Shown one piece after another: positions 1 to 64,000 of a stretch of 64,000 nucleotides of DNA. The notes under the pieces are model-generated. The model ran no database searches. It saw only the letters and a list, made by a program, of their open reading frames with translations, and was not told the DNA's origin. The stretch's first letter is position 1. The number at the start of each line of letters is the position of its first letter. Made by a program: the position numbers and the translations under genes. The stretch comes from Pontibacter arcticus (lineage in GTDB: Bacteria > Bacteroidota > Bacteroidia > Cytophagales > Hymenobacteraceae): contig NZ_QMDV01000001.1 in NCBI RefSeq assembly GCF_003284895.1, positions 957,080 to 1,021,079 on the forward strand. Direction: 5' to 3'.

Positions 1-64
1 TTATACTTTGTGGTATTATCTATTTATAATGTAAGCCAAGTATAAATCACAATCAGCCTAAAAC

Positions 65-97
65 AAAAAAGCCCGGAATCTCTTCCGGGCTTTTTTA
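65..97 (-). terminator. Intrinsic terminator of the gldK transcript
   Basis: An 11-bp stem (AAAAGCCCGGA pairing with TCCGGGCTTTT) around a 6-nt loop, with a T-run on either strand, directly follows the gldK stop codon. It implies that genes further downstream in the T9SS locus (expected gldL, outside the window) need their own promoter, or that read-through is controlled here. Confidence 0.85.
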
Positions 98-115
98 TAC
101 TTCAAAAAGTAATGT

Positions 116-1357
116 CTATTTGTTAGATCCGGCGTTGATCATAGCGCAACGGAAACCGATTGTAGCAGTAGAAGAATCCTGTGCCATGAAACGGCGTGTA
201 CCAGGAGATAACCAGTAAGCTACATCTTTCCAGGAGCCACCTTTAAATACGCGAACTTCGTCGTTAATTAAAGAGTGGTAACCTTCGCTTGAGTCGTAGT
301 TAGCAGAATCATCTAAGAAACCATCTCTACGGAAAGGGTTTAAGTCTTCCACATCTTCGTAAGAAAGCGGACGGTAAAGATCCTGTACCCATTCGTTTAC
401 GTTACCAGCCATGTTATACAAACCAAAGTCGTTTGGAGGGTAGCTGTAGATATAATCCGTGATCATGGCACCATCGTTTAATGAACCGGCAATACCGGCA
501 TAGTCACCACGGCCACGCTTGAAGTTAGCCATAAACTTACCCATTTCACGACCGTACGGGTTACGTACCTGGTGGCCATCCCAAGGGTAAAGTCTTCTGT
601 TGTTCTGGTTTTCGTCGTCAGAATATTGTGTACCGATCATTGCCTGAGCAGCATACTCCCATTCTGCTTCTGTTGGGAGACGATAGTTTGGTAATACGTA
701 ACCAGATTCGATCGTTGGCTTGCTTGCTTCAGCAGTAGGTTCGCTGCCACCTTTTCTGCGGCCAAATAAACCTCTTCTTCCACCGCCGTTTCCGTCTCCG
801 GCTTCTAAAGCAAGGTTTTCGTTTACCTTAGCTGTACGCCAAACGCAGAAATCGTTTGCCTGTAACCAGCTTACACCCACCACCGGGAAAAAGCGGAAAC
901 CAGGGTAACGCAGGTAATAAGAAATATATGGGTCGTTGAATGATAACTGGCGGGACCAAACAGTTGTATCCGGTAAAGCGGCTGTGTATACTTCCGGAAG
1001 AGAATCTTTCTTTAGGTAATGCAGGTACTCCAGCCAGGTAATATTCGATACTTCGGTTTCATCCATGTAGAAAGAAGCCACTGTAACGGTACGCTCAATA
1101 TTGTCACGGGTCATGGCAACATCTTCTTCCATAGAACCCAGCACTGTACGGCCACCTTCAATAAACACTAAACCCGGGCCTTGCGGAAACTCAGCGTAAT
1201 CATTTACCTGAAATGATCCTTCTTCTTCGTTGTAAGCTATGCCTGTAGCCGCACTTACATCGCCTGGGTTTGTGCTGGTTGGCTGGCCTCCCCTGTTACA
1301 GGAAGTCATCAGGAATCCGCCTACAACTGCAACCGATAAATACTTAATTAATCTCAT
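116..1357 (-). CDS. gldK: GldK-type T9SS lipoprotein (formylglycine-generating-enzyme-like fold)
   Basis: The product is a lipoprotein of the gliding/type IX secretion machinery. In the family, GldK/PorK forms a periplasmic ring on the outer membrane with GldN. The start is taken at the internal Met at 1357 (MRLIKYL), because it gives a compact signal peptide ending in a lipobox (FLMTSC) with lipidated Cys near residue 20. The rest looks like an FGE-sulfatase domain: GGRTVLGS near the start, a central RLPTEAEWEYAA motif, then GLYNMAGNVNEW and VFKGGSW near the end, finishing with GFRCA. A Gly/Arg-rich insert (GGGRRGLFGRRKGG) splits the domain. The upstream neighbour on the same strand is porP/sprF, the usual Cytophagales order. 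GldJ has the same fold; the PorP neighbour favours GldK. Confidence 0.82.
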   Translation of the reverse strand: MRLIKYLSVAVVGGFLMTSCNRGGQPTSTNPGDVSAATGIAYNEEEGSFQVNDYAEFPQGPGLVFIEGGRTVLGSMEEDVAMTRDNIERTVTVASFYMDETEVSNITWLEYLHYLKKDSLPEVYTAALPDTTVWSRQLSFNDPYISYYLRYPGFRFFPVVGVSWLQANDFCVWRTAKVNENLALEAGDGNGGGRRGLFGRRKGGSEPTAEASKPTIESGYVLPNYRLPTEAEWEYAAQAMIGTQYSDDENQNNRRLYPWDGHQVRNPYGREMGKFMANFKRGRGDYAGIAGSLNDGAMITDYIYSYPPNDFGLYNMAGNVNEWVQDLYRPLSYEDVEDLNPFRRDGFLDDSANYDSSEGYHSLINDEVRVFKGGSWKDVAYWLSPGTRRFMAQDSSTATIGFRCAMINAGSNK

Positions 1358-1421
1358 AAAAGTAGCACCCAATTTTGATAAGGTTCTTGTAACGTAATTT
1401 AATGTGCAATTATAACTAAAA

Positions 1422-2435
1422 TTAGAACGCCGGACAAAAAATGTTCCGTTTAATTTTGTGTCCTAAGTTGTTTTCGAAAAATTTTGTCAGAGACAGTTGT
1501 TCAAAAACCAGTGAAATTTCTGTTGCGCCACCCACCTGCTTGCTAAACCCCTTTAAACCAACGTCGTGGCTAAAACCGATCCTGAACTGAGAAAGTTGCA
1601 CACCGGCCATTAAAGCAAGCGTTTGGTCCTGGTTAGCATCGCCGGTAACCGGAACGCCTTTATATATTATGCCTAACGAAACAGGTGTGTAATTAGTGCT
1701 AAATCCTACATCAAATCTGTTAAAATTTTGTTGGTGGTGGTACGTAAGTGTTGGCGTAAAGCTAACTTCAAACAATTTGCCCCGCCGCTCATAGGCTTTC
1801 GCGTAAAATTTATACCCCGCAATAGCCGTATAATGGATAGAGAGCCTTGATTCTTGTTCAAATCCAGTGGATGGCATATTAAGATGCGCGGCGCTTAAAC
1901 CTGCCCAGAAACGGTTGGTATAAAGAAGTGTACCAACTTTAAAAGTAAGGTAATTGCTTGGTGTAAAGTTATTTACTTCGGCTGATGTGAGTGAGTGTTG
2001 CCCGTTGTCGGCCAGCTGATCTCCGAAAACCAGGTTATCATAATTTACGCGCAACGAGTTGATGCCCGCCTGTAAGCCTGCAGACATCGCCCATTTATCA
2101 GTAAGAGGAGTGCTATAACCATACATTACAGCGGCTTCGAGTTTTTGTAATCCTCCTATACCGGCCTTATCTTGCTGCACTATCGCCCCGATTGCACTTT
2201 TCTCACCTGGCAACCTGAAATCTGCACTAACCTGTTTGGTTACAAAGGCACCGTTAAGCGAAGGCCACTGGTTGCGGTAAGCGGTAGCCACACTCCAGTC
2301 GTGGTTCAAGCCGGTAAAAGCAGGGTTCAGGCTTAACCTGTTAGCGTATTGCTGCGTGAAATAAGTATCCTGGGCTGAAGCGTAGGTACAACCGAACAGG
2401 CAAAGTATAATCAGGTATATTTTTTTTATATTCAT
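1422..2435 (-). CDS. porP: Type IX secretion system membrane protein PorP/SprF family
   Basis: An outer-membrane beta-barrel of the PorP/SprF family, whose members work with the T9SS and surface delivery of adhesins. The start at 2435 (MNIKKIYLI) yields a clean signal peptide ending ...TYASAQ followed by the family N-terminus DTYFTQQYANRLSLNPAFTGL, split here as DTYFTQQY and NPAFTG. The remainder is alternating amphipathic strands with Gly/aromatic pairs (AAVMYGYS, KVGTLLYTNRFWAGLS, FRIGFSHDVGL). An in-frame extension to 2513 is possible but would hide the signal peptide. It lies 64 bp upstream of gldK on the same strand with no terminator between, so cotranscription is likely. Confidence 0.85.
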   Translation of the reverse strand: MNIKKIYLIILCLFGCTYASAQDTYFTQQYANRLSLNPAFTGLNHDWSVATAYRNQWPSLNGAFVTKQVSADFRLPGEKSAIGAIVQQDKAGIGGLQKLEAAVMYGYSTPLTDKWAMSAGLQAGINSLRVNYDNLVFGDQLADNGQHSLTSAEVNNFTPSNYLTFKVGTLLYTNRFWAGLSAAHLNMPSTGFEQESRLSIHYTAIAGYKFYAKAYERRGKLFEVSFTPTLTYHHQQNFNRFDVGFSTNYTPVSLGIIYKGVPVTGDANQDQTLALMAGVQLSQFRIGFSHDVGLKGFSKQVGGATEISLVFEQLSLTKFFENNLGHKIKRNIFCPAF

Positions 2436-2672
2436 GCCTGTAAGGAGGTAGTTAAGCGGTTGGTACGAGATAAATGGCACATTATTGGGTATGGCTACTG
2501 GCGTAGAAAACAAATATAGGTGTATCTTCTTGGTGTGCTATCAGTTTAACCTAAAGCAGGTCGTTATACAAACAGGGTATTAACTATACTTTGTTAACGC
2601 ATAGTTTGTACTTAAAAACACATAGTTTAGTTTCTATATTCAACAGAAAAGAATTTATAATTCACCCTTGAT

Positions 2673-5600
2673 ATGAAAAAAGTAGCTATAGGCTTTTTTA
2701 TTTTTCTGGCCCTGCTTTTTGCAGCAGCAGCCCTTGTACCCCTTCTTTTCAAAGATAAAATAAAACTGGCCCTCGATCAGCAGATCGCTAAAAGTATAAA
2801 TGCAAAAGTACTCTATAATACCGATGATGTGAGTGTGTCGCTTTTCAGGAACTTTCCCAACATCTCGCTTGGCGTAGATAACCTGATGATTATTGGTCAG
2901 GATTCTTTCCAGACGGATACGCTTGCTCAAATCCCGGCCTTTGATCTGGGCCTCGACCTGATGAGTGTGATCCGGGGCGATCAGCTTAAAATAAACTCGG
3001 TTACATTAGATGAGCCGGTGCTAAGGTTAGTAGTTCTGAAAAGTGGCAAGGCAAACTGGGATATTTTTATTCCGGACTCTGTCGCCGCACCAACCGATAC
3101 CACCGCTTCTGATTTTAGCATGGCGATAAAAGAATGGAACGTTACCAATGCCACTTTATACTATGATGACCTGAGCATTCCGTTTGGTTTGGCTGGTTAT
3201 AATGTAAACCACAGCGGCAGCGGCGATTTCGAGAAAGATGTGTTCGATATGGTATCGCAGACTACTGCCGACCGCTTTACCATGACCTATGATGGTATAA
3301 ACTACATCGAAAATGCGAAACTGAATGCAGGCGTAACGCTGGCCATGGATCTGGCAAAATCACTTTATACTTTTAAAGACAATAACATCAGGGTAAACGA
3401 TTTTCCGTTTCAGTTTGCCGGAAGTATACTGATGCCCGCCGATGACATTGACCTCGACCTCACATTTAACGCCACCGAAACCGAATTCAAGAATGTGCTG
3501 TCGGTAGTGCCGGGCATGTTTACAGAGCAGTTCAACGATATCAAAACAGAAGGCAAACTGAGCTTTGACGGCTATGTAAAAGGCCGCTTCAATGAAACAT
3601 CCATGCCTGGCTTCGGAACAAACCTGAAAGTAACCGAAGGCATGTTTAAATATCCGGACCTGCCACAGGCTGCCCGCAACATTAACGTGGATATGAGCAT
3701 CGATAACAAAGATGGTATCGTTAACAACACCAACATAGATGTGCGCAAGTTTCACCTGGACTTGGGCAAGAACCCGGTAGATGCAAAAATGCTGGTGCAA
3801 GGCCTCGACCCAATGAAGCTGGATGGTAACGTGAAAGCAAGTATAGATTTAACCGAAATCACAAAAGTTTTTCCGGTAGATGGTATGACGCTGCGTGGCC
3901 TGCTGAAAGTAGATGCTGACGCCAAAGGTGTGTATAGCAAAACAAGTATGCCGGTTGTAGATGCCGACATGCGCCTGACAAACGGGTATGTAAAGTCAAA
4001 GGATTTTCCGGCGCCTATCCAGAACCTGAATGTGATAGCAAACATCCTGAATAAAACCGGCAACACCGATGATACACGCATCAACATCGAAAACTTTAAC
4101 ATGAACCTGGATGGAGAACCCCTTTCCGGCCGTGCTTTGGTGCAAGGTATAGATAAGCCTGCGTTCGATGTAACCATTAAAGGTATACTTGACCTGACAA
4201 AACTGACCAAGATTTTCCCGCAGGAAGGCATGACAGTGGCTGGCCGCATTAACGCCAATGTTTCAGCGAAAGGCAAAATGGTCGATATCGAAGCTGAAAA
4301 GTACGATAACATTGTTGCCAGCGGTACGATGGGCATCAGCAACCTGAACTTTGTGAGCACCGATTTGCCGCAAGGCATGAAGATTACCAACGCCAACGCC
4401 ACCTTTAATAACGAGCGCATCCAGTTGCAGAACATGAACGGCTATCTGGGCAAAAGCGACTTTAAAGCAGATGGCTACATTGCAAATTACATGGGCTACG
4501 CGTTTTCAGAAAATCAGTCTTTAAAAGGGAACATTAACCTGAGCACCAACAGCTTTAATGTGAACGAATGGATGGTAGATGAAAATACCGGCCAGACGGT
4601 GCCGGCTACAGCTTCGGTGGCAGAACAGGCACAAGGCGTAGTAGAAGTACCAGCTAACCTGGACATTACCCTGAACGTGAACGCCAGGCAGGTAAAGTAT
4701 GATAACCTGAACCTGAACAATGTAAATGGTAGTGTGAAACTGAAAGACCAGATTGCACGCCTGGATGGTGTAAAGTTTAATACGCTGGGTGGCAGTTTTG
4801 TAACCAACGGCAGCTACAATACACAAAATATACAGCAGCCTTTATTTGATTTCGATCTGGATATAAAGAACCTGAAGTTTAAAGAGGCTTTCGATGCATT
4901 TAATACCATAAAAGTAATAGCTCCGATTGCCGGCTTGCTCGAAGGCACTTTCTCTACTAAGTTTGATTTTGCCGGTGAGATTGGCCAGGATATGCTGCCC
5001 GTGTTCAAGACCCTGACGGGCAACGGAATTATTGATGTGGTGCGTGCCGCCGTACGGGATGTAAAAGTGGTAGAAAGAATCAGTGCGCTGACTCGTTTTG
5101 ATGAGCTCCGTAACTTTGTAGTAGAAAACCGACGCCTGGATGCGCAGATCGTAAATGGCAGTCTGGTGATCAAACCATTCGATCTGAAAGTTGGCGACAT
5201 CGAAATGAAAGTGGGTGGTAGCAATAATATTAACGGCCAGATAGATTATGTAACCGCCCTGAACGTGCCGACCGGCAAAGTAGGCCAGGAACTGAACTCA
5301 CGCCTGGCTGGCTTTATGGGCGGTCAGTTAAAAACAGCTGAGCGCGTTACGCTTAACCTGAACATTGGCGGTACGCTGAGCGAACCGAAAGTGGCTCTGG
5401 CAGGCGGCACTGTTAAAGAACAGGCAAAAGACCTGGTAAAAACTGCCGTAGATAATAAACTGAACGAAGCCAAAGCTAACCTGAACCAACGCAAACAACT
5501 GGCCGAAGATAGTATCCGGAACGAACTGAACAGACGCAAACTGGAAGCAGAGCAGAAAGCTCGCGCCGAAATTGAAAAGAAACGCCTGGAAGCAGAGCAG

Positions 5601-5696
5601 CAGATCAAGAAAAAAGCAACCGATAAAGTAGGTGGTTTCCTGAAAGGGCTCCAGAAGCCAGCCGCAAAACCAGACACAGCCACAACCGGGAATTAA
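2673..5696 (+). CDS. AsmA-family protein
   Basis: A 1007-residue AsmA-like protein. The family (AsmA, TamB, YhdP relatives) forms long hydrophobic-groove proteins linking inner and outer membrane and is implicated in phospholipid transport. A single N-terminal membrane anchor (about residues 4-27, FFIFLALLFAAAALVPLLF) precedes a long run of beta-rich repeats in which phrases such as 'G.L..D..VKG', 'DGMTLRGLL' and 'QGMKITNANATFNNERI' recur. The AsmA C-terminal region lies about residues 750-900. The last ~90 residues form a charged coiled coil (NRRKLEAEQKARAEIEKKR), unusual for the minimal family. The gene stands alone, ahead of a bidirectional terminator. Several long open frames on its opposite strand are shadows. 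Confidence 0.85.
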   Translation: MKKVAIGFFIFLALLFAAAALVPLLFKDKIKLALDQQIAKSINAKVLYNTDDVSVSLFRNFPNISLGVDNLMIIGQDSFQTDTLAQIPAFDLGLDLMSVIRGDQLKINSVTLDEPVLRLVVLKSGKANWDIFIPDSVAAPTDTTASDFSMAIKEWNVTNATLYYDDLSIPFGLAGYNVNHSGSGDFEKDVFDMVSQTTADRFTMTYDGINYIENAKLNAGVTLAMDLAKSLYTFKDNNIRVNDFPFQFAGSILMPADDIDLDLTFNATETEFKNVLSVVPGMFTEQFNDIKTEGKLSFDGYVKGRFNETSMPGFGTNLKVTEGMFKYPDLPQAARNINVDMSIDNKDGIVNNTNIDVRKFHLDLGKNPVDAKMLVQGLDPMKLDGNVKASIDLTEITKVFPVDGMTLRGLLKVDADAKGVYSKTSMPVVDADMRLTNGYVKSKDFPAPIQNLNVIANILNKTGNTDDTRINIENFNMNLDGEPLSGRALVQGIDKPAFDVTIKGILDLTKLTKIFPQEGMTVAGRINANVSAKGKMVDIEAEKYDNIVASGTMGISNLNFVSTDLPQGMKITNANATFNNERIQLQNMNGYLGKSDFKADGYIANYMGYAFSENQSLKGNINLSTNSFNVNEWMVDENTGQTVPATASVAEQAQGVVEVPANLDITLNVNARQVKYDNLNLNNVNGSVKLKDQIARLDGVKFNTLGGSFVTNGSYNTQNIQQPLFDFDLDIKNLKFKEAFDAFNTIKVIAPIAGLLEGTFSTKFDFAGEIGQDMLPVFKTLTGNGIIDVVRAAVRDVKVVERISALTRFDELRNFVVENRRLDAQIVNGSLVIKPFDLKVGDIEMKVGGSNNINGQIDYVTALNVPTGKVGQELNSRLAGFMGGQLKTAERVTLNLNIGGTLSEPKVALAGGTVKEQAKDLVKTAVDNKLNEAKANLNQRKQLAEDSIRNELNRRKLEAEQKARAEIEKKRLEAEQQIKKKATDKVGGFLKGLQKPAAKPDTATTGN

Positions 5697-5699
5697 AAT

Positions 5700-5883
5700 T
5701 CTTGACTAAGGACTATTTGACAAAGGATAAAAGAACTCCAGAACGAAGTATAAAGACAAGTCTTAGACTCATATTATATAAAGTACAGTTGCAGTAATAA
5801 CAGCGATTAAAAAAGGGAGACTCAGCTGAGTCTCCCTTTTTTTCATTTATCAATAAGTCCTTTGTCTAAAAGTCTTATGTCAA
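5700..5883. repeat. Imperfect inverted repeat flanking the asmA/dinB terminator
   Basis: The segment 5700-5727 (GACTAAGGACTATTTGACAAAGGA) is an imperfect reverse complement of 5857-5883 (TCCTTTGTCTAAAAGTCTTATGTCAA). The perfect terminator hairpin sits between the two arms. Similar 'gactaa/gtctta' wording is common in intergenic DNA of this phylum, so this is probably a small dispersed repeat rather than a gene-specific site. Confidence 0.5.
5811..5843. terminator. Bidirectional terminator between asmA-like gene and dinB
   Basis: A perfect 22-bp palindrome (GGGAGACTCAG then CTGAGTCTCCC) is flanked by an A-run on the left and a T-run on the right. It can end the plus-strand asmA transcript and the minus-strand dinB transcript. 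Confidence 0.9.
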
Positions 5884-5885
5884 AC

Positions 5886-6362
5886 TTAAAACACCTGGCC
5901 CATCAGTTCACGCACATAGGTTACATAATCCGTGTTTGGCGGCGTATGGCCGTTATTGCGCAGGTCGGTTGCCGTTTGCGCACGGTGGTATGTAGCATGG
6001 TTAAAAGCGTGCGTCAGGATATCGAGTACGCGGGTGCTGTACTGCTGGCCAAGGCTGTTTGTGTAATCTATCAAACGGTTAAACTCAGTCTCATCGGCGT
6101 TGGCTACCAATTCTGCAATCTTGTAAGAAGCAGACTGGTGCAAGGCTTTCAGTTCTTCCAGGTTATGCTCCTGCCATACTTTAACCGGGCTTTGCGTGCC
6201 AGTGATACGGGCAATCCAGATGGCTTGTGCGTTAAGTGCATGGCTGAAAAGGCGCGCTGCATTATTCGGTACACTCGGCAAGCTGCTGAAAACATCCAGC
6301 ATGGTTTGGTTTGCCCAAATATTATATTCTGATAAGTTCTTTAGTACGTCGTTTCCGGTCAT
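5886..6362 (-). CDS. DinB/DfsB-family four-helix protein
   Basis: A 158-residue protein of the DinB/YfiT-like superfamily, small four-helix bundles with a metal site formed by three histidines. Members include thiol-dependent transferases and damage-inducible proteins of unknown substrate. Visible landmarks are the N-terminal YNIWAN helix, HALNAQAIWIARI in the middle, and HAFNHATYHRAQ near residue 125, which supplies the typical HxxxH metal ligands. The ending VTYVRELM is also typical. It is the last minus-strand gene before the shared palindromic terminator and is separated from dgkA by about 130 bp. Substrate cannot be inferred. Confidence 0.85.
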   Translation of the reverse strand: MTGNDVLKNLSEYNIWANQTMLDVFSSLPSVPNNAARLFSHALNAQAIWIARITGTQSPVKVWQEHNLEELKALHQSASYKIAELVANADETEFNRLIDYTNSLGQQYSTRVLDILTHAFNHATYHRAQTATDLRNNGHTPPNTDYVTYVRELMGQVF

Positions 6363-6491
6363 GATGGTATGCTAAGCTGATTAATCGTTACGCTCTGTTA
6401 AAGTATACTTCCCGGGCCATTCGTTTTGTAAACCCGGGAATCGCCGCAAAGGTAAGTATAATTTGTATTTCCGGAACGGGTTACGGTATAC

Positions 6492-6872
6492 TTATAAGTA
6501 TGAATCAAGAAACTGCAGCACATAAGGTACAAAAACAACCGCCCCGACAAGGGCAGCCGTGAAAGCCGCAACCAGTACAGCACCAGCTGCCAGGTCTTTT
6601 GTTTTGCCGGCCAGTTCGTTCCATTCCGGCGAAACCAGGTTTGTCAGCGTCTCGATGGCGGTATTGATGATCTCTGATACGATAACCAGGCCCATACTTA
6701 AAATCAGCAGGCACCACTCCCATCGTGTAATATCAAATAAAAAACCAGCTACCGTTACACCCAATGCCGCTAAAAAATGCAGCCGCATGTGTGGCTCCGA
6801 CCGGATGGCAGCAGCTATACCCCGGAAAGCAAACCGGAAACTGTTGTAGCGTTTCTTAAAGTATGATTCCAA
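6492..6872 (-). CDS. dgkA: Diacylglycerol/undecaprenol kinase family protein
   Basis: A 126-residue integral membrane lipid kinase of the DgkA family, which phosphorylates diacylglycerol or undecaprenol at the inner membrane. The order is as expected: an amphipathic N-terminal helix (FRFAFRGIAAAIRSE), then three membrane helices (about 30-48, 54-72 and 98-120). The catalytic/ATP-binding signature is complete: E near residue 67 followed by NTAIE, and KDLAAGAVL before the last helix. In Gram-positives this short form is an undecaprenol kinase; which lipid is used here is not visible. It lies 30 bp downstream of msrA on the same strand, so it may be the tail of that operon. Confidence 0.9.
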   Translation of the reverse strand: MESYFKKRYNSFRFAFRGIAAAIRSEPHMRLHFLAALGVTVAGFLFDITRWEWCLLILSMGLVIVSEIINTAIETLTNLVSPEWNELAGKTKDLAAGAVLVAAFTAALVGAVVFVPYVLQFLDSYL

Positions 6873-6902
6873 AGGGAAGTATAAGTAAGTTGATTTATAC
6901 TT

Positions 6903-7445
6903 TTAGTTGCTGAATTCCGGCTTCAGTTTATCCTGAAACACTTTCCGGAACTTCTCTACTTTTGGCCGCACCACAAATGCACAATATGCCTGGCTGCCGT
7001 TATTTAAGAAATAATTATGATGGTCCTGCTCTGCGGTAGTATAATTGCTGAGTGGTTCTATCAACGTTACAATCGGGTCGTCGAAAGCACCGGAGGTATC
7101 TAATGCCAGTTTATACTTTTCGGCCAGCTGCTTTTGTTCATCGTTATGATAAAAAACGACAGAGCGATACTGCGGACCAACATCGTTGCCCTGTCGGTTT
7201 AACGTAGTTGGGTCGTGGGTTTCCCAGAATACGCGTAATAGTTCTTCATAAGTAATCTGTTGCGGGTCGTAGGTTATTTGCAGTACTTCGGCGTGGCCGG
7301 TTGTGCCGCTGCAAACCTGTTTATAAGTGGGGTTATCTACGTGGCCGCCAGCATAGCCCGGCTCTACTTTATCCACACCTTTTAGTTGTTGAAAAACGGC
7401 TTCTGTACACCAGAAGCACCCGTTTCCAAATGTTGCTATTTCCAT
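6903..7445 (-). CDS. msrA: Peptide-methionine (S)-S-oxide reductase MsrA
   Basis: The enzyme reduces the S-epimer of methionine sulfoxide in proteins. The 180-residue protein starts almost directly with the catalytic motif GCFWCTE (Cys10), then PGYAGGHVDNPTYKQVCSG and the HAEVLQI segment, followed by FWETHDPT and the YHNDEQ region. There is no signal peptide, so it is cytoplasmic. It is the third gene of a minus-strand run msrB-msrB-msrA with gaps of 18 and 9 bp, so the two stereospecific repair activities are co-produced. Confidence 0.97.
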   Translation of the reverse strand: MEIATFGNGCFWCTEAVFQQLKGVDKVEPGYAGGHVDNPTYKQVCSGTTGHAEVLQITYDPQQITYEELLRVFWETHDPTTLNRQGNDVGPQYRSVVFYHNDEQKQLAEKYKLALDTSGAFDDPIVTLIEPLSNYTTAEQDHHNYFLNNGSQAYCAFVVRPKVEKFRKVFQDKLKPEFSN

Positions 7446-7454
7446 TCTATCTTA

Positions 7455-7772
7455 TTACAACGTAATGTTTTGATTAAACTCTAGCGCATCTGCATTAATG
7501 CAATAACGCAGGTTAGTAGGTGTACGGGCATCCTCAAATAAATGCCCTAAATGTTGGTTGCAACGGCTGCACAAAAGTTGGATGCGGTGCCGGCCGTAAG
7601 TAGCCAGTGGGTGCTGTTTTACATGATCCTTTACATGTTGCCAGAAACTCGGGAAACCCGAACCAACACTGAATTTATACTTTGCCGCAAATAAAACCTG
7701 GCTGCAGTTGGCGCAAGTATAAACACCCGGCAAATCCTGCGGCAACGGTTTTATTTTTTGATTACGCGGCAT
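7455..7772 (-). CDS. msrB: Peptide-methionine (R)-S-oxide reductase, short MsrB paralogue
   Basis: A 105-residue MsrB-like protein. Two zinc-binding CxxC pairs are present (CANC near residue 20; CSRC near residue 68) and the catalytic region reads LRYCINADAL with the redox Cys near residue 91. The substrate-pocket motif is SGFPSFW, where the classical form is GWPSF. It is shorter and more divergent than the second MsrB just upstream. It lies 9 bp before msrA and 18 bp after the other msrB. Family and zinc sites are seen; a distinct substrate or redox partner is only possible. Confidence 0.9.
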   Translation of the reverse strand: MPRNQKIKPLPQDLPGVYTCANCSQVLFAAKYKFSVGSGFPSFWQHVKDHVKQHPLATYGRHRIQLLCSRCNQHLGHLFEDARTPTNLRYCINADALEFNQNITL

Positions 7773-7790
7773 AAAGTATAAAAGCGGCTC

Positions 7791-8186
7791 TTATTTACCC
7801 AGCTCGTCTGCCGCTACAAAGTTCATCGAAAGCGAGTTTACACAATGGCGCAGGTTTTTTGGCGTCAGGTATTCGCCTTTAAAAACGTGGCCCAGGTGCG
7901 CCTTGCAGTTATTACATACAATTTCGGTGCGGCGGCCATCGGCATCCGGCACCTGTTCTACCGCGCCGGTAATCTCATCATCAAAACTTGGCCAGCCGCA
8001 GTTCGACTCAAACTTGTATTCCGAAGTATAAAGTGGCGCGTTGCAGCGTTTGCAGACGTAAACACCCTCGGCTTTGTAGTTGTTATACTTGCCAGTGCCC
8101 GGGTATTCGGTGCCTTTGTTTTCGATGATGCGGGACTCTTCTAGGGTAAGGGTATTATATTCGGAAGGATCTTTCGCTATTTTCAT
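7791..8186 (-). CDS. msrB: Peptide-methionine (R)-S-oxide reductase MsrB
   Basis: A 131-residue MsrB reducing the R-epimer of methionine sulfoxide. The protein shows the zinc pairs CKRC and CNNC, the pocket motif [10 protein letters not shown], the GHVFKGE segment and the catalytic [12 protein letters not shown] near the C-terminus. It has no signal peptide. It is the first gene of the msrB-msrB-msrA run, so the promoter of the run should lie in the ~70 bp between it and the SDR gene, or further up if the SDR is part of the transcript. Confidence 0.95.
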
Positions 8187-8255
8187 AAAGTATAAGCTGT
8201 TTAAATTATGCTGTAAATCTACTTACTTGTAGTAACAAATAATACCGGCAAAGTG

Positions 8256-9032
8256 TTACGCGCCCTGCCCTACATGCTGCGATAATCCGCCATCCATAAA
8301 ATAACTCGAGCCTGTTACATAATCCGAATCGGAGGAGGCCAGGAAAACAGCTACTTTGGCAATTTCTTCGGGCTTACCGGCGCGTTTCATCGGAATGTTT
8401 TTTTCGCTTTTCTGGCGGGCTTCTTTATCATCTACCGCTTCCTGGTTCATCGGCGTCAGGATCATGCCGGGGGCAATGTTGTTTACATTGATGCCATCTT
8501 CTGCCAGTTCGAGCGCCATGGTGCGGGCCAGGTTTCGTACGCCAGCCTTAGAAGCGCAATAGTCCGCAGTGCCGGCAGAAACGATCTCTTCGTGCACAGA
8601 AGATACATTAATGATCTTGCCTTTGCCGCCTTTTTGCTTGCGGTGCCTGATAAAAGTACGGGAGCAGAAGAAAGTGCCATATAAGTTGGTGCGGATGGTT
8701 TTATCGAAAACTTCGGTGCTCATATCGGCCACATGTATGCCAGAACCATTTACAGCGGCGTTGTTTACAAGTATATCCAGGGTGCCGAACTTCTCGAATG
8801 CCTGCTCAAATAACTGCGCTACATTTTGTTCATCGCTTATATCCACCTGCAGCACAATGCCTTTCCTGTTCAGCTTTTCAACTTCTTTTAGCGTTTCTTC
8901 GGCGCCTTCTTTATCAGAATGGTAGCAAATAACCACATCGGCCCCTTCTTTTGCAAACTCAATTGCGGTTGCCTGCCCAATTCCTGAATCGGAGCCTGTT
9001 ATTAGGGCCACTTTTCCTTTTAGTTTTTCCAT
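8256..9032 (-). CDS. SDR-family oxidoreductase (glucose 1-dehydrogenase-like)
   Basis: A classical short-chain dehydrogenase/reductase of 258 residues. The NAD(P)-binding Rossmann motif TGSDSGIG is at about residues 13-20, NNAA near 90, the catalytic Ser in INVSSVHE and the YxxxK pair in YCASKAG near 160. The PGMILTPMN loop and the C-terminal YVTGSSYFMDGG are typical. An alcohol or sugar dehydrogenase role is likely but the substrate is not readable. It lies upstream of the msr operon on the same strand, 69 bp away. Confidence 0.9.
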   Translation of the reverse strand: MEKLKGKVALITGSDSGIGQATAIEFAKEGADVVICYHSDKEGAEETLKEVEKLNRKGIVLQVDISDEQNVAQLFEQAFEKFGTLDILVNNAAVNGSGIHVADMSTEVFDKTIRTNLYGTFFCSRTFIRHRKQKGGKGKIINVSSVHEEIVSAGTADYCASKAGVRNLARTMALELAEDGINVNNIAPGMILTPMNQEAVDDKEARQKSEKNIPMKRAGKPEEIAKVAVFLASSDSDYVTGSSYFMDGGLSQHVGQGA

Positions 9033-9179
9033 AGCTGTTGTTTGGGTGTTTTAGTAGTAAAGCTTTTCTGATGAACAGAGAAGCCTGCCTAAACATACTG
9101 CCATGTAGTGGGAATGGTTATTAGGAGCAGCTTCGGAAGCCGGTTACAGAAGTATAAGAAGTTTGTATGGAGGTGGGCG

Positions 9180-10145
9180 TTACTTCCATTTCAAGGCAGC
9201 CCATTTCTGCTGTTGCTCTTTTGTCAGGAACGTCCAGGCTACGATGCGGCTTATTTTGTTGCCCTGCCCCATAGGGATGGTTTCTACTGCTGTAGCGCCG
9301 GCCTGTTTCAAAGTATAAAGTATAGGTTTAAGGTTGGCTTCTTTAGAGACCAGCGTTGTAAACCAGAAACACGACGTAGAAAACTGTCGGCTTTCTGAGA
9401 TCATGTTTTCTATAAACTTCCGTTCGCCGCCTTCGCACCACAGTTCCGCTTTTTGTCCGCCAAAGTTCAGGGTTGGCTTTGTAGTAGGCTTCTGTTGCAG
9501 GTTCTTCAGTTTCCGTATGGTGCCAGCCTGCGCCTCAGCCAGCGAAGTATGAAACGGCGGGTTGCAAAGCGTCAGGTCAAAAAACTCATCTTTCTGGATG
9601 ATGCCCTGGAATATATTTTTCTGATTTGGCTGTAAGCGCAGTTCTACATTCCCTTTCAGGGAGGGGTTTGCTGTTGCTATTTGGTTGGAAGATGCAACAG
9701 AAACCGGGTCAATATCAGCTCCAACAAAAGACCAGCCATACACTTTGTTGCCGATGATCGGGTAAATGCAGCTGGCGCCAACACCTACATCCAGGCATTT
9801 TACTTTGTTGCTAACCGGTATTTTCCCGTTGTTGGAGGCTGCTAAAAGATCAGCGGCATAATGTACATAATCGGCCCTGCCCGGTATAGGCGGCGTTAAA
9901 TAACCCTGTGGAATATCCCAATGCTTGATGTCGTAAAAATGGGTCAGCAACGCTTTATTCAATGTTTTTACCACTCTCGGGTCAAAGAAATCCACAGTCG
10001 TATCGTCGTACTCATTCAGCTTTACAAAAGGCTTCAGCTCCGGGCAACTTGCTATCAGTGTGTTAAAATCATACCGCTCCCGGTGGCTGCTGCGTGGGTG
10101 CAACGTGGTTTTTTCTTTCGGGTGGGTTTTCTTTTTTTGAGGCAT
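9180..10145 (-). CDS. rlmF: 23S rRNA (adenine(1618)-N(6))-methyltransferase RlmF
   Basis: The enzyme uses S-adenosylmethionine to methylate A1618 of 23S rRNA. The 321-residue protein opens with a basic tail, then [18 protein letters not shown] and the family block [10 protein letters not shown]. The SAM site is [13 protein letters not shown] near residue 124, followed by the amino-methyltransferase motif NPPFHTS near residue 200. The C-terminal [12 protein letters not shown] is also family-typical. The length agrees with E. coli RlmF. The upstream side carries a copy of the dispersed CCGCAAGTTT repeat. Confidence 0.95.
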
Positions 10146-10162
10146 GAAGTTTACTATTTATC

Positions 10163-10225
10163 CCGCAAGTTTGAGCGCAGCGGAAACTTGTGGGAAGTAT
10201 GGCAGCAAGTTTTCAACTTGCGAAA
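10163..10225. repeat. Dispersed palindromic repeat, partial copy
   Basis: It contains two hairpins in a row: CAAGTTT...AAACTTG and GCAAGTTTTCAACTTGC. Close relatives occur at 43685 (CCGCAAGTTTAAGCGCAGCGG) and 49467 (CCGCAAGTTTGAG). Unlike those copies, this one is not followed by the GTCATCCTG unit. Confidence 0.75.
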
Positions 10226-10243
10226 GTATAACTATAAATTGTG

Positions 10244-10324
10244 CTATGGCTAAACTTGCGGAATAGTAGATAAAAGGTTTTGACGTGTTGCTCTTATTAT
10301 GAGCAAGAGTAAGTTTAGCCATAG
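10244..10324. repeat. Nested inverted repeat beside the AT-rich orphan gene
   Basis: CTATGGCTAAACTT at 10244-10257 is the exact reverse complement of AAGTTTAGCCATAG at 10311-10324. An inner hairpin (TTGCTC, 7-nt loop, GAGCAA) lies between them at about 10288-10306. It follows the stop of the minus-strand orphan gene by about 50 bp, so it may act as its terminator or mark the edge of a small mobile segment. Confidence 0.7.
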
Positions 10325-10373
10325 TGCAGCAATTGCTAAAGCTAGGCTAATAAAAATGTTTATTAGAATATCT

Positions 10374-12059
10374 CTAATTGTTTAAAATTTTCTTCATATC
10401 AACAACATATATTGGTTTTATATATCCTGAAAGTAAGAGCTTGTGAGTAGAATTAGGGAAGTTTTCATCTTCATCCCAAGCATGTGTTGATATTTCTTCT
10501 AATTCAATACCACGTCTATTAAATTCGGTTTGATCTTCCTCGCTTACATTCCAGCATACAACACAATTCATTTCGTCAAACATCTTCCTTTCGTCATTGA
10601 AATCCTTCAATATGTTTCTTAAGCGAGATTTGAATTCTATAATAACTTTTTTATGACCCCATTTAGCATACAAATCGTACTTATTTCGATAGCCAGAAGT
10701 CAATGGTATAATTTCAGATATTTTGCCATTACCGATACATTCAAAGAATAATGCCGCAACACTTGCTTCTTGATCCTTTGGGTTCTTTTGTAATTTTATT
10801 CCTTCAGCATTTAAATCTAACATTGTATCAATTTCTGCAAAAACTTGATCTCTATCCCACTGGGTATCAACTCTTACCTCTCCTGATACGTACTTCGTTA
10901 TATACTTAAGAAATTGATTGAAGATATCTCTTGAATATTCCTTATAAATACGGGCTTGCATGCCATGAATTGATTTTCTGCCAATATCAAATTTTAGAGC
11001 TTTGTCCTCGAAAAGAATGAAAATGTTTGACCAATATCCAGCATATCCTGTAGTTGGGTGATCTATTTTAATCCCTGTTGGCATACCTTTTACTGAAGTA
11101 TAAATTCCTTCGTTGAGTAAAGCGTAACTAAAGTTATCAAGCCACTTTTCATCCTTTAAATTTTCTTCAGTACATAAATTGAATTGTATAGATAAATCAT
11201 TCCAAAGTTTTCTTTTAGGAATGAAGAAAGCAGTATATTTTATCTCTCGATTATCAGAGTGTTGGTATTTGCCAATTTTATAGATAATCTTATTCTTCAG
11301 TTTGTTTCTTTTTTCAATATCAGTACGATCAGCAGACTTTGCATACTCTACAAAATCATCTAAATCAATTGAATAACTTTTTTCTAACTCTTTTGGAAGA
11401 TAGAAATATTTAAATGGTACTTCCTCGATATGTTCATTACCATTTTGATCAATAAACTGCACAGTGACTTTGATTTTAGAATCACCAAACCATAAATAAT
11501 CAGTATTACCAATTGCAGTCCGGCTTCTTAAAATATATTTTATTTGATCAAAGGATAAGTTGAATATAGGAGTATTCCTCACATCTTTTATGAGTACAGT
11601 TGTTCCTTGGATATGAGGCTCTATTTCTGTAACTTCTAAATCTATTAGTTCCTCATTTGTACTGTTTTTCCAATTAAATGCGTCTTTAAGGATTCCTTTT
11701 GATGAACCATTATTGTTACTAGTAGTTATTTCAAAATAATTAGATGAAAACATGACAAAGGTTAGTCCAACACCTTTCTCTCCAATAGTTATAGAATCAT
11801 TTCTTTTATTAGTACTGAAAGGCCTAAGAAGAACAGGGAGATCGTTTGGAGAAATTCCTACTCCATTATCTTTGATCTTAATTGATTTGTTGATAGAATC
11901 TATTAAAATTTGAATTTCACCACCTGTAATAGACTTCTTAATTGCATCAACTGCATTTTGTGTTAACTCGGCAATTATATCCCAAGCATTATTATAACTG
12001 TCATCAATATCAATTATACTTTGTCTAATCTGATTTACTTCAGGTGATAGAAAGCTCAT
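10374..12059 (-). CDS. Orphan GHKL-type ATPase with C-terminal PD-(D/E)XK-like nuclease domain
   Basis: A 561-residue protein with an Hsp90/MutL/MORC-type ATP-binding domain at the N-terminus: ITELTQNAVDAI (N box, Asn/Asp for Mg-ATP, about residues 28-38), IKDNGVGIS near 57 and GEKGVGLTFVMF near 94. A middle region is probably the transducer domain. Near residues 460-478 the sequence KYDLYAKWG...KVIIEFKSR has the spacing of a PD-(D/E)XK nuclease core (Asp, then Glu-x-Lys), followed by VVCWNVSEED, a strand often seen after that core. Iyer and Aravind's work links bacterial MORC/MutL-like ATPases with nuclease domains to restriction and defence. The gene is much richer in A+T than its neighbours and stands alone, as expected of acquired DNA. 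The ATPase assignment is firm; the nuclease is likely; defence is inferred. Confidence 0.75.
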   Translation of the reverse strand: MSFLSPEVNQIRQSIIDIDDSYNNAWDIIAELTQNAVDAIKKSITGGEIQILIDSINKSIKIKDNGVGISPNDLPVLLRPFSTNKRNDSITIGEKGVGLTFVMFSSNYFEITTSNNNGSSKGILKDAFNWKNSTNEELIDLEVTEIEPHIQGTTVLIKDVRNTPIFNLSFDQIKYILRSRTAIGNTDYLWFGDSKIKVTVQFIDQNGNEHIEEVPFKYFYLPKELEKSYSIDLDDFVEYAKSADRTDIEKRNKLKNKIIYKIGKYQHSDNREIKYTAFFIPKRKLWNDLSIQFNLCTEENLKDEKWLDNFSYALLNEGIYTSVKGMPTGIKIDHPTTGYAGYWSNIFILFEDKALKFDIGRKSIHGMQARIYKEYSRDIFNQFLKYITKYVSGEVRVDTQWDRDQVFAEIDTMLDLNAEGIKLQKNPKDQEASVAALFFECIGNGKISEIIPLTSGYRNKYDLYAKWGHKKVIIEFKSRLRNILKDFNDERKMFDEMNCVVCWNVSEEDQTEFNRRGIELEEISTHAWDEDENFPNSTHKLLLSGYIKPIYVVDMKKILNN

Positions 12060-12124
12060 GATCTATAGTTTTTATATTCCTTTAAAGATAAGAAAAGCTT
12101 ACTTGTTATTTCTAAAGATAAACA

Positions 12125-12155
12125 TAAAAAAGCAGCCCCTTTCAGAGCTGCTTTT
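12125..12155 (-). terminator. Terminator downstream of fumC
   Basis: Stem AAGCAGC/GCTGCTT with a ten-base loop. Read on the minus strand it is followed by a T-run, as expected for the end of the fumC transcript. It also separates fumC from the AT-rich orphan gene. Confidence 0.75.
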
Positions 12156-12212
12156 ATCTATAACACAAGTATAAAATCTTGTGTCTAACGTCTAATATCT
12201 AGCGTCTCAAGC

Positions 12213-13607
12213 TTACTTCAAGCTGCCGATCATATCTTCCGGTTTCACCCACTCGTCGTATTGCTCGTTGGTTAGCAGTTCTAAAGCGATGGCTGCCTGG
12301 CGAAGTGTTGTACCTTCTTTGTGGGCTTTCTTCGCGATTTTGGCGGCATTGTCGTAACCGATGTGCGGGTTAAGAGCCGTTACCAGCATCAGCGAGTTCT
12401 CCAGGTTTTCTTTGATGCGGGCTGTGTTTGGCTCGATACCTACCGCGCAATGCTTGTCGAACGAGTCGCAGGCGTCTCCGATCAGCTGGGCGCTCATCAG
12501 CAGGTTAAAGATCATCACCGGCTTAAACACGTTCAGTTCGAAATGGCCGTTCATGCCACCCACCGAAATCGCTACGTCGTTACCAATTACCTGCGCGCAA
12601 ACCATGGTCATGGCTTCGGCTTGTGTTGGGTTAACTTTGCCCGGCATGATAGAAGAACCCGGCTCGTTTTCCGGGATCAGGATCTCAGCAATACCGGAAC
12701 GCGGACCAGAAGCCAGCAAACGGATATCGTTGGCGATCTTCATCAACGAAACAGCCAGTTGCTTTAAGGCGCCAGACGTTTCTACCATCGCATCGTGTGC
12801 GGCAAGGGCTTCGAATTTATTAGGAGCCGTACGGAATTCGTGGCCGGCATACTGCGATATTTTCTCAGCAACCAACTCAGCATAACCGGCAGGCGTGTTC
12901 AGGCCGGTACCAACCGCAGATCCGCCAAGGGCTAAATCTTTCAGGTGGTCCAGTGTATTACCTAACGCTTTCATGCCATATTCCAGCTGCTTCACGTAAC
13001 CCGAAAGCTCCTGGCCTAGTGTAAGCGGCGTGGCATCCATCAGGTGCGTACGGCCAATTTTCACTACATCCATGTAGGCTTCAGATTTGCTGTGCAGCGT
13101 GTCGCGCAGTTTCTTTACCATTGGCAAGGTATGCTCTACTACTTTTTTGTAAGCAGCAATGTGCATCGCCGTCGGGAAGGTATCGTTCGAAGATTGTGAT
13201 TTGTTTACATCATCGTTCGGGTGAATCTTCTTTTTCTCGTCCATCAGGTCGCCGCCTAACACCACGTGTGCGCGGTTAGCCACCACTTCGTTCACGTTCA
13301 TGTTCGATTGCGTACCCGAGCCTGTCTGCCATACAACCAACGGAAACTGATCGGCCAGTTTGCCTTCCAGAATCTCGTCGCATACAGTCGAAATGATGTC
13401 TGCTTTATCCTGTGCCAGTACGCCAAGTTGCGCATTTGCCTGTGCAGCAGCTTTCTTAAGTATAGCGAACGCCTCAATCACTTCTTTCGGCATTAGTTGG
13501 CCACCGATGGTAAAGTTATCTTTTGAGCGCTGTGTCTGGGCACCCCAGTATTTGTCTGCGGGCACCTCTACAGGTCCCATTGTGTCTTTTTCTACGCGAA
13601 ACTGCAT
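12213..13607 (-). CDS. fumC: Class II fumarate hydratase
   Basis: Converts fumarate to malate in the TCA cycle without an iron-sulfur cluster. The 464-residue protein carries the N-terminal block [10 protein letters not shown], the substrate-binding [10 protein letters not shown] and the [10 protein letters not shown] segment, the catalytic TH in [18 protein letters not shown], and the superfamily signature [11 protein letters not shown] near residue 318. The length is that of the family. It is a single-gene unit with its own terminator. No exact AAGTATAA motif was seen inside it. Confidence 0.97.
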
Positions 13608-13738
13608 GTTGATTATCGTTAGTTTAAAGAATCAATTAACTGCGGTAAAACTAATAAAAAGAGTTCAGAGTCTTGAGTGCTGAGTTACGAGTTATACTTT
13701 ATTTGTTAGTTCCTGCGCTTATGTGAGTATTTTGTTTT

Positions 13739-13812
13739 GTCATTTCGAACTACGTGAGAAATCTAAACCGGCTTTTATCTGAGCCAGATCTCTCGCCACA
13801 CTCGGGATGACA
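13739..13812. repeat. REP-like interspersed palindrome (GTCATTTCGA...GGGATGAC)
   Basis: The element starts GTCATTTCGAAC..GAGAAATCT and ends AGATCTCTCG..GGGATGAC, so outer GTCAT/ATGAC and inner GAGAAATCT/AGATCTCTC arms pair imperfectly. This wording is a recognisable intergenic repeat type in Cytophagales genomes. It sits between fumC and the 13858 gene. Confidence 0.7.
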
Positions 13813-13857
13813 AGTATAGTATATCAACTCGCGACTTAGAATTCGGCACTCATAACC

Positions 13858-14919
13858 TCAGTTTTCTCCGAAAACTGGCATCTGCTTTTGCACAACTTTA
13901 ACCGGTTTGTGCACCTGTCTATTCTCATACTTCTTTTCCTGCTCGAAGGCTACAACTTTCAGCGTAATATCAAGGCCGGTAACGGTATTGCTGTTCCGGA
14001 AAGTGGCGTAAAGGGTTCCGTCCGGTGTTTTAGGCGTTTCGGTAGGCAGCACTTTTTTATAGTCTGAGATAATGCCGGTGCCTTGCGCGAACGGATAATA
14101 TTTCCAGCCTTCCTCGTCTTTTACATACTTTTCGGCGGAGGTGCGGTTCATGAAATAATAATCTATACTTCCGGAGGCGTTCACTTGCGGTAACGTTGGG
14201 ATCAGGCCCAGGCCGAAGCCAACCACCGGGCTAACAGTAGCCGATGCAAGTGCAGCCGCACCTTTAGCCGCTATGCCTGTCATGTTCTTCAGCTGCTCCA
14301 CCGACTCCTGCCCTACGCCTATCCAATACACCCAATGCACCGTATTGGCCGGCAGCTTAAATGGCACCGATACACGGCTGGGGCTTAAATTTGCCATCGA
14401 AGCAACCCTGAATGTTTTATCAACTAATACAGCAGGCACCAGCTCGCCTTTCACCAGTACTTTTTCCGTAACAGTGGTCCAGGTGGTATCGGGGCGGTTT
14501 TGCCAGGTAACGTTGGCGTTGAAATAGCGGTTTTCTTCTTTGGCGGGTTGGCGCTTCAATAGCAACCTGGCCGTAATAGCCTGCCCCGAAGCCGAGGAAA
14601 GTATAAACTGGTAAATGGTTTTCTTCGGAACGGTCAGTTTCAGGTCTTTTACTCTTTTTAAGTTGCTGGCTGCGTACACCACTGCCCCGGAGGCATACTC
14701 CTTTATTTCGAGCTGAAAGGTTTGTCCGGTTTTTTCAGGTTCGATGTTCAGCAAAACAACATCACCCATCTGGAAACCATAGTACAGGCCCTCCTGCGGT
14801 TGCTGTACCTGTATGGCGGCCGGCACAGTTATACTTCGGTCTGTAACGGTAATGGTATTTTTCTGGGCGATGGCTGTTACGTGGCAGAGTAAGAGCAACA
14901 GCAGTAATTTATACTTCAT
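13858..14919 (-). CDS. Secreted protein of unknown function
   Basis: I do not recognise a family. The start at 14919 (MKYKLLLLLLLCHVTAIAQ) gives a textbook signal peptide, whereas the longer frame to 14943 would not. The mature protein (about 335 residues) looks beta-rich: an N-terminal part with 'GLYYGFQMGDVVLLNIEPE', reminiscent of a carbohydrate- or lectin-like jelly roll, and a central Ala/Gly-rich hydrophobic segment (GAAALASATVSPVVGFGLG) around residues 225-250 that could be an amphipathic or membrane-inserting helix. There is no lipobox and no T9SS tail. It lies 84 bp downstream of the PH-like membrane protein gene on the same strand. Confidence 0.7.
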   Translation of the reverse strand: MKYKLLLLLLLCHVTAIAQKNTITVTDRSITVPAAIQVQQPQEGLYYGFQMGDVVLLNIEPEKTGQTFQLEIKEYASGAVVYAASNLKRVKDLKLTVPKKTIYQFILSSASGQAITARLLLKRQPAKEENRYFNANVTWQNRPDTTWTTVTEKVLVKGELVPAVLVDKTFRVASMANLSPSRVSVPFKLPANTVHWVYWIGVGQESVEQLKNMTGIAAKGAAALASATVSPVVGFGLGLIPTLPQVNASGSIDYYFMNRTSAEKYVKDEEGWKYYPFAQGTGIISDYKKVLPTETPKTPDGTLYATFRNSNTVTGLDITLKVVAFEQEKKYENRQVHKPVKVVQKQMPVFGEN

Positions 14920-15027
14920 TTTATACTTCTCAAAAATCAGCACAAAGATAAGTAATTGCAGAATACCGGAGATAACTCACTGATCAGTAAGTATAAATTA
15001 AGCAATACTTTCAGAAATAAAGGAAGC

Positions 15028-15744
15028 CTAACGCATTACCCGCTTTCCGGATTGCTGCGCCAGCAGGGCAATAGTTTCGAACTGCACCGGTTTCAGGTAT
15101 GAAGTGTTCAGGATGGTGCCGTCTGTAAACGTGATGATGTACTCGCCTTCTTTGCCCAGAAACTGGATGCTGCTGATATTGCTATGCTGAAGTGTTTTTT
15201 GCTTGAGCGTATAATCCGTGATGGTCATTTGCTGCTTATTGATAGTGATGTGCCAGCGGGTGGCGTACCAAGTAATGGCGCCGGCTATAACCAGCAAAAA
15301 CAGTAGTATAAACGTATAAGTGCGCTTAGATCGCAGGCCTTCCTGCTGCTGCAGGTATGCCTGGTAAAGCTCTGCATCTTCGCCCAACACGGTATTGCGC
15401 GTCCACCAGAGCGGCAGTATGGCGAGTATAAGCCCGATGAGTAAGCCAGGCATAAACATCGCCCTGAAATTGGGGGTAAGCAAGTATAAATGGTCCTGGG
15501 AGTTATGCAACCCACTGGCCAGCAACGATAATACGCCCGCACTGAAAACGGCGATCGCGCTGGTAAAGAAAAAGTATAACAGCATCAGTTTCCATTCCTG
15601 GCGTTGCATATACTTTACTTCGCTTTCCGTTATGGATTCGTTAGAAACACCGGACGTTACTTTCCGGGTCACAAACCGCACAACAGGCAGCAACACTGCA
15701 ATTACAAAAAAACTTAACAGCAGGCTTTTTAAGATCTCGAGCAT
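15028..15744 (-). CDS. Membrane protein with C-terminal PH-like domain
   Basis: A 238-residue inner-membrane protein of unknown function. Four hydrophobic helices are visible (about residues 5-23, 53-75, 92-110 and 145-162). They are followed by a beta-rich tail with alternating strands (WHITINKQQMTITD, ISSIQFLGKEGEYIITFTDG) that resembles a bacterial PH domain. The helical part contains the connecting sequence YMQRQEWK. It is one of four minus-strand genes between fumC and the histidine kinase; the 15769 gene ends 25 bp upstream. No catalytic motif is seen. Confidence 0.65.
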   Translation of the reverse strand: MLEILKSLLLSFFVIAVLLPVVRFVTRKVTSGVSNESITESEVKYMQRQEWKLMLLYFFFTSAIAVFSAGVLSLLASGLHNSQDHLYLLTPNFRAMFMPGLLIGLILAILPLWWTRNTVLGEDAELYQAYLQQQEGLRSKRTYTFILLFLLVIAGAITWYATRWHITINKQQMTITDYTLKQKTLQHSNISSIQFLGKEGEYIITFTDGTILNTSYLKPVQFETIALLAQQSGKRVMR

Positions 15745-15768
15745 AGGGTCAGGTATAAAACCGTAAAG

Positions 15769-16251
15769 TTAATACGGTATACCCAATTTTCGGTAAATAA
15801 ATCCAAGTAACCAGGCCGGTCCGATCATCAGGAACTGCAGGTCCTTAAAAAACGATGGTTTTGCGCCTTCTACTTTATGCCCGTAAAACTGCCCGATCCA
15901 GGCAAGTATAAAAATAACCAGGCTGATAAGCCAGACCGGAGTTTCTGTAGCATTGTCCAGCGCATGGATCAGCCACAGCACAAGGCCGCAAACAACCGCC
16001 ATGCCCGCAAACATAGCAACCGAAATCCGGAGGTAAAAAAGAAGGCCAAGCAGCACCAGTATTGTACCAAAATGGATATAAGGCTGCAGTTGCGCCGGGA
16101 AAGGCGCTTTTAAAACACCGGCAGGTATACTTGCCAGCAGCCCGATTACGCTGAAGAAGATAAGCGGAACACAGATCCAGTGGATCAGCTTGTTTGTTTC
16201 GTTCTGGTGGCTTTGTCCATATTCATCAAACCATTGCTGCATTGATCTCAT
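15769..16251 (-). CDS. Mpo1/DUF962-family membrane protein
   Basis: A 160-residue polytopic protein of the Mpo1-like (DUF962, YGL010w) family. The yeast member is a dioxygenase of fatty-acid alpha-oxidation. The N-terminal signature is present: WFDEYGQSHQNETNKLIHW with H15 and the NKxIH pair that supplies metal ligands. A second conserved stretch follows at IGQFYGHKVEGAKPSF. About four membrane helices are predicted by eye. The end DLQFLMIGPAWLL is family-typical. Whether the bacterial protein acts on hydroxy fatty acids is inferred, not shown. Confidence 0.8.
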   Translation of the reverse strand: MRSMQQWFDEYGQSHQNETNKLIHWICVPLIFFSVIGLLASIPAGVLKAPFPAQLQPYIHFGTILVLLGLLFYLRISVAMFAGMAVVCGLVLWLIHALDNATETPVWLISLVIFILAWIGQFYGHKVEGAKPSFFKDLQFLMIGPAWLLGFIYRKLGIPY

Positions 16252-16404
16252 ATTTACAGGCTATATGTAACGTTGATTTTTATACTTTATAAATGTTGCA
16301 TGCTTTAAAATCCGTGTTGCCAGGTGAAGTAGCAGGTGTACTAATGCGCAGCAATCGAATTTTTTTTATACTTTTTTTGTAAAGGAACAAAGTGCTTTTT
16401 TTAG

Positions 16405-16412
16405 TACATTTG
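16405..16412 (+). promoter_or_regulatory. Putative -7 box for the CHASE-PAS histidine kinase gene
   Basis: TACATTTG matches the Bacteroidota -7 consensus TAnnTTTG exactly, about 93 bp upstream of the kinase start. No convincing -33 TTG is seen at 19-21 bp. Confidence 0.4.
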
Positions 16413-16504
16413 GGGTAAAAGTGCTTAAGGGGCATTTCCTGTCGCCAGGTATAGCAGCAGCCTCAGCCAACTTGGCTGCCAGCTTCTTCGTTAGTTTTCA
16501 ACAC

Positions 16505-19432
16505 ATGAAATTTAATTATTTAACTTCATTTATACGGGATTACCTTATCGCAATTCTTTCTTTTCTGCTGATTTTTCTGCTGACCATTTTCGTGTACCAG
16601 GAAACAAGCAAGAAGGCGGAAGAACGAAGTGCGAAATTATTTGACGTCCGGGCTAACCAGGCCACGGAAGCGATCAAATCCAGAATGTATGATTATATAC
16701 AAATACTGGTAGGCGCAAAAGCGCTGTTTGTTGCCTCCGATACAGTAGAGCGCAAAGCATGGCGGGAGTATTACAAAAACCTGAACCTGGATGAGAACTA
16801 CCCGGGCATACAAGGCATTGGCTACACACAAAGTATCAGGCCCGGAGAACTAAGAAAAGTAAAGCAAAACTTAATAGCAGAAGGCTTTCCGGATTTCGTA
16901 ATAACGCCCCGTGGCAAGCGCCCCGAATATACAGCCATTATTTACCTGGAGCCTTTTAATGCGCGCAACAGGCGTGCTTTTGGGTACGATATGTTTTCGG
17001 ATCCGGTACGCCAGTCGGCGATGCGTATGGCCCGCGATACCAAACAGGCAACCATGAGTGCAAAGGTACGGCTGGTGCAGGAAACCGGTAAAAACGAGCA
17101 GACCGGCTTCCTTATTTACCTGCCTGTTTACCGCAAGAATCTGGACCCGCAATCGATAACTGACCGCCAGAAGTTAATTAAAGGGTACATATACAGCCCG
17201 TTCAGGGCAGGCGACCTGATGCGCGCTATTTTAGGGGATGATTTTAATGACCTGGACGTGGAAGTGTATGATGGCGCCAATATCACCAAAAAAGGATTGA
17301 TCTACAGCACTACGCCTAACCTGCTTTATGGCACCAAGAGCAGAGAATATACTAGGCTTAATACCTTAACAATCGGTAACCATACCTGGCGGCTTTACAT
17401 AACCGGCAAGCCACGCTTCGATCAGTCAGCAGATTCGGAGTTGCCTTTCTTTATTCTGGTAGGTGGCAGTATCATTAGCCTGCTGATGTTCTTTATTATC
17501 TGGTCGCTTTCTAATGTGCGCCGCTCCAACCGCCTGAAACAAACCATTACCGATAATGCCACTGCAGCGCTTTTTATCATTAACTCGAAAGGCTACTGTA
17601 CCTTTATGAACCCGGCCGCTGAGAAAATGACAGGCTTTACGTTCGAGGAAATGGCAGAAGATACCTTGCACAATAAACTGCATTACAAGTATCCGGACGG
17701 GAGGCCGATGCCTGCATCTGATTGCCCGATGTACACAGCACTTACCGTTAGCGGACCTTTGCATAACTACGAAACAGTCTTTTTCCGGAAAGATGGCTCA
17801 GCCTTGAATGTATCCTGTGAAGTACAACCGATACTGGAAAGTGGCCGCGAAGCATACGCCATTATCGAAGCGCGGGATATAACGAACGAGAAACGCGCCC
17901 AGGAAGCGATTGTAGAAAGCGAAAAGCGTTTCAGGATGATGGCTGATAATGCCCCCGTTATGATCCGGATTACAGATGACCGGAAACAGGTCATGTACGG
18001 CAACAAACAATGGATCGATTTTACTGGGCTAACCCTCCACGAAACAAAAACTCAGGGCTGGCAACAGCTTATTCATCCAAAAGACCTTGCAGGGTTTAAT
18101 GAGATATTCTCGAAGGCAGTGGTAGATAAATCCGCTTTCCGGGTAGAGTACCGCATGCGCCGTCGCGATGGAAAGTATAGATGGGTTGTGGGTACCAACA
18201 CGCCACGCCTGGGCGCAAATAACGAGTTTCTGGGCCACATCAGTTCGATCATCGATATCACAGAAATAAAGAAGGCCGAACAAAAGATAAAACAGAACGC
18301 AGAGTTACTCCAGAAACTCTTCCTGGAGGTACCTGCAGTGGTAGGGCTGGTGCGCGTACCGGATTTCCAGTATGTATTGGCAAACCCGCTTTACAGGCAG
18401 CTTTACGGCAACAGGCAACTGGTAGGCAAAACCATACAGGAAGCACACAGCAGAACAGAAATAGGCAAACTAAAGCAACGCCTGGAAAAAGTATACGCCA
18501 CAGGCGAAGTATTTGTGGGCAACGAAATGCCTGTTACGGTAGAGGATGAAGCTGGCAATGAAGTAATGAGCGGCTTCTTTAACCTGGTGTACCAGCCGCT
18601 GCTGGATGTAAAGGGGGGCGTGGAAGCAATTCTTATTTTTGCAGTTGATGTAACCGAGCTTGTTAAGACACGCAAAAACATTGCAATTGCAAATGATGAG
18701 CTGAGCGAGAAAAATATAGAACTGCTCCGCATCAACAACGACCTGGACAGCTTTGTGTATACGGCATCGCACGACCTGAAATCGCCGATTGCCAACATGG
18801 AAGGCCTGGTTACCCTGCTGCGCGATATACTGCAGGGCAAACTCGAAGAACAGGACGGGCAGGTACTGGATATGGTCGCGAGCTCTATTAACAAATTAAA
18901 ACGCACCATTGCCGACCTTGCCGAAATAACCAAAGTGCAGAAAGATCTGCAATCGGAAGTGGAACCGCTTAAATTCTCTGCCAAGTTACAGGACGTGCTC
19001 ACCGATATTGAGCCGCTCGTGCAGGAATCCGGTGCTACCATTGAAACCGATTTTAAAGTAGACCAGATTCTGTATGCCCCTAAAAACCTGCGCAGCATTA
19101 TTTACAACCTGGTATCCAATGGTATAAAGTATAGATCGTCGGGACGCGTGCCGGTTGTGAAAGTATGTACGTACCAGGAGGATAACTTTATTGTGATGGA
19201 GGTGTCTGACAACGGCCTCGGCATTAAAGAAGACCAGCAGCACAAACTGTTCAGCATGTTCAGGCGTTTGCACACGCACGTAGAGGGCACCGGCATTGGC
19301 TTGTACATCATCAAGCGCATTATCGAAAACAACGGCGGCCGCATCGAGGTAATCAGTGAGCTGGACAAAGGCACAACTTTTAAAGTATACTTCAAGCAAG
19401 AAACCCAGAAACTTAAGCCTGTTGCAAGTTAA
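16505..19432 (+). CDS. Hybrid-sensing histidine kinase (CHASE, three PAS, HisKA, HATPase)
   Basis: A membrane-bound sensor kinase of about 975 residues from the ATG at 16505. An upstream in-frame ATG (16421) would add 28 residues before the first membrane helix and is less likely. Order: helix ~17-36; periplasmic CHASE domain with GYDMFSDPVRQSAM near 159; second helix near 312-334; PAS domains near 350, 478 and 602; HisKA with the phospho-acceptor His in ASHDLKSP near 756; HATPase with N box NLVSNGIKYR near 867, DNGLGIKE and GTGIGLYIIK. There is no receiver domain and no response regulator adjacent, so the partner must be encoded elsewhere. CHASE usually binds small ligands such as cytokinin-like adenines or peptides; the ligand here is unknown. 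Confidence 0.93.
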   Translation: MKFNYLTSFIRDYLIAILSFLLIFLLTIFVYQETSKKAEERSAKLFDVRANQATEAIKSRMYDYIQILVGAKALFVASDTVERKAWREYYKNLNLDENYPGIQGIGYTQSIRPGELRKVKQNLIAEGFPDFVITPRGKRPEYTAIIYLEPFNARNRRAFGYDMFSDPVRQSAMRMARDTKQATMSAKVRLVQETGKNEQTGFLIYLPVYRKNLDPQSITDRQKLIKGYIYSPFRAGDLMRAILGDDFNDLDVEVYDGANITKKGLIYSTTPNLLYGTKSREYTRLNTLTIGNHTWRLYITGKPRFDQSADSELPFFILVGGSIISLLMFFIIWSLSNVRRSNRLKQTITDNATAALFIINSKGYCTFMNPAAEKMTGFTFEEMAEDTLHNKLHYKYPDGRPMPASDCPMYTALTVSGPLHNYETVFFRKDGSALNVSCEVQPILESGREAYAIIEARDITNEKRAQEAIVESEKRFRMMADNAPVMIRITDDRKQVMYGNKQWIDFTGLTLHETKTQGWQQLIHPKDLAGFNEIFSKAVVDKSAFRVEYRMRRRDGKYRWVVGTNTPRLGANNEFLGHISSIIDITEIKKAEQKIKQNAELLQKLFLEVPAVVGLVRVPDFQYVLANPLYRQLYGNRQLVGKTIQEAHSRTEIGKLKQRLEKVYATGEVFVGNEMPVTVEDEAGNEVMSGFFNLVYQPLLDVKGGVEAILIFAVDVTELVKTRKNIAIANDELSEKNIELLRINNDLDSFVYTASHDLKSPIANMEGLVTLLRDILQGKLEEQDGQVLDMVASSINKLKRTIADLAEITKVQKDLQSEVEPLKFSAKLQDVLTDIEPLVQESGATIETDFKVDQILYAPKNLRSIIYNLVSNGIKYRSSGRVPVVKVCTYQEDNFIVMEVSDNGLGIKEDQQHKLFSMFRRLHTHVEGTGIGLYIIKRIIENNGGRIEVISELDKGTTFKVYFKQETQKLKPVAS

Positions 19433-19515
19433 GAAGCAAGTATAAAACAGGTTCGTCTTAGCCTCTGAATCATACTTTGCATATTATCCCATTCAAGAAT
19501 TAGCACACTACCTAT

Positions 19516-20895
19516 ATGGCTAAAATAAAAACATCGTACTTCTGCCAGAACTGCGGCGCCCAATCAGCAAAATGGATTGGTAAATGCCCGGCCTGCGGCG
19601 AATGGAATACTTATGTAGAAGAGGTAGTGCAGCGCGAAGAAGTAACGCCTACCAGTGCCTGGAAAGTGGGTAGCAGCTCCGCACAGGTATCCAGCAAGCC
19701 AAAGCCGATAGCCGACATCAGTTACCAGGAGCAGCAACGCATCATTACCCAGGACCAGGAACTGAACCGCGTACTAGGTGGTGGCATTGTGCCGGGTTCG
19801 ATGGTACTGATCGGGGGCGAGCCGGGCATCGGCAAATCTACGCTGATGTTACAAATAGCCTTAACCTTGAGCAGTTTACGGGTATTGTATGTGAGCGGCG
19901 AGGAAAGCGAGCAGCAGATAAAAATGCGCGCCGAACGCCTTGTAGCCCAAACCTCAGACTGCTTTATACTGACCGAAACCGGCACACAGAATATTTTTAA
20001 ACAGATAGAACTGCTGCGCCCACAAGTATTGATCATCGACTCGATCCAGACGCTGCATTCTACGTTTATTGAGGCAGGTGCCGGCAGCGTAAGCCAGGTG
20101 CGCGAGTGTACCGCCGAATTGCTGAAGTTTGCAAAAGAAAGCGGCACACCTGTTTTCCTGATCGGCCACATTACAAAAGAAGGCAACCTGGCCGGGCCTA
20201 AAATTCTGGAACACATGGTAGATACGGTGCTGCAGTTCGAAGGCGACCGCCACATGACCTACCGCATACTTCGTACTACCAAAAACCGCTTCGGCTCTAC
20301 TTCTGAACTGGGCATTTACGAAATGATGGGCTCCGGCCTGCGCGAAGTAAGCAACCCTTCCGAGATACTGATTACCCAACGCGAAGACGCTTTCAGTGGC
20401 ATATCCATCGGCGGAACGCTGGAAGGAAACCGGCCTTTACTGATAGAAGTACAAAGTCTGGTTAGCCCTGCTACGTATGGCACACCACAACGCACCAGCA
20501 CCGGTTTTGATGGCAAACGCCTGAACATGCTGCTGGCCGTACTCGAGAAAAGAGGCGGTTACAAACTGGGCGCACAGGACGTGTTCCTGAACATTGCCGG
20601 CGGCTTGAAAGTAGAAGACCCGGCACTGGACCTGGCTGTATGTGTGTCCATACTCTCGTCTTTCGAGGATATAGCCATACCCAGCACCACCTGTTTTGCC
20701 GCAGAAGTTGGGTTGGGTGGCGAAGTGCGTGCCGTTAACCGCGTAGAAAACCGCATCACGGAAGCAGAAAAACTGGGCTTTACCGATATCTATATTTCAA
20801 AGTATAACAAGAAAGGCGTAGACCTGAGCAAATTCACGATCAGAATCCACGCGTTTGGCAGGCTCGAAGAAGTTTTCGGAAGCTTATTCGGGTAA
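19516..20895 (+). CDS. radA: DNA repair protein RadA (Sms)
   Basis: A RecA-like branch-migration helicase acting in recombination and repair. The N-terminal zinc finger (C10, C13, C24, C27) is intact. Walker A is GGEPGIGKST near residue 101, the RadA-specific KNRFG near residue 256, and the Lon-like C-terminal domain runs from about residue 290 (RTSTGFDGKRLNMLLAVLEK and PALDLAVCVSI). At 459 residues the length is normal. In transforming bacteria RadA also extends incoming single strands, which is of interest given the iterated octamer clustered just downstream. Confidence 0.97.
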   Translation: MAKIKTSYFCQNCGAQSAKWIGKCPACGEWNTYVEEVVQREEVTPTSAWKVGSSSAQVSSKPKPIADISYQEQQRIITQDQELNRVLGGGIVPGSMVLIGGEPGIGKSTLMLQIALTLSSLRVLYVSGEESEQQIKMRAERLVAQTSDCFILTETGTQNIFKQIELLRPQVLIIDSIQTLHSTFIEAGAGSVSQVRECTAELLKFAKESGTPVFLIGHITKEGNLAGPKILEHMVDTVLQFEGDRHMTYRILRTTKNRFGSTSELGIYEMMGSGLREVSNPSEILITQREDAFSGISIGGTLEGNRPLLIEVQSLVSPATYGTPQRTSTGFDGKRLNMLLAVLEKRGGYKLGAQDVFLNIAGGLKVEDPALDLAVCVSILSSFEDIAIPSTTCFAAEVGLGGEVRAVNRVENRITEAEKLGFTDIYISKYNKKGVDLSKFTIRIHAFGRLEEVFGSLFG

Positions 20896-21021
20896 GTATA
20901 AAGTATAAATTAAAGTATAAGAGAAAGCCTCTCATCAGAAACAGAGAAAATCATACTTTAAAAGTATAACTTACTGATACCCATACTTCCGGAAATAGAA
21001 AGCGTTAATCAAAGTATAAAT
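20893..21021. repeat. Dense cluster of AAGTATAA motifs downstream of radA
   Basis: Five exact AAGTATAA copies lie within 130 bp after the radA stop (near 20894, 20901, 20913, 20962 and 21011), together with degenerate CATACTT copies in the opposite orientation near 20953 and 20981. No gene is present. The rest of the radA-21215 spacer holds only the terminator at 21024. Confidence 0.85.
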
Positions 21022-21023
21022 CT

Positions 21024-21075
21024 AAACAGAAAGCCGCCCGGTGCCATAGGCAACAGGCGGCTTTCTGTTTGTTTA
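21024..21075 (+). terminator. Terminator downstream of radA
   Basis: A 15-bp stem (AAACAGAAAGCCGCC with GGCGGCTTTCTGTTT) and a 17-nt loop, with T-rich sequence following. Confidence 0.85.
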
Positions 21076-21214
21076 CCGTTCCGTACGGCATACTACACTA
21101 TAAAAAACTGTTCTTCGACTAATCCGTACTTTAAATTTACCTATCTACTTCAATTACAGATAGTTTTATAGGATTATTTTAATTGTTAGATATTTAACTA
21201 AATCCAGTTTACAT

Positions 21215-22402
21215 ATGGCTTTGATAAACAAAACAGACATTGAGAAATTGCTCAATGTACAGACAAGTACGCCGAATGCATTATGTATTTCCATCTACAT
21301 ACCCACGCACCGCGCAGGCCACGAAACACTGAATGGCCAGGATGCTACACTTTTTAAAAACAAGATAAGGGAAGCCAGAACCTTGCTGGAGCGCCACGAT
21401 GTACCTGAAAACGAAATAGAGACCTACCTGAAACCTGCTGAAGAATTGCTGGACGATACAAATTTCTGGCGCCACCAGGCCGAAGGTTTAGCTGTATTTA
21501 TTACCAAAGGATTTTCGACGCACTATACTGTGCCCGTAACCATGCCGGATGTAGTGTATGTGCTGGATCAGTTCTATTTTACCCCGCTTTTACCAATTCT
21601 GAGCCAGAACGGCCGCTTCTTTATACTTAACCTGTTCCGCGAAAAAGTTAGTTTCTACGAAGCTACAGTAGAGCGTATCCGGGCAATTGATATTGCTGGC
21701 TTTGTACCTGATAGTATGAACAAAGCCCTTAAGTTTGATATCAAGGGCAACGACCAGGATTTCCATAACTCAACCACCACTACCAACGGAACAAATATTG
21801 TACATGGTGCCGGTAGCACGAAAGGCGATGAAGAGCACGAACGCGTGCGCGAGTTTATGCTGGAAATAGACAACAGCCTGCAGCAAATCTTGCATAACGC
21901 AACTGAACCGCTGGTGCTGGCTGGCGTAGATCATTATTGCGCTATTTACCGCAACTTCAGCAAGTATAAACATATTGTACCGGGCAACATCAATGTAAAT
22001 GAAAGCACAGCAGGCCTTAGCCCGAATGCGCTGCACGAAAAAGCGCTGGAGCTTGTGAAACCAATGATGCACCAGAACCATTCTGACTCGCTTAGCCGCT
22101 ACGAAAACGTGGCTGGCACCGGCGTAACCTCCGAGGATCTGGCAACTGTAGCTGCAGAAGCCGTGCATGGCCGCGTAGATACCTTATTTATTTCACCAAG
22201 CGAGCCAGTTTGGGGCTTATATGATGAGAAAAATGCGACTGCCGTTATTCATGAGGAGTACCAGCGCGGCGACCACGACCTGATTAACCTGGCTGCCATT
22301 AAAACCATACAGCAAGGCGGGAAAGTGTTTGTAAGCAGCTACGATGGCATGGCCGAAGTAAGCAACGGCAATGGCAACGTAAAAGCTTTGTTCCGTTACT
22401 AA
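21215..22402 (+). CDS. baeRF-like (archaeo-eukaryotic release-factor-like) protein
   Basis: A 395-residue protein resembling the bacterial aeRF1-like (baeRF) families defined by Burroughs and Aravind. The N-terminal domain has the family wording LCISIYIPTHRAGHET and LLDDTNFWRHQAEGLAVFI. The middle has NGRFFILNLFREKVSFYEAT, and the C-terminal domain reads LVLAGVDHYCAIYRNF and GRVDTLFISPSEPVWG. A low-complexity linker (STTTTNG) near residue 190 precedes the acidic GDEEHERVREF helix. These proteins are thought to act at ribosomes or on tRNA, possibly in stress or conflict, but no activity is established. It is a single-gene unit bounded by terminators on both sides. Confidence 0.7.
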   Translation: MALINKTDIEKLLNVQTSTPNALCISIYIPTHRAGHETLNGQDATLFKNKIREARTLLERHDVPENEIETYLKPAEELLDDTNFWRHQAEGLAVFITKGFSTHYTVPVTMPDVVYVLDQFYFTPLLPILSQNGRFFILNLFREKVSFYEATVERIRAIDIAGFVPDSMNKALKFDIKGNDQDFHNSTTTTNGTNIVHGAGSTKGDEEHERVREFMLEIDNSLQQILHNATEPLVLAGVDHYCAIYRNFSKYKHIVPGNINVNESTAGLSPNALHEKALELVKPMMHQNHSDSLSRYENVAGTGVTSEDLATVAAEAVHGRVDTLFISPSEPVWGLYDEKNATAVIHEEYQRGDHDLINLAAIKTIQQGGKVFVSSYDGMAEVSNGNGNVKALFRY

Positions 22403-22444
22403 GCCTGGCCTGTTGGCACTTTTAACCAGAACCTGTACTTTAGT

Positions 22445-22471
22445 GGGGCAGCCGCCATGGCTGCCCCTTTT
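22445..22471 (+). terminator. Terminator downstream of the baeRF-like gene
   Basis: GGGGCAGCC, a 5-nt loop and GGCTGCCCC, then a T-run; 42 bp after the stop codon. Confidence 0.85.
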
Positions 22472-22509
22472 GCTTTGCAGCAAAAATGCTTTTAGAGCCT
22501 TTTTAGTTT

Positions 22510-22517
22510 TACCTTTG
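22510..22517 (+). promoter_or_regulatory. Putative -7 box of the radical SAM gene (very short leader)
   Basis: TACCTTTG matches TAnnTTTG exactly and ends 7 nt before the ATG at 22525, so transcription would start at or near the start codon. No clear -33 TTG is seen. Confidence 0.45.
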
Positions 22518-22524
22518 CTGCCCT

Positions 22525-23547
22525 ATGCTACCAAACCTGACAGATGGGTTTAATTTTTTATCCAAACTAACACCGCTACGCGCCTTTAATGCCGTGCAGG
22601 TAGTTAGCAGCTATATTGTGTCTAAAGTATCCGGTAAAGCGGTGCACTGGGGCTTGCCTTTAAGTATATCCTTAGAGCCAACTACCTCTTGTAATCTGCG
22701 CTGTCCCGAGTGCCCGAGTGGGCTTCGCTCCTTTACGCGCCCTACCGGTATGTTACAGCCTGAGCTGTTCAGACAAACCATAGATGAGCTGCACCGCCGG
22801 CTTTTATACCTGGTATTCTATTTTCAGGGAGAGCCTTACTTGCACAAAAACTTTTTGCAGATGGTAAAGTATGCATCGGGCAAAGGCATTTACACAGCTA
22901 CCTCCACTAACGCACATTACCTCGATGACGAAACAGCACGCCAAACAGTAGAATCCGGGTTAGACAGGCTGATCGTTTCGATTGATGGCACAACCCAGAA
23001 CACGTATGCCGCTTACCGCGTGGGGGGCAAATTAGATAAGGTATTACAGGGAACCAGAAACGTAGTAAAATGGAAAAAAGAGCTCGGTTCTAAAACGCCG
23101 CATATTATGTTTCAGTTTTTGGTAGTAAAACCTAACGAGCACCAGCTGGAAGACGTAAAAAACCTGGCGCAGGAACTGGGCGTGGATGAAGTGGTTTTCA
23201 AAACAGCTCAGATCTACGATTACGCGCAGGGTTCTCCCCTGATACCTACCATTGATTATTACAGCCGCTACACTAACAACGGAGATGGCAGTTATAGTAT
23301 AAAAAATAAACTCCTGAACCACTGCTGGCGTATGTGGCATTCGTGCGTCATTACCTGGGATGGCCTGGTGGTGCCTTGTTGTTTTGATAAGGATGCTGAA
23401 TACAGGCTGGGCGATCTGAAAGGAACCAGTTTCAGGGATTTGTGGCGCGGCAACAAGTATAAGCAGTTCAGGCAATCAGTTTTGCGTTCCAGAGCCGAAA
23501 TTGAGATGTGCCGCAACTGTACCGAAGGTACCAAAGTATGGGCCTGA
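22525..23547 (+). CDS. Radical SAM protein with SPASM domain
   Basis: A 340-residue radical SAM enzyme. The cluster-binding motif is CNLRCPEC (CxxxCxxC) near residues 57-64 inside LEPTTSCNLRCPEC. SAM-contacting stretches FYFQGEPYLHK and VSIDG follow. The C-terminal SPASM region has cysteines at CWRMWHSC, VVPCCFDKDAEYRLGD and MCRNC, enough to bind auxiliary iron-sulfur clusters. Enzymes of this shape modify peptides or act in cell-envelope sugar pathways. No precursor peptide or partner gene is visible next to it; the downstream gene, 18 bp away, is a MscS channel. The substrate is not predictable. Confidence 0.9.
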   Translation: MLPNLTDGFNFLSKLTPLRAFNAVQVVSSYIVSKVSGKAVHWGLPLSISLEPTTSCNLRCPECPSGLRSFTRPTGMLQPELFRQTIDELHRRLLYLVFYFQGEPYLHKNFLQMVKYASGKGIYTATSTNAHYLDDETARQTVESGLDRLIVSIDGTTQNTYAAYRVGGKLDKVLQGTRNVVKWKKELGSKTPHIMFQFLVVKPNEHQLEDVKNLAQELGVDEVVFKTAQIYDYAQGSPLIPTIDYYSRYTNNGDGSYSIKNKLLNHCWRMWHSCVITWDGLVVPCCFDKDAEYRLGDLKGTSFRDLWRGNKYKQFRQSVLRSRAEIEMCRNCTEGTKVWA

Positions 23548-23564
23548 TCTTAAAAAAACGTTAG

Positions 23565-24494
23565 ATGAAAGCGATAAACAATGCTTTAGACTTACTGCTG
23601 CAAAAGCTGAATAACTGGGGCGAACACCTGGTACTAATGTTACCCAACATCTTTATTGCGCTTGTACTCCTGATCGCGACCTTTTATATCGCGCGTCTCC
23701 TCCGCAAATGGATCGAACGGTTTATAAATCGTTTCTCGCACAGCGCTGCCCTTAATAACCTGATTACTACCCTGATCTACATTGCTATATTGCTGGTGGG
23801 GTTTTTCTTTGTGCTGAGTGTGCTGCAACTCGATGGAGTAGTTATCTCGTTACTGGCCGGTGTTGGTATCATCGGTTTAGCGTTGGGTTTTGCCTTTCAG
23901 GATATTGCTGCCAACTTTATATCAGGCGTTATCATAGCTGTGCAAAAGCCGTTTAGTGTAGGCGATATGATCGAAACAAACGGTTATTTAGGTATGATCG
24001 AACGCATTACGCTTCGTACCGTGGATGTCCGGAAAACAACCGGTGAGCTGGTGCGTTTGCCTAACAAGATGGTGTTCGAGAATCCGGTTACCAACTTTTC
24101 TTACCAGCATGTGCGCCGCGTAGACCTGGATATGGGTGTATCGTTTGCCGAAGACCTGGAGAAAGTACAGCAGGTAATTATTACTACGTTGCAGGATGTT
24201 AAGAACCGCGTAAAAACACGTGATATTGAAGTGATGTACGATGAGTTTGGTGATAGCTCCATCAATCTTGTTGTCCGGTTCTGGGTAACGTATAAAAGGC
24301 AGTTTGACTATGTAAGCGCTAAAAGTGATGCTATTATCCGCATAAAAAAGGCGTTCGACAGAGAGGGTATTACGATTCCGTTCCCGATCCGGACAATGGA
24401 TTTTGCTATGAAAGGCGGAGAAACGCTTAGTGAAGAATTACAGAAAGTTACGAACGGGCAGGCGCAAAACGATAAGCCGCAAGACGGGGAATAA
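23565..24494 (+). CDS. Small-conductance mechanosensitive channel (MscS family)
   Basis: A 309-residue inner-membrane channel that opens on hypo-osmotic membrane tension. Three helices are seen (about residues 22-44, 62-82 and 87-112). The third is the Gly/Ala-rich pore helix (LLAGVGIIGLALGFAFQDIAANFISG), followed by the beta domain starting QKPFSVGDMIE and GMIERITLRTVDV, with LPNKMVFENPVTNFS. The C-terminus is an alpha/beta cytoplasmic cage ending IPFPIRTMDF, then a short polar tail. It follows the radical SAM gene by 18 bp and is probably cotranscribed with it. Confidence 0.95.
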   Translation: MKAINNALDLLLQKLNNWGEHLVLMLPNIFIALVLLIATFYIARLLRKWIERFINRFSHSAALNNLITTLIYIAILLVGFFFVLSVLQLDGVVISLLAGVGIIGLALGFAFQDIAANFISGVIIAVQKPFSVGDMIETNGYLGMIERITLRTVDVRKTTGELVRLPNKMVFENPVTNFSYQHVRRVDLDMGVSFAEDLEKVQQVIITTLQDVKNRVKTRDIEVMYDEFGDSSINLVVRFWVTYKRQFDYVSAKSDAIIRIKKAFDREGITIPFPIRTMDFAMKGGETLSEELQKVTNGQAQNDKPQDGE

Positions 24495-24503
24495 ACAGAT
24501 AAC

Positions 24504-24537
24504 AAAAAAGGCCGGTAAAACTTACCGGCCTTTTTTG
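24504..24537. terminator. Bidirectional terminator between mscS and the 24538 gene
   Basis: Stem AAGGCCGGTAA with TTACCGGCCTT, A-run on the left and T-run on the right, lying between two convergent genes. Confidence 0.9.
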
Positions 24538-24876
24538 TTACTTATCTCTTTTATCGAGGTTCTTACCTAAGTCTTCCACCTGCTTCAGGAAGTTATCTAC
24601 TTTCTCATCGGCATAAGGGCCATACGAGTTTGAGATAGTGCCTTTCAGGCCGTTATCAGTTTCGATGGCATACAATATAGACATATCATCCGGGTTGCTT
24701 TCGCCTTCAAAACGATAAAAATCTACTATGCGCACCTGGCCAACTGAAAACACACTTTTATCATCCATCGTGCAAAGTGTGCCATCTGCATTTACTTTAA
24801 AATCATTCTTATAACCGTCTTTACGCAAGCGGTTCAGTACGTTTACAAGTGATCTTTCTTCAACTTTATCTTCCAT
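24538..24876 (-). CDS. Small conserved Bacteroidota protein (often labelled 'phosphoribosylpyrophosphate synthetase')
   Basis: About 112 residues from the Met at 24876 (MEDKVEERSLV). The core matches a small Bacteroidota family: LVNVLNRLRKDGYKNDF, an acidic linker, then FYRFEGESNPDDMSILYAIE and GLKGTISNSYGPYAD. Databases often call members phosphoribosylpyrophosphate synthetase. That name is not supported: the protein is far too short and shows no PRPP-binding loop. The fold is probably a small alpha/beta domain of unknown function. The longer reading frame to 24924 lacks conservation by eye. Confidence 0.75.
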   Translation of the reverse strand: MEDKVEERSLVNVLNRLRKDGYKNDFKVNADGTLCTMDDKSVFSVGQVRIVDFYRFEGESNPDDMSILYAIETDNGLKGTISNSYGPYADEKVDNFLKQVEDLGKNLDKRDK

Positions 24877-24991
24877 ATCGTTACGTTTTTGATGTTCTGT
24901 ATTCGAGTATAGAACTATACGCAAAAAAGGATTTAGGATACAGTTAAGGCTTCAAAAAAGTATAAATGCTTACGCAGGAAGTATAAAATGC

Positions 24992-25171
24992 TTAAAGTGA
25001 AGCCGCTTTTTTCTGGTCCAGCTCTTTCTGAATCTTTTTGAAATCGATGGTAGAGCAGCTGCCGCAGCCTTTTGCGCAACCGTCTTTTACATTAAAAGCC
25101 CTATAGATAACGCGCCCAACGTAAAACGCCGCTACTAAGAAAACAACGAGAATAAGAAGCTCCTGTATCAT
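24992..25171 (-). CDS. FeoB-associated Cys-rich membrane protein
   Basis: A 59-residue protein from the Met at 25171: one N-terminal membrane helix (IQELLILVVFLVAAFYVGRVIY), then a Cys cluster DGCAKGCGSCSTID and a basic tail. This is the pattern of the small FeoB-associated Cys-rich proteins. In other genomes they accompany the ferrous-iron transporter FeoB; here no feoA/feoB is in the window. The gene is 31 bp downstream of the inositol monophosphatase gene on the same strand. The longer frame to 25279 overlaps that gene and is rejected. Confidence 0.8.
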   Translation of the reverse strand: MIQELLILVVFLVAAFYVGRVIYRAFNVKDGCAKGCGSCSTIDFKKIQKELDQKKAASL

Positions 25172-25202
25172 AGCTTTAAAACCCTGACTAAGTATAAAAA
25201 GT

Positions 25203-26006
25203 TTACGGTAACTGCTGTTTCCAGTGTTCGGCAATAGTTTCGAGCATTTCCGAATGGATTTTGCCGTTGCTGGCCACAATTTCGCGTCCGAAAATATAGT
25301 CGCCGCCTTCGGTAAACTTGGTTACTTTGCCACCGGCTTCCTGCACAATAATGGCGCCTCCGGCCACATCCCAGGGGTTCAGGTTATACTCAAAAAAGCC
25401 CTCGAAGCGGCCAATGGCTACATAAACCAGATCCAGCGCGGCAGAGCCCAAGCGGCGCACCCCATGCGACTTACCCATAAAACTGCCCAATACCTGTAAA
25501 TATTGCTGCGTCAGGCCAAAATCATAATATGGAAAGCCGGTCGCGATCAGGGCATTGCCAAGTTTGGGTGCTTCGGATACTTTAATGGGGGCATCATTGC
25601 AAAAGGCGCCGCCGCCTTTGTGCGCCGAAAAGCATTCGTCGCGGTTCGGGTCGTATACTACGCCCACTACCACGTCGTCGCCATCAGTCAGGCCAACGCT
25701 TACACAATAATTTGGCAGGCCGTGCGTAAAGTTTGTGGTACCATCCAGCGGGTCGATTATCCAGTTATAGCGTTCGCCTTTGGTATTATCGGTTTCCTCT
25801 TCGGTTATAAAACCTGCTTCTGGCAAGAGCTCGCGCAGAGCTTCTACGAGTTGCTTCTCGGCCTCTTTATCCACGTAAGAAACAAGGTTATTAAAGCCCT
25901 TCATCTCTACTTTTGCCACGTCGAAGCTTTCGCCTTCGGTTTTAATGAAGTTGCCTACGCGGCGTGCAATTATATTCAGGTTTTGTGAGATCTGCTCTAA
26001 GTTCAT
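25203..26006 (-). CDS. Inositol monophosphatase family protein
   Basis: A 267-residue Mg-dependent phosphatase of the IMPase/SuhB/CysQ superfamily. Metal ligands are visible in order: EEETDNT (Glu), WIIDPLDGTTNF (both Asp) and NPWDVAGGAIIVQEAGG (Asp). This order and length fit IMPase rather than CysQ, though CysQ-like or archaeal-type FBPase activity cannot be ruled out. The start codon overlaps the end of the Lnb-like gene by 4 bp (stop of one inside start of the other), so the two are translationally coupled. Confidence 0.92.
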   Translation of the reverse strand: MNLEQISQNLNIIARRVGNFIKTEGESFDVAKVEMKGFNNLVSYVDKEAEKQLVEALRELLPEAGFITEEETDNTKGERYNWIIDPLDGTTNFTHGLPNYCVSVGLTDGDDVVVGVVYDPNRDECFSAHKGGGAFCNDAPIKVSEAPKLGNALIATGFPYYDFGLTQQYLQVLGSFMGKSHGVRRLGSAALDLVYVAIGRFEGFFEYNLNPWDVAGGAIIVQEAGGKVTKFTEGGDYIFGREIVASNGKIHSEMLETIAEHWKQQLP

Positions 26007-27235
26007 AGCGTTGTTTGTGTATGGAGTGGTGCTTTTTCTTTGGATGTCTTTTTTGATATCCAGCTAGTATACTCCGCTCGCATCATTAAGGATAGGGCAA
26101 TTGGGAAAATTGCCGGATGCAGGTTCTGTGGCCCTGCTACAAAGAAGACAAAAAGTATAAGTACCAGTATGGCGGTAAGGTGCAGGTACTTTATAAACCA
26201 TGCAGGCAAACTGGTTCTTCCCAGTAAAAACGCAGCTACAAGGTGCGTTGGCAACGCCCAGAGCAGGTTAAGGTTATTGGCTGCCGCCTGATGGTCGGTG
26301 GCAAACCAAAGCAGGAACAACACCACGCCTAGTAAACCAACCGTTGCGAAAAGTATAACATCCAGTTTGCGGCTGCGCGTTTTGTTTTTTATATCCGAAA
26401 TGGTGAAAGCAAGTATAACTACAAAGAGCAGCCAGCAGGCAACAACCGGCGTAAAGAAACCATTGCTTGCTGCAACCGGCTCCTGCTCGAACAAGGTAGT
26501 GCGCGGTGCTACAAGTGGCGTTACTTTTCCGTTTTGGCTAAGTGTGGCGTTCGCAAACCCTTCCGATAAATAATCCGGCAAAAACATGTACTCGTACGGG
26601 GAAGCTTCTCTATCAATAGGCACGCCTAAGGCCAGGTCGATCCCGAAATCAGACCAGGGCTGCGGCACTAAGTATAAATCGATCAGGTTTCGGAAGCTGT
26701 AATCCTTATCAAACTTCGCAATGTTAAACGTTACCTGGTTCGGGAAAGAAGCCTCTACCCCATCGCGGATGCGGGTGGCACAGTTATCAAAAAAGAAATC
26801 GTACAGGTAAAAGCGATTTTCGGGCAGGTAATTGTTTGTCAGGAAGTTCCAGTATTGTAGTTTTTGCTCCGGCGTAAAGTTAAGCACCTGCTCGTATACC
26901 GACCGGTTATCGCGGGAGTAGCTGTACAGGAAATCCTGGAAATGAGCCGCCGATAATTTGTAGTTAAGCTTACCCCGGATAAATTTCAGGTAAAAGCCTG
27001 GCTCGTTAAAATCAAACGTACCGTAGTTAAAGATAACATCCATGCCGGTGGCCGGGTCCTGTACGCGTACGGCACTGTGTCCGAAAATAGCATACAGATC
27101 AGAGCCGCTGGAGCAGGTAATCAGACTGATTCTGGCATCCGGCGACAGCTGCATCCCCTCGAACTGCGCCCAGCCTCGGAACGAACACAAACAAAGTATA
27201 AATACCAGTATGGCTTTTAAAAAGTGATTTTTCAT
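26003..27235 (-). CDS. lnb: Lnb-like lipoprotein N-acyltransferase (DUF4105)
   Basis: A 410-residue protein with a signal peptide (ILVFILCLCSFRGWAQ), a periplasmic domain of the DUF4105/Lnb N-terminal type (SLITCSSGSDLYAIFGHSAV, then FNYGTFDF and FYLKFIRGKLNYKL) and FFFDNCATRIRDGV, followed by about five C-terminal membrane helices from residue 260. From memory, Bacteroides Lnb with this domain completes lipoprotein maturation by N-acylating the terminal Cys. His in GHSA and Cys in DNCATR are candidate catalytic residues. It fits a lipoprotein-rich genome that seems to need an Lnt substitute. Symbol by similarity only. Confidence 0.72.
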   Translation of the reverse strand: MKNHFLKAILVFILCLCSFRGWAQFEGMQLSPDARISLITCSSGSDLYAIFGHSAVRVQDPATGMDVIFNYGTFDFNEPGFYLKFIRGKLNYKLSAAHFQDFLYSYSRDNRSVYEQVLNFTPEQKLQYWNFLTNNYLPENRFYLYDFFFDNCATRIRDGVEASFPNQVTFNIAKFDKDYSFRNLIDLYLVPQPWSDFGIDLALGVPIDREASPYEYMFLPDYLSEGFANATLSQNGKVTPLVAPRTTLFEQEPVAASNGFFTPVVACWLLFVVILAFTISDIKNKTRSRKLDVILFATVGLLGVVLFLLWFATDHQAAANNLNLLWALPTHLVAAFLLGRTSLPAWFIKYLHLTAILVLILFVFFVAGPQNLHPAIFPIALSLMMRAEYTSWISKKTSKEKAPLHTQTTL

Positions 27236-27250
27236 GAGAAGTATTAAACG

Positions 27251-27958
27251 CTACTCTTTAGATTCTTTTGATGACTTGGCACCCGAAACAACCAGTACAA
27301 ATTCGCCTTTGATCGCTTTTGTCGTAAATAGTTCGACCAGTTCGGTTAAAGTGCCGTTAATTGTTTCTTCGAACATCTTGGAAATTTCACGTGAAACAGA
27401 TGCTTGGCGGTCTTCTCCGAAAAATTCTTTGAACTGGGTAAGCGTTTTGAGCAGGCGGTGCGGCGATTCGTAAAAGATCATGGTGCGTTCTTCCTGGGCC
27501 AGGCTTTGCAAACGCGTCTGGCGGCCTTTTTTTATCGGCAGAAATCCCTCAAACGTAAAGCGATCGGTACCGAAACCGGACTTGACCAATGCCGGAACAA
27601 AAGCCGTGGCACCGGGTAAACATTCTAGCTTCAGGTTGTTTTTAAGGCATTCGCGCACCAGGTAAAAGCCAGGGTCCGAAATGCCGGGTGTGCCTGCATC
27701 CGAAATCAGCGCCATCACTTCTCCTGCTTTCATTCTGTCCACTAAATGACTAGTCGCTTTGTGCTCGTTATGCAAATGGTGGCTGTGCATGCGTTTATCA
27801 ATTCCGTAATGCTGCAGCAACTTGCCACTGGTACGGGTATCTTCTGCCAAAATCACGTCTACTTCTTTCAGAATGCGGATGGCGCGGAGCGTTATATCTT
27901 CAAGGTTACCGATAGGCGTCGGTACCAAGTATAAATTTGTTTTTTCCTGTTCCTGCAT
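27251..27958 (-). CDS. rsmI: 16S rRNA (cytidine(1402)-2'-O)-methyltransferase RsmI
   Basis: A SAM-dependent enzyme that 2'-O-methylates C1402 of 16S rRNA. The start at 27958 (MQEQEKTNLYLVPTPIGNL) fits the family; the frame open to 28072 runs into a repeat element and is not used. Motifs: LVPTPIGNLEDITLRA near residue 10, ILAEDTRTSG near 38, ISDAGTPGISDPG near 85, LPGATAFVPAL near 115 and FYESPHRL near 160. The length (235 residues) is normal. The C-terminus carries a short polar tail. It lies 15 bp upstream of the Lnb-like gene. Confidence 0.95.
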   Translation of the reverse strand: MQEQEKTNLYLVPTPIGNLEDITLRAIRILKEVDVILAEDTRTSGKLLQHYGIDKRMHSHHLHNEHKATSHLVDRMKAGEVMALISDAGTPGISDPGFYLVRECLKNNLKLECLPGATAFVPALVKSGFGTDRFTFEGFLPIKKGRQTRLQSLAQEERTMIFYESPHRLLKTLTQFKEFFGEDRQASVSREISKMFEETINGTLTELVELFTTKAIKGEFVLVVSGAKSSKESKE

Positions 27959-28025
27959 ACCCCAAAGATAACACAAAATGAATTGTTGATGGTTAAATTG
28001 CCGGAAGGTTGGTTCTTGATTATTT

Positions 28026-28157
28026 GTTGTAGGGACAGGTCGCGACCTGTCCAATCGTTCCCGAATAATCATTTCCGGAAATACTGTCTAATTAAATTCT
28101 GAACGGTTAGGTTCATGCAGCACAATCAGGACAGGTCGCGACCTGTCCCTACACAAC
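28026..28157. mobile_element. MITE-like element with ~27-bp terminal inverted repeats
   Basis: Both ends carry the self-complementary core GGACAGGTCGCGACCTGTCC. The left end (28026-28052) reads GTTGTAGGGACAGG..., and the right end (28129-28157) is its near-exact reverse complement ...CCTGTCCCTACACAAC, giving a 132-bp unit with terminal inverted repeats and no coding capacity. It lies between rsmI and the pterin dehydratase gene. The size and structure suggest a miniature transposable element mobilised in trans; no matching transposase is in the window. Confidence 0.75.
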
Positions 28158-28187
28158 ACACAGCAAGCTCCATCCTAACATTCAACG

Positions 28188-28436
28188 CTATTCGCTCTTC
28201 ATGCTGTCATAGATCACATCTATCTGGCGGGCCAGTTTGTGGTCACGGTCGGTAATGGTATTACCGGCATCGTGCGTAGTCAGCTCGATTGTGATCTTAT
28301 TATAAACATTGCTCCACCACGGGTGATGGTCCATTTCTTCGGCTATATCGGCTACGGTGTTCATAAAAGCCATCGCTTGCTTAAAATCTTTAAACGTGAG
28401 GTTACGCTTCAGCTTGTTTTCTTCTTCAATCCACAT
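28188..28436 (-). CDS. 4a-hydroxytetrahydrobiopterin dehydratase (PCD/DCoH)
   Basis: An 82-residue pterin-4a-carbinolamine dehydratase that recycles the pterin cofactor of aromatic amino-acid hydroxylases. The start at 28436 (MWIEEENKLKRNLTF) fits the family. The active-site histidines are in EEMDHHPWWSNVYN near residue 43, and THDAGNTITDRDHKLA completes the motif. No phenylalanine hydroxylase gene is adjacent. The gene is a single unit beside the MITE-like element. Confidence 0.93.
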   Translation of the reverse strand: MWIEEENKLKRNLTFKDFKQAMAFMNTVADIAEEMDHHPWWSNVYNKITIELTTHDAGNTITDRDHKLARQIDVIYDSMKSE

Positions 28437-28553
28437 AAAGTATAATTTAAAATTAACTGCCAAGTATAAGCTGCCCATCAGAACAAGGGCATGTGCAAGG
28501 CGTATAGGTATAATTCCTGAAACAGGTTAAATCTAAGCTAAACTAACAAAACT

Positions 28554-29414
28554 ATGAAGAACAAACCAGAATCTTTACCAGCCCAGGAGCAGGACCAGCA
28601 ACCAGGCGATGAGTATAAAATGAACCCAGAGCCGGAAGTGATCAGGGAATCCTATAAAGGAAGCGACAAACTGAAAGATAAAGTAGCGCTTATAACCGGC
28701 GGCGACAGTGGTATCGGGCGTGCCGTGGCCGTACATTTTGCTCGCGAAGGTGCTGATGTGGCCATTTTATACTTGAATGAGGACAAAGATGCCAAGGATA
28801 CCAAAAAGATGGTAGAGAAAGAAGGCCGCAAGTGCCTGATTATAGCCGGTGATATTGGTGATGAAGCCTTCTGCCAGAAAGCCGTAAAAAAAGCGGTGAA
28901 GGAGCTCGGCAAACTAAACATACTGGTAAACAACGCAGCAGAGCAGCACGAGCAAACCGACCTGAAAGATATTACCGCTGAGCAACTGCAACGCACCTTC
29001 CAGACCAATATTTTCGGCATGTTTTATACGACAAAAGCTGCACTGGAGCACTTGCAGGAAGGAAGCAGCATCATCAACACCACTTCTGTCACCTCGTACC
29101 GAGGAAGCGAACACCTGATGGATTATGCCTCTACCAAAGGTGCCATTACGTCGTTTACAAGATCGCTTTCGGGTAACCTTGCCGAGAAAAAAATACGCGT
29201 GAATGGCGTAGCACCAGGCCCAATCTGGACACCGCTTATCCCGGCTTCGTTTGATGCGGACAAGGTAAAGGAATTCGGGAAAGATGTACCGTTAAAACGC
29301 CCCGGCCAGCCTTCAGAAGTAGCGCCGGCTTATGTTTTCCTGGCTTCCGACGATGCCTCTTACATAACCGGACAGATCATACACATTAACGGCGGTGAGC
29401 AGGTGGGCGCTTAA
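28554..29414 (+). CDS. SDR-family oxidoreductase (YdaD/YghA-like general stress type)
   Basis: A 286-residue SDR of the subgroup with an extra N-terminal proline/acidic tail (about 40 residues, including QQPGDEYKMNPEPEV) as in general stress protein 39 and YghA. The Rossmann motif TGGDSGIG is near residue 49, NNAA near 125, the catalytic Ser in NTTSVTSY and YxxxK in YASTKGA near 192. It ends YITGQIIHINGGEQVGA. Two small disordered hydrophilic proteins follow on the same strand, which supports a stress role by context only. Confidence 0.9.
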   Translation: MKNKPESLPAQEQDQQPGDEYKMNPEPEVIRESYKGSDKLKDKVALITGGDSGIGRAVAVHFAREGADVAILYLNEDKDAKDTKKMVEKEGRKCLIIAGDIGDEAFCQKAVKKAVKELGKLNILVNNAAEQHEQTDLKDITAEQLQRTFQTNIFGMFYTTKAALEHLQEGSSIINTTSVTSYRGSEHLMDYASTKGAITSFTRSLSGNLAEKKIRVNGVAPGPIWTPLIPASFDADKVKEFGKDVPLKRPGQPSEVAPAYVFLASDDASYITGQIIHINGGEQVGA

Positions 29415-29501
29415 CCGGAGCTAAACCAAATCCGGCAAAAAGAAGTAAAACCAACTAATCGGCACAACACACAAGTGCTATACTTCCTAAACATCTAAAC
29501 T

Positions 29502-29810
29502 ATGACTGAAGATACAAACGATAAACCAAAAGCCTCTTTAAAAGGCGTACCCGGTTCGGAGCGGCCCATCCGCATCGAGCCTAATAATACAGACGAGCAG
29601 GAGATGCGCGCCGGCCATATTATACCAGATGCCGACCCCCCGAAAAATGAGCACCAGCGTGGCGGTTTCGGGAACCGCGATGGCAAAGAAGGCTATGGCA
29701 GCGACACAGCTGGAAACGGACCATCTGCTATTGGTGTAAATGATTATTCTGATGACGGAACTCCCCCACCAGATAACATGCGCACCGAAGACGAAGGTCG
29801 CGGAAGTTGA
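29502..29810 (+). CDS. Small hydrophilic disordered protein
   Basis: A 102-residue protein with no hydrophobic segment and a composition rich in Gly, Asp, Glu, Asn and Pro (KGVPGSERPIRIEP, PDADPPKNEHQRGGFGNRDG, DYSDDGTPPPDN). It resembles hydrophilin-type stress proteins in composition but I recognise no family. It sits 87 bp after the stress-type SDR and before another hydrophilic gene. After its stop come two overlapping AAGTATAA motifs. Confidence 0.65.
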   Translation: MTEDTNDKPKASLKGVPGSERPIRIEPNNTDEQEMRAGHIIPDADPPKNEHQRGGFGNRDGKEGYGSDTAGNGPSAIGVNDYSDDGTPPPDNMRTEDEGRGS

Positions 29811-29884
29811 TAAAGTATAAAGTATAAATTCGGGCTGATGTAGCGTAATACAAGCGCATCGCCTATAGTTTTAATTTAAAAAAA

Positions 29885-29890
29885 AGGAGG
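29885..29890 (+). promoter_or_regulatory. Strong Shine-Dalgarno AGGAGG for the 29896 gene
   Basis: AGGAGG is 5 nt before the ATG. Most genes in this window lack any such site, as is usual in Bacteroidota, so this one stands out and supports the chosen start. Confidence 0.8.
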
Positions 29891-29895
29891 AAATC

Positions 29896-30132
29896 ATGCC
29901 TTATAAGCACACACAACAAAACGGCGGCGAAAACAAAGGAAATCCATCTGGGCAAGGTCAGGACAAAGCTGCTGGCGGCAAGCCGGTAAACCCGGGCCAG
30001 AGCGATGCCGAACACGAAGAGCTTAAAAACAAGTATACCGAAGGAGCCGACGAGGCAGCACAAAATGTGCAGACAAACAACCCGAACCGCAACCTCGATA
30101 AACCAGACTTAGATAATAACAAGTATAATTAA
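29896..30132 (+). CDS. Small disordered hydrophilic protein
   Basis: A 78-residue protein made almost only of Gly, Asn, Gln, Lys, Glu, Asp and Pro (NGGENKGNPSGQGQDK, NPGQSDAEHEELKNKY). No hydrophobic core or known family is visible; the composition is that of hydrophilins. A perfect Shine-Dalgarno site supports the start and suggests high expression. A strong terminator follows. Probably part of the same stress-related group as the two preceding genes (inference). Confidence 0.7.
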   Translation: MPYKHTQQNGGENKGNPSGQGQDKAAGGKPVNPGQSDAEHEELKNKYTEGADEAAQNVQTNNPNRNLDKPDLDNNKYN

Positions 30133-30149
30133 ACCTGATATACTGAAAC

Positions 30150-30185
30150 AAAAAAAGCACCTGCACTGTACAGGTGCTTTTTTTA
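30150..30185 (+). terminator. Terminator after the hydrophilic protein gene
   Basis: AAAAAGCACCTG pairs with CAGGTGCTTTTT around a 7-nt loop, followed by T residues. Confidence 0.88.
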
Positions 30186-30222
30186 TATACTTACTCCATC
30201 AGGCAGAACACAAAGTATACAT

Positions 30223-30918
30223 ATGGCCCGCTACGCAATTACAGACATACACGGCTGTCTCCGGACATTTAAAGCATTGGTTACAGCGCAGCTGCAGTTA
30301 AAGAAAAGCGATGAATTATACTTGCTGGGCGATTATGTAAACAAAGGCCCGGATAGCAAAGGGGTAATAGATTTTATACTTCATTTACAGAAGCAAGGCT
30401 ACCAGGTTATCTGCCTGCGCGGCAACCACGACCAGATGTTATTAAGTGCTGTCGAAAAAGGAGATAAAGTACTTAAACTAACGCCTGCAGAAAAAAAAAT
30501 GACACTGGCCAGTTTTGGAATCAATACGTTTTCGCACTTATCCGATAAGTATACTTCCTTTTTAGATGGTTTGCTTTATTACCTGGAGTTGCCAGATTGC
30601 TTTCTGGTGCACGCCGGCTTCGATTTTAACCAATCTGATATTTTTAAGGATAAAGATGCCATGCTGAACATACGCCAGTACAAAACAGATTGGGCTAGAT
30701 TAAATAACAAGCGCCTTATCCATGGACACACACCTGTTGCTTTACATAGTATAAAACTGGCAGCAACCACAAAAGTAAAGCAAGTTAACCTGGATGCTGG
30801 CTGCGTTTATTACCGCAATGCTTCTTACGGCAACCTCGTCGCGCTTGACCTGGACAGCTACCAGATTTACGTGCAACCCAACCTCGATAAGCCTTATAAA
30901 GTGGGAGTTAAGAAATAA
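30223..30918 (+). CDS. Serine/threonine-protein-phosphatase-like metallophosphoesterase
   Basis: A 231-residue metallophosphoesterase of the PrpA/lambda-phosphatase or ApaH-like type. The three metal motifs are present: DIHGC near residue 8, GDYVNKGPDS near residue 42 (usual GDxVDRGPxS; here Asn-Lys replace Asp-Arg), and LRGNHDQM near residue 72. Later metal histidines are in LVHAGF and LIHGHTPV. Substrate could be phosphoprotein or diadenosine polyphosphate. The gene stands alone after a terminator. Confidence 0.88.
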   Translation: MARYAITDIHGCLRTFKALVTAQLQLKKSDELYLLGDYVNKGPDSKGVIDFILHLQKQGYQVICLRGNHDQMLLSAVEKGDKVLKLTPAEKKMTLASFGINTFSHLSDKYTSFLDGLLYYLELPDCFLVHAGFDFNQSDIFKDKDAMLNIRQYKTDWARLNNKRLIHGHTPVALHSIKLAATTKVKQVNLDAGCVYYRNASYGNLVALDLDSYQIYVQPNLDKPYKVGVKK

Positions 30919-31331
30919 ATATTTTGTTAAAATGTAATAATTCTTATAAAATATTGTTTGTTAAAACAAGAAGAGGGTTAAGTTTCATATTAAAGCTTGC
31001 CCTTATAGGTTGATAGGGTAGCAGAAATTTTTGCACAGATTCAGCGTAGTTTTATTCTAAAATTATTTTATTTTTATCCTTTCTGAATGCTAAAAATGGC
31101 ATTTAACACTGGTTTTGCTAAATAACTGATATATAAAGTATAGCATGTGCATCATATGTTAATTATCCTATAAATTTTCAGAATTATTTAGTAGGTTAAA
31201 TAAACTCATGCCCCTACGAAAATAAGTTTAGAAAGTTATCACACTCTGAAGAATATTGACTTATTTTGTGGTTATAATTAACACAACAACAAAGTTATTC
31301 AACGCATATCTATTACGTTCAACCGAAAGCC
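30919..31331 (+). other. AT-rich intergenic region upstream of the T9SS cargo gene
   Basis: This 413-bp stretch holds no plausible gene. It is strongly AT-rich, matching the AT-rich 5' part of the following gene and unlike the flanking housekeeping DNA. No exact AAGTATAA motif is seen. TTATTTTG at 31260 is one mismatch from a -7 box and is a weak promoter candidate. Confidence 0.6.
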
Positions 31332-33581
31332 ATGATGCAACTCTACACTTTTAACCGTAAGCGGTTATTATCTACTCTGCTTCTGCAGTTTATTTTCCTG
31401 TTAGGCTTTGCTGGCCAGAGCTTTGGACAGACTCAGATTTTCAGAGAGACGATGGGAACAGAGGTCTCAGATGACATTACAATACACGAAAATCAAAATC
31501 GTTTTGATAATGATAACTTTACAATGTCAGGGAATGCTATTGTTGGATTTGCTTCTCAAGATAATGCTTCTTACCCTAATGCTTCGAAGGGTAATATTAT
31601 TAGTTTATATCCGGAAGAGTTCTTTCAGATTGATGGAATAAATACAACGAATCTAACGGGGCTAAGCCTCTCTGTAGCTATGTGGAGAGATTCAAATGTT
31701 GAAACTGGCTCAGGATTAAGTATACAATTTAGTACAGATGGAAGCAATTGGCAAAACTTTTCATTTGCTAACTTAACCACAGGTTCAACACCTTGGGAGG
31801 AACGGGTATTAACTCCTGGCTCTGGCGGATCGATCCCGGCAGTTGCTAATCTAAGACTTCGCTTTAGCAACAATAGTAACGATTTTGTAGCTTATGAAAT
31901 TGATGACATTAGATTAGTGAATGTTTCTAATGAACCAACAATAACAAGTTTTTCTCCCATTTCCGGGCCAATCAATACAATAATTACTATTCTTGGATCG
32001 AATCTGCAAAATGTTAACAGAGCAAGTTTAGGAACTACTCAACTAACAGTTATCTCAAGTAGTGCTACAGAAGTAAAGGTTCAAGTTACCGCAGCACCTT
32101 CGCGGGCTTCTCAACCAATTCGATTATTAAACGGGAGTACTCTGCTTGTAACATCATCAGCTAATTTTAATTTTATTAGACCGACTATAACATCTATGTC
32201 TCCTATGGGAGCATTGGTAGGAACTGAAATTGTTTTTATAGGAACAGAATTAGGCACCACGTCAGCAGTTCATTTTGCAGCAGGGGCAGATGCGGAAATA
32301 ACTTTCACAAGCCCTACGGAAATTAGAGCTAAAGTTCCAGCAAATGCTATAAGTGGTCAGGTGCAGATTATTACTGCTATTGGTACGGCAGGCAGTCCTC
32401 AAAACTTTACAGTATACCGGCCTATCATTAATTCTATCTCTTCTACAAGTGGCAGAGAAGGCGAGACTGTCATAATTAGAGGTACACGTTTGCTCATAGG
32501 AGGAACGCCAACCATCAGATTTGGTGGAAACACTTCGGCTACAATAGTAGGAACACCTTCTTCAACTGATGGTATTGACCAAATTACAGTTACAGTACCG
32601 GTTGGAGCCCAGACAGGAGCTATCACGCTAACAACAACTGAAGGAAGCGTTCAGTCAGGAAATTTTACAGTTATCCGACCTGCACTAACATTCACAGGAA
32701 CGCCTTTAGCAAAGTTTGAAGCATTTTTAAATAATTCTTCAGCAGTACAGCAATATCAAGTCACAGGTTCTAATATGAATAGTGGTTTGTCTATAACTGC
32801 GCCTCAGCATTTTGAAATAGCTACAACTAATTCAGAGGTCTCATTTGCTGGTACTGCTTTTATCCCAATGCAGGCTGACAATACAATTGCACTTACAACT
32901 ATTTTTGTAAGATATAAGCCAACAATTACTGATACACATACTGGAAATATTTCGCATATATCCTCAGGTTTAGTAACAAGCAATGTAATTGTACAAGGAG
33001 TAACAATAGCTAAACTCCCAGTAGAACTGATCTCTTTCACAGCAGAGCAGCAGCGTAACAGCACCTTACTGAAATGGGCGACTGCATCAGAAAAAGACAA
33101 TGCTTACTTTGATGTAGAAATGTCTGACAACGCGGCGGAAGGCTTTACGAAAATTGATAAAGTAGAAAGTAAAGTAGTAAACAGCAACACGCTTACAAAG
33201 TATACTTACAAGCACCTGTATGCAGGCAAAGGTGGCACCAGGTATTACCGCTTAAAGCAAAACGACCTGAATGGCATGTTCAAGTACAGCAATGTAGTAT
33301 CTGTAGAAACTCAGAACGAAGTATCGGGAAACTCGGTAAGAGTAGCACCTAACCCGCTTAACTATAGCTCTAAAGTATACTTTACAGCGGCGGCTTCAGG
33401 TAAGGCAACGCTGCGCTTAACGGCTATTGCAGGCAAGCAGGTATACCAGAAAGAAGTTGACGTACAGGCCGGGGAAAACGGAATACAATTGCCGGTATAT
33501 GATACACTGAAAAACGGTATCTATGTACTAACCATCGAAGTAGAGGGCAAGCGCCAGCAGGTAAAGGTGGTAAAACAATAA
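31332..33581 (+). CDS. T9SS-secreted multi-domain surface protein with IPT/TIG-like repeats
   Basis: A 749-residue exported protein. A signal peptide (LLQFIFLLGFAGQSFGQ) leads into a beta-sandwich N-terminal domain (to about residue 195), then three or more IPT/TIG-like repeats with the recurring phrase 'ITSFSPISGPINTIITILG', here also as SMSPMGALVGTEIVFIG and SISSTSGREGETVIIRG. The repeats are followed by a beta domain, the Bacteroidota linker LPVELISFTAEQQ, and a type A sorting domain from about residue 660 (VRVAPNPL, GKQVYQKEV, KNGIYVLTI). Such proteins are secreted and anchored by the T9SS encoded at the left of this window. The DNA is AT-rich up to about 33000 and normal after that, suggesting a mosaic. 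Confidence 0.88.
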   Translation: MMQLYTFNRKRLLSTLLLQFIFLLGFAGQSFGQTQIFRETMGTEVSDDITIHENQNRFDNDNFTMSGNAIVGFASQDNASYPNASKGNIISLYPEEFFQIDGINTTNLTGLSLSVAMWRDSNVETGSGLSIQFSTDGSNWQNFSFANLTTGSTPWEERVLTPGSGGSIPAVANLRLRFSNNSNDFVAYEIDDIRLVNVSNEPTITSFSPISGPINTIITILGSNLQNVNRASLGTTQLTVISSSATEVKVQVTAAPSRASQPIRLLNGSTLLVTSSANFNFIRPTITSMSPMGALVGTEIVFIGTELGTTSAVHFAAGADAEITFTSPTEIRAKVPANAISGQVQIITAIGTAGSPQNFTVYRPIINSISSTSGREGETVIIRGTRLLIGGTPTIRFGGNTSATIVGTPSSTDGIDQITVTVPVGAQTGAITLTTTEGSVQSGNFTVIRPALTFTGTPLAKFEAFLNNSSAVQQYQVTGSNMNSGLSITAPQHFEIATTNSEVSFAGTAFIPMQADNTIALTTIFVRYKPTITDTHTGNISHISSGLVTSNVIVQGVTIAKLPVELISFTAEQQRNSTLLKWATASEKDNAYFDVEMSDNAAEGFTKIDKVESKVVNSNTLTKYTYKHLYAGKGGTRYYRLKQNDLNGMFKYSNVVSVETQNEVSGNSVRVAPNPLNYSSKVYFTAAASGKATLRLTAIAGKQVYQKEVDVQAGENGIQLPVYDTLKNGIYVLTIEVEGKRQQVKVVKQ

Positions 33582-33597
33582 GTATAAATACTCTTAC

Positions 33598-33636
33598 AAA
33601 AGCCCGGTACAATTCCTGTACCGGGCTTTTGTTTTT
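33598..33636 (+). terminator. Terminator after the T9SS cargo gene
   Basis: AAAGCCCGGTACA and TGTACCGGGCTTT form a 13-bp stem with a short loop and T-run, just after the stop codon and an AAGTATAA copy. Confidence 0.88.
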
Positions 33637-33708
33637 TACCGGAGTTAAATTTTATACTTCACCTAAATCTATACCAACCCCTGCTTCCGTAGATTAACCC
33701 CCAAAGCA

Positions 33709-33739
33709 TTGGTTTATTGGCACACATGCCTTAATTTTG
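33709..33739 (+). promoter_or_regulatory. Promoter of glyA (-33 TTG and -7 TAATTTTG)
   Basis: TTG at 33709-33711 and TAATTTTG at 33732-33739 are separated by 20 bp, matching the Bacteroidota pattern. The box ends 26 nt before the chosen glyA ATG, and it lies inside the longer open frame, so the downstream start is preferred. Confidence 0.6.
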
Positions 33740-33765
33740 ATTGCTTAAATAAACTAAAATCAGCC

Positions 33766-35040
33766 ATGCAGAAAGATACAGCCATATTTGACCTAATAGC
33801 ACAAGAAAAGCACCGCCAGTTACACGGCCTCGAACTGATCGCTTCTGAAAACTTTGTTTCGGAACAGGTAATGGAGGCCATGGGCAGCGTAATGACAAAC
33901 AAGTATGCCGAAGGCCTGCCTGGTAAACGTTATTATGGTGGCTGCGAAATCGTGGATCTGTCAGAGCAACTGGCTATCGACCGTGCAAAAGAGCTTTTTG
34001 GTGTGGAGTGGGTTAACGTGCAACCGCATTCTGGTGCGCAGGCCAACGCAGCCGTTATGCTGGCTGTATTACAGCCAGGCGATAAAATTTTAGGTTTCGA
34101 TCTGTCGCATGGCGGGCATTTAACACATGGTTCTCCTGTAAACTTCTCAGGTAAACTATACCAACCGTCTTTTTATGGTGTAGAGCAGGAAACCGGCCTC
34201 ATCGATTTTGATAAAGTAATAGAAACAGCCCGCCAAGAGCGCCCGAAACTAATCATTTGTGGTGCTTCGGCTTATAGCCGCGACTGGGATTATAAAAAAA
34301 TGCGCGCAGCAGCGGATGAAGTAGGAGCTTTGTTGCTAGCCGATATTTCACACCCATCCGGCCTGATAGCACGCGGTTTACTGAACAACCCGTTTGAGCA
34401 CTGCCATATTGTAACTACCACAACCCACAAAACATTGCGTGGCCCACGTGGCGGTATGATTATGATGGGCAAAGATTTTGAGAACCCGTTTGGCCTGAAA
34501 ACGCCTAAAGGCGAATCGCGCATGATGTCCTCGTTGCTGGATAGCGGCGTATTTCCGGGTACACAGGGCGGGCCTTTAGAGCATGTGATCGCGGCAAAAG
34601 CGGTTGCCTACTTCGAAGCACTTTCGGATGATTACCTGGCCTATGTAAAGCAAGTACAGCAAAATGCACAGGCTATGGCCAAAGCGTTTGTTGCGCTTAA
34701 CTATAACATCATCTCTGGTGGCACTGATAACCACATGATGCTGATCGACCTTCGCTCGAAAGGGATAACTGGCAAACTGGCCGAAAACACACTGGTAAAA
34801 GCCGATATCACCATTAATAAAAACATGGTGCCTTTCGATGATAAATCGCCGTTTGTAACGTCTGGTATGCGCATAGGTACGGCAGCTTTAACAACACGCG
34901 GCCTGAAAGAAAACGACATGCAGCGCATTGTAGAGCTGATTGACAACGTACTTACTAACCACGACAACGAGAGCAGCATAGCGGCAGCCCGAAAAGATAT
35001 CAATACCTGGATGCAGGCGTATCCATTGTTTGCCTACTAA
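33766..35040 (+). CDS. glyA: Serine hydroxymethyltransferase
   Basis: A PLP enzyme interconverting serine and glycine with tetrahydrofolate, the main source of one-carbon units. The ATG at 33766 ([14 protein letters not shown]) is chosen because the putative promoter lies inside the longer frame. Motifs: [11 protein letters not shown] near residue 22, [15 protein letters not shown] near 45, the PLP Lys in [14 protein letters not shown] near 222, and GTPAL-like TAALTTRG near 370. The 424-residue length is normal. It heads the glyA-tatC-rpiB order often seen in this phylum. Confidence 0.97.
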
Positions 35041-35139
35041 GCTTAACTTAAGTTTTATACTTCGAGGAGTAAGAAATTTAGTTGAGCATAAGTATAAAAT
35101 GAAACAAGCATAACACCCTATTAGACCCTGAGCCCTGTG

Positions 35140-35985
35140 ATGGACCAACAATTTTTAGAGCAAGAGCCGAAGCATGAAATGAGCTTCGTAGACCATCTGG
35201 AGGAGCTACGATGGCATATCATCCGGGCTCTGGGTTCTATTTTAGTTTTTGCAATAGTGGCCTTTGTATCGAAAGAGTTCGTCTTTCATGATATCATACT
35301 TGCCCCGTCGCGTACGGATTTTTTCAGCTACAGGGTTATGTGCGACCTTGGGGCGAAAATAGGCTCATCGGCTTTATGTATCGATAGTTTGGGATTCACG
35401 ATACAGAGCAGGCAGATGAGCGGACAGTTTACCATGCACTTAATGGTATCGGCTATACTTGGTTTGGCCTGTGCGTTTCCGTATGCTTTCTGGGAGATCT
35501 GGCGCTTCGTAAAACCAGGTTTATATCCGAACGAGCAAAAGAATTCGCAGGGTGCTGTGTTCTGGGTTTCGATCCTGTTTCTGATGGGTTTAATGTTTGG
35601 ATATTATGTGGCCTCCCCGATCTCGATCAACTTTCTGGCAGGCTACCAGGTCGATCCGTCTATTGCCAATGAGTTCGACTTATCCTCTTACATTTCTACG
35701 CTGGCAACCATGAGCCTTTCATGCGCTTTTATGTTTGAGATGCCGGTTATCGTATACTTCTTAACCAAAGCAGGTTTAATGACGCCGGAAATTATGAAGC
35801 TATACCGCAGGCATGCCATTGTTGTTATACTGGTTGTTGCAGCTATTATTACACCACCGGATGTCGTAAGCCAGATGCTGATTGGCCTGCCATTGCTTTT
35901 ACTTTATGAAGCAAGTATAAGTGTTTCAAAATCTATCCGTAAAAGGGATTTAAAGAAATTAAACGAAAATCACACACACGAATAA
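35140..35985 (+). CDS. tatC: Sec-independent protein translocase subunit TatC
   Basis: The multi-spanning TatC subunit of twin-arginine export, which recognises the RR signal peptide. The ATG at 35140 is preferred over the overlapping GTG at 35137. The family N-terminus SFVDHLEELRWHIIRAL is intact, with six hydrophobic helices; FPYAFWEIWRFVKPGLYPNEQK follows the second helix. The periplasmic loop after helix 1 (about residues 48-85) is longer than in E. coli and holds two cysteines. The stop overlaps the rpiB start (TAATG), so translation is coupled. No tatA is adjacent. Confidence 0.96.
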   Translation: MDQQFLEQEPKHEMSFVDHLEELRWHIIRALGSILVFAIVAFVSKEFVFHDIILAPSRTDFFSYRVMCDLGAKIGSSALCIDSLGFTIQSRQMSGQFTMHLMVSAILGLACAFPYAFWEIWRFVKPGLYPNEQKNSQGAVFWVSILFLMGLMFGYYVASPISINFLAGYQVDPSIANEFDLSSYISTLATMSLSCAFMFEMPVIVYFLTKAGLMTPEIMKLYRRHAIVVILVVAAIITPPDVVSQMLIGLPLLLLYEASISVSKSIRKRDLKKLNENHTHE

Positions 35986-36422
35986 TGGCTTATAAAATTG
36001 CAATCGGAGGCGACCACGCCGGTTATACTTACAAAAGCTTACTGGTAACTTTACTGCAGGAACTGGGGCAACAGGTACAGGATTTCGGTCCGGATTCGGA
36101 AGCGTCTGTGGATTACCCGGACCACGTACATCCGCTGGCAAAAGCTGTCGTAAAAAAAGAAGCTGATTTTGGTATTCTGATCTGCGGAAGCGGAAACGGC
36201 GTAGCCATGACAGCAAACAAATACCCGGAAATAAGAGCTGCACTTTGCTGGCTACCGGAGCTTGCCAAACTTGCCCGCGAGCATAACAACGCAAATGTGC
36301 TGTGCATACCTGCTCGTTTTGTAACTGAAGAAGCCGCTGCCGAAATGGTAAAGCTGTTTCTGAGTACCGCATTTGAAGGCGGCCGCCACCAGAACAGGGT
36401 AGATAAAATTACAAACTGCTAA
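35985..36422 (+). CDS. rpiB: Ribose-5-phosphate isomerase B
   Basis: Interconverts ribose 5-phosphate and ribulose 5-phosphate. The 145-residue protein has the RpiB/LacAB signature: IGGDHAGY near residue 8, VDYPDHVHPLAKAV near 40, the catalytic Cys in GILICGSGNGVAMTANK near 64, and NNANVLCIPARF near 100. LacAB is an alternative by fold, but the context and length fit RpiB. Coupled to tatC by a one-base overlap. Confidence 0.95.
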   Translation: MAYKIAIGGDHAGYTYKSLLVTLLQELGQQVQDFGPDSEASVDYPDHVHPLAKAVVKKEADFGILICGSGNGVAMTANKYPEIRAALCWLPELAKLAREHNNANVLCIPARFVTEEAAAEMVKLFLSTAFEGGRHQNRVDKITNC

Positions 36423-36434
36423 AAAGTATAAACG

Positions 36435-37835
36435 CTACCTGAGCCTGTACACCGATGGTGTCTGGGTAAGCTCGTAAAGGTTAAAAATAGCTGGCAGTTT
36501 ATACTTTAACGCTGGCATCAAACCCGCCTTATCAATGATATAGGCGGGTTTCTCTTTTCTGAAGTTCTCCTCTATTTCAAAAACCGGCTGGTATTGGTGC
36601 AGCTTGCCAAAATGCAGCTGTGCAAAGCGCCAGTTCAGATATGGCGTAACGGGCTTGTTCTGCATATAATAACTGAAATCATCGCCCAGCACCAATATGG
36701 TTTTATCTTTTATAGAGGTACCGGGGTTAACGGGCAGGTATAAAGCTGTATCCTTGATCTGGAGCAGGCGGTTGATGCCAAACCATTGGCGGTAGCGCGA
36801 AAGTATGACACTGGCCAATAGCAGGAAAAAGAACAGGTTAAGCAGCCATACTTTGCGGGGAGCTGTAAAAAAATATTCGCTGAAGTACGCAATAGGTGGT
36901 AACAGCAGTACAAAGCTTTGCCCGGAAATTTCGCCGCGCGTAAAAATGATAACCACGGCGGTTAGCAGCCAAACCCACATCACCTGCTCAAACTTAACCT
37001 GAAAAACCAAACGCTGCGGCAACGAAAGCAGGCTGATAACAGAAAGCACCAGAATGAAGGCAGGCCAAGCTAAAAGCTTTATCATATCTACAGGCGCAAC
37101 TATAAAAACCAGTCTGAACTTCCAGGGCTGGAAAAGATGCAGCGCAAAAAAATCGGATAGAGTGCCGGTATACAAATAATAGGTAAGCAGCACAGCGTAC
37201 GGAAACGCAAACCCGCATAACATCAGCAGCGCGCTCCGGACGGTGCTGGACGCAAAAAAGATCACTGCAAAAATACTGAGCAACAGAAACAGCGCCAGCG
37301 GCAAATAACAAAGTGCAGCCAGCCCGATCATGAAACCACCCACAAAAAGCCGGCTGTTATCAAACCCCTCCCTGGAAACCGTGATGATATAAGGCAGCGA
37401 AAAAATGATAAACGTATTCCCGATCAGGAGCGGCGAAAGCAGATTAAAGTGAAACGTTATGCTTCCCAGAATCAGGTAAGTCAGCGCTGGCAGGTAATTT
37501 TTTGAATTGTAAACCTGGTGCCGGTTTAAAATATGGTTAAACAGTAAGGCCTGAAGCAACAACAACACCATGGCAGTAAGCCGGTAAGTAAGGTACGAGC
37601 GGCCGGCCAGCAGATCAAGGCACCAGTAAAGCAAGGCCGAAAGCGGTGCAGTGTTGTCATAGATTTCACGGTACATCACAAAGCCATCCGCCATCCGCTC
37701 GCCTACCAGCATTTGCAGCAGTTCGGGTACGGTACCGGTATCGCTAAATAAGATGAGTGGTAACTGTATGCCCAGGAAAAGGATAACAAGTAAAAACAGT
37801 CGGGAGGGCAGTATGCTTCGGAAGTAACTTATCAA
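36435..37835 (-). CDS. Polytopic membrane protein, possible GT-C glycosyltransferase
   Basis: A 466-residue protein with about ten hydrophobic helices and a soluble C-terminal portion (from about residue 375). The first loop, VGERMADGFVMYREIYDNTAPLSALLYW when read in two parts, has acidic residues and a 'DNTAP' turn resembling the catalytic loop of GT-C family lipid-linked sugar transferases. There is no ATG near the 5' end: the frame starts with TTG at 37835. The gene converges on rpiB with only 12 bp between stops. GT-C function is a guess from topology; DUF-type membrane protein is the safe reading. Confidence 0.6.
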   Translation of the reverse strand: MISYFRSILPSRLFLLVILFLGIQLPLILFSDTGTVPELLQMLVGERMADGFVMYREIYDNTAPLSALLYWCLDLLAGRSYLTYRLTAMVLLLLQALLFNHILNRHQVYNSKNYLPALTYLILGSITFHFNLLSPLLIGNTFIIFSLPYIITVSREGFDNSRLFVGGFMIGLAALCYLPLALFLLLSIFAVIFFASSTVRSALLMLCGFAFPYAVLLTYYLYTGTLSDFFALHLFQPWKFRLVFIVAPVDMIKLLAWPAFILVLSVISLLSLPQRLVFQVKFEQVMWVWLLTAVVIIFTRGEISGQSFVLLLPPIAYFSEYFFTAPRKVWLLNLFFFLLLASVILSRYRQWFGINRLLQIKDTALYLPVNPGTSIKDKTILVLGDDFSYYMQNKPVTPYLNWRFAQLHFGKLHQYQPVFEIEENFRKEKPAYIIDKAGLMPALKYKLPAIFNLYELTQTPSVYRLR

Positions 37836-37936
37836 CGACAGAAAGAGTTAGAAGAGACTATATACGGCCGTTATCAGAAATGAATGGACGGTTCTGGGGT
37901 AAAAATGCGAAATTAATATGATATTTGCATCTTGAT

Positions 37937-38335
37937 ATGGAAAGTAAAAGACAACAGAAGTTTTCGAGACTTATACAGAAAGAATTAGCCGATATCTTTC
38001 AGCGCGAAGTGCCACACCTTTTTGGCAGCGCCTTTATTTCGGTAAGTATGGTACGCGTATCCCCGGATCTGGGGCTTGCCAGAGTATACGTAAGTGTGAT
38101 GATGGCCCCGGACAGCAAAGCCTTATTGGGCGAAGTACGGGAAAATACAAAAACGATTCGCCATTTGCTGGCCCAGCGCATTAAGAGCCAGGTACGTATT
38201 GTGCCGGAGTTGGTGTTTTTCCTGGATGATGGCGCCGAGTACGCTGCTTCAATGGACAAACTGTTTTCCGGACTGGAGATTCCTCCTGCTCCCGAAAACG
38301 ATGACGAATTCGACGAGATCTACCCTAACAAATAA
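37937..38335 (+). CDS. rbfA: Ribosome-binding factor A
   Basis: A small KH-like protein that matures the 30S subunit at the 16S rRNA 5' helix. The ATG at 37937 (MESKRQQKFSRLIQKEL) is the family start. Typical blocks follow: VSMVRVSPDLGLARVYVSVM, and RIVPELVFFLDDGAEYAASMDKLF read in two parts. Length 132 residues is normal. GATATTTG, one mismatch from a -7 box, ends 9 nt before the ATG. It is followed 21 bp later by the methyltransferase gene. Confidence 0.94.
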   Translation: MESKRQQKFSRLIQKELADIFQREVPHLFGSAFISVSMVRVSPDLGLARVYVSVMMAPDSKALLGEVRENTKTIRHLLAQRIKSQVRIVPELVFFLDDGAEYAASMDKLFSGLEIPPAPENDDEFDEIYPNK

Positions 38336-38356
38336 GCTACTGCACTTCACCCTTTT

Positions 38357-39166
38357 ATGCAATACGATCCGATAAAGCGGGTTTTGGGCGATGTTTTTAA
38401 CAAAACCCCATTCCTTCGCCGTGTATTTTATAACCTGCTCGATCTGCTTTTGCTCCGCACCTGGCATGTGCACAAAGAGCTGCGCACATGGGCAACAGGC
38501 CGCCGCGACAAAGAGCAGCGCATATTAGATGCCGGTTCCGGGTTTGGGCAGTATACCTATTTTATGACCGGCATGAGCCGCAAATGGAATGTGCTGGCAG
38601 TAGATGTAAAAGAAGAACAGGTATCGGATTGCAACCAGTTTTTCAGAGCAATAGGCCGTAACAACGTACTTTTCAAAATTGCAGACCTGGTGCAGTTCCG
38701 CCAGCCCGAAAGTTATGATCTTATACTTTCGGTGGATGTGATGGAGCACATTCTGGAAGATGTGGACGTGTTCCGTAATTTTCAGGCTTCGTTGCGGCCG
38801 GGCGGTATGCTGCTCATCTCTACCCCATCAGACCAGGGCGGCTCCGATGTGCACGAAGACAGTGAAACCTCTTTTATAGAAGAGCACGTACGCGATGGCT
38901 ACAATATCCGGGAGATTGAAGATAAACTGAAACTGGCAGGTTTTAGTAAAGTGGAAGCACGCTACTCGTATGGCAAACCGGGGCAAGTTTCGTGGAGACT
39001 ATCTATGAAGTACCCGATGCTGATGCTGAACGTGTCTAAAATTTTCTTTATCCTGCTTCCGTTCTATTACCTGCTAACCTTCCCGATCAGCCTGGTTTTA
39101 AACTGGCGCGATGTAAACGGAAAGCATCCATCCGGCACCGGCCTGATCGTGAAAGCCTGGAAGTAG
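38357..39166 (+). CDS. Class I SAM-dependent methyltransferase
   Basis: A 269-residue methyltransferase with the SAM-binding motif LDAGSGFGQYTYFM near residue 57, VDVKEEQ near 82 (acidic ribose ligand) and the post-II block YDLILSVDVMEHILED near 120, then LRPGGMLLISTP. A hydrophobic C-terminal segment (about residues 222-248, ISKIFFILLPFYYLLTFPI) could anchor it to the membrane, which is compatible with a lipid or quinone substrate. It lies between rbfA and the LolC/E-like permease; this order is common in the phylum. Confidence 0.87.
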   Translation: MQYDPIKRVLGDVFNKTPFLRRVFYNLLDLLLLRTWHVHKELRTWATGRRDKEQRILDAGSGFGQYTYFMTGMSRKWNVLAVDVKEEQVSDCNQFFRAIGRNNVLFKIADLVQFRQPESYDLILSVDVMEHILEDVDVFRNFQASLRPGGMLLISTPSDQGGSDVHEDSETSFIEEHVRDGYNIREIEDKLKLAGFSKVEARYSYGKPGQVSWRLSMKYPMLMLNVSKIFFILLPFYYLLTFPISLVLNWRDVNGKHPSGTGLIVKAWK

Positions 39167-39171
39167 TTTTT

Positions 39172-39215
39172 TAATTACGAATGACGAGTTAAGAATTACG
39201 AGTTGTAGATTCCAA
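39172..39215. repeat. Degenerate 'acgaATtACgAGTT' intergenic repeat
   Basis: AATTACGAATGACGAGTTAAGAATTACGAGTT contains three imperfect repeats of the same ~12-base phrase. Relatives lie at about 13658-13695 and 13828-13850. Bacteroidota genomes carry many such fragments between genes. Confidence 0.45.
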
Positions 39216-39248
39216 AATGATTTAAAGATAAACAATTAGCAATCTAAG

Positions 39249-40472
39249 ATGAATGTACCTTTTCTGATAGCGAAGCGATATTTTTTCTCCAGAAAGAAGA
39301 GGAACATCATCAGCATTATTTCCAATATTGCCATGATCGGGGTGGCCGTTGGCTCTATGGCGCTGATCGTGGTATTATCGGTTTTTAACGGGTTAGAAGA
39401 CCTGATCCGGGAGATTTATTCCAGCTTTGATCCGAACCTGAAGATCACGGCCATGGAAGGCAAATCTTTCGAAACGGACACCGAGTTTATGAACCGCATC
39501 CGCAAAATGCCGGGCGTAGCTGTGGTATCCGAGGTAATTGAAGATAACGCCCTGCTGCGCTACAACGACCGCCAGATGGTGGTAAAAATGAAAGGCGTAA
39601 GCGAGAACTTCTTCCGCCAGAACGATATTGATTCTTCTGTAGTGGAAGGCCACAGCCAGCTCATCCTGAATGATAAATATTATGCGCTGGTGGGCCGTGG
39701 CGTGCAATACCAGTTATCCATCCGGCCGGGCAACCAGTTTGTGCCGATGCAATTCCTGTATCCGCGCAACGTAAAGTATAACCCGCTAAACCCCGAAGGT
39801 GCTTTTAACAACCTGAGCATAGCCCCCGGCGGTATTTTTGCCATCGAGCGGCAGTACGACGATGCCTACGTTTTTGTACCCCTTAACTTTGCCGAAGAAC
39901 TGCTGGAGTATGGCCGCCGCCGCACCTCCCTCGAAGTAAAAGTAGAACCAAATTACGAGATTGCACAGGTACAGAAAGACCTGAAAAAGCTGCTTGGCGC
40001 CGGCTTTAAAGTACAGAATAGCGACGAGCAACACACCAGTTTACTGCGGGCTGTTAAAGTAGAGAAGCTGTTTGTTTTCATTACGTTCGCTTTTATCCTT
40101 TTCATCGCGTCTTTAAATATCTTTTTCTCCCTGTCGATGCTCGTTATTGATAAGAAAAAGGACATTGCCATACTTGCCTCTATGGGCGCCACAGCCACTA
40201 CGATCCGTAATATTTTTTTGCTGGAAGGTGCGCTGGTTGCTTTTATCGGGGCGGCTTACGGGCTGTCGTTTGGGATGCTGCTGTGCAACCTGCAGCAATC
40301 GCTTGGCCTGGTAAGTATGGGCATTGCCAGCTCTGTGGTAGACCCGTATCCGGTTAAAATGGAAGTAGATGATTTTGTGCTGACCGGCGTGGCCATTATT
40401 GTGGTAACACTGCTGGTTTCTATCAGGCCAGCCCTGAAAGCTGCGTCCATGTCTGTAACGGATCAGTTATAA
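39249..40472 (+). CDS. LolC/LolE-type ABC transporter permease (FtsX fold)
   Basis: A 407-residue inner-membrane permease. The first helix is preceded by the FtsX-family start FLIAKRYFFSRKKRNIISIISNIAMIGVAVG. A large periplasmic domain (about residues 50-270) follows, then three C-terminal helices starting near residues 275, 320 and 370, with the MacB/LolE-type block SMLVIDKKKDIAILASMGAT read in part. The role in lipoprotein release to LolA is likely by family. No ATPase gene is adjacent, so the partner (LolD-like) is elsewhere. Confidence 0.88.
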   Translation: MNVPFLIAKRYFFSRKKRNIISIISNIAMIGVAVGSMALIVVLSVFNGLEDLIREIYSSFDPNLKITAMEGKSFETDTEFMNRIRKMPGVAVVSEVIEDNALLRYNDRQMVVKMKGVSENFFRQNDIDSSVVEGHSQLILNDKYYALVGRGVQYQLSIRPGNQFVPMQFLYPRNVKYNPLNPEGAFNNLSIAPGGIFAIERQYDDAYVFVPLNFAEELLEYGRRRTSLEVKVEPNYEIAQVQKDLKKLLGAGFKVQNSDEQHTSLLRAVKVEKLFVFITFAFILFIASLNIFFSLSMLVIDKKKDIAILASMGATATTIRNIFLLEGALVAFIGAAYGLSFGMLLCNLQQSLGLVSMGIASSVVDPYPVKMEVDDFVLTGVAIIVVTLLVSIRPALKAASMSVTDQL

Positions 40473-40707
40473 AAAATCAAAGTATAAATTTCCTGTTTTA
40501 TACGTTGCTGTAGTAAGCTATACTTCCGGTATATTCTGAAGCTGAATAAGCTACGTATTTTCCACCTTCCTTCAAAACAAAAGGCACTGTTTGGTGTTGA
40601 ATACGCGAGCCGGAAGTATCGCTTTTTTCGGGACTCAATAATATCATAATTCATAGGAAATCCGCCAGTTTAGGACTACATTTGGAGTCCTACTATTTGT
40701 CTTTGGC

Positions 40708-43635
40708 ATGAAAGTATACACCACGCAGCCTTTTCAGGCGATTTATTCGTTGTTTGAACACGAATACCTGGGCTACTTGTTTGAGTCTTTTGTAGTGCAG
40801 GTAAATTCGAAGGGCCAGCTCACGTTGCAGCACCAGAATATATCGGCTAAAAACGCTGACGAGTTCTCTTCCCGGCTTGATGCCAATGACTTTAAGTTAA
40901 TTGCCCTGGTAGACCAGATTCAGCAGGAAGCAGTGGTGAAAAAATTCTCTGTCAAGAAAATGTCGGCCGTAGATTTTTTTCTGAAAGTATACGACCCCGA
41001 AAAGGGCGATAAACTGCTTCAGGAGAAAATAACCCAGCATATACAGGTACGCATGGGCAAGATACTGGAGCTGCTCCGCGATAAGAAAACCTTTATCATG
41101 GGCAAAGACGGCGAACCTACCTGGAAACAGGTAAACATCGCACCGGAGCGGGCAACTGTACTTTTCAATTTCCGGCGCAATTCCGATAATACACACTACT
41201 TCCCTAGCATACGTTATGCCGGCGAAAAGCTGCACTTCCAATACCGGAATGCTTCGCTTATTTGCTATGAGCCTGCCTGGCTAATGCTGGATGATGTGAT
41301 CTATAGTTTCGAGAAAGCGGTGGATGGCAAAAAACTGCAGCCCTTCCTGAACAAGAAGTTTATTGTTATTCCGCGTTCAGTAGAAGAAAATTACTACCGC
41401 AAGTTTGTAGCGCCGCTTGTAGAGTCGTTTGATGTGGATGCCAAGGGCTTTACCATACGCTCCGAAAGGTATGAGCCCAGCCCGTTTCTTACTTTTTCTG
41501 AGATCAAAGCAACCTCGCTGCCTGCCATCCTGTCCAACGGAACTTCAGAAAACAAACCCGAAAAAGGAGACAACAGCCGTATACTTTTTAACCTCTCGTT
41601 TAAGTATGGCGATTACGAGGTAGAAACCCAGGAAACCAAACGTGTTAGCGTGAACATGGAAATGAAAGACGATTCCTACGTTTTCCATAGGCTGATACGA
41701 AACGTACACCATGAGAAAAACTTTGCCGGAGAGCTGCAGAAACGCGAGCTGGAAGTAAAAGACGGCAAAGCCATACTTGACCGGGGCGATGCGTTTGCCT
41801 GGCTCAGCAGCAACTTAAAAGACCTGGAAGAACTTGGCTTTACGGTTCGGCAATCAGAACACAGCGCTAAAAACTACTTTATCGGCGAAGTATCGCTTAA
41901 CATCGGCATCACCGAAAATAACGATTGGTTTGATGTGTACGGCATCGTGCATTTCGGAGAATTCGAGATTCCGTTCATCAAGCTAAAGAACCACATCCTT
42001 ACCAAGAACAACGAATTTAAACTCCCGAACGGACAGATAGCTATTATACCTGAAGAGTGGTTTGCGCAATACATCGAGCTTTTCGCGTTTGCGGAAGGCA
42101 ACGAAACCCTGACCTTGCGCAAGCACCATATGGCCCTCGTAAACGATTTGCAGAATGGCAACCTGGCTACCATAACCATGAGCCGGAAACTGGAAAAACT
42201 GCGCGAGTTTGAGACCATAGAAGATTACCCGATGCCGGCCGGCTTTATAGGCGAGCTCCGGCCGTACCAGAAAGCCGGCTATAACTGGCTGCAGTTTGTA
42301 CAGAACTACAAGTTTGGCGGTTGCCTGGCCGATGACATGGGCCTTGGTAAAACCGTGCAAACGCTGGCCATGCTGCAGCACCGCAAAGAGAACGGCGCAG
42401 GCGCAGCCTCGTTGCTGGTAATGCCAACCTCGCTGGTGTATAACTGGATGAACGAAGCGCAGAAGTTTACGCCGCAACTGCGTGTACTCAACTATACCGG
42501 CACGTACCGCGACAAATCTGTTGCCCAGTTCGAACACTATGATGTGATCCTGACCTCGTATGGCATTGCCCGTTTGGATGTGGAGCTGTTCAAGACCTAT
42601 TATTTCGATTACATTATACTGGATGAGTCGCAGGCCATTAAGAACCCCGATTCGAACACTTCCAAAGCGGTACGCGAACTGAAATCGAAGCACCGGCTTA
42701 TACTGACGGGTACGCCCGTAGAGAACAGCACCATGGATTTATGGGCGCAGATGTCGTTTATTAACCCGGGTTTGCTGGGCAACCAGCACTTTTTCCGGAA
42801 CGAGTTTCTGAAGCCGATCGAACGCGAAAAAGACGAACAGAAAACACGCCGTTTGCACGCACTTATCAAACCATTTATACTTAGAAGGCACAAATCGCAG
42901 GTGGCCACCGAGCTGCCCGAAAAAATAGAGCATACCTCCTACTGCCGCATGACCGAAGAGCAGGAACATGCCTACGAAGAAACGAAATCGTTTTACCGTA
43001 ACAAGATTCTGACGAACCTGGAGGAAAACGGGCCGGGTAATACACAGTTTATGTTATTGCAGGGCTTAACCAAACTGCGCCAGATAGCTAACCACCCGCT
43101 CATGACCGATCCCGGCTACGAAGGCGAATCGGGTAAGCTGAAAGAGGTGTTGCGCATGACCAAAAATGTGGTAGGCAAAGGGCACAAATTGCTTATATTC
43201 AGCCAGTTTGTGAAGCACCTGAGTATTATCAGGCAAGAACTGGATGAGCGCGGCATTACCTACGCTTACCTGGATGGCAACACCAAAAACAGGCAGGAGC
43301 AGGTAGAGTTGTTCCAGACAGATAAAAGTATACAGGTGTTCCTGATCTCGCTGAAAGCAGGTGGCGTGGGCCTTAACCTGACAGCGGCCGATTATGTATT
43401 TATACTGGACCCGTGGTGGAACCCGGCCGTAGAAGCCCAGGCCGTAGACAGAGCGCACCGCATCGGGCAGCAGAACAAAGTGTTTACTTACAAGTTTATC
43501 ACTAAAGACTCCGTAGAAGAAAAGATACTGGCCCTGCAGAACCGCAAAATAAAGCTGGTAACCGACCTCATCAGCACCGACGAAACAATCATCAAGAGCT
43601 TATCAAAAGAAGATATCGATAATCTGCTGAGTTAG
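40708..43635 (+). CDS. SNF2-family helicase/translocase
   Basis: A 975-residue Swi2/Snf2 ATPase. The N-terminal ~500 residues are a divergent region typical of the bacterial SNF2 family proteins with an SNF2_N-preceding domain. The motor has Walker A ADDMGLGKT near residue 542, DESQ (motif II) near 638, LTGTPVEN near 672, and the C-terminal helicase half with SLKAGGVGLNLTAADYVF and AVDRAHRIGQ near 910. The family moves on double-stranded DNA or remodels RNA polymerase/DNA complexes (compare RapA). It is a long single-gene unit. Role is inferred only by family. Confidence 0.93.
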   Translation: MKVYTTQPFQAIYSLFEHEYLGYLFESFVVQVNSKGQLTLQHQNISAKNADEFSSRLDANDFKLIALVDQIQQEAVVKKFSVKKMSAVDFFLKVYDPEKGDKLLQEKITQHIQVRMGKILELLRDKKTFIMGKDGEPTWKQVNIAPERATVLFNFRRNSDNTHYFPSIRYAGEKLHFQYRNASLICYEPAWLMLDDVIYSFEKAVDGKKLQPFLNKKFIVIPRSVEENYYRKFVAPLVESFDVDAKGFTIRSERYEPSPFLTFSEIKATSLPAILSNGTSENKPEKGDNSRILFNLSFKYGDYEVETQETKRVSVNMEMKDDSYVFHRLIRNVHHEKNFAGELQKRELEVKDGKAILDRGDAFAWLSSNLKDLEELGFTVRQSEHSAKNYFIGEVSLNIGITENNDWFDVYGIVHFGEFEIPFIKLKNHILTKNNEFKLPNGQIAIIPEEWFAQYIELFAFAEGNETLTLRKHHMALVNDLQNGNLATITMSRKLEKLREFETIEDYPMPAGFIGELRPYQKAGYNWLQFVQNYKFGGCLADDMGLGKTVQTLAMLQHRKENGAGAASLLVMPTSLVYNWMNEAQKFTPQLRVLNYTGTYRDKSVAQFEHYDVILTSYGIARLDVELFKTYYFDYIILDESQAIKNPDSNTSKAVRELKSKHRLILTGTPVENSTMDLWAQMSFINPGLLGNQHFFRNEFLKPIEREKDEQKTRRLHALIKPFILRRHKSQVATELPEKIEHTSYCRMTEEQEHAYEETKSFYRNKILTNLEENGPGNTQFMLLQGLTKLRQIANHPLMTDPGYEGESGKLKEVLRMTKNVVGKGHKLLIFSQFVKHLSIIRQELDERGITYAYLDGNTKNRQEQVELFQTDKSIQVFLISLKAGGVGLNLTAADYVFILDPWWNPAVEAQAVDRAHRIGQQNKVFTYKFITKDSVEEKILALQNRKIKLVTDLISTDETIIKSLSKEDIDNLLS

Positions 43636-43684
43636 GGTTTGATAGTTGAATTGTGGATTGTTGAAGTATAAAAACTAATGTCTA

Positions 43685-43908
43685 CCGCAAGTTTAAGCGC
43701 AGCGGTAACTTGTGGTGGTGCATGACGCAAGTATTCTACTTGCTTTCTGCGACAGCAGAAAAAGTACTCGTGCAGAAACGGTTATTGAGTTTTGTCATCC
43801 TGAAAGGATCTTGGTAATGAGTTGCAGGTAACGCACAAGATCCTTTCATGATACAGAATGGGAAAGGCAGTTCTTATACTTTACAGGTCATTACCAAAGT
43901 ATAAGCCA
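43685..43908. repeat. Composite intergenic repeat, copy 1
   Basis: It holds the CCGCAAGTTT hairpin unit at 43685-43750, and from 43793 the GTCATCCTGAAAGGATC...GATCCTTTCATGAT palindrome, followed by GGGAAAGGCAGTTCTTATACTTTA. The same order recurs at 49467-49712. The remaining spacer of 43636-43951 holds no gene. Confidence 0.85.
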
Positions 43909-43951
43909 TTGCTAGAACCACAGTTCAACAACCTAACAATAAGAAACCAAC

Positions 43952-44392
43952 ATGCAGCTTCATCTTAAAACACACGTCAGGCAAAATTACGTAACTGTTT
44001 TTGAGGCTTTCGATGAAGTGTTGTTCCGGAAGCTGGCGCCGCCTTACCCGCGCTTAAATTTGCTTCGGTTTGATGGCAGCAAGCCCGGCGATGTAGTAGC
44101 CATTGAGATGCTGACAGGCCTGAGCCGCCACCGCTGGACCAGTTTAATAACCGAAGAAAGTATAACTGCCACCGAAGCTTATTTTATAGACGAAGGCCAG
44201 GAGCTACCTTTCCCGTTGCGGCGCTGGCGGCACAAACATTTAGTTACCAAAGAAGGCAGCGGCGCTATCATACATGACCTGATTGAGTTTAGTACAGGTA
44301 TTAAGATGCTGGATATCGTACTATACCCGTTACTGCTGGCGCAATTCAGTTTGCGGAAACCGATTTACCGGAAAGTGTTCGGGAAAGTATAA
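43952..44392 (+). CDS. SRPBCC-like ligand-binding protein
   Basis: A 146-residue protein that looks like an SRPBCC (START-like) fold: a beta strand HLKTHVRQNYVTVFEAFDE at the start, a central RHRWTSLITEESITATEAYFIDE strand pair, PFPLRRWRHKHLV, and a C-terminal amphipathic helix. SRPBCC proteins bind hydrophobic ligands, and genes of this kind accompany carotenoid genes in Bacteroidota. It lies 71 bp before crtD, so a role in carotenoid handling is plausible by context. No catalytic residue is identifiable. Confidence 0.65.
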   Translation: MQLHLKTHVRQNYVTVFEAFDEVLFRKLAPPYPRLNLLRFDGSKPGDVVAIEMLTGLSRHRWTSLITEESITATEAYFIDEGQELPFPLRRWRHKHLVTKEGSGAIIHDLIEFSTGIKMLDIVLYPLLLAQFSLRKPIYRKVFGKV

Positions 44393-44463
44393 AACAGCTC
44401 AAAACTTTTACCAGCGCTTATCAGTTTAGAGCGAAAGAAACCGGAACGGCTTATAGTAGACCT

Positions 44464-45945
44464 ATGAAAAAAGCAGCCATTGTAGGCGCAGGAATTGGGG
44501 GCATTGCAGCAAGTATACGGCTGGCCGTGAAAGGCTATGATGTAACCGTTTTTGAAGCGAGCGCTACATTTGGTGGCAAGATGAAGCAATTCTGGCTCGG
44601 CAAGTATAGGTTTGATGCAGGCCCGTCGTTGTTTACGCTGCCGCACCTGGTAGATGAGCTTTTTACACTGGCAGGCCGCACTCCTTCAGATTATTTTATC
44701 TATACCCGCCTCAACCCGATCACGCACTATTTCTGGCCGGATGGCAGCCAGCTGAAAGCATACGCCGAACCCGCAAAATTTGCCCACGAAGTAGAAATGC
44801 AACTGGGCATACCTGCACAGGACGTACAAAAAGCATTGGCTAAAAGCGAGCGACTGTACAATGGCACAGCTCCTACTTTCCTGCATAAATCGTTGCACAA
44901 AGCGCAAACATACTTCAGCACTGATGTACTGAAATCGCTGGGTTGTCTCTCTGATCTGGGCCTGACCACAACCATGCACGAGGCAAATGCCGGCCAGTTT
45001 AAAGATCCGCGTTTTGTGCAGCTACTGGATCGCTTCGCGACTTACAACGGCTCCGACCCCTACCAGGCACCCGGCACACTTAACATAATTCCGCACTTAG
45101 AGCATAGCATTGGCGCTTTTTACCCGGAAGGCGGTATTTATGCCATTGCAGCAAGTCTGGTTAAGCTAGCCGAAGAACTGGGCGTAACGTTCCGGTATAA
45201 CGAAGCGGTAAATCAGATTTTAACAACAGGAAACAACGTAACCGGCCTGCAAACAGCAAAAGGCAAGTATAAAGCAGATGTGGTGGTGAGCAACATGGAT
45301 GTGGTGCCCACCTACCGCAGATTACTACCACAGTTGCCTGCCCCTGAAGCAACATTAAAGCAGCCGCGTTCCAGTTCAGCACTTATTTTTTACTGGGGCA
45401 TCAAGCGGCAGTTTCCGGAGCTGCATGTGCATAATATCTTGTTCAGCGAAGACTATAAAACTGAATTTGAGCATATTTTTAAGTACAAAACAGTAGCCGC
45501 AGACCCGACCGTATACATTAATATTACGTCTAAAGCAGATGCTACCGATGCACCTGAAGGCGGTGAGAACTGGTTTGTAATGGTAAACGTGCCGCACAAC
45601 CAGGGCCAGGATTGGGAAGCCTTAACCACAACTACCCGCCAGGCTGTACTTCAGAAAATAAGTAACATGCTGGGCGTTGCTATAGAGCCGCTGATAGAAG
45701 AGGAACAGGTATTGGACCCACTCCTGATCGAGAGCCAGACCTCGTCGTTTGCGGGTGCTTTGTATGGCAGCAGTTCCAATAACCGCATGGCAGCTTTTCT
45801 GCGTCATCCCAATTTTACATCCAAAGCAGCTGGTTTATACTTTTGTGGCGGCAGCGTGCATCCGGGTGGCGGCATTCCGTTGTGTTTGTTATCAGCTAGA
45901 ATTGTGGGAGACCTGGTACCCGCTGCGCATCAACATCAAAGATAA
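44464..45945 (+). CDS. crtD: Carotenoid desaturase, CrtD-type (CrtI family)
   Basis: A 493-residue FAD-dependent carotenoid desaturase. The dinucleotide-binding motif VGAGIGGIAASIRLA is at residues 8-22, then GGKMKQFWLGKYRFDAGPSLFTLP read in parts, and the C-terminal FAD block GLYFCGGSVHPGGGIPLCLLSA. The DAGPSLFTLP wording is closer to 1-hydroxycarotenoid 3,4-desaturase (CrtD) than to phytoene desaturase (CrtI), whose block usually reads DMGPSWY. With CruF 8 bp downstream it fits synthesis of a monocyclic hydroxylated carotenoid such as a flexixanthin-type pigment. CrtI remains possible. Confidence 0.85.
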   Translation: MKKAAIVGAGIGGIAASIRLAVKGYDVTVFEASATFGGKMKQFWLGKYRFDAGPSLFTLPHLVDELFTLAGRTPSDYFIYTRLNPITHYFWPDGSQLKAYAEPAKFAHEVEMQLGIPAQDVQKALAKSERLYNGTAPTFLHKSLHKAQTYFSTDVLKSLGCLSDLGLTTTMHEANAGQFKDPRFVQLLDRFATYNGSDPYQAPGTLNIIPHLEHSIGAFYPEGGIYAIAASLVKLAEELGVTFRYNEAVNQILTTGNNVTGLQTAKGKYKADVVVSNMDVVPTYRRLLPQLPAPEATLKQPRSSSALIFYWGIKRQFPELHVHNILFSEDYKTEFEHIFKYKTVAADPTVYINITSKADATDAPEGGENWFVMVNVPHNQGQDWEALTTTTRQAVLQKISNMLGVAIEPLIEEEQVLDPLLIESQTSSFAGALYGSSSNNRMAAFLRHPNFTSKAAGLYFCGGSVHPGGGIPLCLLSARIVGDLVPAAHQHQR

Positions 45946-45953
45946 AAATAAAC

Positions 45954-46628
45954 ATGCCCGAAACAGCCCAGAACATATTAACAGCTAACCACAAGTATAG
46001 TAAGTATAAATTACCGGCTGCGCTGGCAGTGCTGGTTATTTTCCATTGTGTAGGTTTGTGGGGTATGTTGTTTAGCAGCGATGTGGCTTCGTTTCAGAAA
46101 CTGACGCCGCTAAACCTTATTCTTACCAATGTGCTGCTTTTCGCTTTCCACCGTAACTGGAATTTTACTTTTATACTTTTTGCGGTAGTGGTGGCTGTTG
46201 TCGGTTTTATGGCTGAAGTGGTGGGCGTGCACACGGGGCTGCTGTTTGGTAATTATGCCTATGGCGCCTCGCTTGGGACAAAAGTATGGGAAGTGCCGCT
46301 TTTGATCGGATTAAACTGGCTGATGCTGGTGTACACGACCGGCCACATTGCCAACCAGCTGAAGGTGCCAAAACTGATAAAAGCGTTGATTGGCGCGGCC
46401 TTGATGGTACTGCTTGACTTTTTGATTGAGCCCGTTGCCATGAAGTATGATTTCTGGGACTGGAAAGATGCGGTGATTCCGGCGTCTAATTTCGCTGGCT
46501 GGCTGGTGTTGGCATTTCTGTTGCATATATACTTTCAGACAACTGCTATTTTTAAGAAGAACGTGCTGGCGCCGGCCGTTTATGTTATTCAACTTCTGTT
46601 TTTCCTGACCTTATACCTAAATATCTAG
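45954..46628 (+). CDS. cruF: Carotenoid 1',2'-hydratase-like membrane protein (CruF family)
   Basis: A 224-residue polytopic protein of the CruF/carotenoid-synthesis family, which hydrates the psi-end of gamma-carotene-like substrates. Seven or so helices are visible. Family blocks: GFMAEVVGVHTGLLFGNYAYG, quoted in part, PLLIGLNWLMLVYT and LLDFLIEPVAMKYDFWDWKD, with conserved Glu, His, Asp and Trp. It lies 8 bp after crtD and is certainly cotranscribed. Together they indicate the end-group tailoring step; lycopene-forming genes are not in the window. Confidence 0.88.
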   Translation: MPETAQNILTANHKYSKYKLPAALAVLVIFHCVGLWGMLFSSDVASFQKLTPLNLILTNVLLFAFHRNWNFTFILFAVVVAVVGFMAEVVGVHTGLLFGNYAYGASLGTKVWEVPLLIGLNWLMLVYTTGHIANQLKVPKLIKALIGAALMVLLDFLIEPVAMKYDFWDWKDAVIPASNFAGWLVLAFLLHIYFQTTAIFKKNVLAPAVYVIQLLFFLTLYLNI

Positions 46629-46709
46629 CTATCAAAACCCGGATTTGCTTCAGTATCGGTTAAATTATTTTAAATTGCCTCTCTTATTTCTGTCACAAAT
46701 CAGTATACA

Positions 46710-46728
46710 TTATATGGTTATCATATAA
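46710..46728. promoter_or_regulatory. Candidate operator for the TetR-type regulator
   Basis: TTATATG-GTTAT-CATATAA is a perfect inverted repeat of 7-bp arms with a 5-nt spacer, immediately before the Shine-Dalgarno of the TetR gene. A palindrome at this place suits autoregulation. Binding is inferred. Confidence 0.5.
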
Positions 46729-46736
46729 GGGGAGGA
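46729..46736 (+). promoter_or_regulatory. Strong Shine-Dalgarno GGGGAGGA of the TetR gene
   Basis: GGGGAGGA lies 9 nt before the ATG at 46746. Such a site is rare in this window and supports the start. Confidence 0.65.
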
Positions 46737-46745
46737 TTCTAATAA

Positions 46746-47357
46746 ATGACATTTCTGGAAACTATACTTGGCGAGATTTTACGCATATTCAAGCAATACG
46801 GCATTGAGGCAAATTCAGAAGATGAAATTGCACGGATGCTTGATATCCGGCAGTCTACGTTTCGGGAGTTGTTTGCCAACAAAGCCGATATGGTGAAACA
46901 GGTAGTGGAGTTTGATATTGAGCAGCAGAAAAAAGAACAGGCCGATATACACGAAAAAGCTGCCAACCCGGTAGAAGAAATGATGCTGCTGCTGACCAAT
47001 GGCATTAAAAGAATGCACGAAATAAACCCGGTCATGATTCAGGAGATGAACCAATCTTATCCTCAAGCATGGGCAATAAGCATGGACTACCTGAGCAACC
47101 ACTCACAGCACCTGAATGCTGAAGTACTGAACCGGGGCATCTTAAGTGGCTATTTCAGAAAAGATATTAATATACAGCTGGTTACCAAGATTCTGCTGGA
47201 ACAGTTTCATATGCTGATAAATCCTGCAGTCTTTCCGCCGGAGCGTTATAACCTGGCAGAGGTGTTCAGGAGCGTTTATTTATACTATGTGCGCGGTATC
47301 TGCACTGAAACGGGTGGCAAACTGGCAGAAGAATATTTTAGTAAAAACAACCTGTAA
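46746..47357 (+). CDS. TetR/AcrR-family transcriptional regulator
   Basis: A 203-residue regulator. The N-terminal ~50 residues fit a TetR helix-turn-helix: ILGEILRIFKQYGIEANSEDEIARML read in part, with the recognition segment IRQSTFRELFANKADMVKQV. The C-terminal half (about residues 70-200) is an all-helical ligand domain (MMLLLTNGIKRMHEINPVM) without a recognisable signature. It follows the crtD-cruF pair by 117 bp on the same strand. A palindrome directly upstream suggests autoregulation; control of the carotenoid genes is possible but not shown. Confidence 0.85.
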   Translation: MTFLETILGEILRIFKQYGIEANSEDEIARMLDIRQSTFRELFANKADMVKQVVEFDIEQQKKEQADIHEKAANPVEEMMLLLTNGIKRMHEINPVMIQEMNQSYPQAWAISMDYLSNHSQHLNAEVLNRGILSGYFRKDINIQLVTKILLEQFHMLINPAVFPPERYNLAEVFRSVYLYYVRGICTETGGKLAEEYFSKNNL

Positions 47358-47366
47358 GCAGGGTAT

Positions 47367-47416
47367 AAAACAGGAACGGCTCCAAAGCATTATACTTCGG
47401 AGCCGTTCCTGTTTAA
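47367..47416. terminator. Bidirectional terminator with long stem, TetR gene / 47426 gene
   Basis: AACAGGAACGGCTCC pairs with GGAGCCGTTCCTGTT, with A- and T-runs outside. The loop holds an exact TTATACTT copy. It lies between two convergent genes. Confidence 0.9.
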
Positions 47417-47425
47417 AAATATTTT

Positions 47426-47668
47426 CTAGTTGATGGATACACGTACTTTTTTAGTGTATTCGCGCAACGAGGTTTTAAAATCAGCGCTGTTGTCCTGCAT
47501 GTGGTTCAGGATCCAGATAGCAGCTAAAACGTGCGTTAATTGTTCGCCTTCGTCGTCGCCTTCTACTTCAATTGGCAATGCCTGTTCGTCTACGATAGCT
47601 GCTTCTGCGGCCATCAGCTCATCCATACTATTGCTTTCTACTAACTTTTTTATGGCAGGTATCTTCAT
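47426..47668 (-). CDS. Small conserved Bacteroidota protein (DUF6952-like)
   Basis: An 80-residue acidic protein, MKIPAIKKLVESNSMDEL then EVEGDDEGEQLTHVLAAIWI and a basic C-terminal helix. I believe it matches the DUF6952 family, which is found beside thioredoxin-like genes in this phylum, as here (4 bp after the thioredoxin stop). Function unknown. The gene pair is clearly one transcript and ends at the long-stem terminator. Confidence 0.78.
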   Translation of the reverse strand: MKIPAIKKLVESNSMDELMAAEAAIVDEQALPIEVEGDDEGEQLTHVLAAIWILNHMQDNSADFKTSLREYTKKVRVSIN

Positions 47669-47672
47669 CGGG

Positions 47673-47993
47673 CTATGCGTTTAGTTTCTGGATCAGGTTT
47701 ACAACTGCGTCTTCTTTGCTCGCAGCAATGGTGTCTACCAACTGTCCGCCATTAAAAATAGCGAAGAAAGGCAGGTTAGTTACGCTTGCCAGTTTACGTG
47801 CTTCCGGGCTTTGCTCTGCGTTTACGTCCACAAACGTGATACCATCGAACTGGGCATCATCAGACATACGCTTAAACTTAGGTGAAAATAAGCGGCAGCT
47901 GCCACACCAGTCAGCATAATACTTTACAACTACTTTCTGGTTGGCGTTTAACACATTCGTAAAATCACTATCAGTTGCTACTATAACAGCCAT
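47673..47993 (-). CDS. Thioredoxin-family protein
   Basis: A 106-residue single-domain thioredoxin with active site WCGSC (Cys30 and Cys33; standard thioredoxin has WCGPC), preceded by VVVKYYAD and followed by the cis-Pro loop TNLPFFAIFNGG. The Gly-Ser pair between the cysteines raises the redox potential in related proteins, so it may be a less reducing thiol-disulfide enzyme. No signal peptide, so cytoplasmic. The leader carries an inverted repeat of AAGTATG and a perfect -7 box. Confidence 0.9.
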   Translation of the reverse strand: MAVIVATDSDFTNVLNANQKVVVKYYADWCGSCRLFSPKFKRMSDDAQFDGITFVDVNAEQSPEARKLASVTNLPFFAIFNGGQLVDTIAASKEDAVVNLIQKLNA

Positions 47994-48022
47994 ATCGTTT
48001 TTTAATTTGAGTTCAGTAAGAT

Positions 48023-48043
48023 AAGTATGTTACCATCATACTT
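48023..48043. repeat. Inverted pair of AAGTATG motifs in the thioredoxin leader
   Basis: AAGTATG, seven bases, then CATACTT form a perfect inverted repeat between the -7 box and the ATG of the thioredoxin gene. The arms are a variant of the iterated octamer. Confidence 0.6.
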
Positions 48044-48047
48044 GGTA

Positions 48048-48055
48048 CAAAGGTA
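48048..48055 (-). promoter_or_regulatory. Putative -7 box of the thioredoxin gene
   Basis: On the minus strand the sequence is TACCTTTG, an exact TAnnTTTG, about 55 nt upstream of the ATG. Confidence 0.5.
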
Positions 48056-48251
48056 AAAGTTTCAAAGCGGAATAACATTATAACGTATATGGATTTAATT
48101 TATAAACTGATAAATTAATTCTATAATGTAGCTTTATACTTTCATCAGTATAAAGCTAATGCATAAGTTATCAAAAAGTATGATCAGTTATACTTCCGGT
48201 TTGAACAAGTTTTTACCCAAAATTGTATAAATAAAACTACAAGGCAATTTT

Positions 48252-48259
48252 GTATCTTT
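48252..48259 (+). promoter_or_regulatory. Putative -7 box of prfA
   Basis: TATCTTTG fits TAnnTTTG exactly and lies 24 nt before the ATG of prfA. Confidence 0.5.
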
Positions 48260-48283
48260 GTAGCGTAAAATCAGAAAACAACA

Positions 48284-49357
48284 ATGTTAGATAAATTAAA
48301 AGCCATAAGCGACCGTTTTGAGGAAGTAGGTCAGTTGCTGATTCAGCCTGATGTGGCCAGCGACATGAAGAAGTATAAAGCGCTGAACAAAGAATACAAA
48401 GACCTTGATAAGATTGTAGTTGAATATAAAAAGTACCTGAACCTGCTCAGCAACATTGATAGCGCCAAGCAGGTTATCTCTACCGAAAAAGACGAGGACT
48501 TCCGCCAGATGGCTAAAGAAGAACTTGATATGCTTCTGCCACAGCGCGACGAAATGGAAGATGCGCTGAAAGAGTTGCTAATCCCGAAAGATCCGAACGA
48601 TAGCAAAGACATCATCATGGAGATCCGTGCTGGTGCTGGTGGCGATGAGGCTTCTATTTTTGCCGGCGACCTGTACCGTATGTACACGCGTTTTGCCGAG
48701 AAAATGGGCTGGCGCACTGAACTGATCGATGCGACAGAAGGTACATCGGGCGGCTACAAAGAGATTATTGTGGGCATGCAGGGCGAAGACGTGTACGGTA
48801 AGCTTAAATTCGAATCGGGTGTGCACCGCGTACAGCGCGTACCAGCCACCGAAACGCAGGGCCGTATCCATACTTCGGTAGCCTCTGTGGTGGTACTTCC
48901 GGAGGTGGAGGAATTTGACATTGACCTGGATATGAATGATATCCGCAAAGACTTGTTCTGTTCGTCTGGTCCGGGTGGTCAGTCCGTAAACACGACCTAT
49001 TCTGCTGTTCGTTTAACCCACTTACCAACTGGTTTGGTTGCCCAGTGCCAGGATCAGAAATCGCAGCTGAAGAACTTTGATAAAGCCTTAGCTGTACTAC
49101 GCTCGCGTATTTATGAGCAGGAACTGGCTAAAAAGCTGGAAGCCGAAGGTGCACAGCGTAAATCGATGGTAGGCGGCGGCGACCGTTCTGATAAGATCCG
49201 TACCTATAATTACCCGCAGGGCCGCGTAACCGATCACCGCATTGGTTACACCGTTTATAACCTGCCTAACGTAATGGATGGCGGCATTGATGACTTCGTA
49301 GAAGAGCTGCGCATCGCTGAAAACGCGGAACGCCTGAAAGAAGGCGCCACTGCTTAA
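48284..49357 (+). CDS. prfA: Peptide chain release factor 1
   Basis: Release factor 1 ends translation at UAA and UAG. The 357-residue protein shows the tripeptide anticodon PAT in [15 protein letters not shown] (release factor 2 would have SPF) and the catalytic GGQ at residues 231-233 ([18 protein letters not shown]). The C-terminus is the expected [18 protein letters not shown]. No programmed frameshift, as expected for RF1. It ends at a long-stem terminator and is a single-gene unit. Confidence 0.96.
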
Positions 49358-49372
49358 GCACGCAAAAGTATA

Positions 49373-49428
49373 AAACAGAAAAGGATGCCATGAAGCAAGT
49401 ATAGCTGCCGGCATCCTTTTCTGTTTTA
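49373..49428 (+). terminator. Terminator of prfA
   Basis: AACAGAAAAGGATGCC pairs with GGCATCCTTTTCTGTT, followed by T-rich sequence. The loop contains AAGTATA. Confidence 0.9.
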
Positions 49429-49466
49429 ATTGCTAAATTGCTCTATTGTCTGATAGCGTATACATG

Positions 49467-49712
49467 CCGCAAGTTTGAGTGACAGCGTAACTTGCAGTTA
49501 AATATGGTGCAAGTTTTCAACTTTGCCGAGAGCCTTTGAGATCTGCATCATTTCTGAGAGAGCAGAAAAGTATACTTTCAGAAATGTTTATCCTATTTGT
49601 CATCCTGTTAAGGATCTTAGTAATGAGTTGCAGGTAACACACAGGATCCTTTCAGGATGACAGAGCGTGAAAGGCAGTCCTTATACTTTATAAGTCATTA
49701 TCAAAGTATAAG
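49467..49712. repeat. Composite intergenic repeat, copy 2
   Basis: Unit one (CCGCAAGTTTGAG...GCAAGTTTTCAACTT) at 49467-49525 and unit two (GTCATCCTGTTAAGGATCTTAGTAATGAG...AGGATCCTTTCAGGATGAC) at about 49598-49662, then a shared tail AAAGGCAGTCCTTATACTTTA..AAGTCATTATCAAAGTATAAG. Order and wording match 43685-43908. No gene lies in the 49358-49763 spacer. Confidence 0.85.
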
Positions 49713-49763
49713 TTATGGCAGGTTACTTTTAATTTAATAACCCACAACACAACAATCAGAATC

Positions 49764-51134
49764 TTGAAATACCTGCTTGCCATAATTCCCCTGCTCTTGT
49801 TGCTGTCGGTTTTCTCATGCGAACCGAAGGATGAGCACATTACTTCGGACGGAAATGCCAGGCTTACTTTTTCAGGAGATACGATTCTGTTTGATACCGT
49901 CTTTGTAACCCAAGGAAGTATAACCAAGCGCCTGAAAGTATATAACCCCAACGCAAAAGCAGTTGAGATTGAGGAAATAGGATTGGCAGGTGCCGAAACA
50001 TCGGCATATGAGTTGATCATAAATGGTGTGCAAAGCCTGTTTGTGCGTAAGCTGGAGCTGCGTGGTAAAGACAGTTTATTGATTCTGGTAAAGGTCAACA
50101 TCAACCCAAAAGCAACTGCACTTCCTTTCCTGGTAGCAGACTCCATACTTTTCAGGGTGAACGGCAATAGGCAGAATGTAAAGTTGGTAGCTTACGGGCA
50201 AGATGCGTATTTTTATCAAAAGGCAAGTATAGGCAACACTGTTTGGGATAACAGCAAACCGCACGTGCTGCTCGATACCATTCAGGTGCAGGAAGGCGCA
50301 ACACTTACCATCGAGAAAGGAACCCGCATCTACGCCCGCAACAAAGCAGCTTTACTTATCAATGGCAAGTTAGTAACAGAAGGCACGCCAACCGAGCGGA
50401 TTGTTTTCAGTGGTTATCGCCGCGAGCCCGAGTATGTGATAGCGGCAGGTCAATGGGCAGGAATCCGGATTTTGGCTAAAAGCAGCGGCAACACCTTAAA
50501 GTACACCGACCTTAAAAACGCGACCACCGGTTTATACATTGCCAACCCCGGTATGGGCGAAACGCTGGTTGATGGCTGCACCGTACAGTATGCGCTACAA
50601 GATGGCATTGCGGCTTATAATGCTGAGGTGAAAGTGGTCAATTCCCTGCTCTATAATTGCGGACAGTATAGTTTCGGTTGTTTTGGAGGCGGTACCTATC
50701 AGGTGCTTTATTCTACTATTGTAAGCTATGGTAACCGATCGTTCAGAGATACGCCGCTGTTTGCCGTACAAGACAATGTCCCGGGTGCAGCAAGCAAGCC
50801 CCAACCGGTTTCGTTGCGGTTAGTTAACTCGATTATTTATTCGGACAGAGGCACGGGCCGCGACGAGCTGCAACTGGAAGGCATCACCAACCAGGAAATA
50901 AAGTATAACCTACTACTCACTGAAAAGTATAAAACCGAACTGGCAGGCAACGGCAACAAGCTGAACGAAAACCCGAAGTTTAAAAGTATAGCCAAAGCCA
51001 TTTTTGAGTTGGATACGCTGTCGCCGGCTAGCGGTGCCGCTATTTTTCTCCCTGAAACTTTAACAGATATGAAAGGCAAGACCCGGGGCAGCACCAAACC
51101 GGACCTCGGCGCATATGAGCGAAGTATAGATTAG
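49764..51134 (+). CDS. Right-handed beta-helix lipoprotein
   Basis: A 456-residue lipoprotein: signal peptide KYLLAIIPLLLLLSVFSC with lipidated Cys near residue 19. After it comes a beta-rich N-terminal domain with FSGDTILFDTVFVTQGSITKRL. A parallel beta-helix follows from about residue 170, marked by stacked short strands such as VLLDTIQVQEGATLTIEKGTRI read in part, NTLKYTDLKNATTGLYIANPG and VNSLLYNCGQYSFGCFGGG. The C-terminus KGKTRGSTKPDLGAYE is a common ending of such proteins. The frame starts with TTG; no ATG upstream fits. The function is probably surface polysaccharide binding or attachment, not demonstrated. Confidence 0.8.
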   Translation: MKYLLAIIPLLLLLSVFSCEPKDEHITSDGNARLTFSGDTILFDTVFVTQGSITKRLKVYNPNAKAVEIEEIGLAGAETSAYELIINGVQSLFVRKLELRGKDSLLILVKVNINPKATALPFLVADSILFRVNGNRQNVKLVAYGQDAYFYQKASIGNTVWDNSKPHVLLDTIQVQEGATLTIEKGTRIYARNKAALLINGKLVTEGTPTERIVFSGYRREPEYVIAAGQWAGIRILAKSSGNTLKYTDLKNATTGLYIANPGMGETLVDGCTVQYALQDGIAAYNAEVKVVNSLLYNCGQYSFGCFGGGTYQVLYSTIVSYGNRSFRDTPLFAVQDNVPGAASKPQPVSLRLVNSIIYSDRGTGRDELQLEGITNQEIKYNLLLTEKYKTELAGNGNKLNENPKFKSIAKAIFELDTLSPASGAAIFLPETLTDMKGKTRGSTKPDLGAYERSID

Positions 51135-51156
51135 GTTGCTAAAGCAAGTATAAACG

Positions 51157-51579
51157 ATGATGTGGTTCCAGAAAGAAGTAAGATTACCGGCTGTTACGCG
51201 GGGTTTCCATTTAATTACCGACCTGCTGACGGCGCAGCTGCCTGAACTGGAAGAGATTGAAGTTGGGCTGGCGCATATTTTCATCAAGCATACTTCTGCC
51301 AGCCTCACCATTAATGAAGATGCGGACCCCTCCGTACGTCAGGATTTCGAGAGCCATTTTAACCACATGGTGCCCGAAAAACAACCGTATTACCGCCATA
51401 CTTCCGAAGGGCCCGATGATATGCCTGCTCATTTAAAAGCGGCTATGCTGGGCAGCTCTATAAGTATACCCATCACGAAAGGCCGGTTTAATTTAGGAAC
51501 CTGGCAGGGTATTTACCTGTGCGAGCATCGCAACCAGGCAGGCAAGCGCACTGTGGTGGTAACCTTACAAGGCAACTAA
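51157..51579 (+). CDS. YjbQ/UPF0047-family protein
   Basis: A 140-residue protein of the YjbQ (UPF0047) family. E. coli YjbQ has weak thiamine-phosphate synthase activity, from which the common label 'secondary thiamine-phosphate synthase' comes. The family block IFIKHTSASLTINEDADPSV, quoted in part, the metal-binding His-rich YRHTSEGPDDMPAHLKAAMLG region and TWQGIYLCEHRN are all clear. It follows the beta-helix gene by 22 bp. In vivo role unknown. Confidence 0.93.
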   Translation: MMWFQKEVRLPAVTRGFHLITDLLTAQLPELEEIEVGLAHIFIKHTSASLTINEDADPSVRQDFESHFNHMVPEKQPYYRHTSEGPDDMPAHLKAAMLGSSISIPITKGRFNLGTWQGIYLCEHRNQAGKRTVVVTLQGN

Positions 51580-51584
51580 ACTGT

Positions 51585-52166
51585 TTATAAGTGGGCAACT
51601 ATCCGGTAGTGCAGCGAGTCCCCGAAAAATAGCTTTTGTACGCCATCAACTTCGTAGCTTTCCACGTTGCCGGTAGTTGGGTTTGCTTCCAGTTTGAGGT
51701 TGCGGCTAGTATAAAAAAGTATGTTCTTATCCTGAATAACGCCTTCCAGTTTCCGTAGTTTTCGGTCTTCAGATAAGTGCAGTTGCATGTAATGTACCAG
51801 CGCAGCTGCATCCGGCAGGCGCGTGTACGTCAACAAAGTGCCGCCATCGTCCAGCGCGGTTTCTTTTAAAGTATAATACTCCAGTAAAGTAGGGCGGTTC
51901 AGGTCCAATTCTTCAAAAATAGCCAGTTCGTCTACCCAATCCAGACTATCCGTTTCGATGGTTTCTACGGGTTTATCTTCTGTCTGAACAGATTTAAGCA
52001 CTGTTGGCTTCTGCGCTTGCAGCATTTGTTGCTGCTCTTGCAGATAGGCCGTCAGGTTATAAGCAGCCTCGCCATTTGTAGCTACAGGCGTTGCGGGCCG
52101 CTCACAGCCCGTTAAGGTTAGCAGCAACACACTCAAAACAGATAACAAATAGCTGGCTGGCTTCAT
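51585..52166 (-). CDS. Lipoprotein of unknown function
   Basis: A 193-residue lipoprotein: a signal peptide MKPASYLLSVLSVLLLTLTGC with the lipobox LTGC, then a Gln-rich, proline-rich linker and a C-terminal domain of alternating strands (ILFYTSRNLKLEANPTTGNVE, quoted in part). No known family is recognised. It lies 2 bp downstream of gpmI on the same strand and is cotranscribed with it. It converges with the yjbQ gene. Confidence 0.72.
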   Translation of the reverse strand: MKPASYLLSVLSVLLLTLTGCERPATPVATNGEAAYNLTAYLQEQQQMLQAQKPTVLKSVQTEDKPVETIETDSLDWVDELAIFEELDLNRPTLLEYYTLKETALDDGGTLLTYTRLPDAAALVHYMQLHLSEDRKLRKLEGVIQDKNILFYTSRNLKLEANPTTGNVESYEVDGVQKLFFGDSLHYRIVAHL

Positions 52167-52168
52167 AC

Positions 52169-53695
52169 TTAGTGGTTTATCAAAGAAATTCCGGTCATGT
52201 CTTCAGGCTGCGGCACACCTAATAGTTCAAGTATAGTCGGAGCCAGATCGCCTAATTTGCCCGGGTGCAGACTTCCTGTAAAATCAGTGCTTACCAAAGC
52301 GCAAGGCACTAAACTGGTGGTGTGGGCGGTGTTTGGTGTTCCATCCGGGTTGATCATGCAATCAGCGTTGCCGTGGTCTGCAATCACAATCACATCGTAG
52401 TTATGCTGGAGGGCAGTTGTAATTACTTTTTCAGCGCACATATCCACGGTTTCGCAGGCTTTAACGGCCGCTTCGAATACCCCGGTGTGGCCTACCATGT
52501 CCGGGTTAGCAAAGTTAAGGCAGATAAAATCAGCAGAGCGCTGCTCCAGTTCCGGTATAATCGCATCCCGAATCTCAAACGCACTCATTTCCGGCTTCAT
52601 ATCGTAGGTTGCTACTTTTGGTGAGGGGCATAATAAACGGCGCTCGCCATCAAAAACCGTTTCACGGCCTCCCGAGAAAAAAAACGTTACGTGCGGGTAT
52701 TTCTCGGTTTCAGCAATCCGGATCTGCGTTCTGCCAGCTTTCGCCAGCACTTCGCCCAAGGTATTATTCAGGTTATCTTTATCAAAAACAGCGGTTACAC
52801 CTTCAAATGTATCGTCGTAATTGGTGAGTGTAATGTAATGCAGGTTGAGTTTGTGCATGTCCTGCTCCGGGAAATCGCGCTGCGTCAGGGCCTGGGTTAT
52901 TTCGCGTCCACGGTCGGTGCGGTAGTTAAAGCAGATCACCACATCGCCTTCCTGTATGGTAGCCACCGGAAAACCGTTTTGGTCTACGTTGATGATCGGA
53001 AGTATAAACTCGTCGGTAACGCCAGCCTCGTAAGAAGCCAACACTGAGTCTATCAGGTTTTGGGATGGCGTGCCCACTCCTTTTACTAAGAGGTCGTAAG
53101 CCAACCGTATGCGTTCCCAGCGGTTATCGCGGTCCATGGCATAATAGCGGCCAACAATAGAAGCTACCGTTCCGCCGGTTTGCGCCAGGTGGCTTTGCAG
53201 CTCATTCAGGTACATGGCGCCGCCTTTCGGGTCGGTGTCGCGGCCATCGGTAAAAGCATGCATAAACAGGTTTTGCACGCCCTGCTCGGATGCTGCCGTA
53301 CAAAGTGCCTTTAAATGATTAATATGCGCATGCACGCCGCCATCAGATAGCAGCCCGATAAAATGCACTGGCCTGTTATTGACTTTCGCGTACGCAAACG
53401 CATTGGCAAGCGCAGGCATAGAAGCTAATCTGTGCTCGGCAATAGTTTTGTTGATGAGCACCAGGTCCTGATACACGACACGGCCGGCGCCAATGTTCAT
53501 GTGCCCTACTTCGGAATTGCCCATCTGGCCTTCAGGCAAGCCAACGGCTACCCCGGATGCTTCCAGTGTTGTTGTTGGATAGTTCTGAAGTATCGCATCT
53601 ATAAAAGGGGTATTGGCTTTATCTATCGCTGATACGTCGGGGTTGGTAGCAATGCCCCAACCATCTAAAATCATTAAGAGTACCTTTTTATCCAT
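52169..53695 (-). CDS. gpmI: 2,3-bisphosphoglycerate-independent phosphoglycerate mutase
   Basis: Glycolytic isomerisation of 3- to 2-phosphoglycerate by a manganese-dependent, cofactor-independent enzyme of the alkaline phosphatase superfamily. The start at 53695 (MDKKVLLMILDGWGI) fits the family. Asp11 in LDGWG and the catalytic Ser61 in GQMGNSEVGHMNIGAGRVV, quoted in part, are intact. Other ligands appear in HAFTDGRDTDP, NFANPDMVGHTG and VIADHGNADCM. Length 508 residues is normal. It forms a transcript with the lipoprotein gene. Confidence 0.96.
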   Translation of the reverse strand: MDKKVLLMILDGWGIATNPDVSAIDKANTPFIDAILQNYPTTTLEASGVAVGLPEGQMGNSEVGHMNIGAGRVVYQDLVLINKTIAEHRLASMPALANAFAYAKVNNRPVHFIGLLSDGGVHAHINHLKALCTAASEQGVQNLFMHAFTDGRDTDPKGGAMYLNELQSHLAQTGGTVASIVGRYYAMDRDNRWERIRLAYDLLVKGVGTPSQNLIDSVLASYEAGVTDEFILPIINVDQNGFPVATIQEGDVVICFNYRTDRGREITQALTQRDFPEQDMHKLNLHYITLTNYDDTFEGVTAVFDKDNLNNTLGEVLAKAGRTQIRIAETEKYPHVTFFFSGGRETVFDGERRLLCPSPKVATYDMKPEMSAFEIRDAIIPELEQRSADFICLNFANPDMVGHTGVFEAAVKACETVDMCAEKVITTALQHNYDVIVIADHGNADCMINPDGTPNTAHTTSLVPCALVSTDFTGSLHPGKLGDLAPTILELLGVPQPEDMTGISLINH

Positions 53696-53954
53696 AGCAC
53701 AAATATAAGTATTATCTTTCAAAGCAGGGGTTGCGCAGGTCGCCCGAAAGTATAGTTTTGCAGCCTACCCATCTTAAATTGTTTCTTTCCGGGTAAAGTA
53801 AATTTCAGGGAAAAAAAACCAGGTATAAAGTAACGAAGTATAACGGCCAGCTATACGTTATTAACCGGAAAGATATTAATTTTAAAGTATGAACGCTGTT
53901 GCCTGTGGCTGGCATAGTTTTAGCTAACGGTCAGGCATGATTACAAATACTTTT

Positions 53955-54368
53955 ATGAAAAACTTTAAACACATTGTAGTTACACTTTCGTTGTTATTGG
54001 TTGCAGCGTTTTTTACAACCGAAAACGCCGTAGCGCAGGGCGATGTAATGGGCAGCGTGAAGTCTGCGATGAAAAGCGGATCGGCTAAAGACCTCTCCCG
54101 TAACTTCAGCAGCATGGTAGAAATTACCCTTGCCGGCGGCGACCCGACCAGCTACAGCAACACGCAGGCTGAGTTTGTGATGAAAAATTTTTTCAGTAAG
54201 AATGCCCCGGTTGATTTCTCTGTAAACCACGATGGTACCTCTGAAAAAGGCCAGATATATGCCATTGGCACGTATGCTTCCAAAGGCGGATCGTACACGG
54301 TACTTATCCGGATGAAGGCAGCAGGTGGCAAATACCTCATCCATTCGATGAATTTTATTAAAGATTAA
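53955..54368 (+). CDS. DUF4783-family secreted protein
   Basis: A 137-residue exported protein from the ATG at 53955 (MKNFKHIVV). The signal peptide TLSLLLVAAFFTTENAVAQG precedes a DUF4783-type domain: VKSAMKSGSAKDLSRNFSSMVEI, quoted in part, then NTQAEFVMKNFFSKN and GTYASKGGSYTVLIRM. The fold looks like a small NTF2-like sandwich. It sits directly before nadC, as in many Bacteroidota, but its own terminator separates the two. The function is unknown. Confidence 0.85.
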   Translation: MKNFKHIVVTLSLLLVAAFFTTENAVAQGDVMGSVKSAMKSGSAKDLSRNFSSMVEITLAGGDPTSYSNTQAEFVMKNFFSKNAPVDFSVNHDGTSEKGQIYAIGTYASKGGSYTVLIRMKAAGGKYLIHSMNFIKD

Positions 54369-54395
54369 GCAGATACTGATGATATTTATGGGAAG

Positions 54396-54424
54396 GCCCG
54401 GTATTTATACCGGGCTTTTTTTAT
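54396..54424 (+). terminator. Terminator of the DUF4783 gene
   Basis: GCCCGGTAT, TT, ATACCGGGC form a perfect 9-bp stem, with a run of seven T residues after it. The T-run continues into the -7 box assigned to nadC. Confidence 0.9.
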
Positions 54425-54429
54425 TTTTG
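54422..54429 (+). promoter_or_regulatory. Putative -7 box of nadC (leaderless candidate)
   Basis: TATTTTTG matches TAnnTTTG exactly, and ends 4 nt before the GTG start of nadC at 54434. It overlaps the T-run of the preceding terminator. No clear -33 TTG is visible. Confidence 0.45.
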
Positions 54430-54433
54430 TAAC

Positions 54434-55291
54434 GTGAAACCGACTTACCTTACCCAACAAGCTATAAGTGATTTTATAGCACAGGCACTCGCAGAGGATA
54501 TCGGCGATGGTGACCATTCTTCGCTGGCCTCGATTCCGGCTGATGCACAGAACCAGGCCAGGTTGCTGGTAAAAGGCGACGGCATACTGGCTGGCATCGA
54601 AATGGCCGGTTATATTTTTAATGCCGTAGATCCGGAGCTGAAAGTAGAAGTTTTGCTAACGGATGGCACACCTGTAAAGTATGGGGATGTAGCACTTACC
54701 GTAAAAGGCAAAGCGCAATCCATACTTACAGCCGAGCGACTGGTGCTGAACTGCATGCAGCGCATGAGCGGTATTGCAACTTATACGCATTACCTCAGCA
54801 GCCTGATCGAAGGAACCGGTGCGAAACTACTGGACACCCGCAAAACAACGCCTAACTTCAGGATAATGGAGAAATGGGCCGTGTTGATTGGCGGCGGCGT
54901 AAACCACCGGTATGGCCTGTTCGACATGATCATCCTGAAAGATAACCACGTAGATTATGCAGGTGGCATCCGTCAGGCAATTGAGGCAACGCAAAACTAC
55001 CTGAAAGAAAAAGGCAAAGACCTGAAGATAGAAGTGGAAACCCGTACTTTGGATGAAGTGCGCCAGGCCGTAGAAACAGGCGGTATCCACCGCATTATGC
55101 TCGATAACATGAGCCCCGACATGATGCGCGAAGCCGTTGCTATCATCGGTGGCAAGTATGAAACCGAAGCATCAGGCGGCATCACGGAAACGACTATACG
55201 TGCCGTAGCCGAGTGTGGCGTGGATTATATATCGGTTGGTGCACTTACACATTCCATCAAAAGTATAGACCTGAGCCTGAAAGCATTTTAA
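54434..55291 (+). CDS. nadC: Nicotinate-nucleotide pyrophosphorylase (carboxylating)
   Basis: Makes nicotinate mononucleotide from quinolinate and PRPP in NAD synthesis. The 285-residue protein starts with GTG at 54434; the family start (PTYLTQQAISDFIAQALAEDIG, quoted in part) supports this over any later ATG. Motifs: LAEDIGDGDHSS near residue 19, NCMQRMSGIAT near 110, TRKTTPNFR near 138 and GGGVNHRYGLFDMIILKDNH near 152. The 3' part ASGGITETTIRA is typical of the barrel end. Single-gene unit. Confidence 0.96.
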   Translation: MKPTYLTQQAISDFIAQALAEDIGDGDHSSLASIPADAQNQARLLVKGDGILAGIEMAGYIFNAVDPELKVEVLLTDGTPVKYGDVALTVKGKAQSILTAERLVLNCMQRMSGIATYTHYLSSLIEGTGAKLLDTRKTTPNFRIMEKWAVLIGGGVNHRYGLFDMIILKDNHVDYAGGIRQAIEATQNYLKEKGKDLKIEVETRTLDEVRQAVETGGIHRIMLDNMSPDMMREAVAIIGGKYETEASGGITETTIRAVAECGVDYISVGALTHSIKSIDLSLKAF

Positions 55292-55395
55292 TTTAGAGTA
55301 CATTTGCAGTATCTCCGAAGGTTTGCAGCTTATTAACCGGCAGAAGGGACAGGAGAGCATTAAAAGCGTAAAAGATTATCGATAGTTTTTAGATT

Positions 55396-55983
55396 ATGCA
55401 TCAACCACACCAACGGGGCCAGCGGATGCCCCAGGGCGCTAACCCGCTTGCTATCCGTACAAAAAAGTACCAGCTCGATAAGAAAGTATACAGCAGCATG
55501 GCCCTTACCCAAGTTTGGAAAAAAGACTGGTGGCATGCTGTTATTCCGCTTGCTTTATTTCTGATACCGGCCATCTTCAGTTTTTCGTGGTGGTGGGTAG
55601 CATTTGCCGTTATCTTTACCATTCTGTTTGTACTGTTGCGCTCGGCACAGGTGATGGGCGTTACGCAGGTAGAGCAGGGCAACCCTTTGTTCGAGAAACT
55701 GATGTATGAAATTGACCAGCGCCAGATACTGATGAAACGCAACGAACGCGAAGGCATGGCCCTGACCTGGGATATGATCGAGCGCTCGCGTAAAGACAAT
55801 GATGGCTTTATGCTGTGGCTGAAGCCTGCTGCCGGCACCGAAATGCCAACCGGCTGGAAAGGCTGGATAGCCCGTACGTTTACAGTACCGGTATTTTTGC
55901 TGTTGCCAATGCGCATTTTTAACAGCCCGAACGATATTAAACTGATGGAAAGCCTGCTGCGCCGCAAAAGCCTGTTAGCTTAA
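55396..55983 (+). CDS. Small membrane protein, possible YcxB-like
   Basis: A protein of up to 195 residues with two hydrophobic helices (about residues 50-66 and 68-85), followed by a soluble, partly beta tail. The end RIFNSPNDIKLMESLLRRK resembles the end of YcxB-like proteins ('iPkraF..eel..F..l'), but the similarity is weak. Two starts are possible: 55396 or an internal ATG at 55498 (MALTQVWKK). No known function. It lies 104 bp after nadC. Confidence 0.55.
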   Translation: MHQPHQRGQRMPQGANPLAIRTKKYQLDKKVYSSMALTQVWKKDWWHAVIPLALFLIPAIFSFSWWWVAFAVIFTILFVLLRSAQVMGVTQVEQGNPLFEKLMYEIDQRQILMKRNEREGMALTWDMIERSRKDNDGFMLWLKPAAGTEMPTGWKGWIARTFTVPVFLLLPMRIFNSPNDIKLMESLLRRKSLLA

Positions 55984-56081
55984 GCCCTTAGTTAAATCAA
56001 ACGAAAATACATTTTTAAAGTATAGCTGTACTTTAATACCGTAAAATACAGCAACTCGCTAAAGTATAAATTAAGTATAAC

Positions 56082-56396
56082 ATGAATAAGAACGTATTAT
56101 CAGTTTTAGCCGCCGCTACATGCGCGTTAAGTTTGGTTTCCTGCGATATACCAAAAGACCTGAGACCAGAAGAGAAAGTATCTGTGGATTTTGTAGAGCC
56201 GGGCACACGCTCGACCTACAACGTAAGTGATGCCGGCGATAACAAAGGCGAAGCAGCAGGTACAGACAGCCACTCAGAGCACAAAGAAGATGGTGCTATG
56301 CTGAACCACGACCCGGGCGCTAACACCATACAGAAAGGCGACAGCATTCCGGAAGCAGCAAAAGCAAACGCTGCCGAAGGTGTAGATAACCGCTAA
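56082..56396 (+). CDS. Small lipoprotein of unknown function
   Basis: A 104-residue lipoprotein: signal peptide with lipobox LVSC (VLAAATCALSLVSCDIPKDL), then an acidic, low-complexity tail rich in Asp, Glu, Ala and Lys (AGDNKGEAAGTDSHSEHK). No fold is recognised. Two AAGTATAA copies lie just before the ATG. It ends at a strong terminator and is a single-gene unit. Confidence 0.7.
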   Translation: MNKNVLSVLAAATCALSLVSCDIPKDLRPEEKVSVDFVEPGTRSTYNVSDAGDNKGEAAGTDSHSEHKEDGAMLNHDPGANTIQKGDSIPEAAKANAAEGVDNR

Positions 56397-56411
56397 GCTA
56401 TAAACACATAT

Positions 56412-56456
56412 AAACTGCCGCCGGATGTAACGCTATATCCGGCGGCAGTTTTTTTA
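56412..56456 (+). terminator. Terminator of the small lipoprotein gene
   Basis: AACTGCCGCCGGAT pairs with ATCCGGCGGCAGTT, followed by seven T residues. Confidence 0.9.
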
Positions 56457-56524
56457 TTACTTTCAGCAAAAGAGCCGTACTTCCGTAATCCGGCGCCGTA
56501 TACGGAGGGTTTACCGAATTACGC

Positions 56525-56532
56525 TATATTTG
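56525..56532 (+). promoter_or_regulatory. Putative -7 box of the 56560 methyltransferase gene
   Basis: TATATTTG matches TAnnTTTG exactly, 27 nt before the ATG. Confidence 0.5.
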
Positions 56533-56559
56533 CAACTTATTTGCTATTAACCTCCCGAT

Positions 56560-57294
56560 ATGGCCCAACAGGCAGAGTGGTTTAGTTCCTGGTTCGATTC
56601 GCCATACTACCACATCCTCTATCAAAATCGTGATGAGCAGGAAGCGCAGCTTTTTATGAGCAACTTGCTTACCTACCTTCATCCCAAAACAACGCATAAA
56701 ATACTGGATCTGGCTTGCGGTAAAGGTCGCCATGCTGTTTACATAAATCAGCAGGGGTATGATGTAACCGGTATTGATCTTTCGCAGCAAAGTATAACGC
56801 ACGCCAGGCAATTCGAAAACGACCGCCTCCATTTCGAGCGGCACGACATGCGGGAAGTATACCAACCCGAAACTTTTGACTTTATCCTGAACCTGTTTAC
56901 CAGCTTTGGCTATTTCGATAACGAAACCGAGAATGTAGTAGCCCTGGTTGCCACGGCTAAATCGCTGAAACACGGAGGCAAACTGGTGATCGATTTTATG
57001 AACACCGACCTGACCATTGAGCGGCTGGTAGCAAACGAAGAGAAAACGCTGGGCGGTATCCACTTTAAAATACACCGCGGCGTAGAGAACGGCTTTATTG
57101 TTAAAACAATCCGGTTTACAGACAAAGGCGAAGACCATTGCTACCAGGAACGCGTGCGGGCGTTGCGCAAAGAAGACTTTTTAGAATATTTTGCCATGTC
57201 CCAGCTACGGTTGGTCGAAATATTCGGAGATTATAACCTGAACCCATATCAAAGCGAGACCAGCGAACGCATGATATTTGTGTTAAAAAAATAA
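56560..57294 (+). CDS. Class I SAM-dependent methyltransferase
   Basis: A 244-residue methyltransferase with SAM motif LDLACGKGRHAVY near residue 49, VTGIDLSQQS near 69 and the post-II block FDFILNLFTSFGYFDNE near 105, then HGGKLVIDFMN. The N-terminus WFSSWFDSPYYHILYQNRDEQEA is characteristic of a Bacteroidota subgroup of small methyltransferases. The substrate is unknown. The ZIP-transporter gene starts 9 bp after its stop, so the two are cotranscribed. Confidence 0.87.
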   Translation: MAQQAEWFSSWFDSPYYHILYQNRDEQEAQLFMSNLLTYLHPKTTHKILDLACGKGRHAVYINQQGYDVTGIDLSQQSITHARQFENDRLHFERHDMREVYQPETFDFILNLFTSFGYFDNETENVVALVATAKSLKHGGKLVIDFMNTDLTIERLVANEEKTLGGIHFKIHRGVENGFIVKTIRFTDKGEDHCYQERVRALRKEDFLEYFAMSQLRLVEIFGDYNLNPYQSETSERMIFVLKK

Positions 57295-57303
57295 CAGTTC
57301 CAG

Positions 57304-58053
57304 ATGCTCTTTGCTATAGTCGTTCTCTTTCTGACAGTTGTTCTTTCCGGGTTTCTGGTAAAGGTTTTTCCGCCTGCCAACAGCAAATGGCTGAAACTGG
57401 CACTGGCGTTTAGTGGCGCATACCTGTTCACGATAACCATTATACATTTGCTGCCGGATGTGCTGCTCAGCAACAGCGACCCGCACGCGGTAGGTTATTG
57501 GGTACTGGCCGGCTTTTTTCTACAGTTGGTGCTGGAGTTGTTTTCGCATGGCGTAGAACACGGGCACATCCATACGCACCAGCACGAAAACGATAATACG
57601 GTTCCTTTCTTATTGCTGGGCTCCTTGTTTGTACACTCTTTTCTGGAGGGAAGTATATTAGTAGACCACGGCACCGCACATGGCCACCACGACGATGGCG
57701 ATAATAATTTTTATACGGTATTACTTGGCGTAGCACTTCACCATGTGCCGGCTGCTTTTGCGTTAATGTCGGTGTTGCTGTCGCGTATCGGTGATTTCAG
57801 GAAAGCGTTTCTGTGGCTGTTAATCTTTGCTGTAGGCGCACCACTGGGGATTATAGTAAGCAATTATATGCTGGCAGAAGCACCAAACGGAGCGCTTTAC
57901 ACGGCGCTTACGGGTCTGGTTGCCGGTAACTTCCTGCATATATCCACTACTATCCTTTTCGAGACCAGCCCCGACCACCATTTTAACCGCAACAAACTCG
58001 TAGCCACCCTATTGGGCCTGGGCCTTGCGCTTATGAGCAACATCGCGCATTAA
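57304..58053 (+). CDS. ZIP-family divalent metal transporter
   Basis: A 249-residue inner-membrane transporter of the ZIP family, importing zinc or other divalent metals. About eight helices are visible. The cytoplasmic-side metal sites are HSFLEG (helix 4 region, near residue 115) and LHHVPAAFALM (helix 5, near 149). Two His-rich loops (GVEHGHIHTHQHEND near residue 80 and DHGTAHGHHDDGD near 125) could bind metal. It lies 9 bp downstream of the methyltransferase gene. No zinc uptake regulator is adjacent. Confidence 0.9.
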   Translation: MLFAIVVLFLTVVLSGFLVKVFPPANSKWLKLALAFSGAYLFTITIIHLLPDVLLSNSDPHAVGYWVLAGFFLQLVLELFSHGVEHGHIHTHQHENDNTVPFLLLGSLFVHSFLEGSILVDHGTAHGHHDDGDNNFYTVLLGVALHHVPAAFALMSVLLSRIGDFRKAFLWLLIFAVGAPLGIIVSNYMLAEAPNGALYTALTGLVAGNFLHISTTILFETSPDHHFNRNKLVATLLGLGLALMSNIAH

Positions 58054-58345
58054 GTATACCATACTCTCAGAAGTGTAAACTTTAGCTGCAGCAAACGGCT
58101 TTATCTATACTTTGAAGTATACTTCGATAGCATCTTTGGTACGAATGCGCACTTTGTAATCAGGCTAAAGATGCTGTTGAGATGTAGGAGTATAATATCA
58201 AGCCCGACATGGCTGGTGTTCCCTCCGGCAATTCTACCTGATCCACGGGCGATTGCTCCTGAAAATACATAGCAAGGAGAGGCAGTATAGCTGTAAAAGT
58301 ATAAATTTCAGGGAAAAGAGAGGGCCTTCAGAAAAGAAGGGTTAC

Positions 58346-58750
58346 TTACATAATAGTAGAGAGGGCAGCTGCCACCAGTAGTTTAACGGCTTGTGTAACC
58401 GTTCCGCTTGTTCCGGAAGGTAAGCCGGAAGTACTGTCATCATCAGAAGAAAAAGCTTTTCTTAAGTAATTGATGGGGCTGTTATCAGACTGAGAATCTA
58501 GCATGGATTTCTCGCGGGGCTTGGTAACCGTTTTTGGTTTCGCCTTGGTCTGTTGTGTTGGTTGCTGTTGCTGATCTACAGTAGCAGCGCCTTCCGGGGC
58601 ATTAGTCGGAGCGGCCGGTGCTACGGTGGTGTTGCTGTTATTATGATTATTATTCGGGTCGGCAAAGGCCATAGAAGGAGCTACAATGCCTAAAAGCATT
58701 ACAGTTACCAACATAAGTAGATAGCGAACCGGTAGCAACAGATTTTTCAC
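58346..58750 (-). CDS. Secreted low-complexity protein of unknown function
   Basis: About 134 residues from GTG at 58750 (KNLLLPVRYLLMLVTVMLLG). A signal peptide ending PSMAFA precedes a long, disordered stretch rich in Asn, Thr, Pro, Gln and Ala (NNNHNNSNTTVAPAAPTNAP) and a C-terminal hydrophobic segment (TVTQAVKLLVAAALSTIM). The TTG at 58756 is an alternative start. No family is recognised. The C-terminal hydrophobic end could anchor it. Confidence 0.55.
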   Translation of the reverse strand: MKNLLLPVRYLLMLVTVMLLGIVAPSMAFADPNNNHNNSNTTVAPAAPTNAPEGAATVDQQQQPTQQTKAKPKTVTKPREKSMLDSQSDNSPINYLRKAFSSDDDSTSGLPSGTSGTVTQAVKLLVAAALSTIM

Positions 58751-58881
58751 ACCCAAAAATATTGTAATATACCGAATAAAGCAAGAAAGCTCTTATATCT
58801 TTTATAGACTATACTTGTTCTTGAGTGTAGGTAAGAGAATAGCAGGTAAACGTACTAAAGTTATAAGTTTTGTGAATAAAG

Positions 58882-59298
58882 TTATCTCTTTCGGCTCGGC
58901 TTCAGCACCTTAATCTTAACCGGAACTACCCCCTCCTCTATAGAACCAACGCGCCTGGCAGCAGCCTCCGATAAGTCTACGATCCGGCCTTTTGTATAGG
59001 GGCCGCGGTCTGTTACAAGTACTTTTACAGAGCGGTTAGTTTGTAAGTTGGTTACTTTTATCCTGGTCCCGAAAGGTAGTTTTTTATGCGCGGCTGTCAG
59101 TTTACCGCGTCGGTAAAGGTCTCCGTTGGCCATTTTGCGGCCCTGCAATTTACGACTGTAGTAAGATGCTTTGCCCTCTTCGGTATAGCCCCGTTTCCCG
59201 AACTCCGCCGAACTGGAAGCACATGAAACCATACTGACAAGTATAAAAACAAAGCTGAGTAGTTTTAAAAGCGGTAAGCGTAAAGAGGGGAATCGCAT
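58882..59298 (-). CDS. RlpA-family (septal ring lytic transglycosylase-like) lipoprotein
   Basis: A 138-residue lipoprotein with a double-psi beta-barrel. Start at 59298 (MRFPSLRLPLLK); the Cys of VSMVSC is the lipidation site. The RlpA block is clear: GKASYYSRKLQGRKMANGDLY, quoted in part, the LTAAHKKLPFGTRIKVTNL strand and VTDRGPYTKGRIVDLSEAAARRV, which holds the catalytic-type Asp. No SPOR domain is present, so it is a short form. RlpA cuts or binds denuded peptidoglycan at the septum; a peptidoglycan role here is inferred by family. Confidence 0.9.
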   Translation of the reverse strand: MRFPSLRLPLLKLLSFVFILVSMVSCASSSAEFGKRGYTEEGKASYYSRKLQGRKMANGDLYRRGKLTAAHKKLPFGTRIKVTNLQTNRSVKVLVTDRGPYTKGRIVDLSEAAARRVGSIEEGVVPVKIKVLKPSRKR

Positions 59299-59335
59299 AA
59301 AAAGAGCTGAAGGCAAGATAAAAGTATAAAATTAG

Positions 59336-60031
59336 CTAAACGGTTTGGGGGCCGAGGAATTGTGTTACTTCGTAAGCCAGCCGTTGCTTTGGGATAGTTT
59401 CGAGGGGGTGTTTGGTGGCTGGCAGAACCTGCAGGTTAGCCTGTGGTAAATGCGTAAAGGCCCACCTCGTTTCTTCCACGCTTACCATCGTATCCTGGTC
59501 TCCTACGCTAACCTGCACCGGTATTGTTATGCTAGCCAGGTTTTCAGGGGTTAATGGTGGTTGCTGGCCAAGCTGCATCATCATACGGGCGGTGCGGTGC
59601 ATAATGTCTTTCCAGTTTTGGGGTGCGTGGCGTTGCGCAAGCGTAGCAGCAAATTTTGGTACCTTCTCTTCTATTTTCTCCGGATTAAGGAGTTTGGTCT
59701 CTTTTTCGGCAGTTGCCGGGCTCCAGGCAAATTTGGTGGCTAAGGTATATATGCGCTTTACACGAGTCGGGTGCTGCAGGGCAAAGTATAAAGCAGCATA
59801 TCCGCCCATGCTGTACCCGAAAATCGAAACCTGGTCTATCTTTTTTTCATCGAGCAGGCGCTTGATGTCTGCTGCAAACACATCCATCGTAAAGCTTGCC
59901 GATAACTCCAGGCCGCCATGGCCTGAAAAGTTAAGCGTGTGTACCTGGTAATTGGCCTGCAATGCTTGTTTTAGAGGCTCCAGCATAGGGGCTGCGCCTA
60001 AAGCACCGTGCAGCAGCAGAAGGTGTTGCAT
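59336..60031 (-). CDS. Alpha/beta-hydrolase family protein
   Basis: A 231-residue alpha/beta hydrolase. The oxyanion-hole start LLLHGALG is at residues 4-11, the nucleophile elbow GYSMGGYAAL near residue 78 (Ser), the acid near SVGDQDTMV, and the His in ATKHPLETIPK. All three catalytic residues are thus seen. The substrate is not predictable; it resembles small esterases. It is 20 bp upstream of the rlpA stop on the same strand. Confidence 0.87.
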   Translation of the reverse strand: MQHLLLLHGALGAAPMLEPLKQALQANYQVHTLNFSGHGGLELSASFTMDVFAADIKRLLDEKKIDQVSIFGYSMGGYAALYFALQHPTRVKRIYTLATKFAWSPATAEKETKLLNPEKIEEKVPKFAATLAQRHAPQNWKDIMHRTARMMMQLGQQPPLTPENLASITIPVQVSVGDQDTMVSVEETRWAFTHLPQANLQVLPATKHPLETIPKQRLAYEVTQFLGPQTV

Positions 60032-60063
60032 CTGGATTTAAGTTACTGAAATTGCTTTGATAC

Positions 60064-60786
60064 TTACTGCTGGATCTGGTAATTGTATACTTCCATGGCC
60101 TGCGTCAGCTTGTCTTTCTGAAACAGGTTGATGACCATCTGAACTCCCAGAATACCGGCTCCGGCATACATAAGCGGCGATATGTTAGTACCACTGCCCT
60201 GGCTGCTGAACGAGGTAATAGCGCCGGCAGCCAGCAAGCCTGCTCCTACTATCGATACGCCGGTGTTTATGTACTTGTCTTTTCTATACTTGCCCAGCAG
60301 GTCCATGCTGGCGGCATTATCGGCAAGGGCTTCCTGCAGGTTTTCGTAATTGAGCACATAAAGCGGGCCGTCATCTTTCGAGAAGAAATAGATACGACGG
60401 CGGCTTGTGCGTGGCCCTCCATACCCATAAGGCCCGTAGCCATACCCCGAATAATCATAGGTAGCCCTGGACGTATAGAACCGGTCAATGCGGGGACCAT
60501 CCAGCAGGCGCTTGGCAAAGGATTCGTAACTGTTGCCGGCTTCAACGCGGGCAAAATAACCTTCATCATCCTGGAAAGCAACCACGGCACCGGGGTTATA
60601 CTTCAGCGAATCGTTTAGCAGAAAGTGGTTCGATCTGAAAACCGGCGATTTGTATTGCAGCTTATCCGCATAAATAACCTGGCCGTTGTGCAACTGGATA
60701 TAGTACCTGCCGGTTTGCTGGCTCTGGGCGAAGGAAGTATAGCTTAGCAGCAGGCAGCAAAGTATAAAATACAGGGTCTTTTTCAT
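60064..60786 (-). CDS. Secreted protein of unknown function
   Basis: A 240-residue exported protein, start at 60786 (MKKTLYFILCCLLLSYTSFAQS). The mature part opens with a beta-rich domain (TGRYYIQLHNGQVIYADKLQYK, quoted in part) and an unusual Tyr/Gly stretch YDYSGYGYGPYGYGGPRTSRRR around residues 115-135, then FFSKDDGPLYVLNYENLQEAL, and a C-terminal Gly-rich hydrophobic segment (VSIVGAGLLAAGAITSF). No known family. The longer frame to 60831 only adds a polar stretch before the signal. Confidence 0.68.
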   Translation of the reverse strand: MKKTLYFILCCLLLSYTSFAQSQQTGRYYIQLHNGQVIYADKLQYKSPVFRSNHFLLNDSLKYNPGAVVAFQDDEGYFARVEAGNSYESFAKRLLDGPRIDRFYTSRATYDYSGYGYGPYGYGGPRTSRRRIYFFSKDDGPLYVLNYENLQEALADNAASMDLLGKYRKDKYINTGVSIVGAGLLAAGAITSFSSQGSGTNISPLMYAGAGILGVQMVINLFQKDKLTQAMEVYNYQIQQ

Positions 60787-60830
60787 AAACTTTGAAAGTA
60801 TAGGTTTTAGTAGCGTACAGGGCTTCTTCA

Positions 60831-61136
60831 TTAAAACAGGAAAAACAACATTACCACCATCCCAGCCAGCGCCAGATAAACCCAGGGCATTAACTGGCTA
60901 CGGTATTTGCTGGGCACGCGGCTGCTTACCAGCATTACAACGAGTAATAACGAAATCAGGTATAGGATAATGAACACAATGGCTTTAACCCAGTTGGGCA
61001 CAATGGTATTTTCGGCCTGAAACTGGTTGGAGATGCCCATATCCTGCAACAGGTAGCTAAGGCCGGTATACATCACTACCTCAAAAACAATGAAGTAAAA
61101 TAAGCCCAGCAGCCAGTTGTACTTTGGTTGGCCCAT
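60831..61136 (-). CDS. Small membrane protein of unknown function
   Basis: A 101-residue protein with three hydrophobic helices (about residues 9-29, 49-70 and 84-100) separated by a polar loop GISNQFQAENTIVPNW. No motif or family is recognised. It lies 3 bp downstream of the GNAT gene and 44 bp upstream of the next start, so the three genes 61140-60064 probably form one transcript. Confidence 0.65.
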   Translation of the reverse strand: MGQPKYNWLLGLFYFIVFEVVMYTGLSYLLQDMGISNQFQAENTIVPNWVKAIVFIILYLISLLLVVMLVSSRVPSKYRSQLMPWVYLALAGMVVMLFFLF

Positions 61137-61139
61137 GGC

Positions 61140-61574
61140 TTACACGCTCTTTAAAAAGTGGTAGCCTTTTATAATGAAGCCTTCCCGGAAGTAGAAACGG
61201 TGGGCGGCACTGTTGGTGGCGTAAGCATCCAGCATCAGCGTCTGGCAGTTGTGGCGCTTTGCTTCCTGGTGCAGCCAGTCCGATAAAATTTTACCAATGC
61301 CTTTGGCCCTGTAGGTTTCATCCACTACAAAATTATCGATTTCGAGGTACTTGCCGCTGTAGAGTTTCGTGCTTACCCAGTAACCCGACAAGCCAACACA
61401 GGTTTCGCCGGCAAAAGCACCTACCATCCGGTAATTATGAGGCAGCATTTGTTCGAGCAGCTCCTGGTAGCGGGCAAAAGTCATATCCGGGTTAAGTTGC
61501 TGTATAAGGTGGTGCTGCGCCAGCATTTGCGGGAGCGCTGTTATCTCTTGTATCGTTATGGCTGATGTGGTCAT
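61140..61574 (-). CDS. GNAT-family N-acetyltransferase
   Basis: A 144-residue acetyltransferase of the GNAT superfamily. The acetyl-CoA loop is AKGIGKILSDWLHQEAK near residue 92 (Q/RxxGxG/A type: here YRAKGIGK), and the C-terminal strands TLMLDAYATNSAAHRFYFREGFI, quoted in part, complete the fold. The N-terminal LPQMLAQHHLIQQL is helical. Acceptor unknown. First gene of a minus-strand group ending with the 60064 gene. Confidence 0.88.
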   Translation of the reverse strand: MTTSAITIQEITALPQMLAQHHLIQQLNPDMTFARYQELLEQMLPHNYRMVGAFAGETCVGLSGYWVSTKLYSGKYLEIDNFVVDETYRAKGIGKILSDWLHQEAKRHNCQTLMLDAYATNSAAHRFYFREGFIIKGYHFLKSV

Positions 61575-61884
61575 GTGTGGATGGTGCGGTTGTACCTGCA
61601 GGGTTTTTGGGTACAGGGCTTAGTTAGTAGCTCAGTGTAAGCAATCCCAATCTGATAGCTGGTTTGAAGCGCTTAAAACAACGTGCCCGCCGCCTGATCT
61701 GGTTTACAGTTTATACTTGTGTGTTCACTAATTTCTGTACAATTTCTAAACAAAACGCCTGTTTGTAAATTATTCTGGCTTAAAGGTATAAATATGTGAA
61801 GAACTTACTTGTACACATTTTAGATTTTGAAACAATACCGGGCCATACCTCCGTTAGAAGTGAAAGGAAGACGAAGGATGGGAT
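61575..61884. other. Divergent intergenic region without a gene
   Basis: This 310-bp spacer separates the minus-strand GNAT gene and the plus-strand 61885 gene. It must hold both promoters. It contains one TTATACTT copy at about 61711 and otherwise no structure I can name. Confidence 0.6.
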
Positions 61885-62112
61885 ATGAAATTAATAAAGA
61901 ATACAAAATTAACGAACTATAACGTACTTAATAAAATGGATAAACGAAAGATCTTTAGTATTGGCTACGAAGATCTGACGACTCTTATCTTCTACCACGA
62001 TAAAAAAAATAAATTTATTCTGGTTATTGCCAAAGAAGACGACCCCCCGTTAATTATAGAGAAAAAGATATCAAGAGCAGAAGCATTCAGATTAATGAAC
62101 ACCCGGAGATAA
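61885..62112 (+). CDS. Small hypothetical protein
   Basis: A 75-residue charged protein (or 58 residues from an internal ATG at 61936). Phrases such as IGYEDLTTLIFYHDKKNKFILVIA, quoted in part, and IIEKKISRAEAFRLMNTRR suggest a small beta-sheet followed by a helix. No family is recognised. Its stop lies inside the stem of its own terminator. Confidence 0.55.
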   Translation: MKLIKNTKLTNYNVLNKMDKRKIFSIGYEDLTTLIFYHDKKNKFILVIAKEDDPPLIIEKKISRAEAFRLMNTRR

Positions 62113-62132
62113 AGCACCGGGTGTTTTTGTTT
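62098..62132 (+). terminator. Terminator of the 61885 gene
   Basis: AACACCCGG, 10-nt loop, CCGGGTGTT, then a T-run. The gene's last codons and stop are part of the hairpin. Confidence 0.85.
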
Positions 62133-62273
62133 TATAGCAAGTATAAAATCTACAACAGGGCTGCCGGTAGCAGCAAACCAAAGTATAAACCAGGCAGTTA
62201 ATTTTTTTTCTGGTGATGGCACTTTTGTGGTAGTTGTTTTGCTGTGTCTTTAAGCGTATAAAACAAGCATACC

Positions 62274-62531
62274 ATGTCGGAGCAAAACATAATGGCAGAT
62301 GTAAACCAGGTGCAGCACATGTTCCTGCGGGTAGAGAATAGTGAAGTAACCTGCCTTATGAATATTGCAGGCCACCCTTACCGCCTGCGCGAGCTGATCT
62401 TTATGATGGTAGAGAATGGCTGCCGCGTACGGAAGTCCACAGCCGATGAGTTTAATATCTTCCTGTTTGATAAAGAAACCGTAGAGGTACACGATTACCT
62501 GACCTCTATTATAAAAGCCAGATTTGCTTAA
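62274..62531 (+). CDS. Small conserved-looking hypothetical protein
   Basis: An 85-residue protein: MSEQNIMADVNQVQHMFLRV then a beta strand, YRLRELIFMMVENGCRVR and FNIFLFDKETVEVHDYL. The alternation of strands and helices suggests a compact alpha/beta fold. No family is recognised. It is a single-gene unit followed by a shared terminator. Confidence 0.62.
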   Translation: MSEQNIMADVNQVQHMFLRVENSEVTCLMNIAGHPYRLRELIFMMVENGCRVRKSTADEFNIFLFDKETVEVHDYLTSIIKARFA

Positions 62532-62535
62532 AACA

Positions 62536-62569
62536 AAGAAGGCACTGCTGCTGCAGTGCCTTCTTTATT
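62536..62569. terminator. Bidirectional terminator, 62274 gene / hsp20
   Basis: AAAGAAGGCACTGC pairs with GCAGTGCCTTCTTT with a short loop; A-run and T-run flank the stem between convergent genes. Confidence 0.88.
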
Positions 62570-62954
62570 AGAGTTTCTGTATCTCAATTTCGCGGGATTC
62601 GGAGTCTGTTTCCTGGTACGGCAGTTTTATCTGCAACCTGTTTTCCGAGTAAATCGCTTCTATCCTGTTTCTGTCTACTTGCGGCGGTAAGCTAAATACC
62701 TTGCTGAACAGCGGAGCAGCCATATTTTCGTTTTCCTCACTAAAAAGAAGCGAGCTTACAATCAGTTTATTCTCATGTAAAACTACTTTAAAAGCATCAG
62801 CAGATACGCCTGCCGCCTGTACTTCCACTACTGTTCCTTTTTTATATTTAGTTACGTCAATCTGCGTTTCGCTAACCCCACCACCTACTGTATTTAACAA
62901 GTCGATCTGATGGGCGATATTGCGAAGCAGCTCTTTATCTTTTATCAGTTTCAT
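62568..62954 (-). CDS. Hsp20/alpha-crystallin family protein
   Basis: A 128-residue small heat-shock-like protein from the ATG at 62954 (MKLIKDKELLRNIAHQ). The alpha-crystallin domain spans about residues 30-125: TQIDVTKYKKGTVVEVQAAGV, quoted in part, then KVVLHENKLIVSSL, SKVFSLPPQVDRNRIEA and YSENRLQIKLPY, whose LPPQVDRNRIEA-YSENRLQIKLPY pattern is the hallmark. The N-terminal part is short, so oligomer properties may differ. Holdase chaperone role is by family. Confidence 0.85.
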   Translation of the reverse strand: MKLIKDKELLRNIAHQIDLLNTVGGGVSETQIDVTKYKKGTVVEVQAAGVSADAFKVVLHENKLIVSSLLFSEENENMAAPLFSKVFSLPPQVDRNRIEAIYSENRLQIKLPYQETDSESREIEIQKL

Positions 62955-63238
62955 CTGTTTTTCCTTTGGTTTTATACTGGATGCTATGCAAAGCAAGTGC
63001 CAGTGTTTGCAAAGTAGCCATTACATGTACCTACAGTATTACTGCGCCAAGATGACTTGTTACGGCAACTTACCACCTCCAAATAAAGCCAAGCTGTCAG
63101 GTAGTTAAAGTATAAAAAAAGAGAAAAAGTTGTTTGTTGAAGTATAGGCTAGCTATGGTAACAGGCTTGCCTGGCGCCTTGTTTTACAACTGATGCAAAA
63201 TCTTTCCGTAATAATAGCAGAACTAAAAACTCCTACCT

Positions 63239-63886
63239 ATGAAAAAAATGAAAACAACCGTAGCTATATTACTTGTACTGGGCTCTTTTTCAGCCTGTAA
63301 CCAAACAGCAGAAAGAGATGTGGATTCCAAAGAAGAAGTAGATGCCATTGCCTCTGCTGATACGGCCGTAATGTATGGCAACGACGGGAATATGAGAGAT
63401 GCCGAAGACGTAGAAATAAAAGAGATGGGCGATGCCTTCTGGAATGATATAGACTTTAACATGCCTGTTGTAAAAGATGCCGGCATTACCGATGCTGATA
63501 TTGAAACCCGCCGGGGCGACAACGCGACTATTTATTCGTTAGGCGAAAACTTATTGTTTGATACAGATAAGGCTACGCTAAGAGCAGGCGCAGATACTAA
63601 GCTGAAGCAGATTGCCGAGTCTATTAAGCAATACGATCCGCAAAGCCAGATCCGTGTTTATGGTTATACCGATGCACGTGCCAGCAAAACATATAATAAA
63701 GAACTGGCCGAAGACCGCGCTGAAGCAGTAGAAGATTGGTTGGAGAAAAACGGTAATATAGACGATAACCGTATATCGGTACATGCCGTTGGCGAAGCCC
63801 GCCCGGTTGCTTCTAACGAAACAGCTTCCGGCCGCCAGCAAAACCGCCGTGTAGAGATTGTAGCTGCTAAATCAGTTAAAGAATAA
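63239..63886 (+). CDS. OmpA-family lipoprotein
   Basis: A 215-residue lipoprotein: signal peptide ending GSFSAC (lipobox), a short acidic linker with low complexity, and a C-terminal OmpA/MotB domain from about residue 100 (LLFDTDKATLRAGADTKLKQIAESI, quoted in part, RVYGYTDARASKTYNKELAEDRAEAV, quoted in part, and GRQQNRRVEIV). The domain binds peptidoglycan non-covalently, with the usual Asp and Arg. The protein tethers outer membrane to cell wall by family inference. Confidence 0.92.
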   Translation: MKKMKTTVAILLVLGSFSACNQTAERDVDSKEEVDAIASADTAVMYGNDGNMRDAEDVEIKEMGDAFWNDIDFNMPVVKDAGITDADIETRRGDNATIYSLGENLLFDTDKATLRAGADTKLKQIAESIKQYDPQSQIRVYGYTDARASKTYNKELAEDRAEAVEDWLEKNGNIDDNRISVHAVGEARPVASNETASGRQQNRRVEIVAAKSVKE

Positions 63887-63904
63887 GCTTATCTAAAGTA
63901 TAAA

Positions 63905-63947
63905 GCAGAAAGGCCATTGCAGCATTTGCAGTGGCCTTTCGCTTTTA
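63905..63947 (+). terminator. Terminator of the OmpA-family gene
   Basis: GAAAGGCCATTGCA pairs (one G:T wobble) with TGCAGTGGCCTTTC around a short loop, with T residues following. An AAGTATAA copy precedes it. Confidence 0.85.
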
Positions 63948-64000
63948 CCCGGCTATGCCTCGGATGCTAAAAAAGTATAAACTGAAGCAGCGTAGCAATG

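Follow-up and report, generated by a model that had tools for sequence, protein, structure and literature searches.

Clade-specific dialects of an iterated octamer in Pontibacter genomes, a possible self mark resembling DNA uptake sequences

The 3.77-Mb genome of Pontibacter arcticus contains 5,593 copies of one octamer, AAGTATAA, spread evenly over the two strands (2,747 forward and 2,846 reverse) at an average of one copy per 674 bp, compared with 134 copies (62 forward and 72 reverse) of the reversed octamer that served as a control. We give about an even chance to the explanation that AAGTATAA is a self mark resembling DNA uptake sequences, spread by biased uptake and recombination. The first-pass annotation of the window, the whole 64,000-nt stretch analysed here, had reported somewhat over 100 copies where about three were expected, and our recount of 111 (78 as AAGTATAA on the plus strand and 33 as TTATACTT on the minus strand) agrees, with 3.2 copies expected from base composition and 3.4 from dinucleotides. 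The 78:33 imbalance is local to the window, in which AAGTATAA is the most frequent octamer, its 6-bp core AAGTAT/ATACTT occurs 246 times, and GC content is 45.5% rather than the approximately 47% given earlier. The annotation had also suggested a lineage-specific iterated signal akin to DNA uptake sequences or HIP1, which is supported by the genome-wide excess, by flanks unlike those of a mobile repeat and by counts at about control level or below in the order members counted outside the genus. Like its author, we know of no description of the word, having found none among the matches listed from the open-licence PubMed Central literature; these likewise included no account of an iterated self tag in Bacteroidota and no paper on Pontibacter transformation. 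Features of the window are as follows.

1..64000, both strands: copies of AAGTATAA/TTATACTT, 111 exact matches
38..102, no strand: inverted pair AAGTATAA...TTATACTT flanking a GC-rich, terminator-like hairpin, 57-bp offset
6877..6902, no strand: inverted pair AAGTATAA...TTATACTT between called genes, 18-bp offset
19383..19392, no strand: palindrome AAGTATACTT, one of seven, without excess over its parts
19516..20895, plus strand: radA (open reading frame), named from RadA-like Pfam domains and relatives
20894..20920, plus strand: three direct copies (20894, 20901, 20913) at or after the radA stop codon
29813..29827, plus strand: two direct copies, 7-bp offset, after the stop of the open reading frame 29502-29810
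30900..33000, no strand: AT-rich segment, GC 0.37, zero exact copies where about 2 are expected

Specificity and placement were analysed in an 844-kb set holding 1,345 copies (about 32 per 20 kb), from which stretch L135, overlapping the window, was left out, and two stretches of contig C6 (L098 and L154) were treated separately. At positions 1-6 of the word every substitution stayed at or below 2.8 times expectation, and the only clearly enriched variants were G at position 7 (6.7 times) and G or C at position 8 (9.9 and 7.0 times), giving the consensus A-A-G-T-A-T-(A>G)-(A>G,C). Within 653 coding sequences (of 695 genes, after partial and odd-length genes were dropped) we counted 638 copies compared with 62.5 +/- 7.4 under synonymous-codon shuffles, an excess of about 10-fold, and between genes 648 copies compared with 12.1 from base composition or 30.3 from an order-2 Markov model. 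The word is thus far above both Markov and synonymous-codon nulls. Copies lie in genes and in intergenic DNA and in both orientations, as the first-pass annotation had it. Half of the copies lie inside genes, although density is higher between them. Orientation relative to transcription was even, both in coding sequences (326 on the same strand, 340 on the opposite) and in co-directional intergenic DNA (184 same, 183 opposite), which fits a DNA-level signal. Density was lowest 25-50 bp upstream of gene starts (3.5 per kb, the next lowest value being 3.6, with genes called by a simple home-made caller that tends toward short gene starts), indicating that promoters are not favoured. Even spacing was not found, copies being slightly clustered (CV 1.30 vs 1.12 +/- 0.03 for random placement), nor was a preference for core genes, with coding-score quintiles as a proxy for the core genome (1.30, 1.32, 1.05, 0.76 and 0.59 copies per kb in ascending order of score).

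A minority of copies brackets terminator-like hairpins, as uptake sequences do. Among close intergenic AAGTATAA..TTATACTT pairs, 18 of 78 continue into a stem of at least 5 bp, compared with 0 of 54 in the reverse order; intergenic pairs within 60 bp showed no excess of the inverted class (96 inverted vs 101 direct). In the pair at 38..102 the GC stem does not include the words, and this pair is not among the 18 stem-extending ones. The triplet of direct copies at the end of radA is followed by further copies at 20962 and 21012.

Two other features of the window carry less weight. The palindrome AAGTATACTT does recur, as previously noted (at 6401, 19383, 30547, 33198, 33373, 49568 and 58115), but was rejected as a separate signal, because its count, 14 with both strands included, matches the 12.5 predicted from overlapping nonamers. 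The two AT-rich segments reported as almost free of copies contain 2 (10.3-12.1 kb) and 0 (30.9-33.0 kb); as evidence this is weak, since in such short segments the mean density in genes, 0.95 per kb, predicts only about 2 each. The scarcity on the mobile-looking contig C6, where two 20-kb stretches of this one contig contained 6 copies vs about 32 per 20 kb elsewhere, is stronger, if still tentative, evidence.

Comparison of 50 genomes of the genus, in which a carrier was defined by a word at 10 times the reversed control or more, revealed three clade-specific dialects within Pontibacter: AAGTATAA (A) in 23 species, AGGTATAG (B) in 12 and AACTATA[AG], or AACTATAR (C), in 6, two species carrying both A and C, for a union of 39. 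The mixed genomes G027 and G065 reached at least 10 times control for A and C, and G032 reached 9.5 times for C; G071 is also counted among the mixed genomes. In a tree placing 41 of the 50 species (nine being absent), the 9 sampled B species formed one clade (support 1.0), as did the 5 C species together with G027 and G032 (support 1.0), whereas the A species did not form a single clade. The remaining 11 species have no strong dialect and fall into two weakly supported groups among the AAGTATAA species; these motif-less species have probably lost the word. Their median genome size is 5.8 Mb vs 4.6 Mb in the 39 carriers, without phylogenetic correction, and this association may stem from just two events. 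Outside the genus, all 22 order members counted had AAGTATAA at about control level or lower, and the single 21-kb stretches from Rufibacter, Sabulibacter and Adhaeribacter had 0 or 1 copy each. For 40 relatives, radA served as the anchor for retrieving orthologous 20-kb stretches; in one such retrieval 4 of 36 relatives yielded no stretch.

The sites themselves are better maintained within a dialect than across dialects. Over related pairs, and against control six-mers unmatched for composition, A species had an identical six-mer at matching codon columns in 732/1627 comparisons (control 25.6%), B species in 468/627 (control 39.8%) and C species in 80/153 (control 31.4%); 5 of 16 gene groups, with fewer than 12 loci each, were skipped. 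A sites were still AAGTAT in B species in 77/1209 comparisons (control 20.0%). Because G065 carries both words and had been counted as C, the A/C comparison was repeated without it: A sites were AAGTAT in C species in 60/481 (control 20.1%) and C sites AACTAT in A species in 4/369 (control 20.1%). Positional conservation, proposed earlier as a check, is therefore above control words within dialects and below them across dialects. A sites did not visibly turn into B sites one for one: at A columns B species most often had AAGTAC (179/1209), which outnumbers AGGTAT (122/1209).

These properties can be compared with those of known systems. As described in passages of PMC3630211 and PMC5217627, the DUS of Neisseriaceae and the USS of Pasteurellaceae also occur as thousands of exact copies of a short word in coding and intergenic DNA, with dialects that follow clades, one genome with two dialects, inverted terminator pairs and placement in permissive regions. 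Pontibacter differs in belonging to another phylum, in its AT-rich word, in the seeming loss of the word in two groups of species, and in its genes, where neither orientation prevails (326/340), in contrast to the bias reported in PMC2346458. Within Bacteroidota, the available text of PMC8459023 and PMC7965970 describes natural transformation in Riemerella, with largely unknown envelope genes and a preference for own DNA, R. columbina preferring self-DNA (PMC7965970), and that of PMC8383284 describes the involvement of TonB in R. anatipestifer. Riemerella shares with Pontibacter the phylum and ComEC; unlike Pontibacter, it has no known iterated mark in the sections of PMC7965970 consulted, where a k-mer survey gave A-rich words only, with 8-mers below 3 times expectation.

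A search for the uptake machinery pointed away from pili. ComEC was present in all 50 genomes, including motif-less species (in two genomes the matched frame contains a stop); because 10 of 14 control genomes have it too, it is a weak criterion. No type IV pilin (PF07963), and thus no minor pilin of the ComP kind detectable by this family, was found in any of the 50 genomes, whereas the same search was positive in 8 of 14 control genomes. Among the candidates scored (in most genomes at most 31 of 27-45 from a first look), none of the 50 genomes had a full-length T2SSE/PilB (PF00437); every genome gave short matches only, of about 38-66 of 370 positions and barely above the cut-off in 3 of 50, which we interpret as P-loops of other ATPases. 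Neither a type IV pilus receptor nor another reader was found in these searches; with ComEC present, any reader would have to belong to a new class. DUF5689, the one domain of the special Riemerella envelope genes that was searched for, occurs there in surface proteins and was rejected as the reader: its distribution in Pontibacter does not track the word (17/39 motif vs 5/11 motif-less species). In the short-form loci that were inspected, a SusD-like gene often adjoins it.

If the word is a self mark, the following course of events can be postulated. In Bacteroidota, some DNA-binding part of a DNA-import system, or of an import-linked recombination system, would recognise A-A-G-T-A-T-(A>G)-(A>G,C), and fragments bearing the word would be taken up and recombined more often. 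Mutations that create words would for that reason tend to spread, and the chromosome would fill wherever its sequence tolerates them; the driving force would thus be biased uptake, and the word would have a reader. A change of reader specificity in a lineage would let a new dialect build up while the old one decays, and loss of the reader would leave words to decay with nothing replacing them.

Among the alternatives, we regard as improbable, though worth weighing, that an abundant protein of chromosome organisation or replication binds AAGTATAA, with selection acting on the density of sites along the chromosome. The sharp, protein-like specificity, the neutrality to orientation and the conserved sites are consistent with this, but each dialect switch would demand that thousands of sites change together, 11 of 50 species do without any strong dialect, and promoters are not favoured.

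Slightly less probable still is a Chi-like signal, a single-stranded word read by an AddAB/RecBCD-type nuclease that protects own DNA and directs repair, its dialects following the nuclease. Like Chi, AAGTATAA is a lineage-specific octamer, and such a role would fit the dialect changes and the apparent scarcity of copies on mobile-looking DNA. Chi motifs show polarity towards the leading strand, and that of E. coli occurs once per 5 kb (both in portions of PMC8022716), compared with once per 674 bp here. The leading-strand share of copies was 662/1,141 = 0.58, with strand assigned from local GC skew, and the local strand skew of the word tracked GC skew over 20-kb stretches (r = 0.57). However, 135 permuted octamers of the same letters gave 0.53 +/- 0.07 (mean and sd), so the strand bias that the first-pass annotation had proposed to look for falls within the same-letter spread, and no leading-strand polarity beyond composition was found. 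A one-way signal should also not give an intergenic preference or inverted pairs.

We consider it unlikely that the word is of the same sort as HIP1 (GCGATCGC) of cyanobacteria and owes its persistence to methylation or to a mutational process, directed mismatch repair for example. The HIP1 word is a GC-rich palindrome with links to orphan methylases, whereas AAGTATAA is asymmetric and differs from its own reverse complement. No single-mismatch neighbour was strongly depleted (the lowest at 0.7 times expectation), and the expected supply of 11-109 copies per neighbour in the 844-kb set is insufficient for 1,345 copies. In its favour, passages of PMC4390886 describe HIP1 as a highly abundant iterated octamer that gives way to other, lineage-specific HIP words in some lineages. 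Dialects, apparent losses and terminator pairing speak for the uptake-sequence side rather than for HIP1.

An RNA-level signal, or part of a promoter or terminator, is very improbable. A GC hairpin adjoins 54/662 intergenic copies vs 17/662 random intergenic positions, and there is a mild excess directly past stop codons, but copies favour neither transcriptional orientation in genes or in co-directional intergenic DNA, half of the copies lie in genes, and dialects differ between sister clades. Debris of a mobile repeat family, which has no support in this genome (a tandem array raises the count of a different word in the relative G020), can practically be dismissed for the bulk of copies, since the flanks share one preferred A per side and beyond that slight base preferences, no longer unit of the mobile repeat, REP or MITE kind was found in them, and copies occupy all permitted codon frames.

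To our knowledge, only two proteobacterial families, both equipped with type IV pili, have an established sequence-specific DNA uptake. So strong a mark in Bacteroidota without detectable pilins would imply that either the DNA receptor or the self mark is of a new kind. More tentatively, and with somewhat less than an even chance, Hymenobacteraceae (Pontibacter, at least one Hymenobacter and possibly Solirubrum) may have independently evolved species-tagging words that are read by a pilus-free DNA import, extending such uptake beyond Neisseriaceae and Pasteurellaceae; dialects would then turn over rapidly within one genus, with mixed intermediates, and loss would go together with larger genomes. 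Because the 50 species offer three dialects along with mixed genomes and apparent losses, a reader can be sought through its presence or absence and through covariation with dialect, and this diversity makes the origin, switching and disappearance of the word directly testable.

Other words were encountered in related bacteria. Hymenobacter wooponensis has a different iterated octamer, with 4,381 copies, and words noted in Hymenobacteraceae include CTAGGCCA and ACCTAGG. In loci of Echinicola and Indibacter, TTATCCACA, which we take to be the DnaA box, seemed iterated; it was rejected as an iterated word on whole-genome counts of 69-126 in 12 of 15 genomes and 33-49 in three, and we read its copies as DnaA boxes clustered near radA.

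The first-pass annotation had claimed more than 100 copies of an octamer in the window where about three would be expected, and the exact count agrees: AAGTATAA or its reverse complement TTATACTT occurs 111 times (78 on the plus and 33 on the minus strand), against 3.2 expected from base composition and 3.4 from dinucleotides. The excess extends to the whole genome (3,771,860 bases, 7 contigs), which contains 5,593 copies of AAGTATAA compared to 134 of the control, the octamer read backwards.

In an 844-kb sample of this genome, comprising the window and 39 stretches of 20 kb with 695 called genes, 666 copies lay in genes (0.95/kb), 648 in intergenic DNA (4.54/kb) and 31 across gene ends. Orientation was even, both within genes (326 on the coding strand, 340 on the opposite strand) and between co-directional genes (184 vs 183). 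The leading-strand share, judged by local GC skew, was 0.58, inside the spread of 135 permuted octamers (mean 0.53, sd 0.07; pooled 0.54). Every codon frame was occupied, the frame placing TAA in frame by only 18 copies, presumably at gene ends, and shuffling of synonymous codons in 653 genes gave an expectation of 62.5 +/- 7.4 copies, compared to 638 observed. The only clearly enriched single-base variants had G at position 7 (6.7x), or G (9.9x) or C (7.0x) at position 8; those at positions 1–6 reached at most 2.8x. Placement, even orientation, synonymous shuffling and variant specificity thus identify a sharply defined, direction-neutral word at the DNA level, and not a codon effect, promoter or RNA element. 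Spread of one mobile repeat family, which the same annotation named as a refuting case, was ruled out for the bulk of copies, since the flanks share only one preferred A per side, with slight base preferences farther out.

A minority of copies bracket hairpins that resemble terminators. Of 78 intergenic pairs arranged as AAGTATAA..TTATACTT, 18 run into a stem of at least 5 bp, and none of 54 in the opposite order do so. Inverted pairs as a class showed no excess (96 inverted vs 101 direct). One pair in the window stands outside the 18 stem-extending pairs:

Window 38–102: word pair flanking a GC hairpin.

The RadA protein of the window, whose gene anchored the comparison with relatives, shares 91–94% identity with the four listed proteins named as Pontibacter and no more than 87% with the other 76 loci kept, which places the genome in Pontibacter (Bacteroidota, Cytophagales). 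In 20-kb stretches from 32 relatives, the top octamers were related yet different between related species. Dialects A (AAGTATAA, core AAGTAT), B (AGGTATAG, core AGGTAT) and C (AACTATAR) reached at least 10 times the reversed control in 23, 12 and 6 of 50 genomes of the genus, respectively, or 39 in all, with up to 11,475 copies of C in one genome. Both A and C reached this level in G027 and G065; G032 had A at 24.1x and C at 9.5x, narrowly under the threshold. In a tree built from 11 proteins and covering 41 of the 50 species, the nine sampled B species formed a single clade (support 1.0), as did the five C species with G027 and G032 (support 1.0), and A species were scattered over the remainder. 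G071 (A 34.6x, C 4.8x) was placed outside the C clade and is perhaps a separate mixed state. Pontibacter populi (G066) has dialect C and Pontibacter sp. HSC-36F09 (G017) dialect B. The AGGTATAG count of G020 is inflated because of a tandem array of about 40 copies at a regular spacing of ~66 bases (C1:1944098-1946633), and GGTATAA in G036 (33 observed vs 6 expected in 40 kb) is perhaps a fourth form of the word.

Eleven of the 50 genomes, including P. ummariensis (G024) and P. beigongshangensis (G026), were motif-less, with at most 4.8x control for any dialect; the weak A excess in several of them (G007 4.8x, G024 3.7x, G025 2.7x) may represent decay. They formed two groups (support 0.50 and 0.76), nested in a wider grouping (0.98) that also takes in A species, and their median genome size was larger than that of the others (5.8 vs 4.6 Mb; Mann-Whitney p = 3.5e-6, ignoring descent). 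Outside the genus, AAGTATAA was at about control level or lower in all 22 members of the order that were counted.

Turnover of sites was followed in 11 alignments of orthologous genes near radA from up to 21 species, with tallies running over related pairs, so that events are non-independent. Within a dialect, the same six-mer occupied the same columns more often than all other six-mers did: 732/1627 (45%) vs 25.6% for A, 468/627 (75%) vs 39.8% for B, and 80/153 (52%) vs 31.4% for C. Between dialects, AAGTAT was kept at 77/1209 (6.4%) of A sites in B species, compared to 20.0% for the control, the most frequent words there being AAGTAC (179) and AGGTAT (122); AGGTAT was found at 150/1123 (13.4%) of B sites in A species. 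With the mixed G065 excluded, AAGTAT was present at 60/481 (12.5%) of A sites in C species (control 20.1%), whereas AACTAT was present at only 4/369 (1.1%) of C sites in A species (control 20.1%). This asymmetry suggests that A predates C and that most C sites are newly arisen. In G065 by itself, 50/164 A sites persist.

Further iterated words, unrelated in their letters, are found in the group: CTAGGCCA occurs 4,381 times in Hymenobacter wooponensis (L044, G087) vs 68 reversed, and the top word of Solirubrum puertoriconensis (L019) is ACCTAGG (30 vs 2.7 expected in 21 kb). Of the other 18 genomes tested for CTAGGCCA, 17 had 29–90 copies and S. puertoriconensis had 225 (control 56). TTATCCACA-like words were rejected as an iterated signal; they cluster near radA, yet TTATCCACA occurs genome-wide just 123 (L039) and 94 (L014) times. 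Near radA, TATCCACA has 21 (L039) and 13 (L014) copies in 21 kb. No literature pairing Pontibacter with the word was found, and the best matches listed held neither a prior description nor a paper on the subject containing its letters, most subscription journals and preprints being outside the scope of the search.

The dialect turnover resembles that of the Neisseria DUS dialects, as described in PMC3630211, and we give about even chances that the word acts like an uptake sequence. Biased uptake would produce a genome-wide word, maintained where it matches the dialect of the lineage; elsewhere, replacement would proceed mostly through newly arisen words and not site-by-site conversion, with apparent wholesale loss in some lineages. 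We do not class the word as a DUS because a pilus receptor was sought and not found: the type IV pilin domain PF07963 was detected in 0/50 genomes by a search that was positive in 8/14 control genomes. Matches to PF00437 (T2SSE/PilB) were short, and 3/50 genomes were marginally above the cut-off among the part of the candidates scored. ComEC was found in 50/50 genomes. In two motif-bearing species, comEC has a single stop within the matched frame (G009:C76:160505-161305 and G022:C1:2771217-2771876). According to PMC8459023, transformation of R. anatipestifer requires eight essential genes, four resembling ComEC, DprA, ComF and RecA and four without known counterpart; PMC7965970 reports that R. 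columbina prefers its own DNA.

DUF5689, a domain of the Riemerella transformation system, was rejected as a candidate reader, its distribution among Pontibacter genomes not following that of the word. The short DUF5689 proteins of L183-L194 (open frames of 413–450 aa) had, by eye, a SusD-like neighbour gene and sometimes a phosphatase-like gene next in the loci inspected, which looks like a nutrient-uptake locus. In the P. arcticus genome (G000), the word is sparse on the 139-kb contig C6 (L098, L154), which encodes TOTE-conflict-system domains, a reverse transcriptase, an ArdC-like and a HerA-like product; the contig appears to be a mobile replicon or island. Its two PF00437 matches, at C6:4104 and C6:78441, have the same score and may reflect a duplication.
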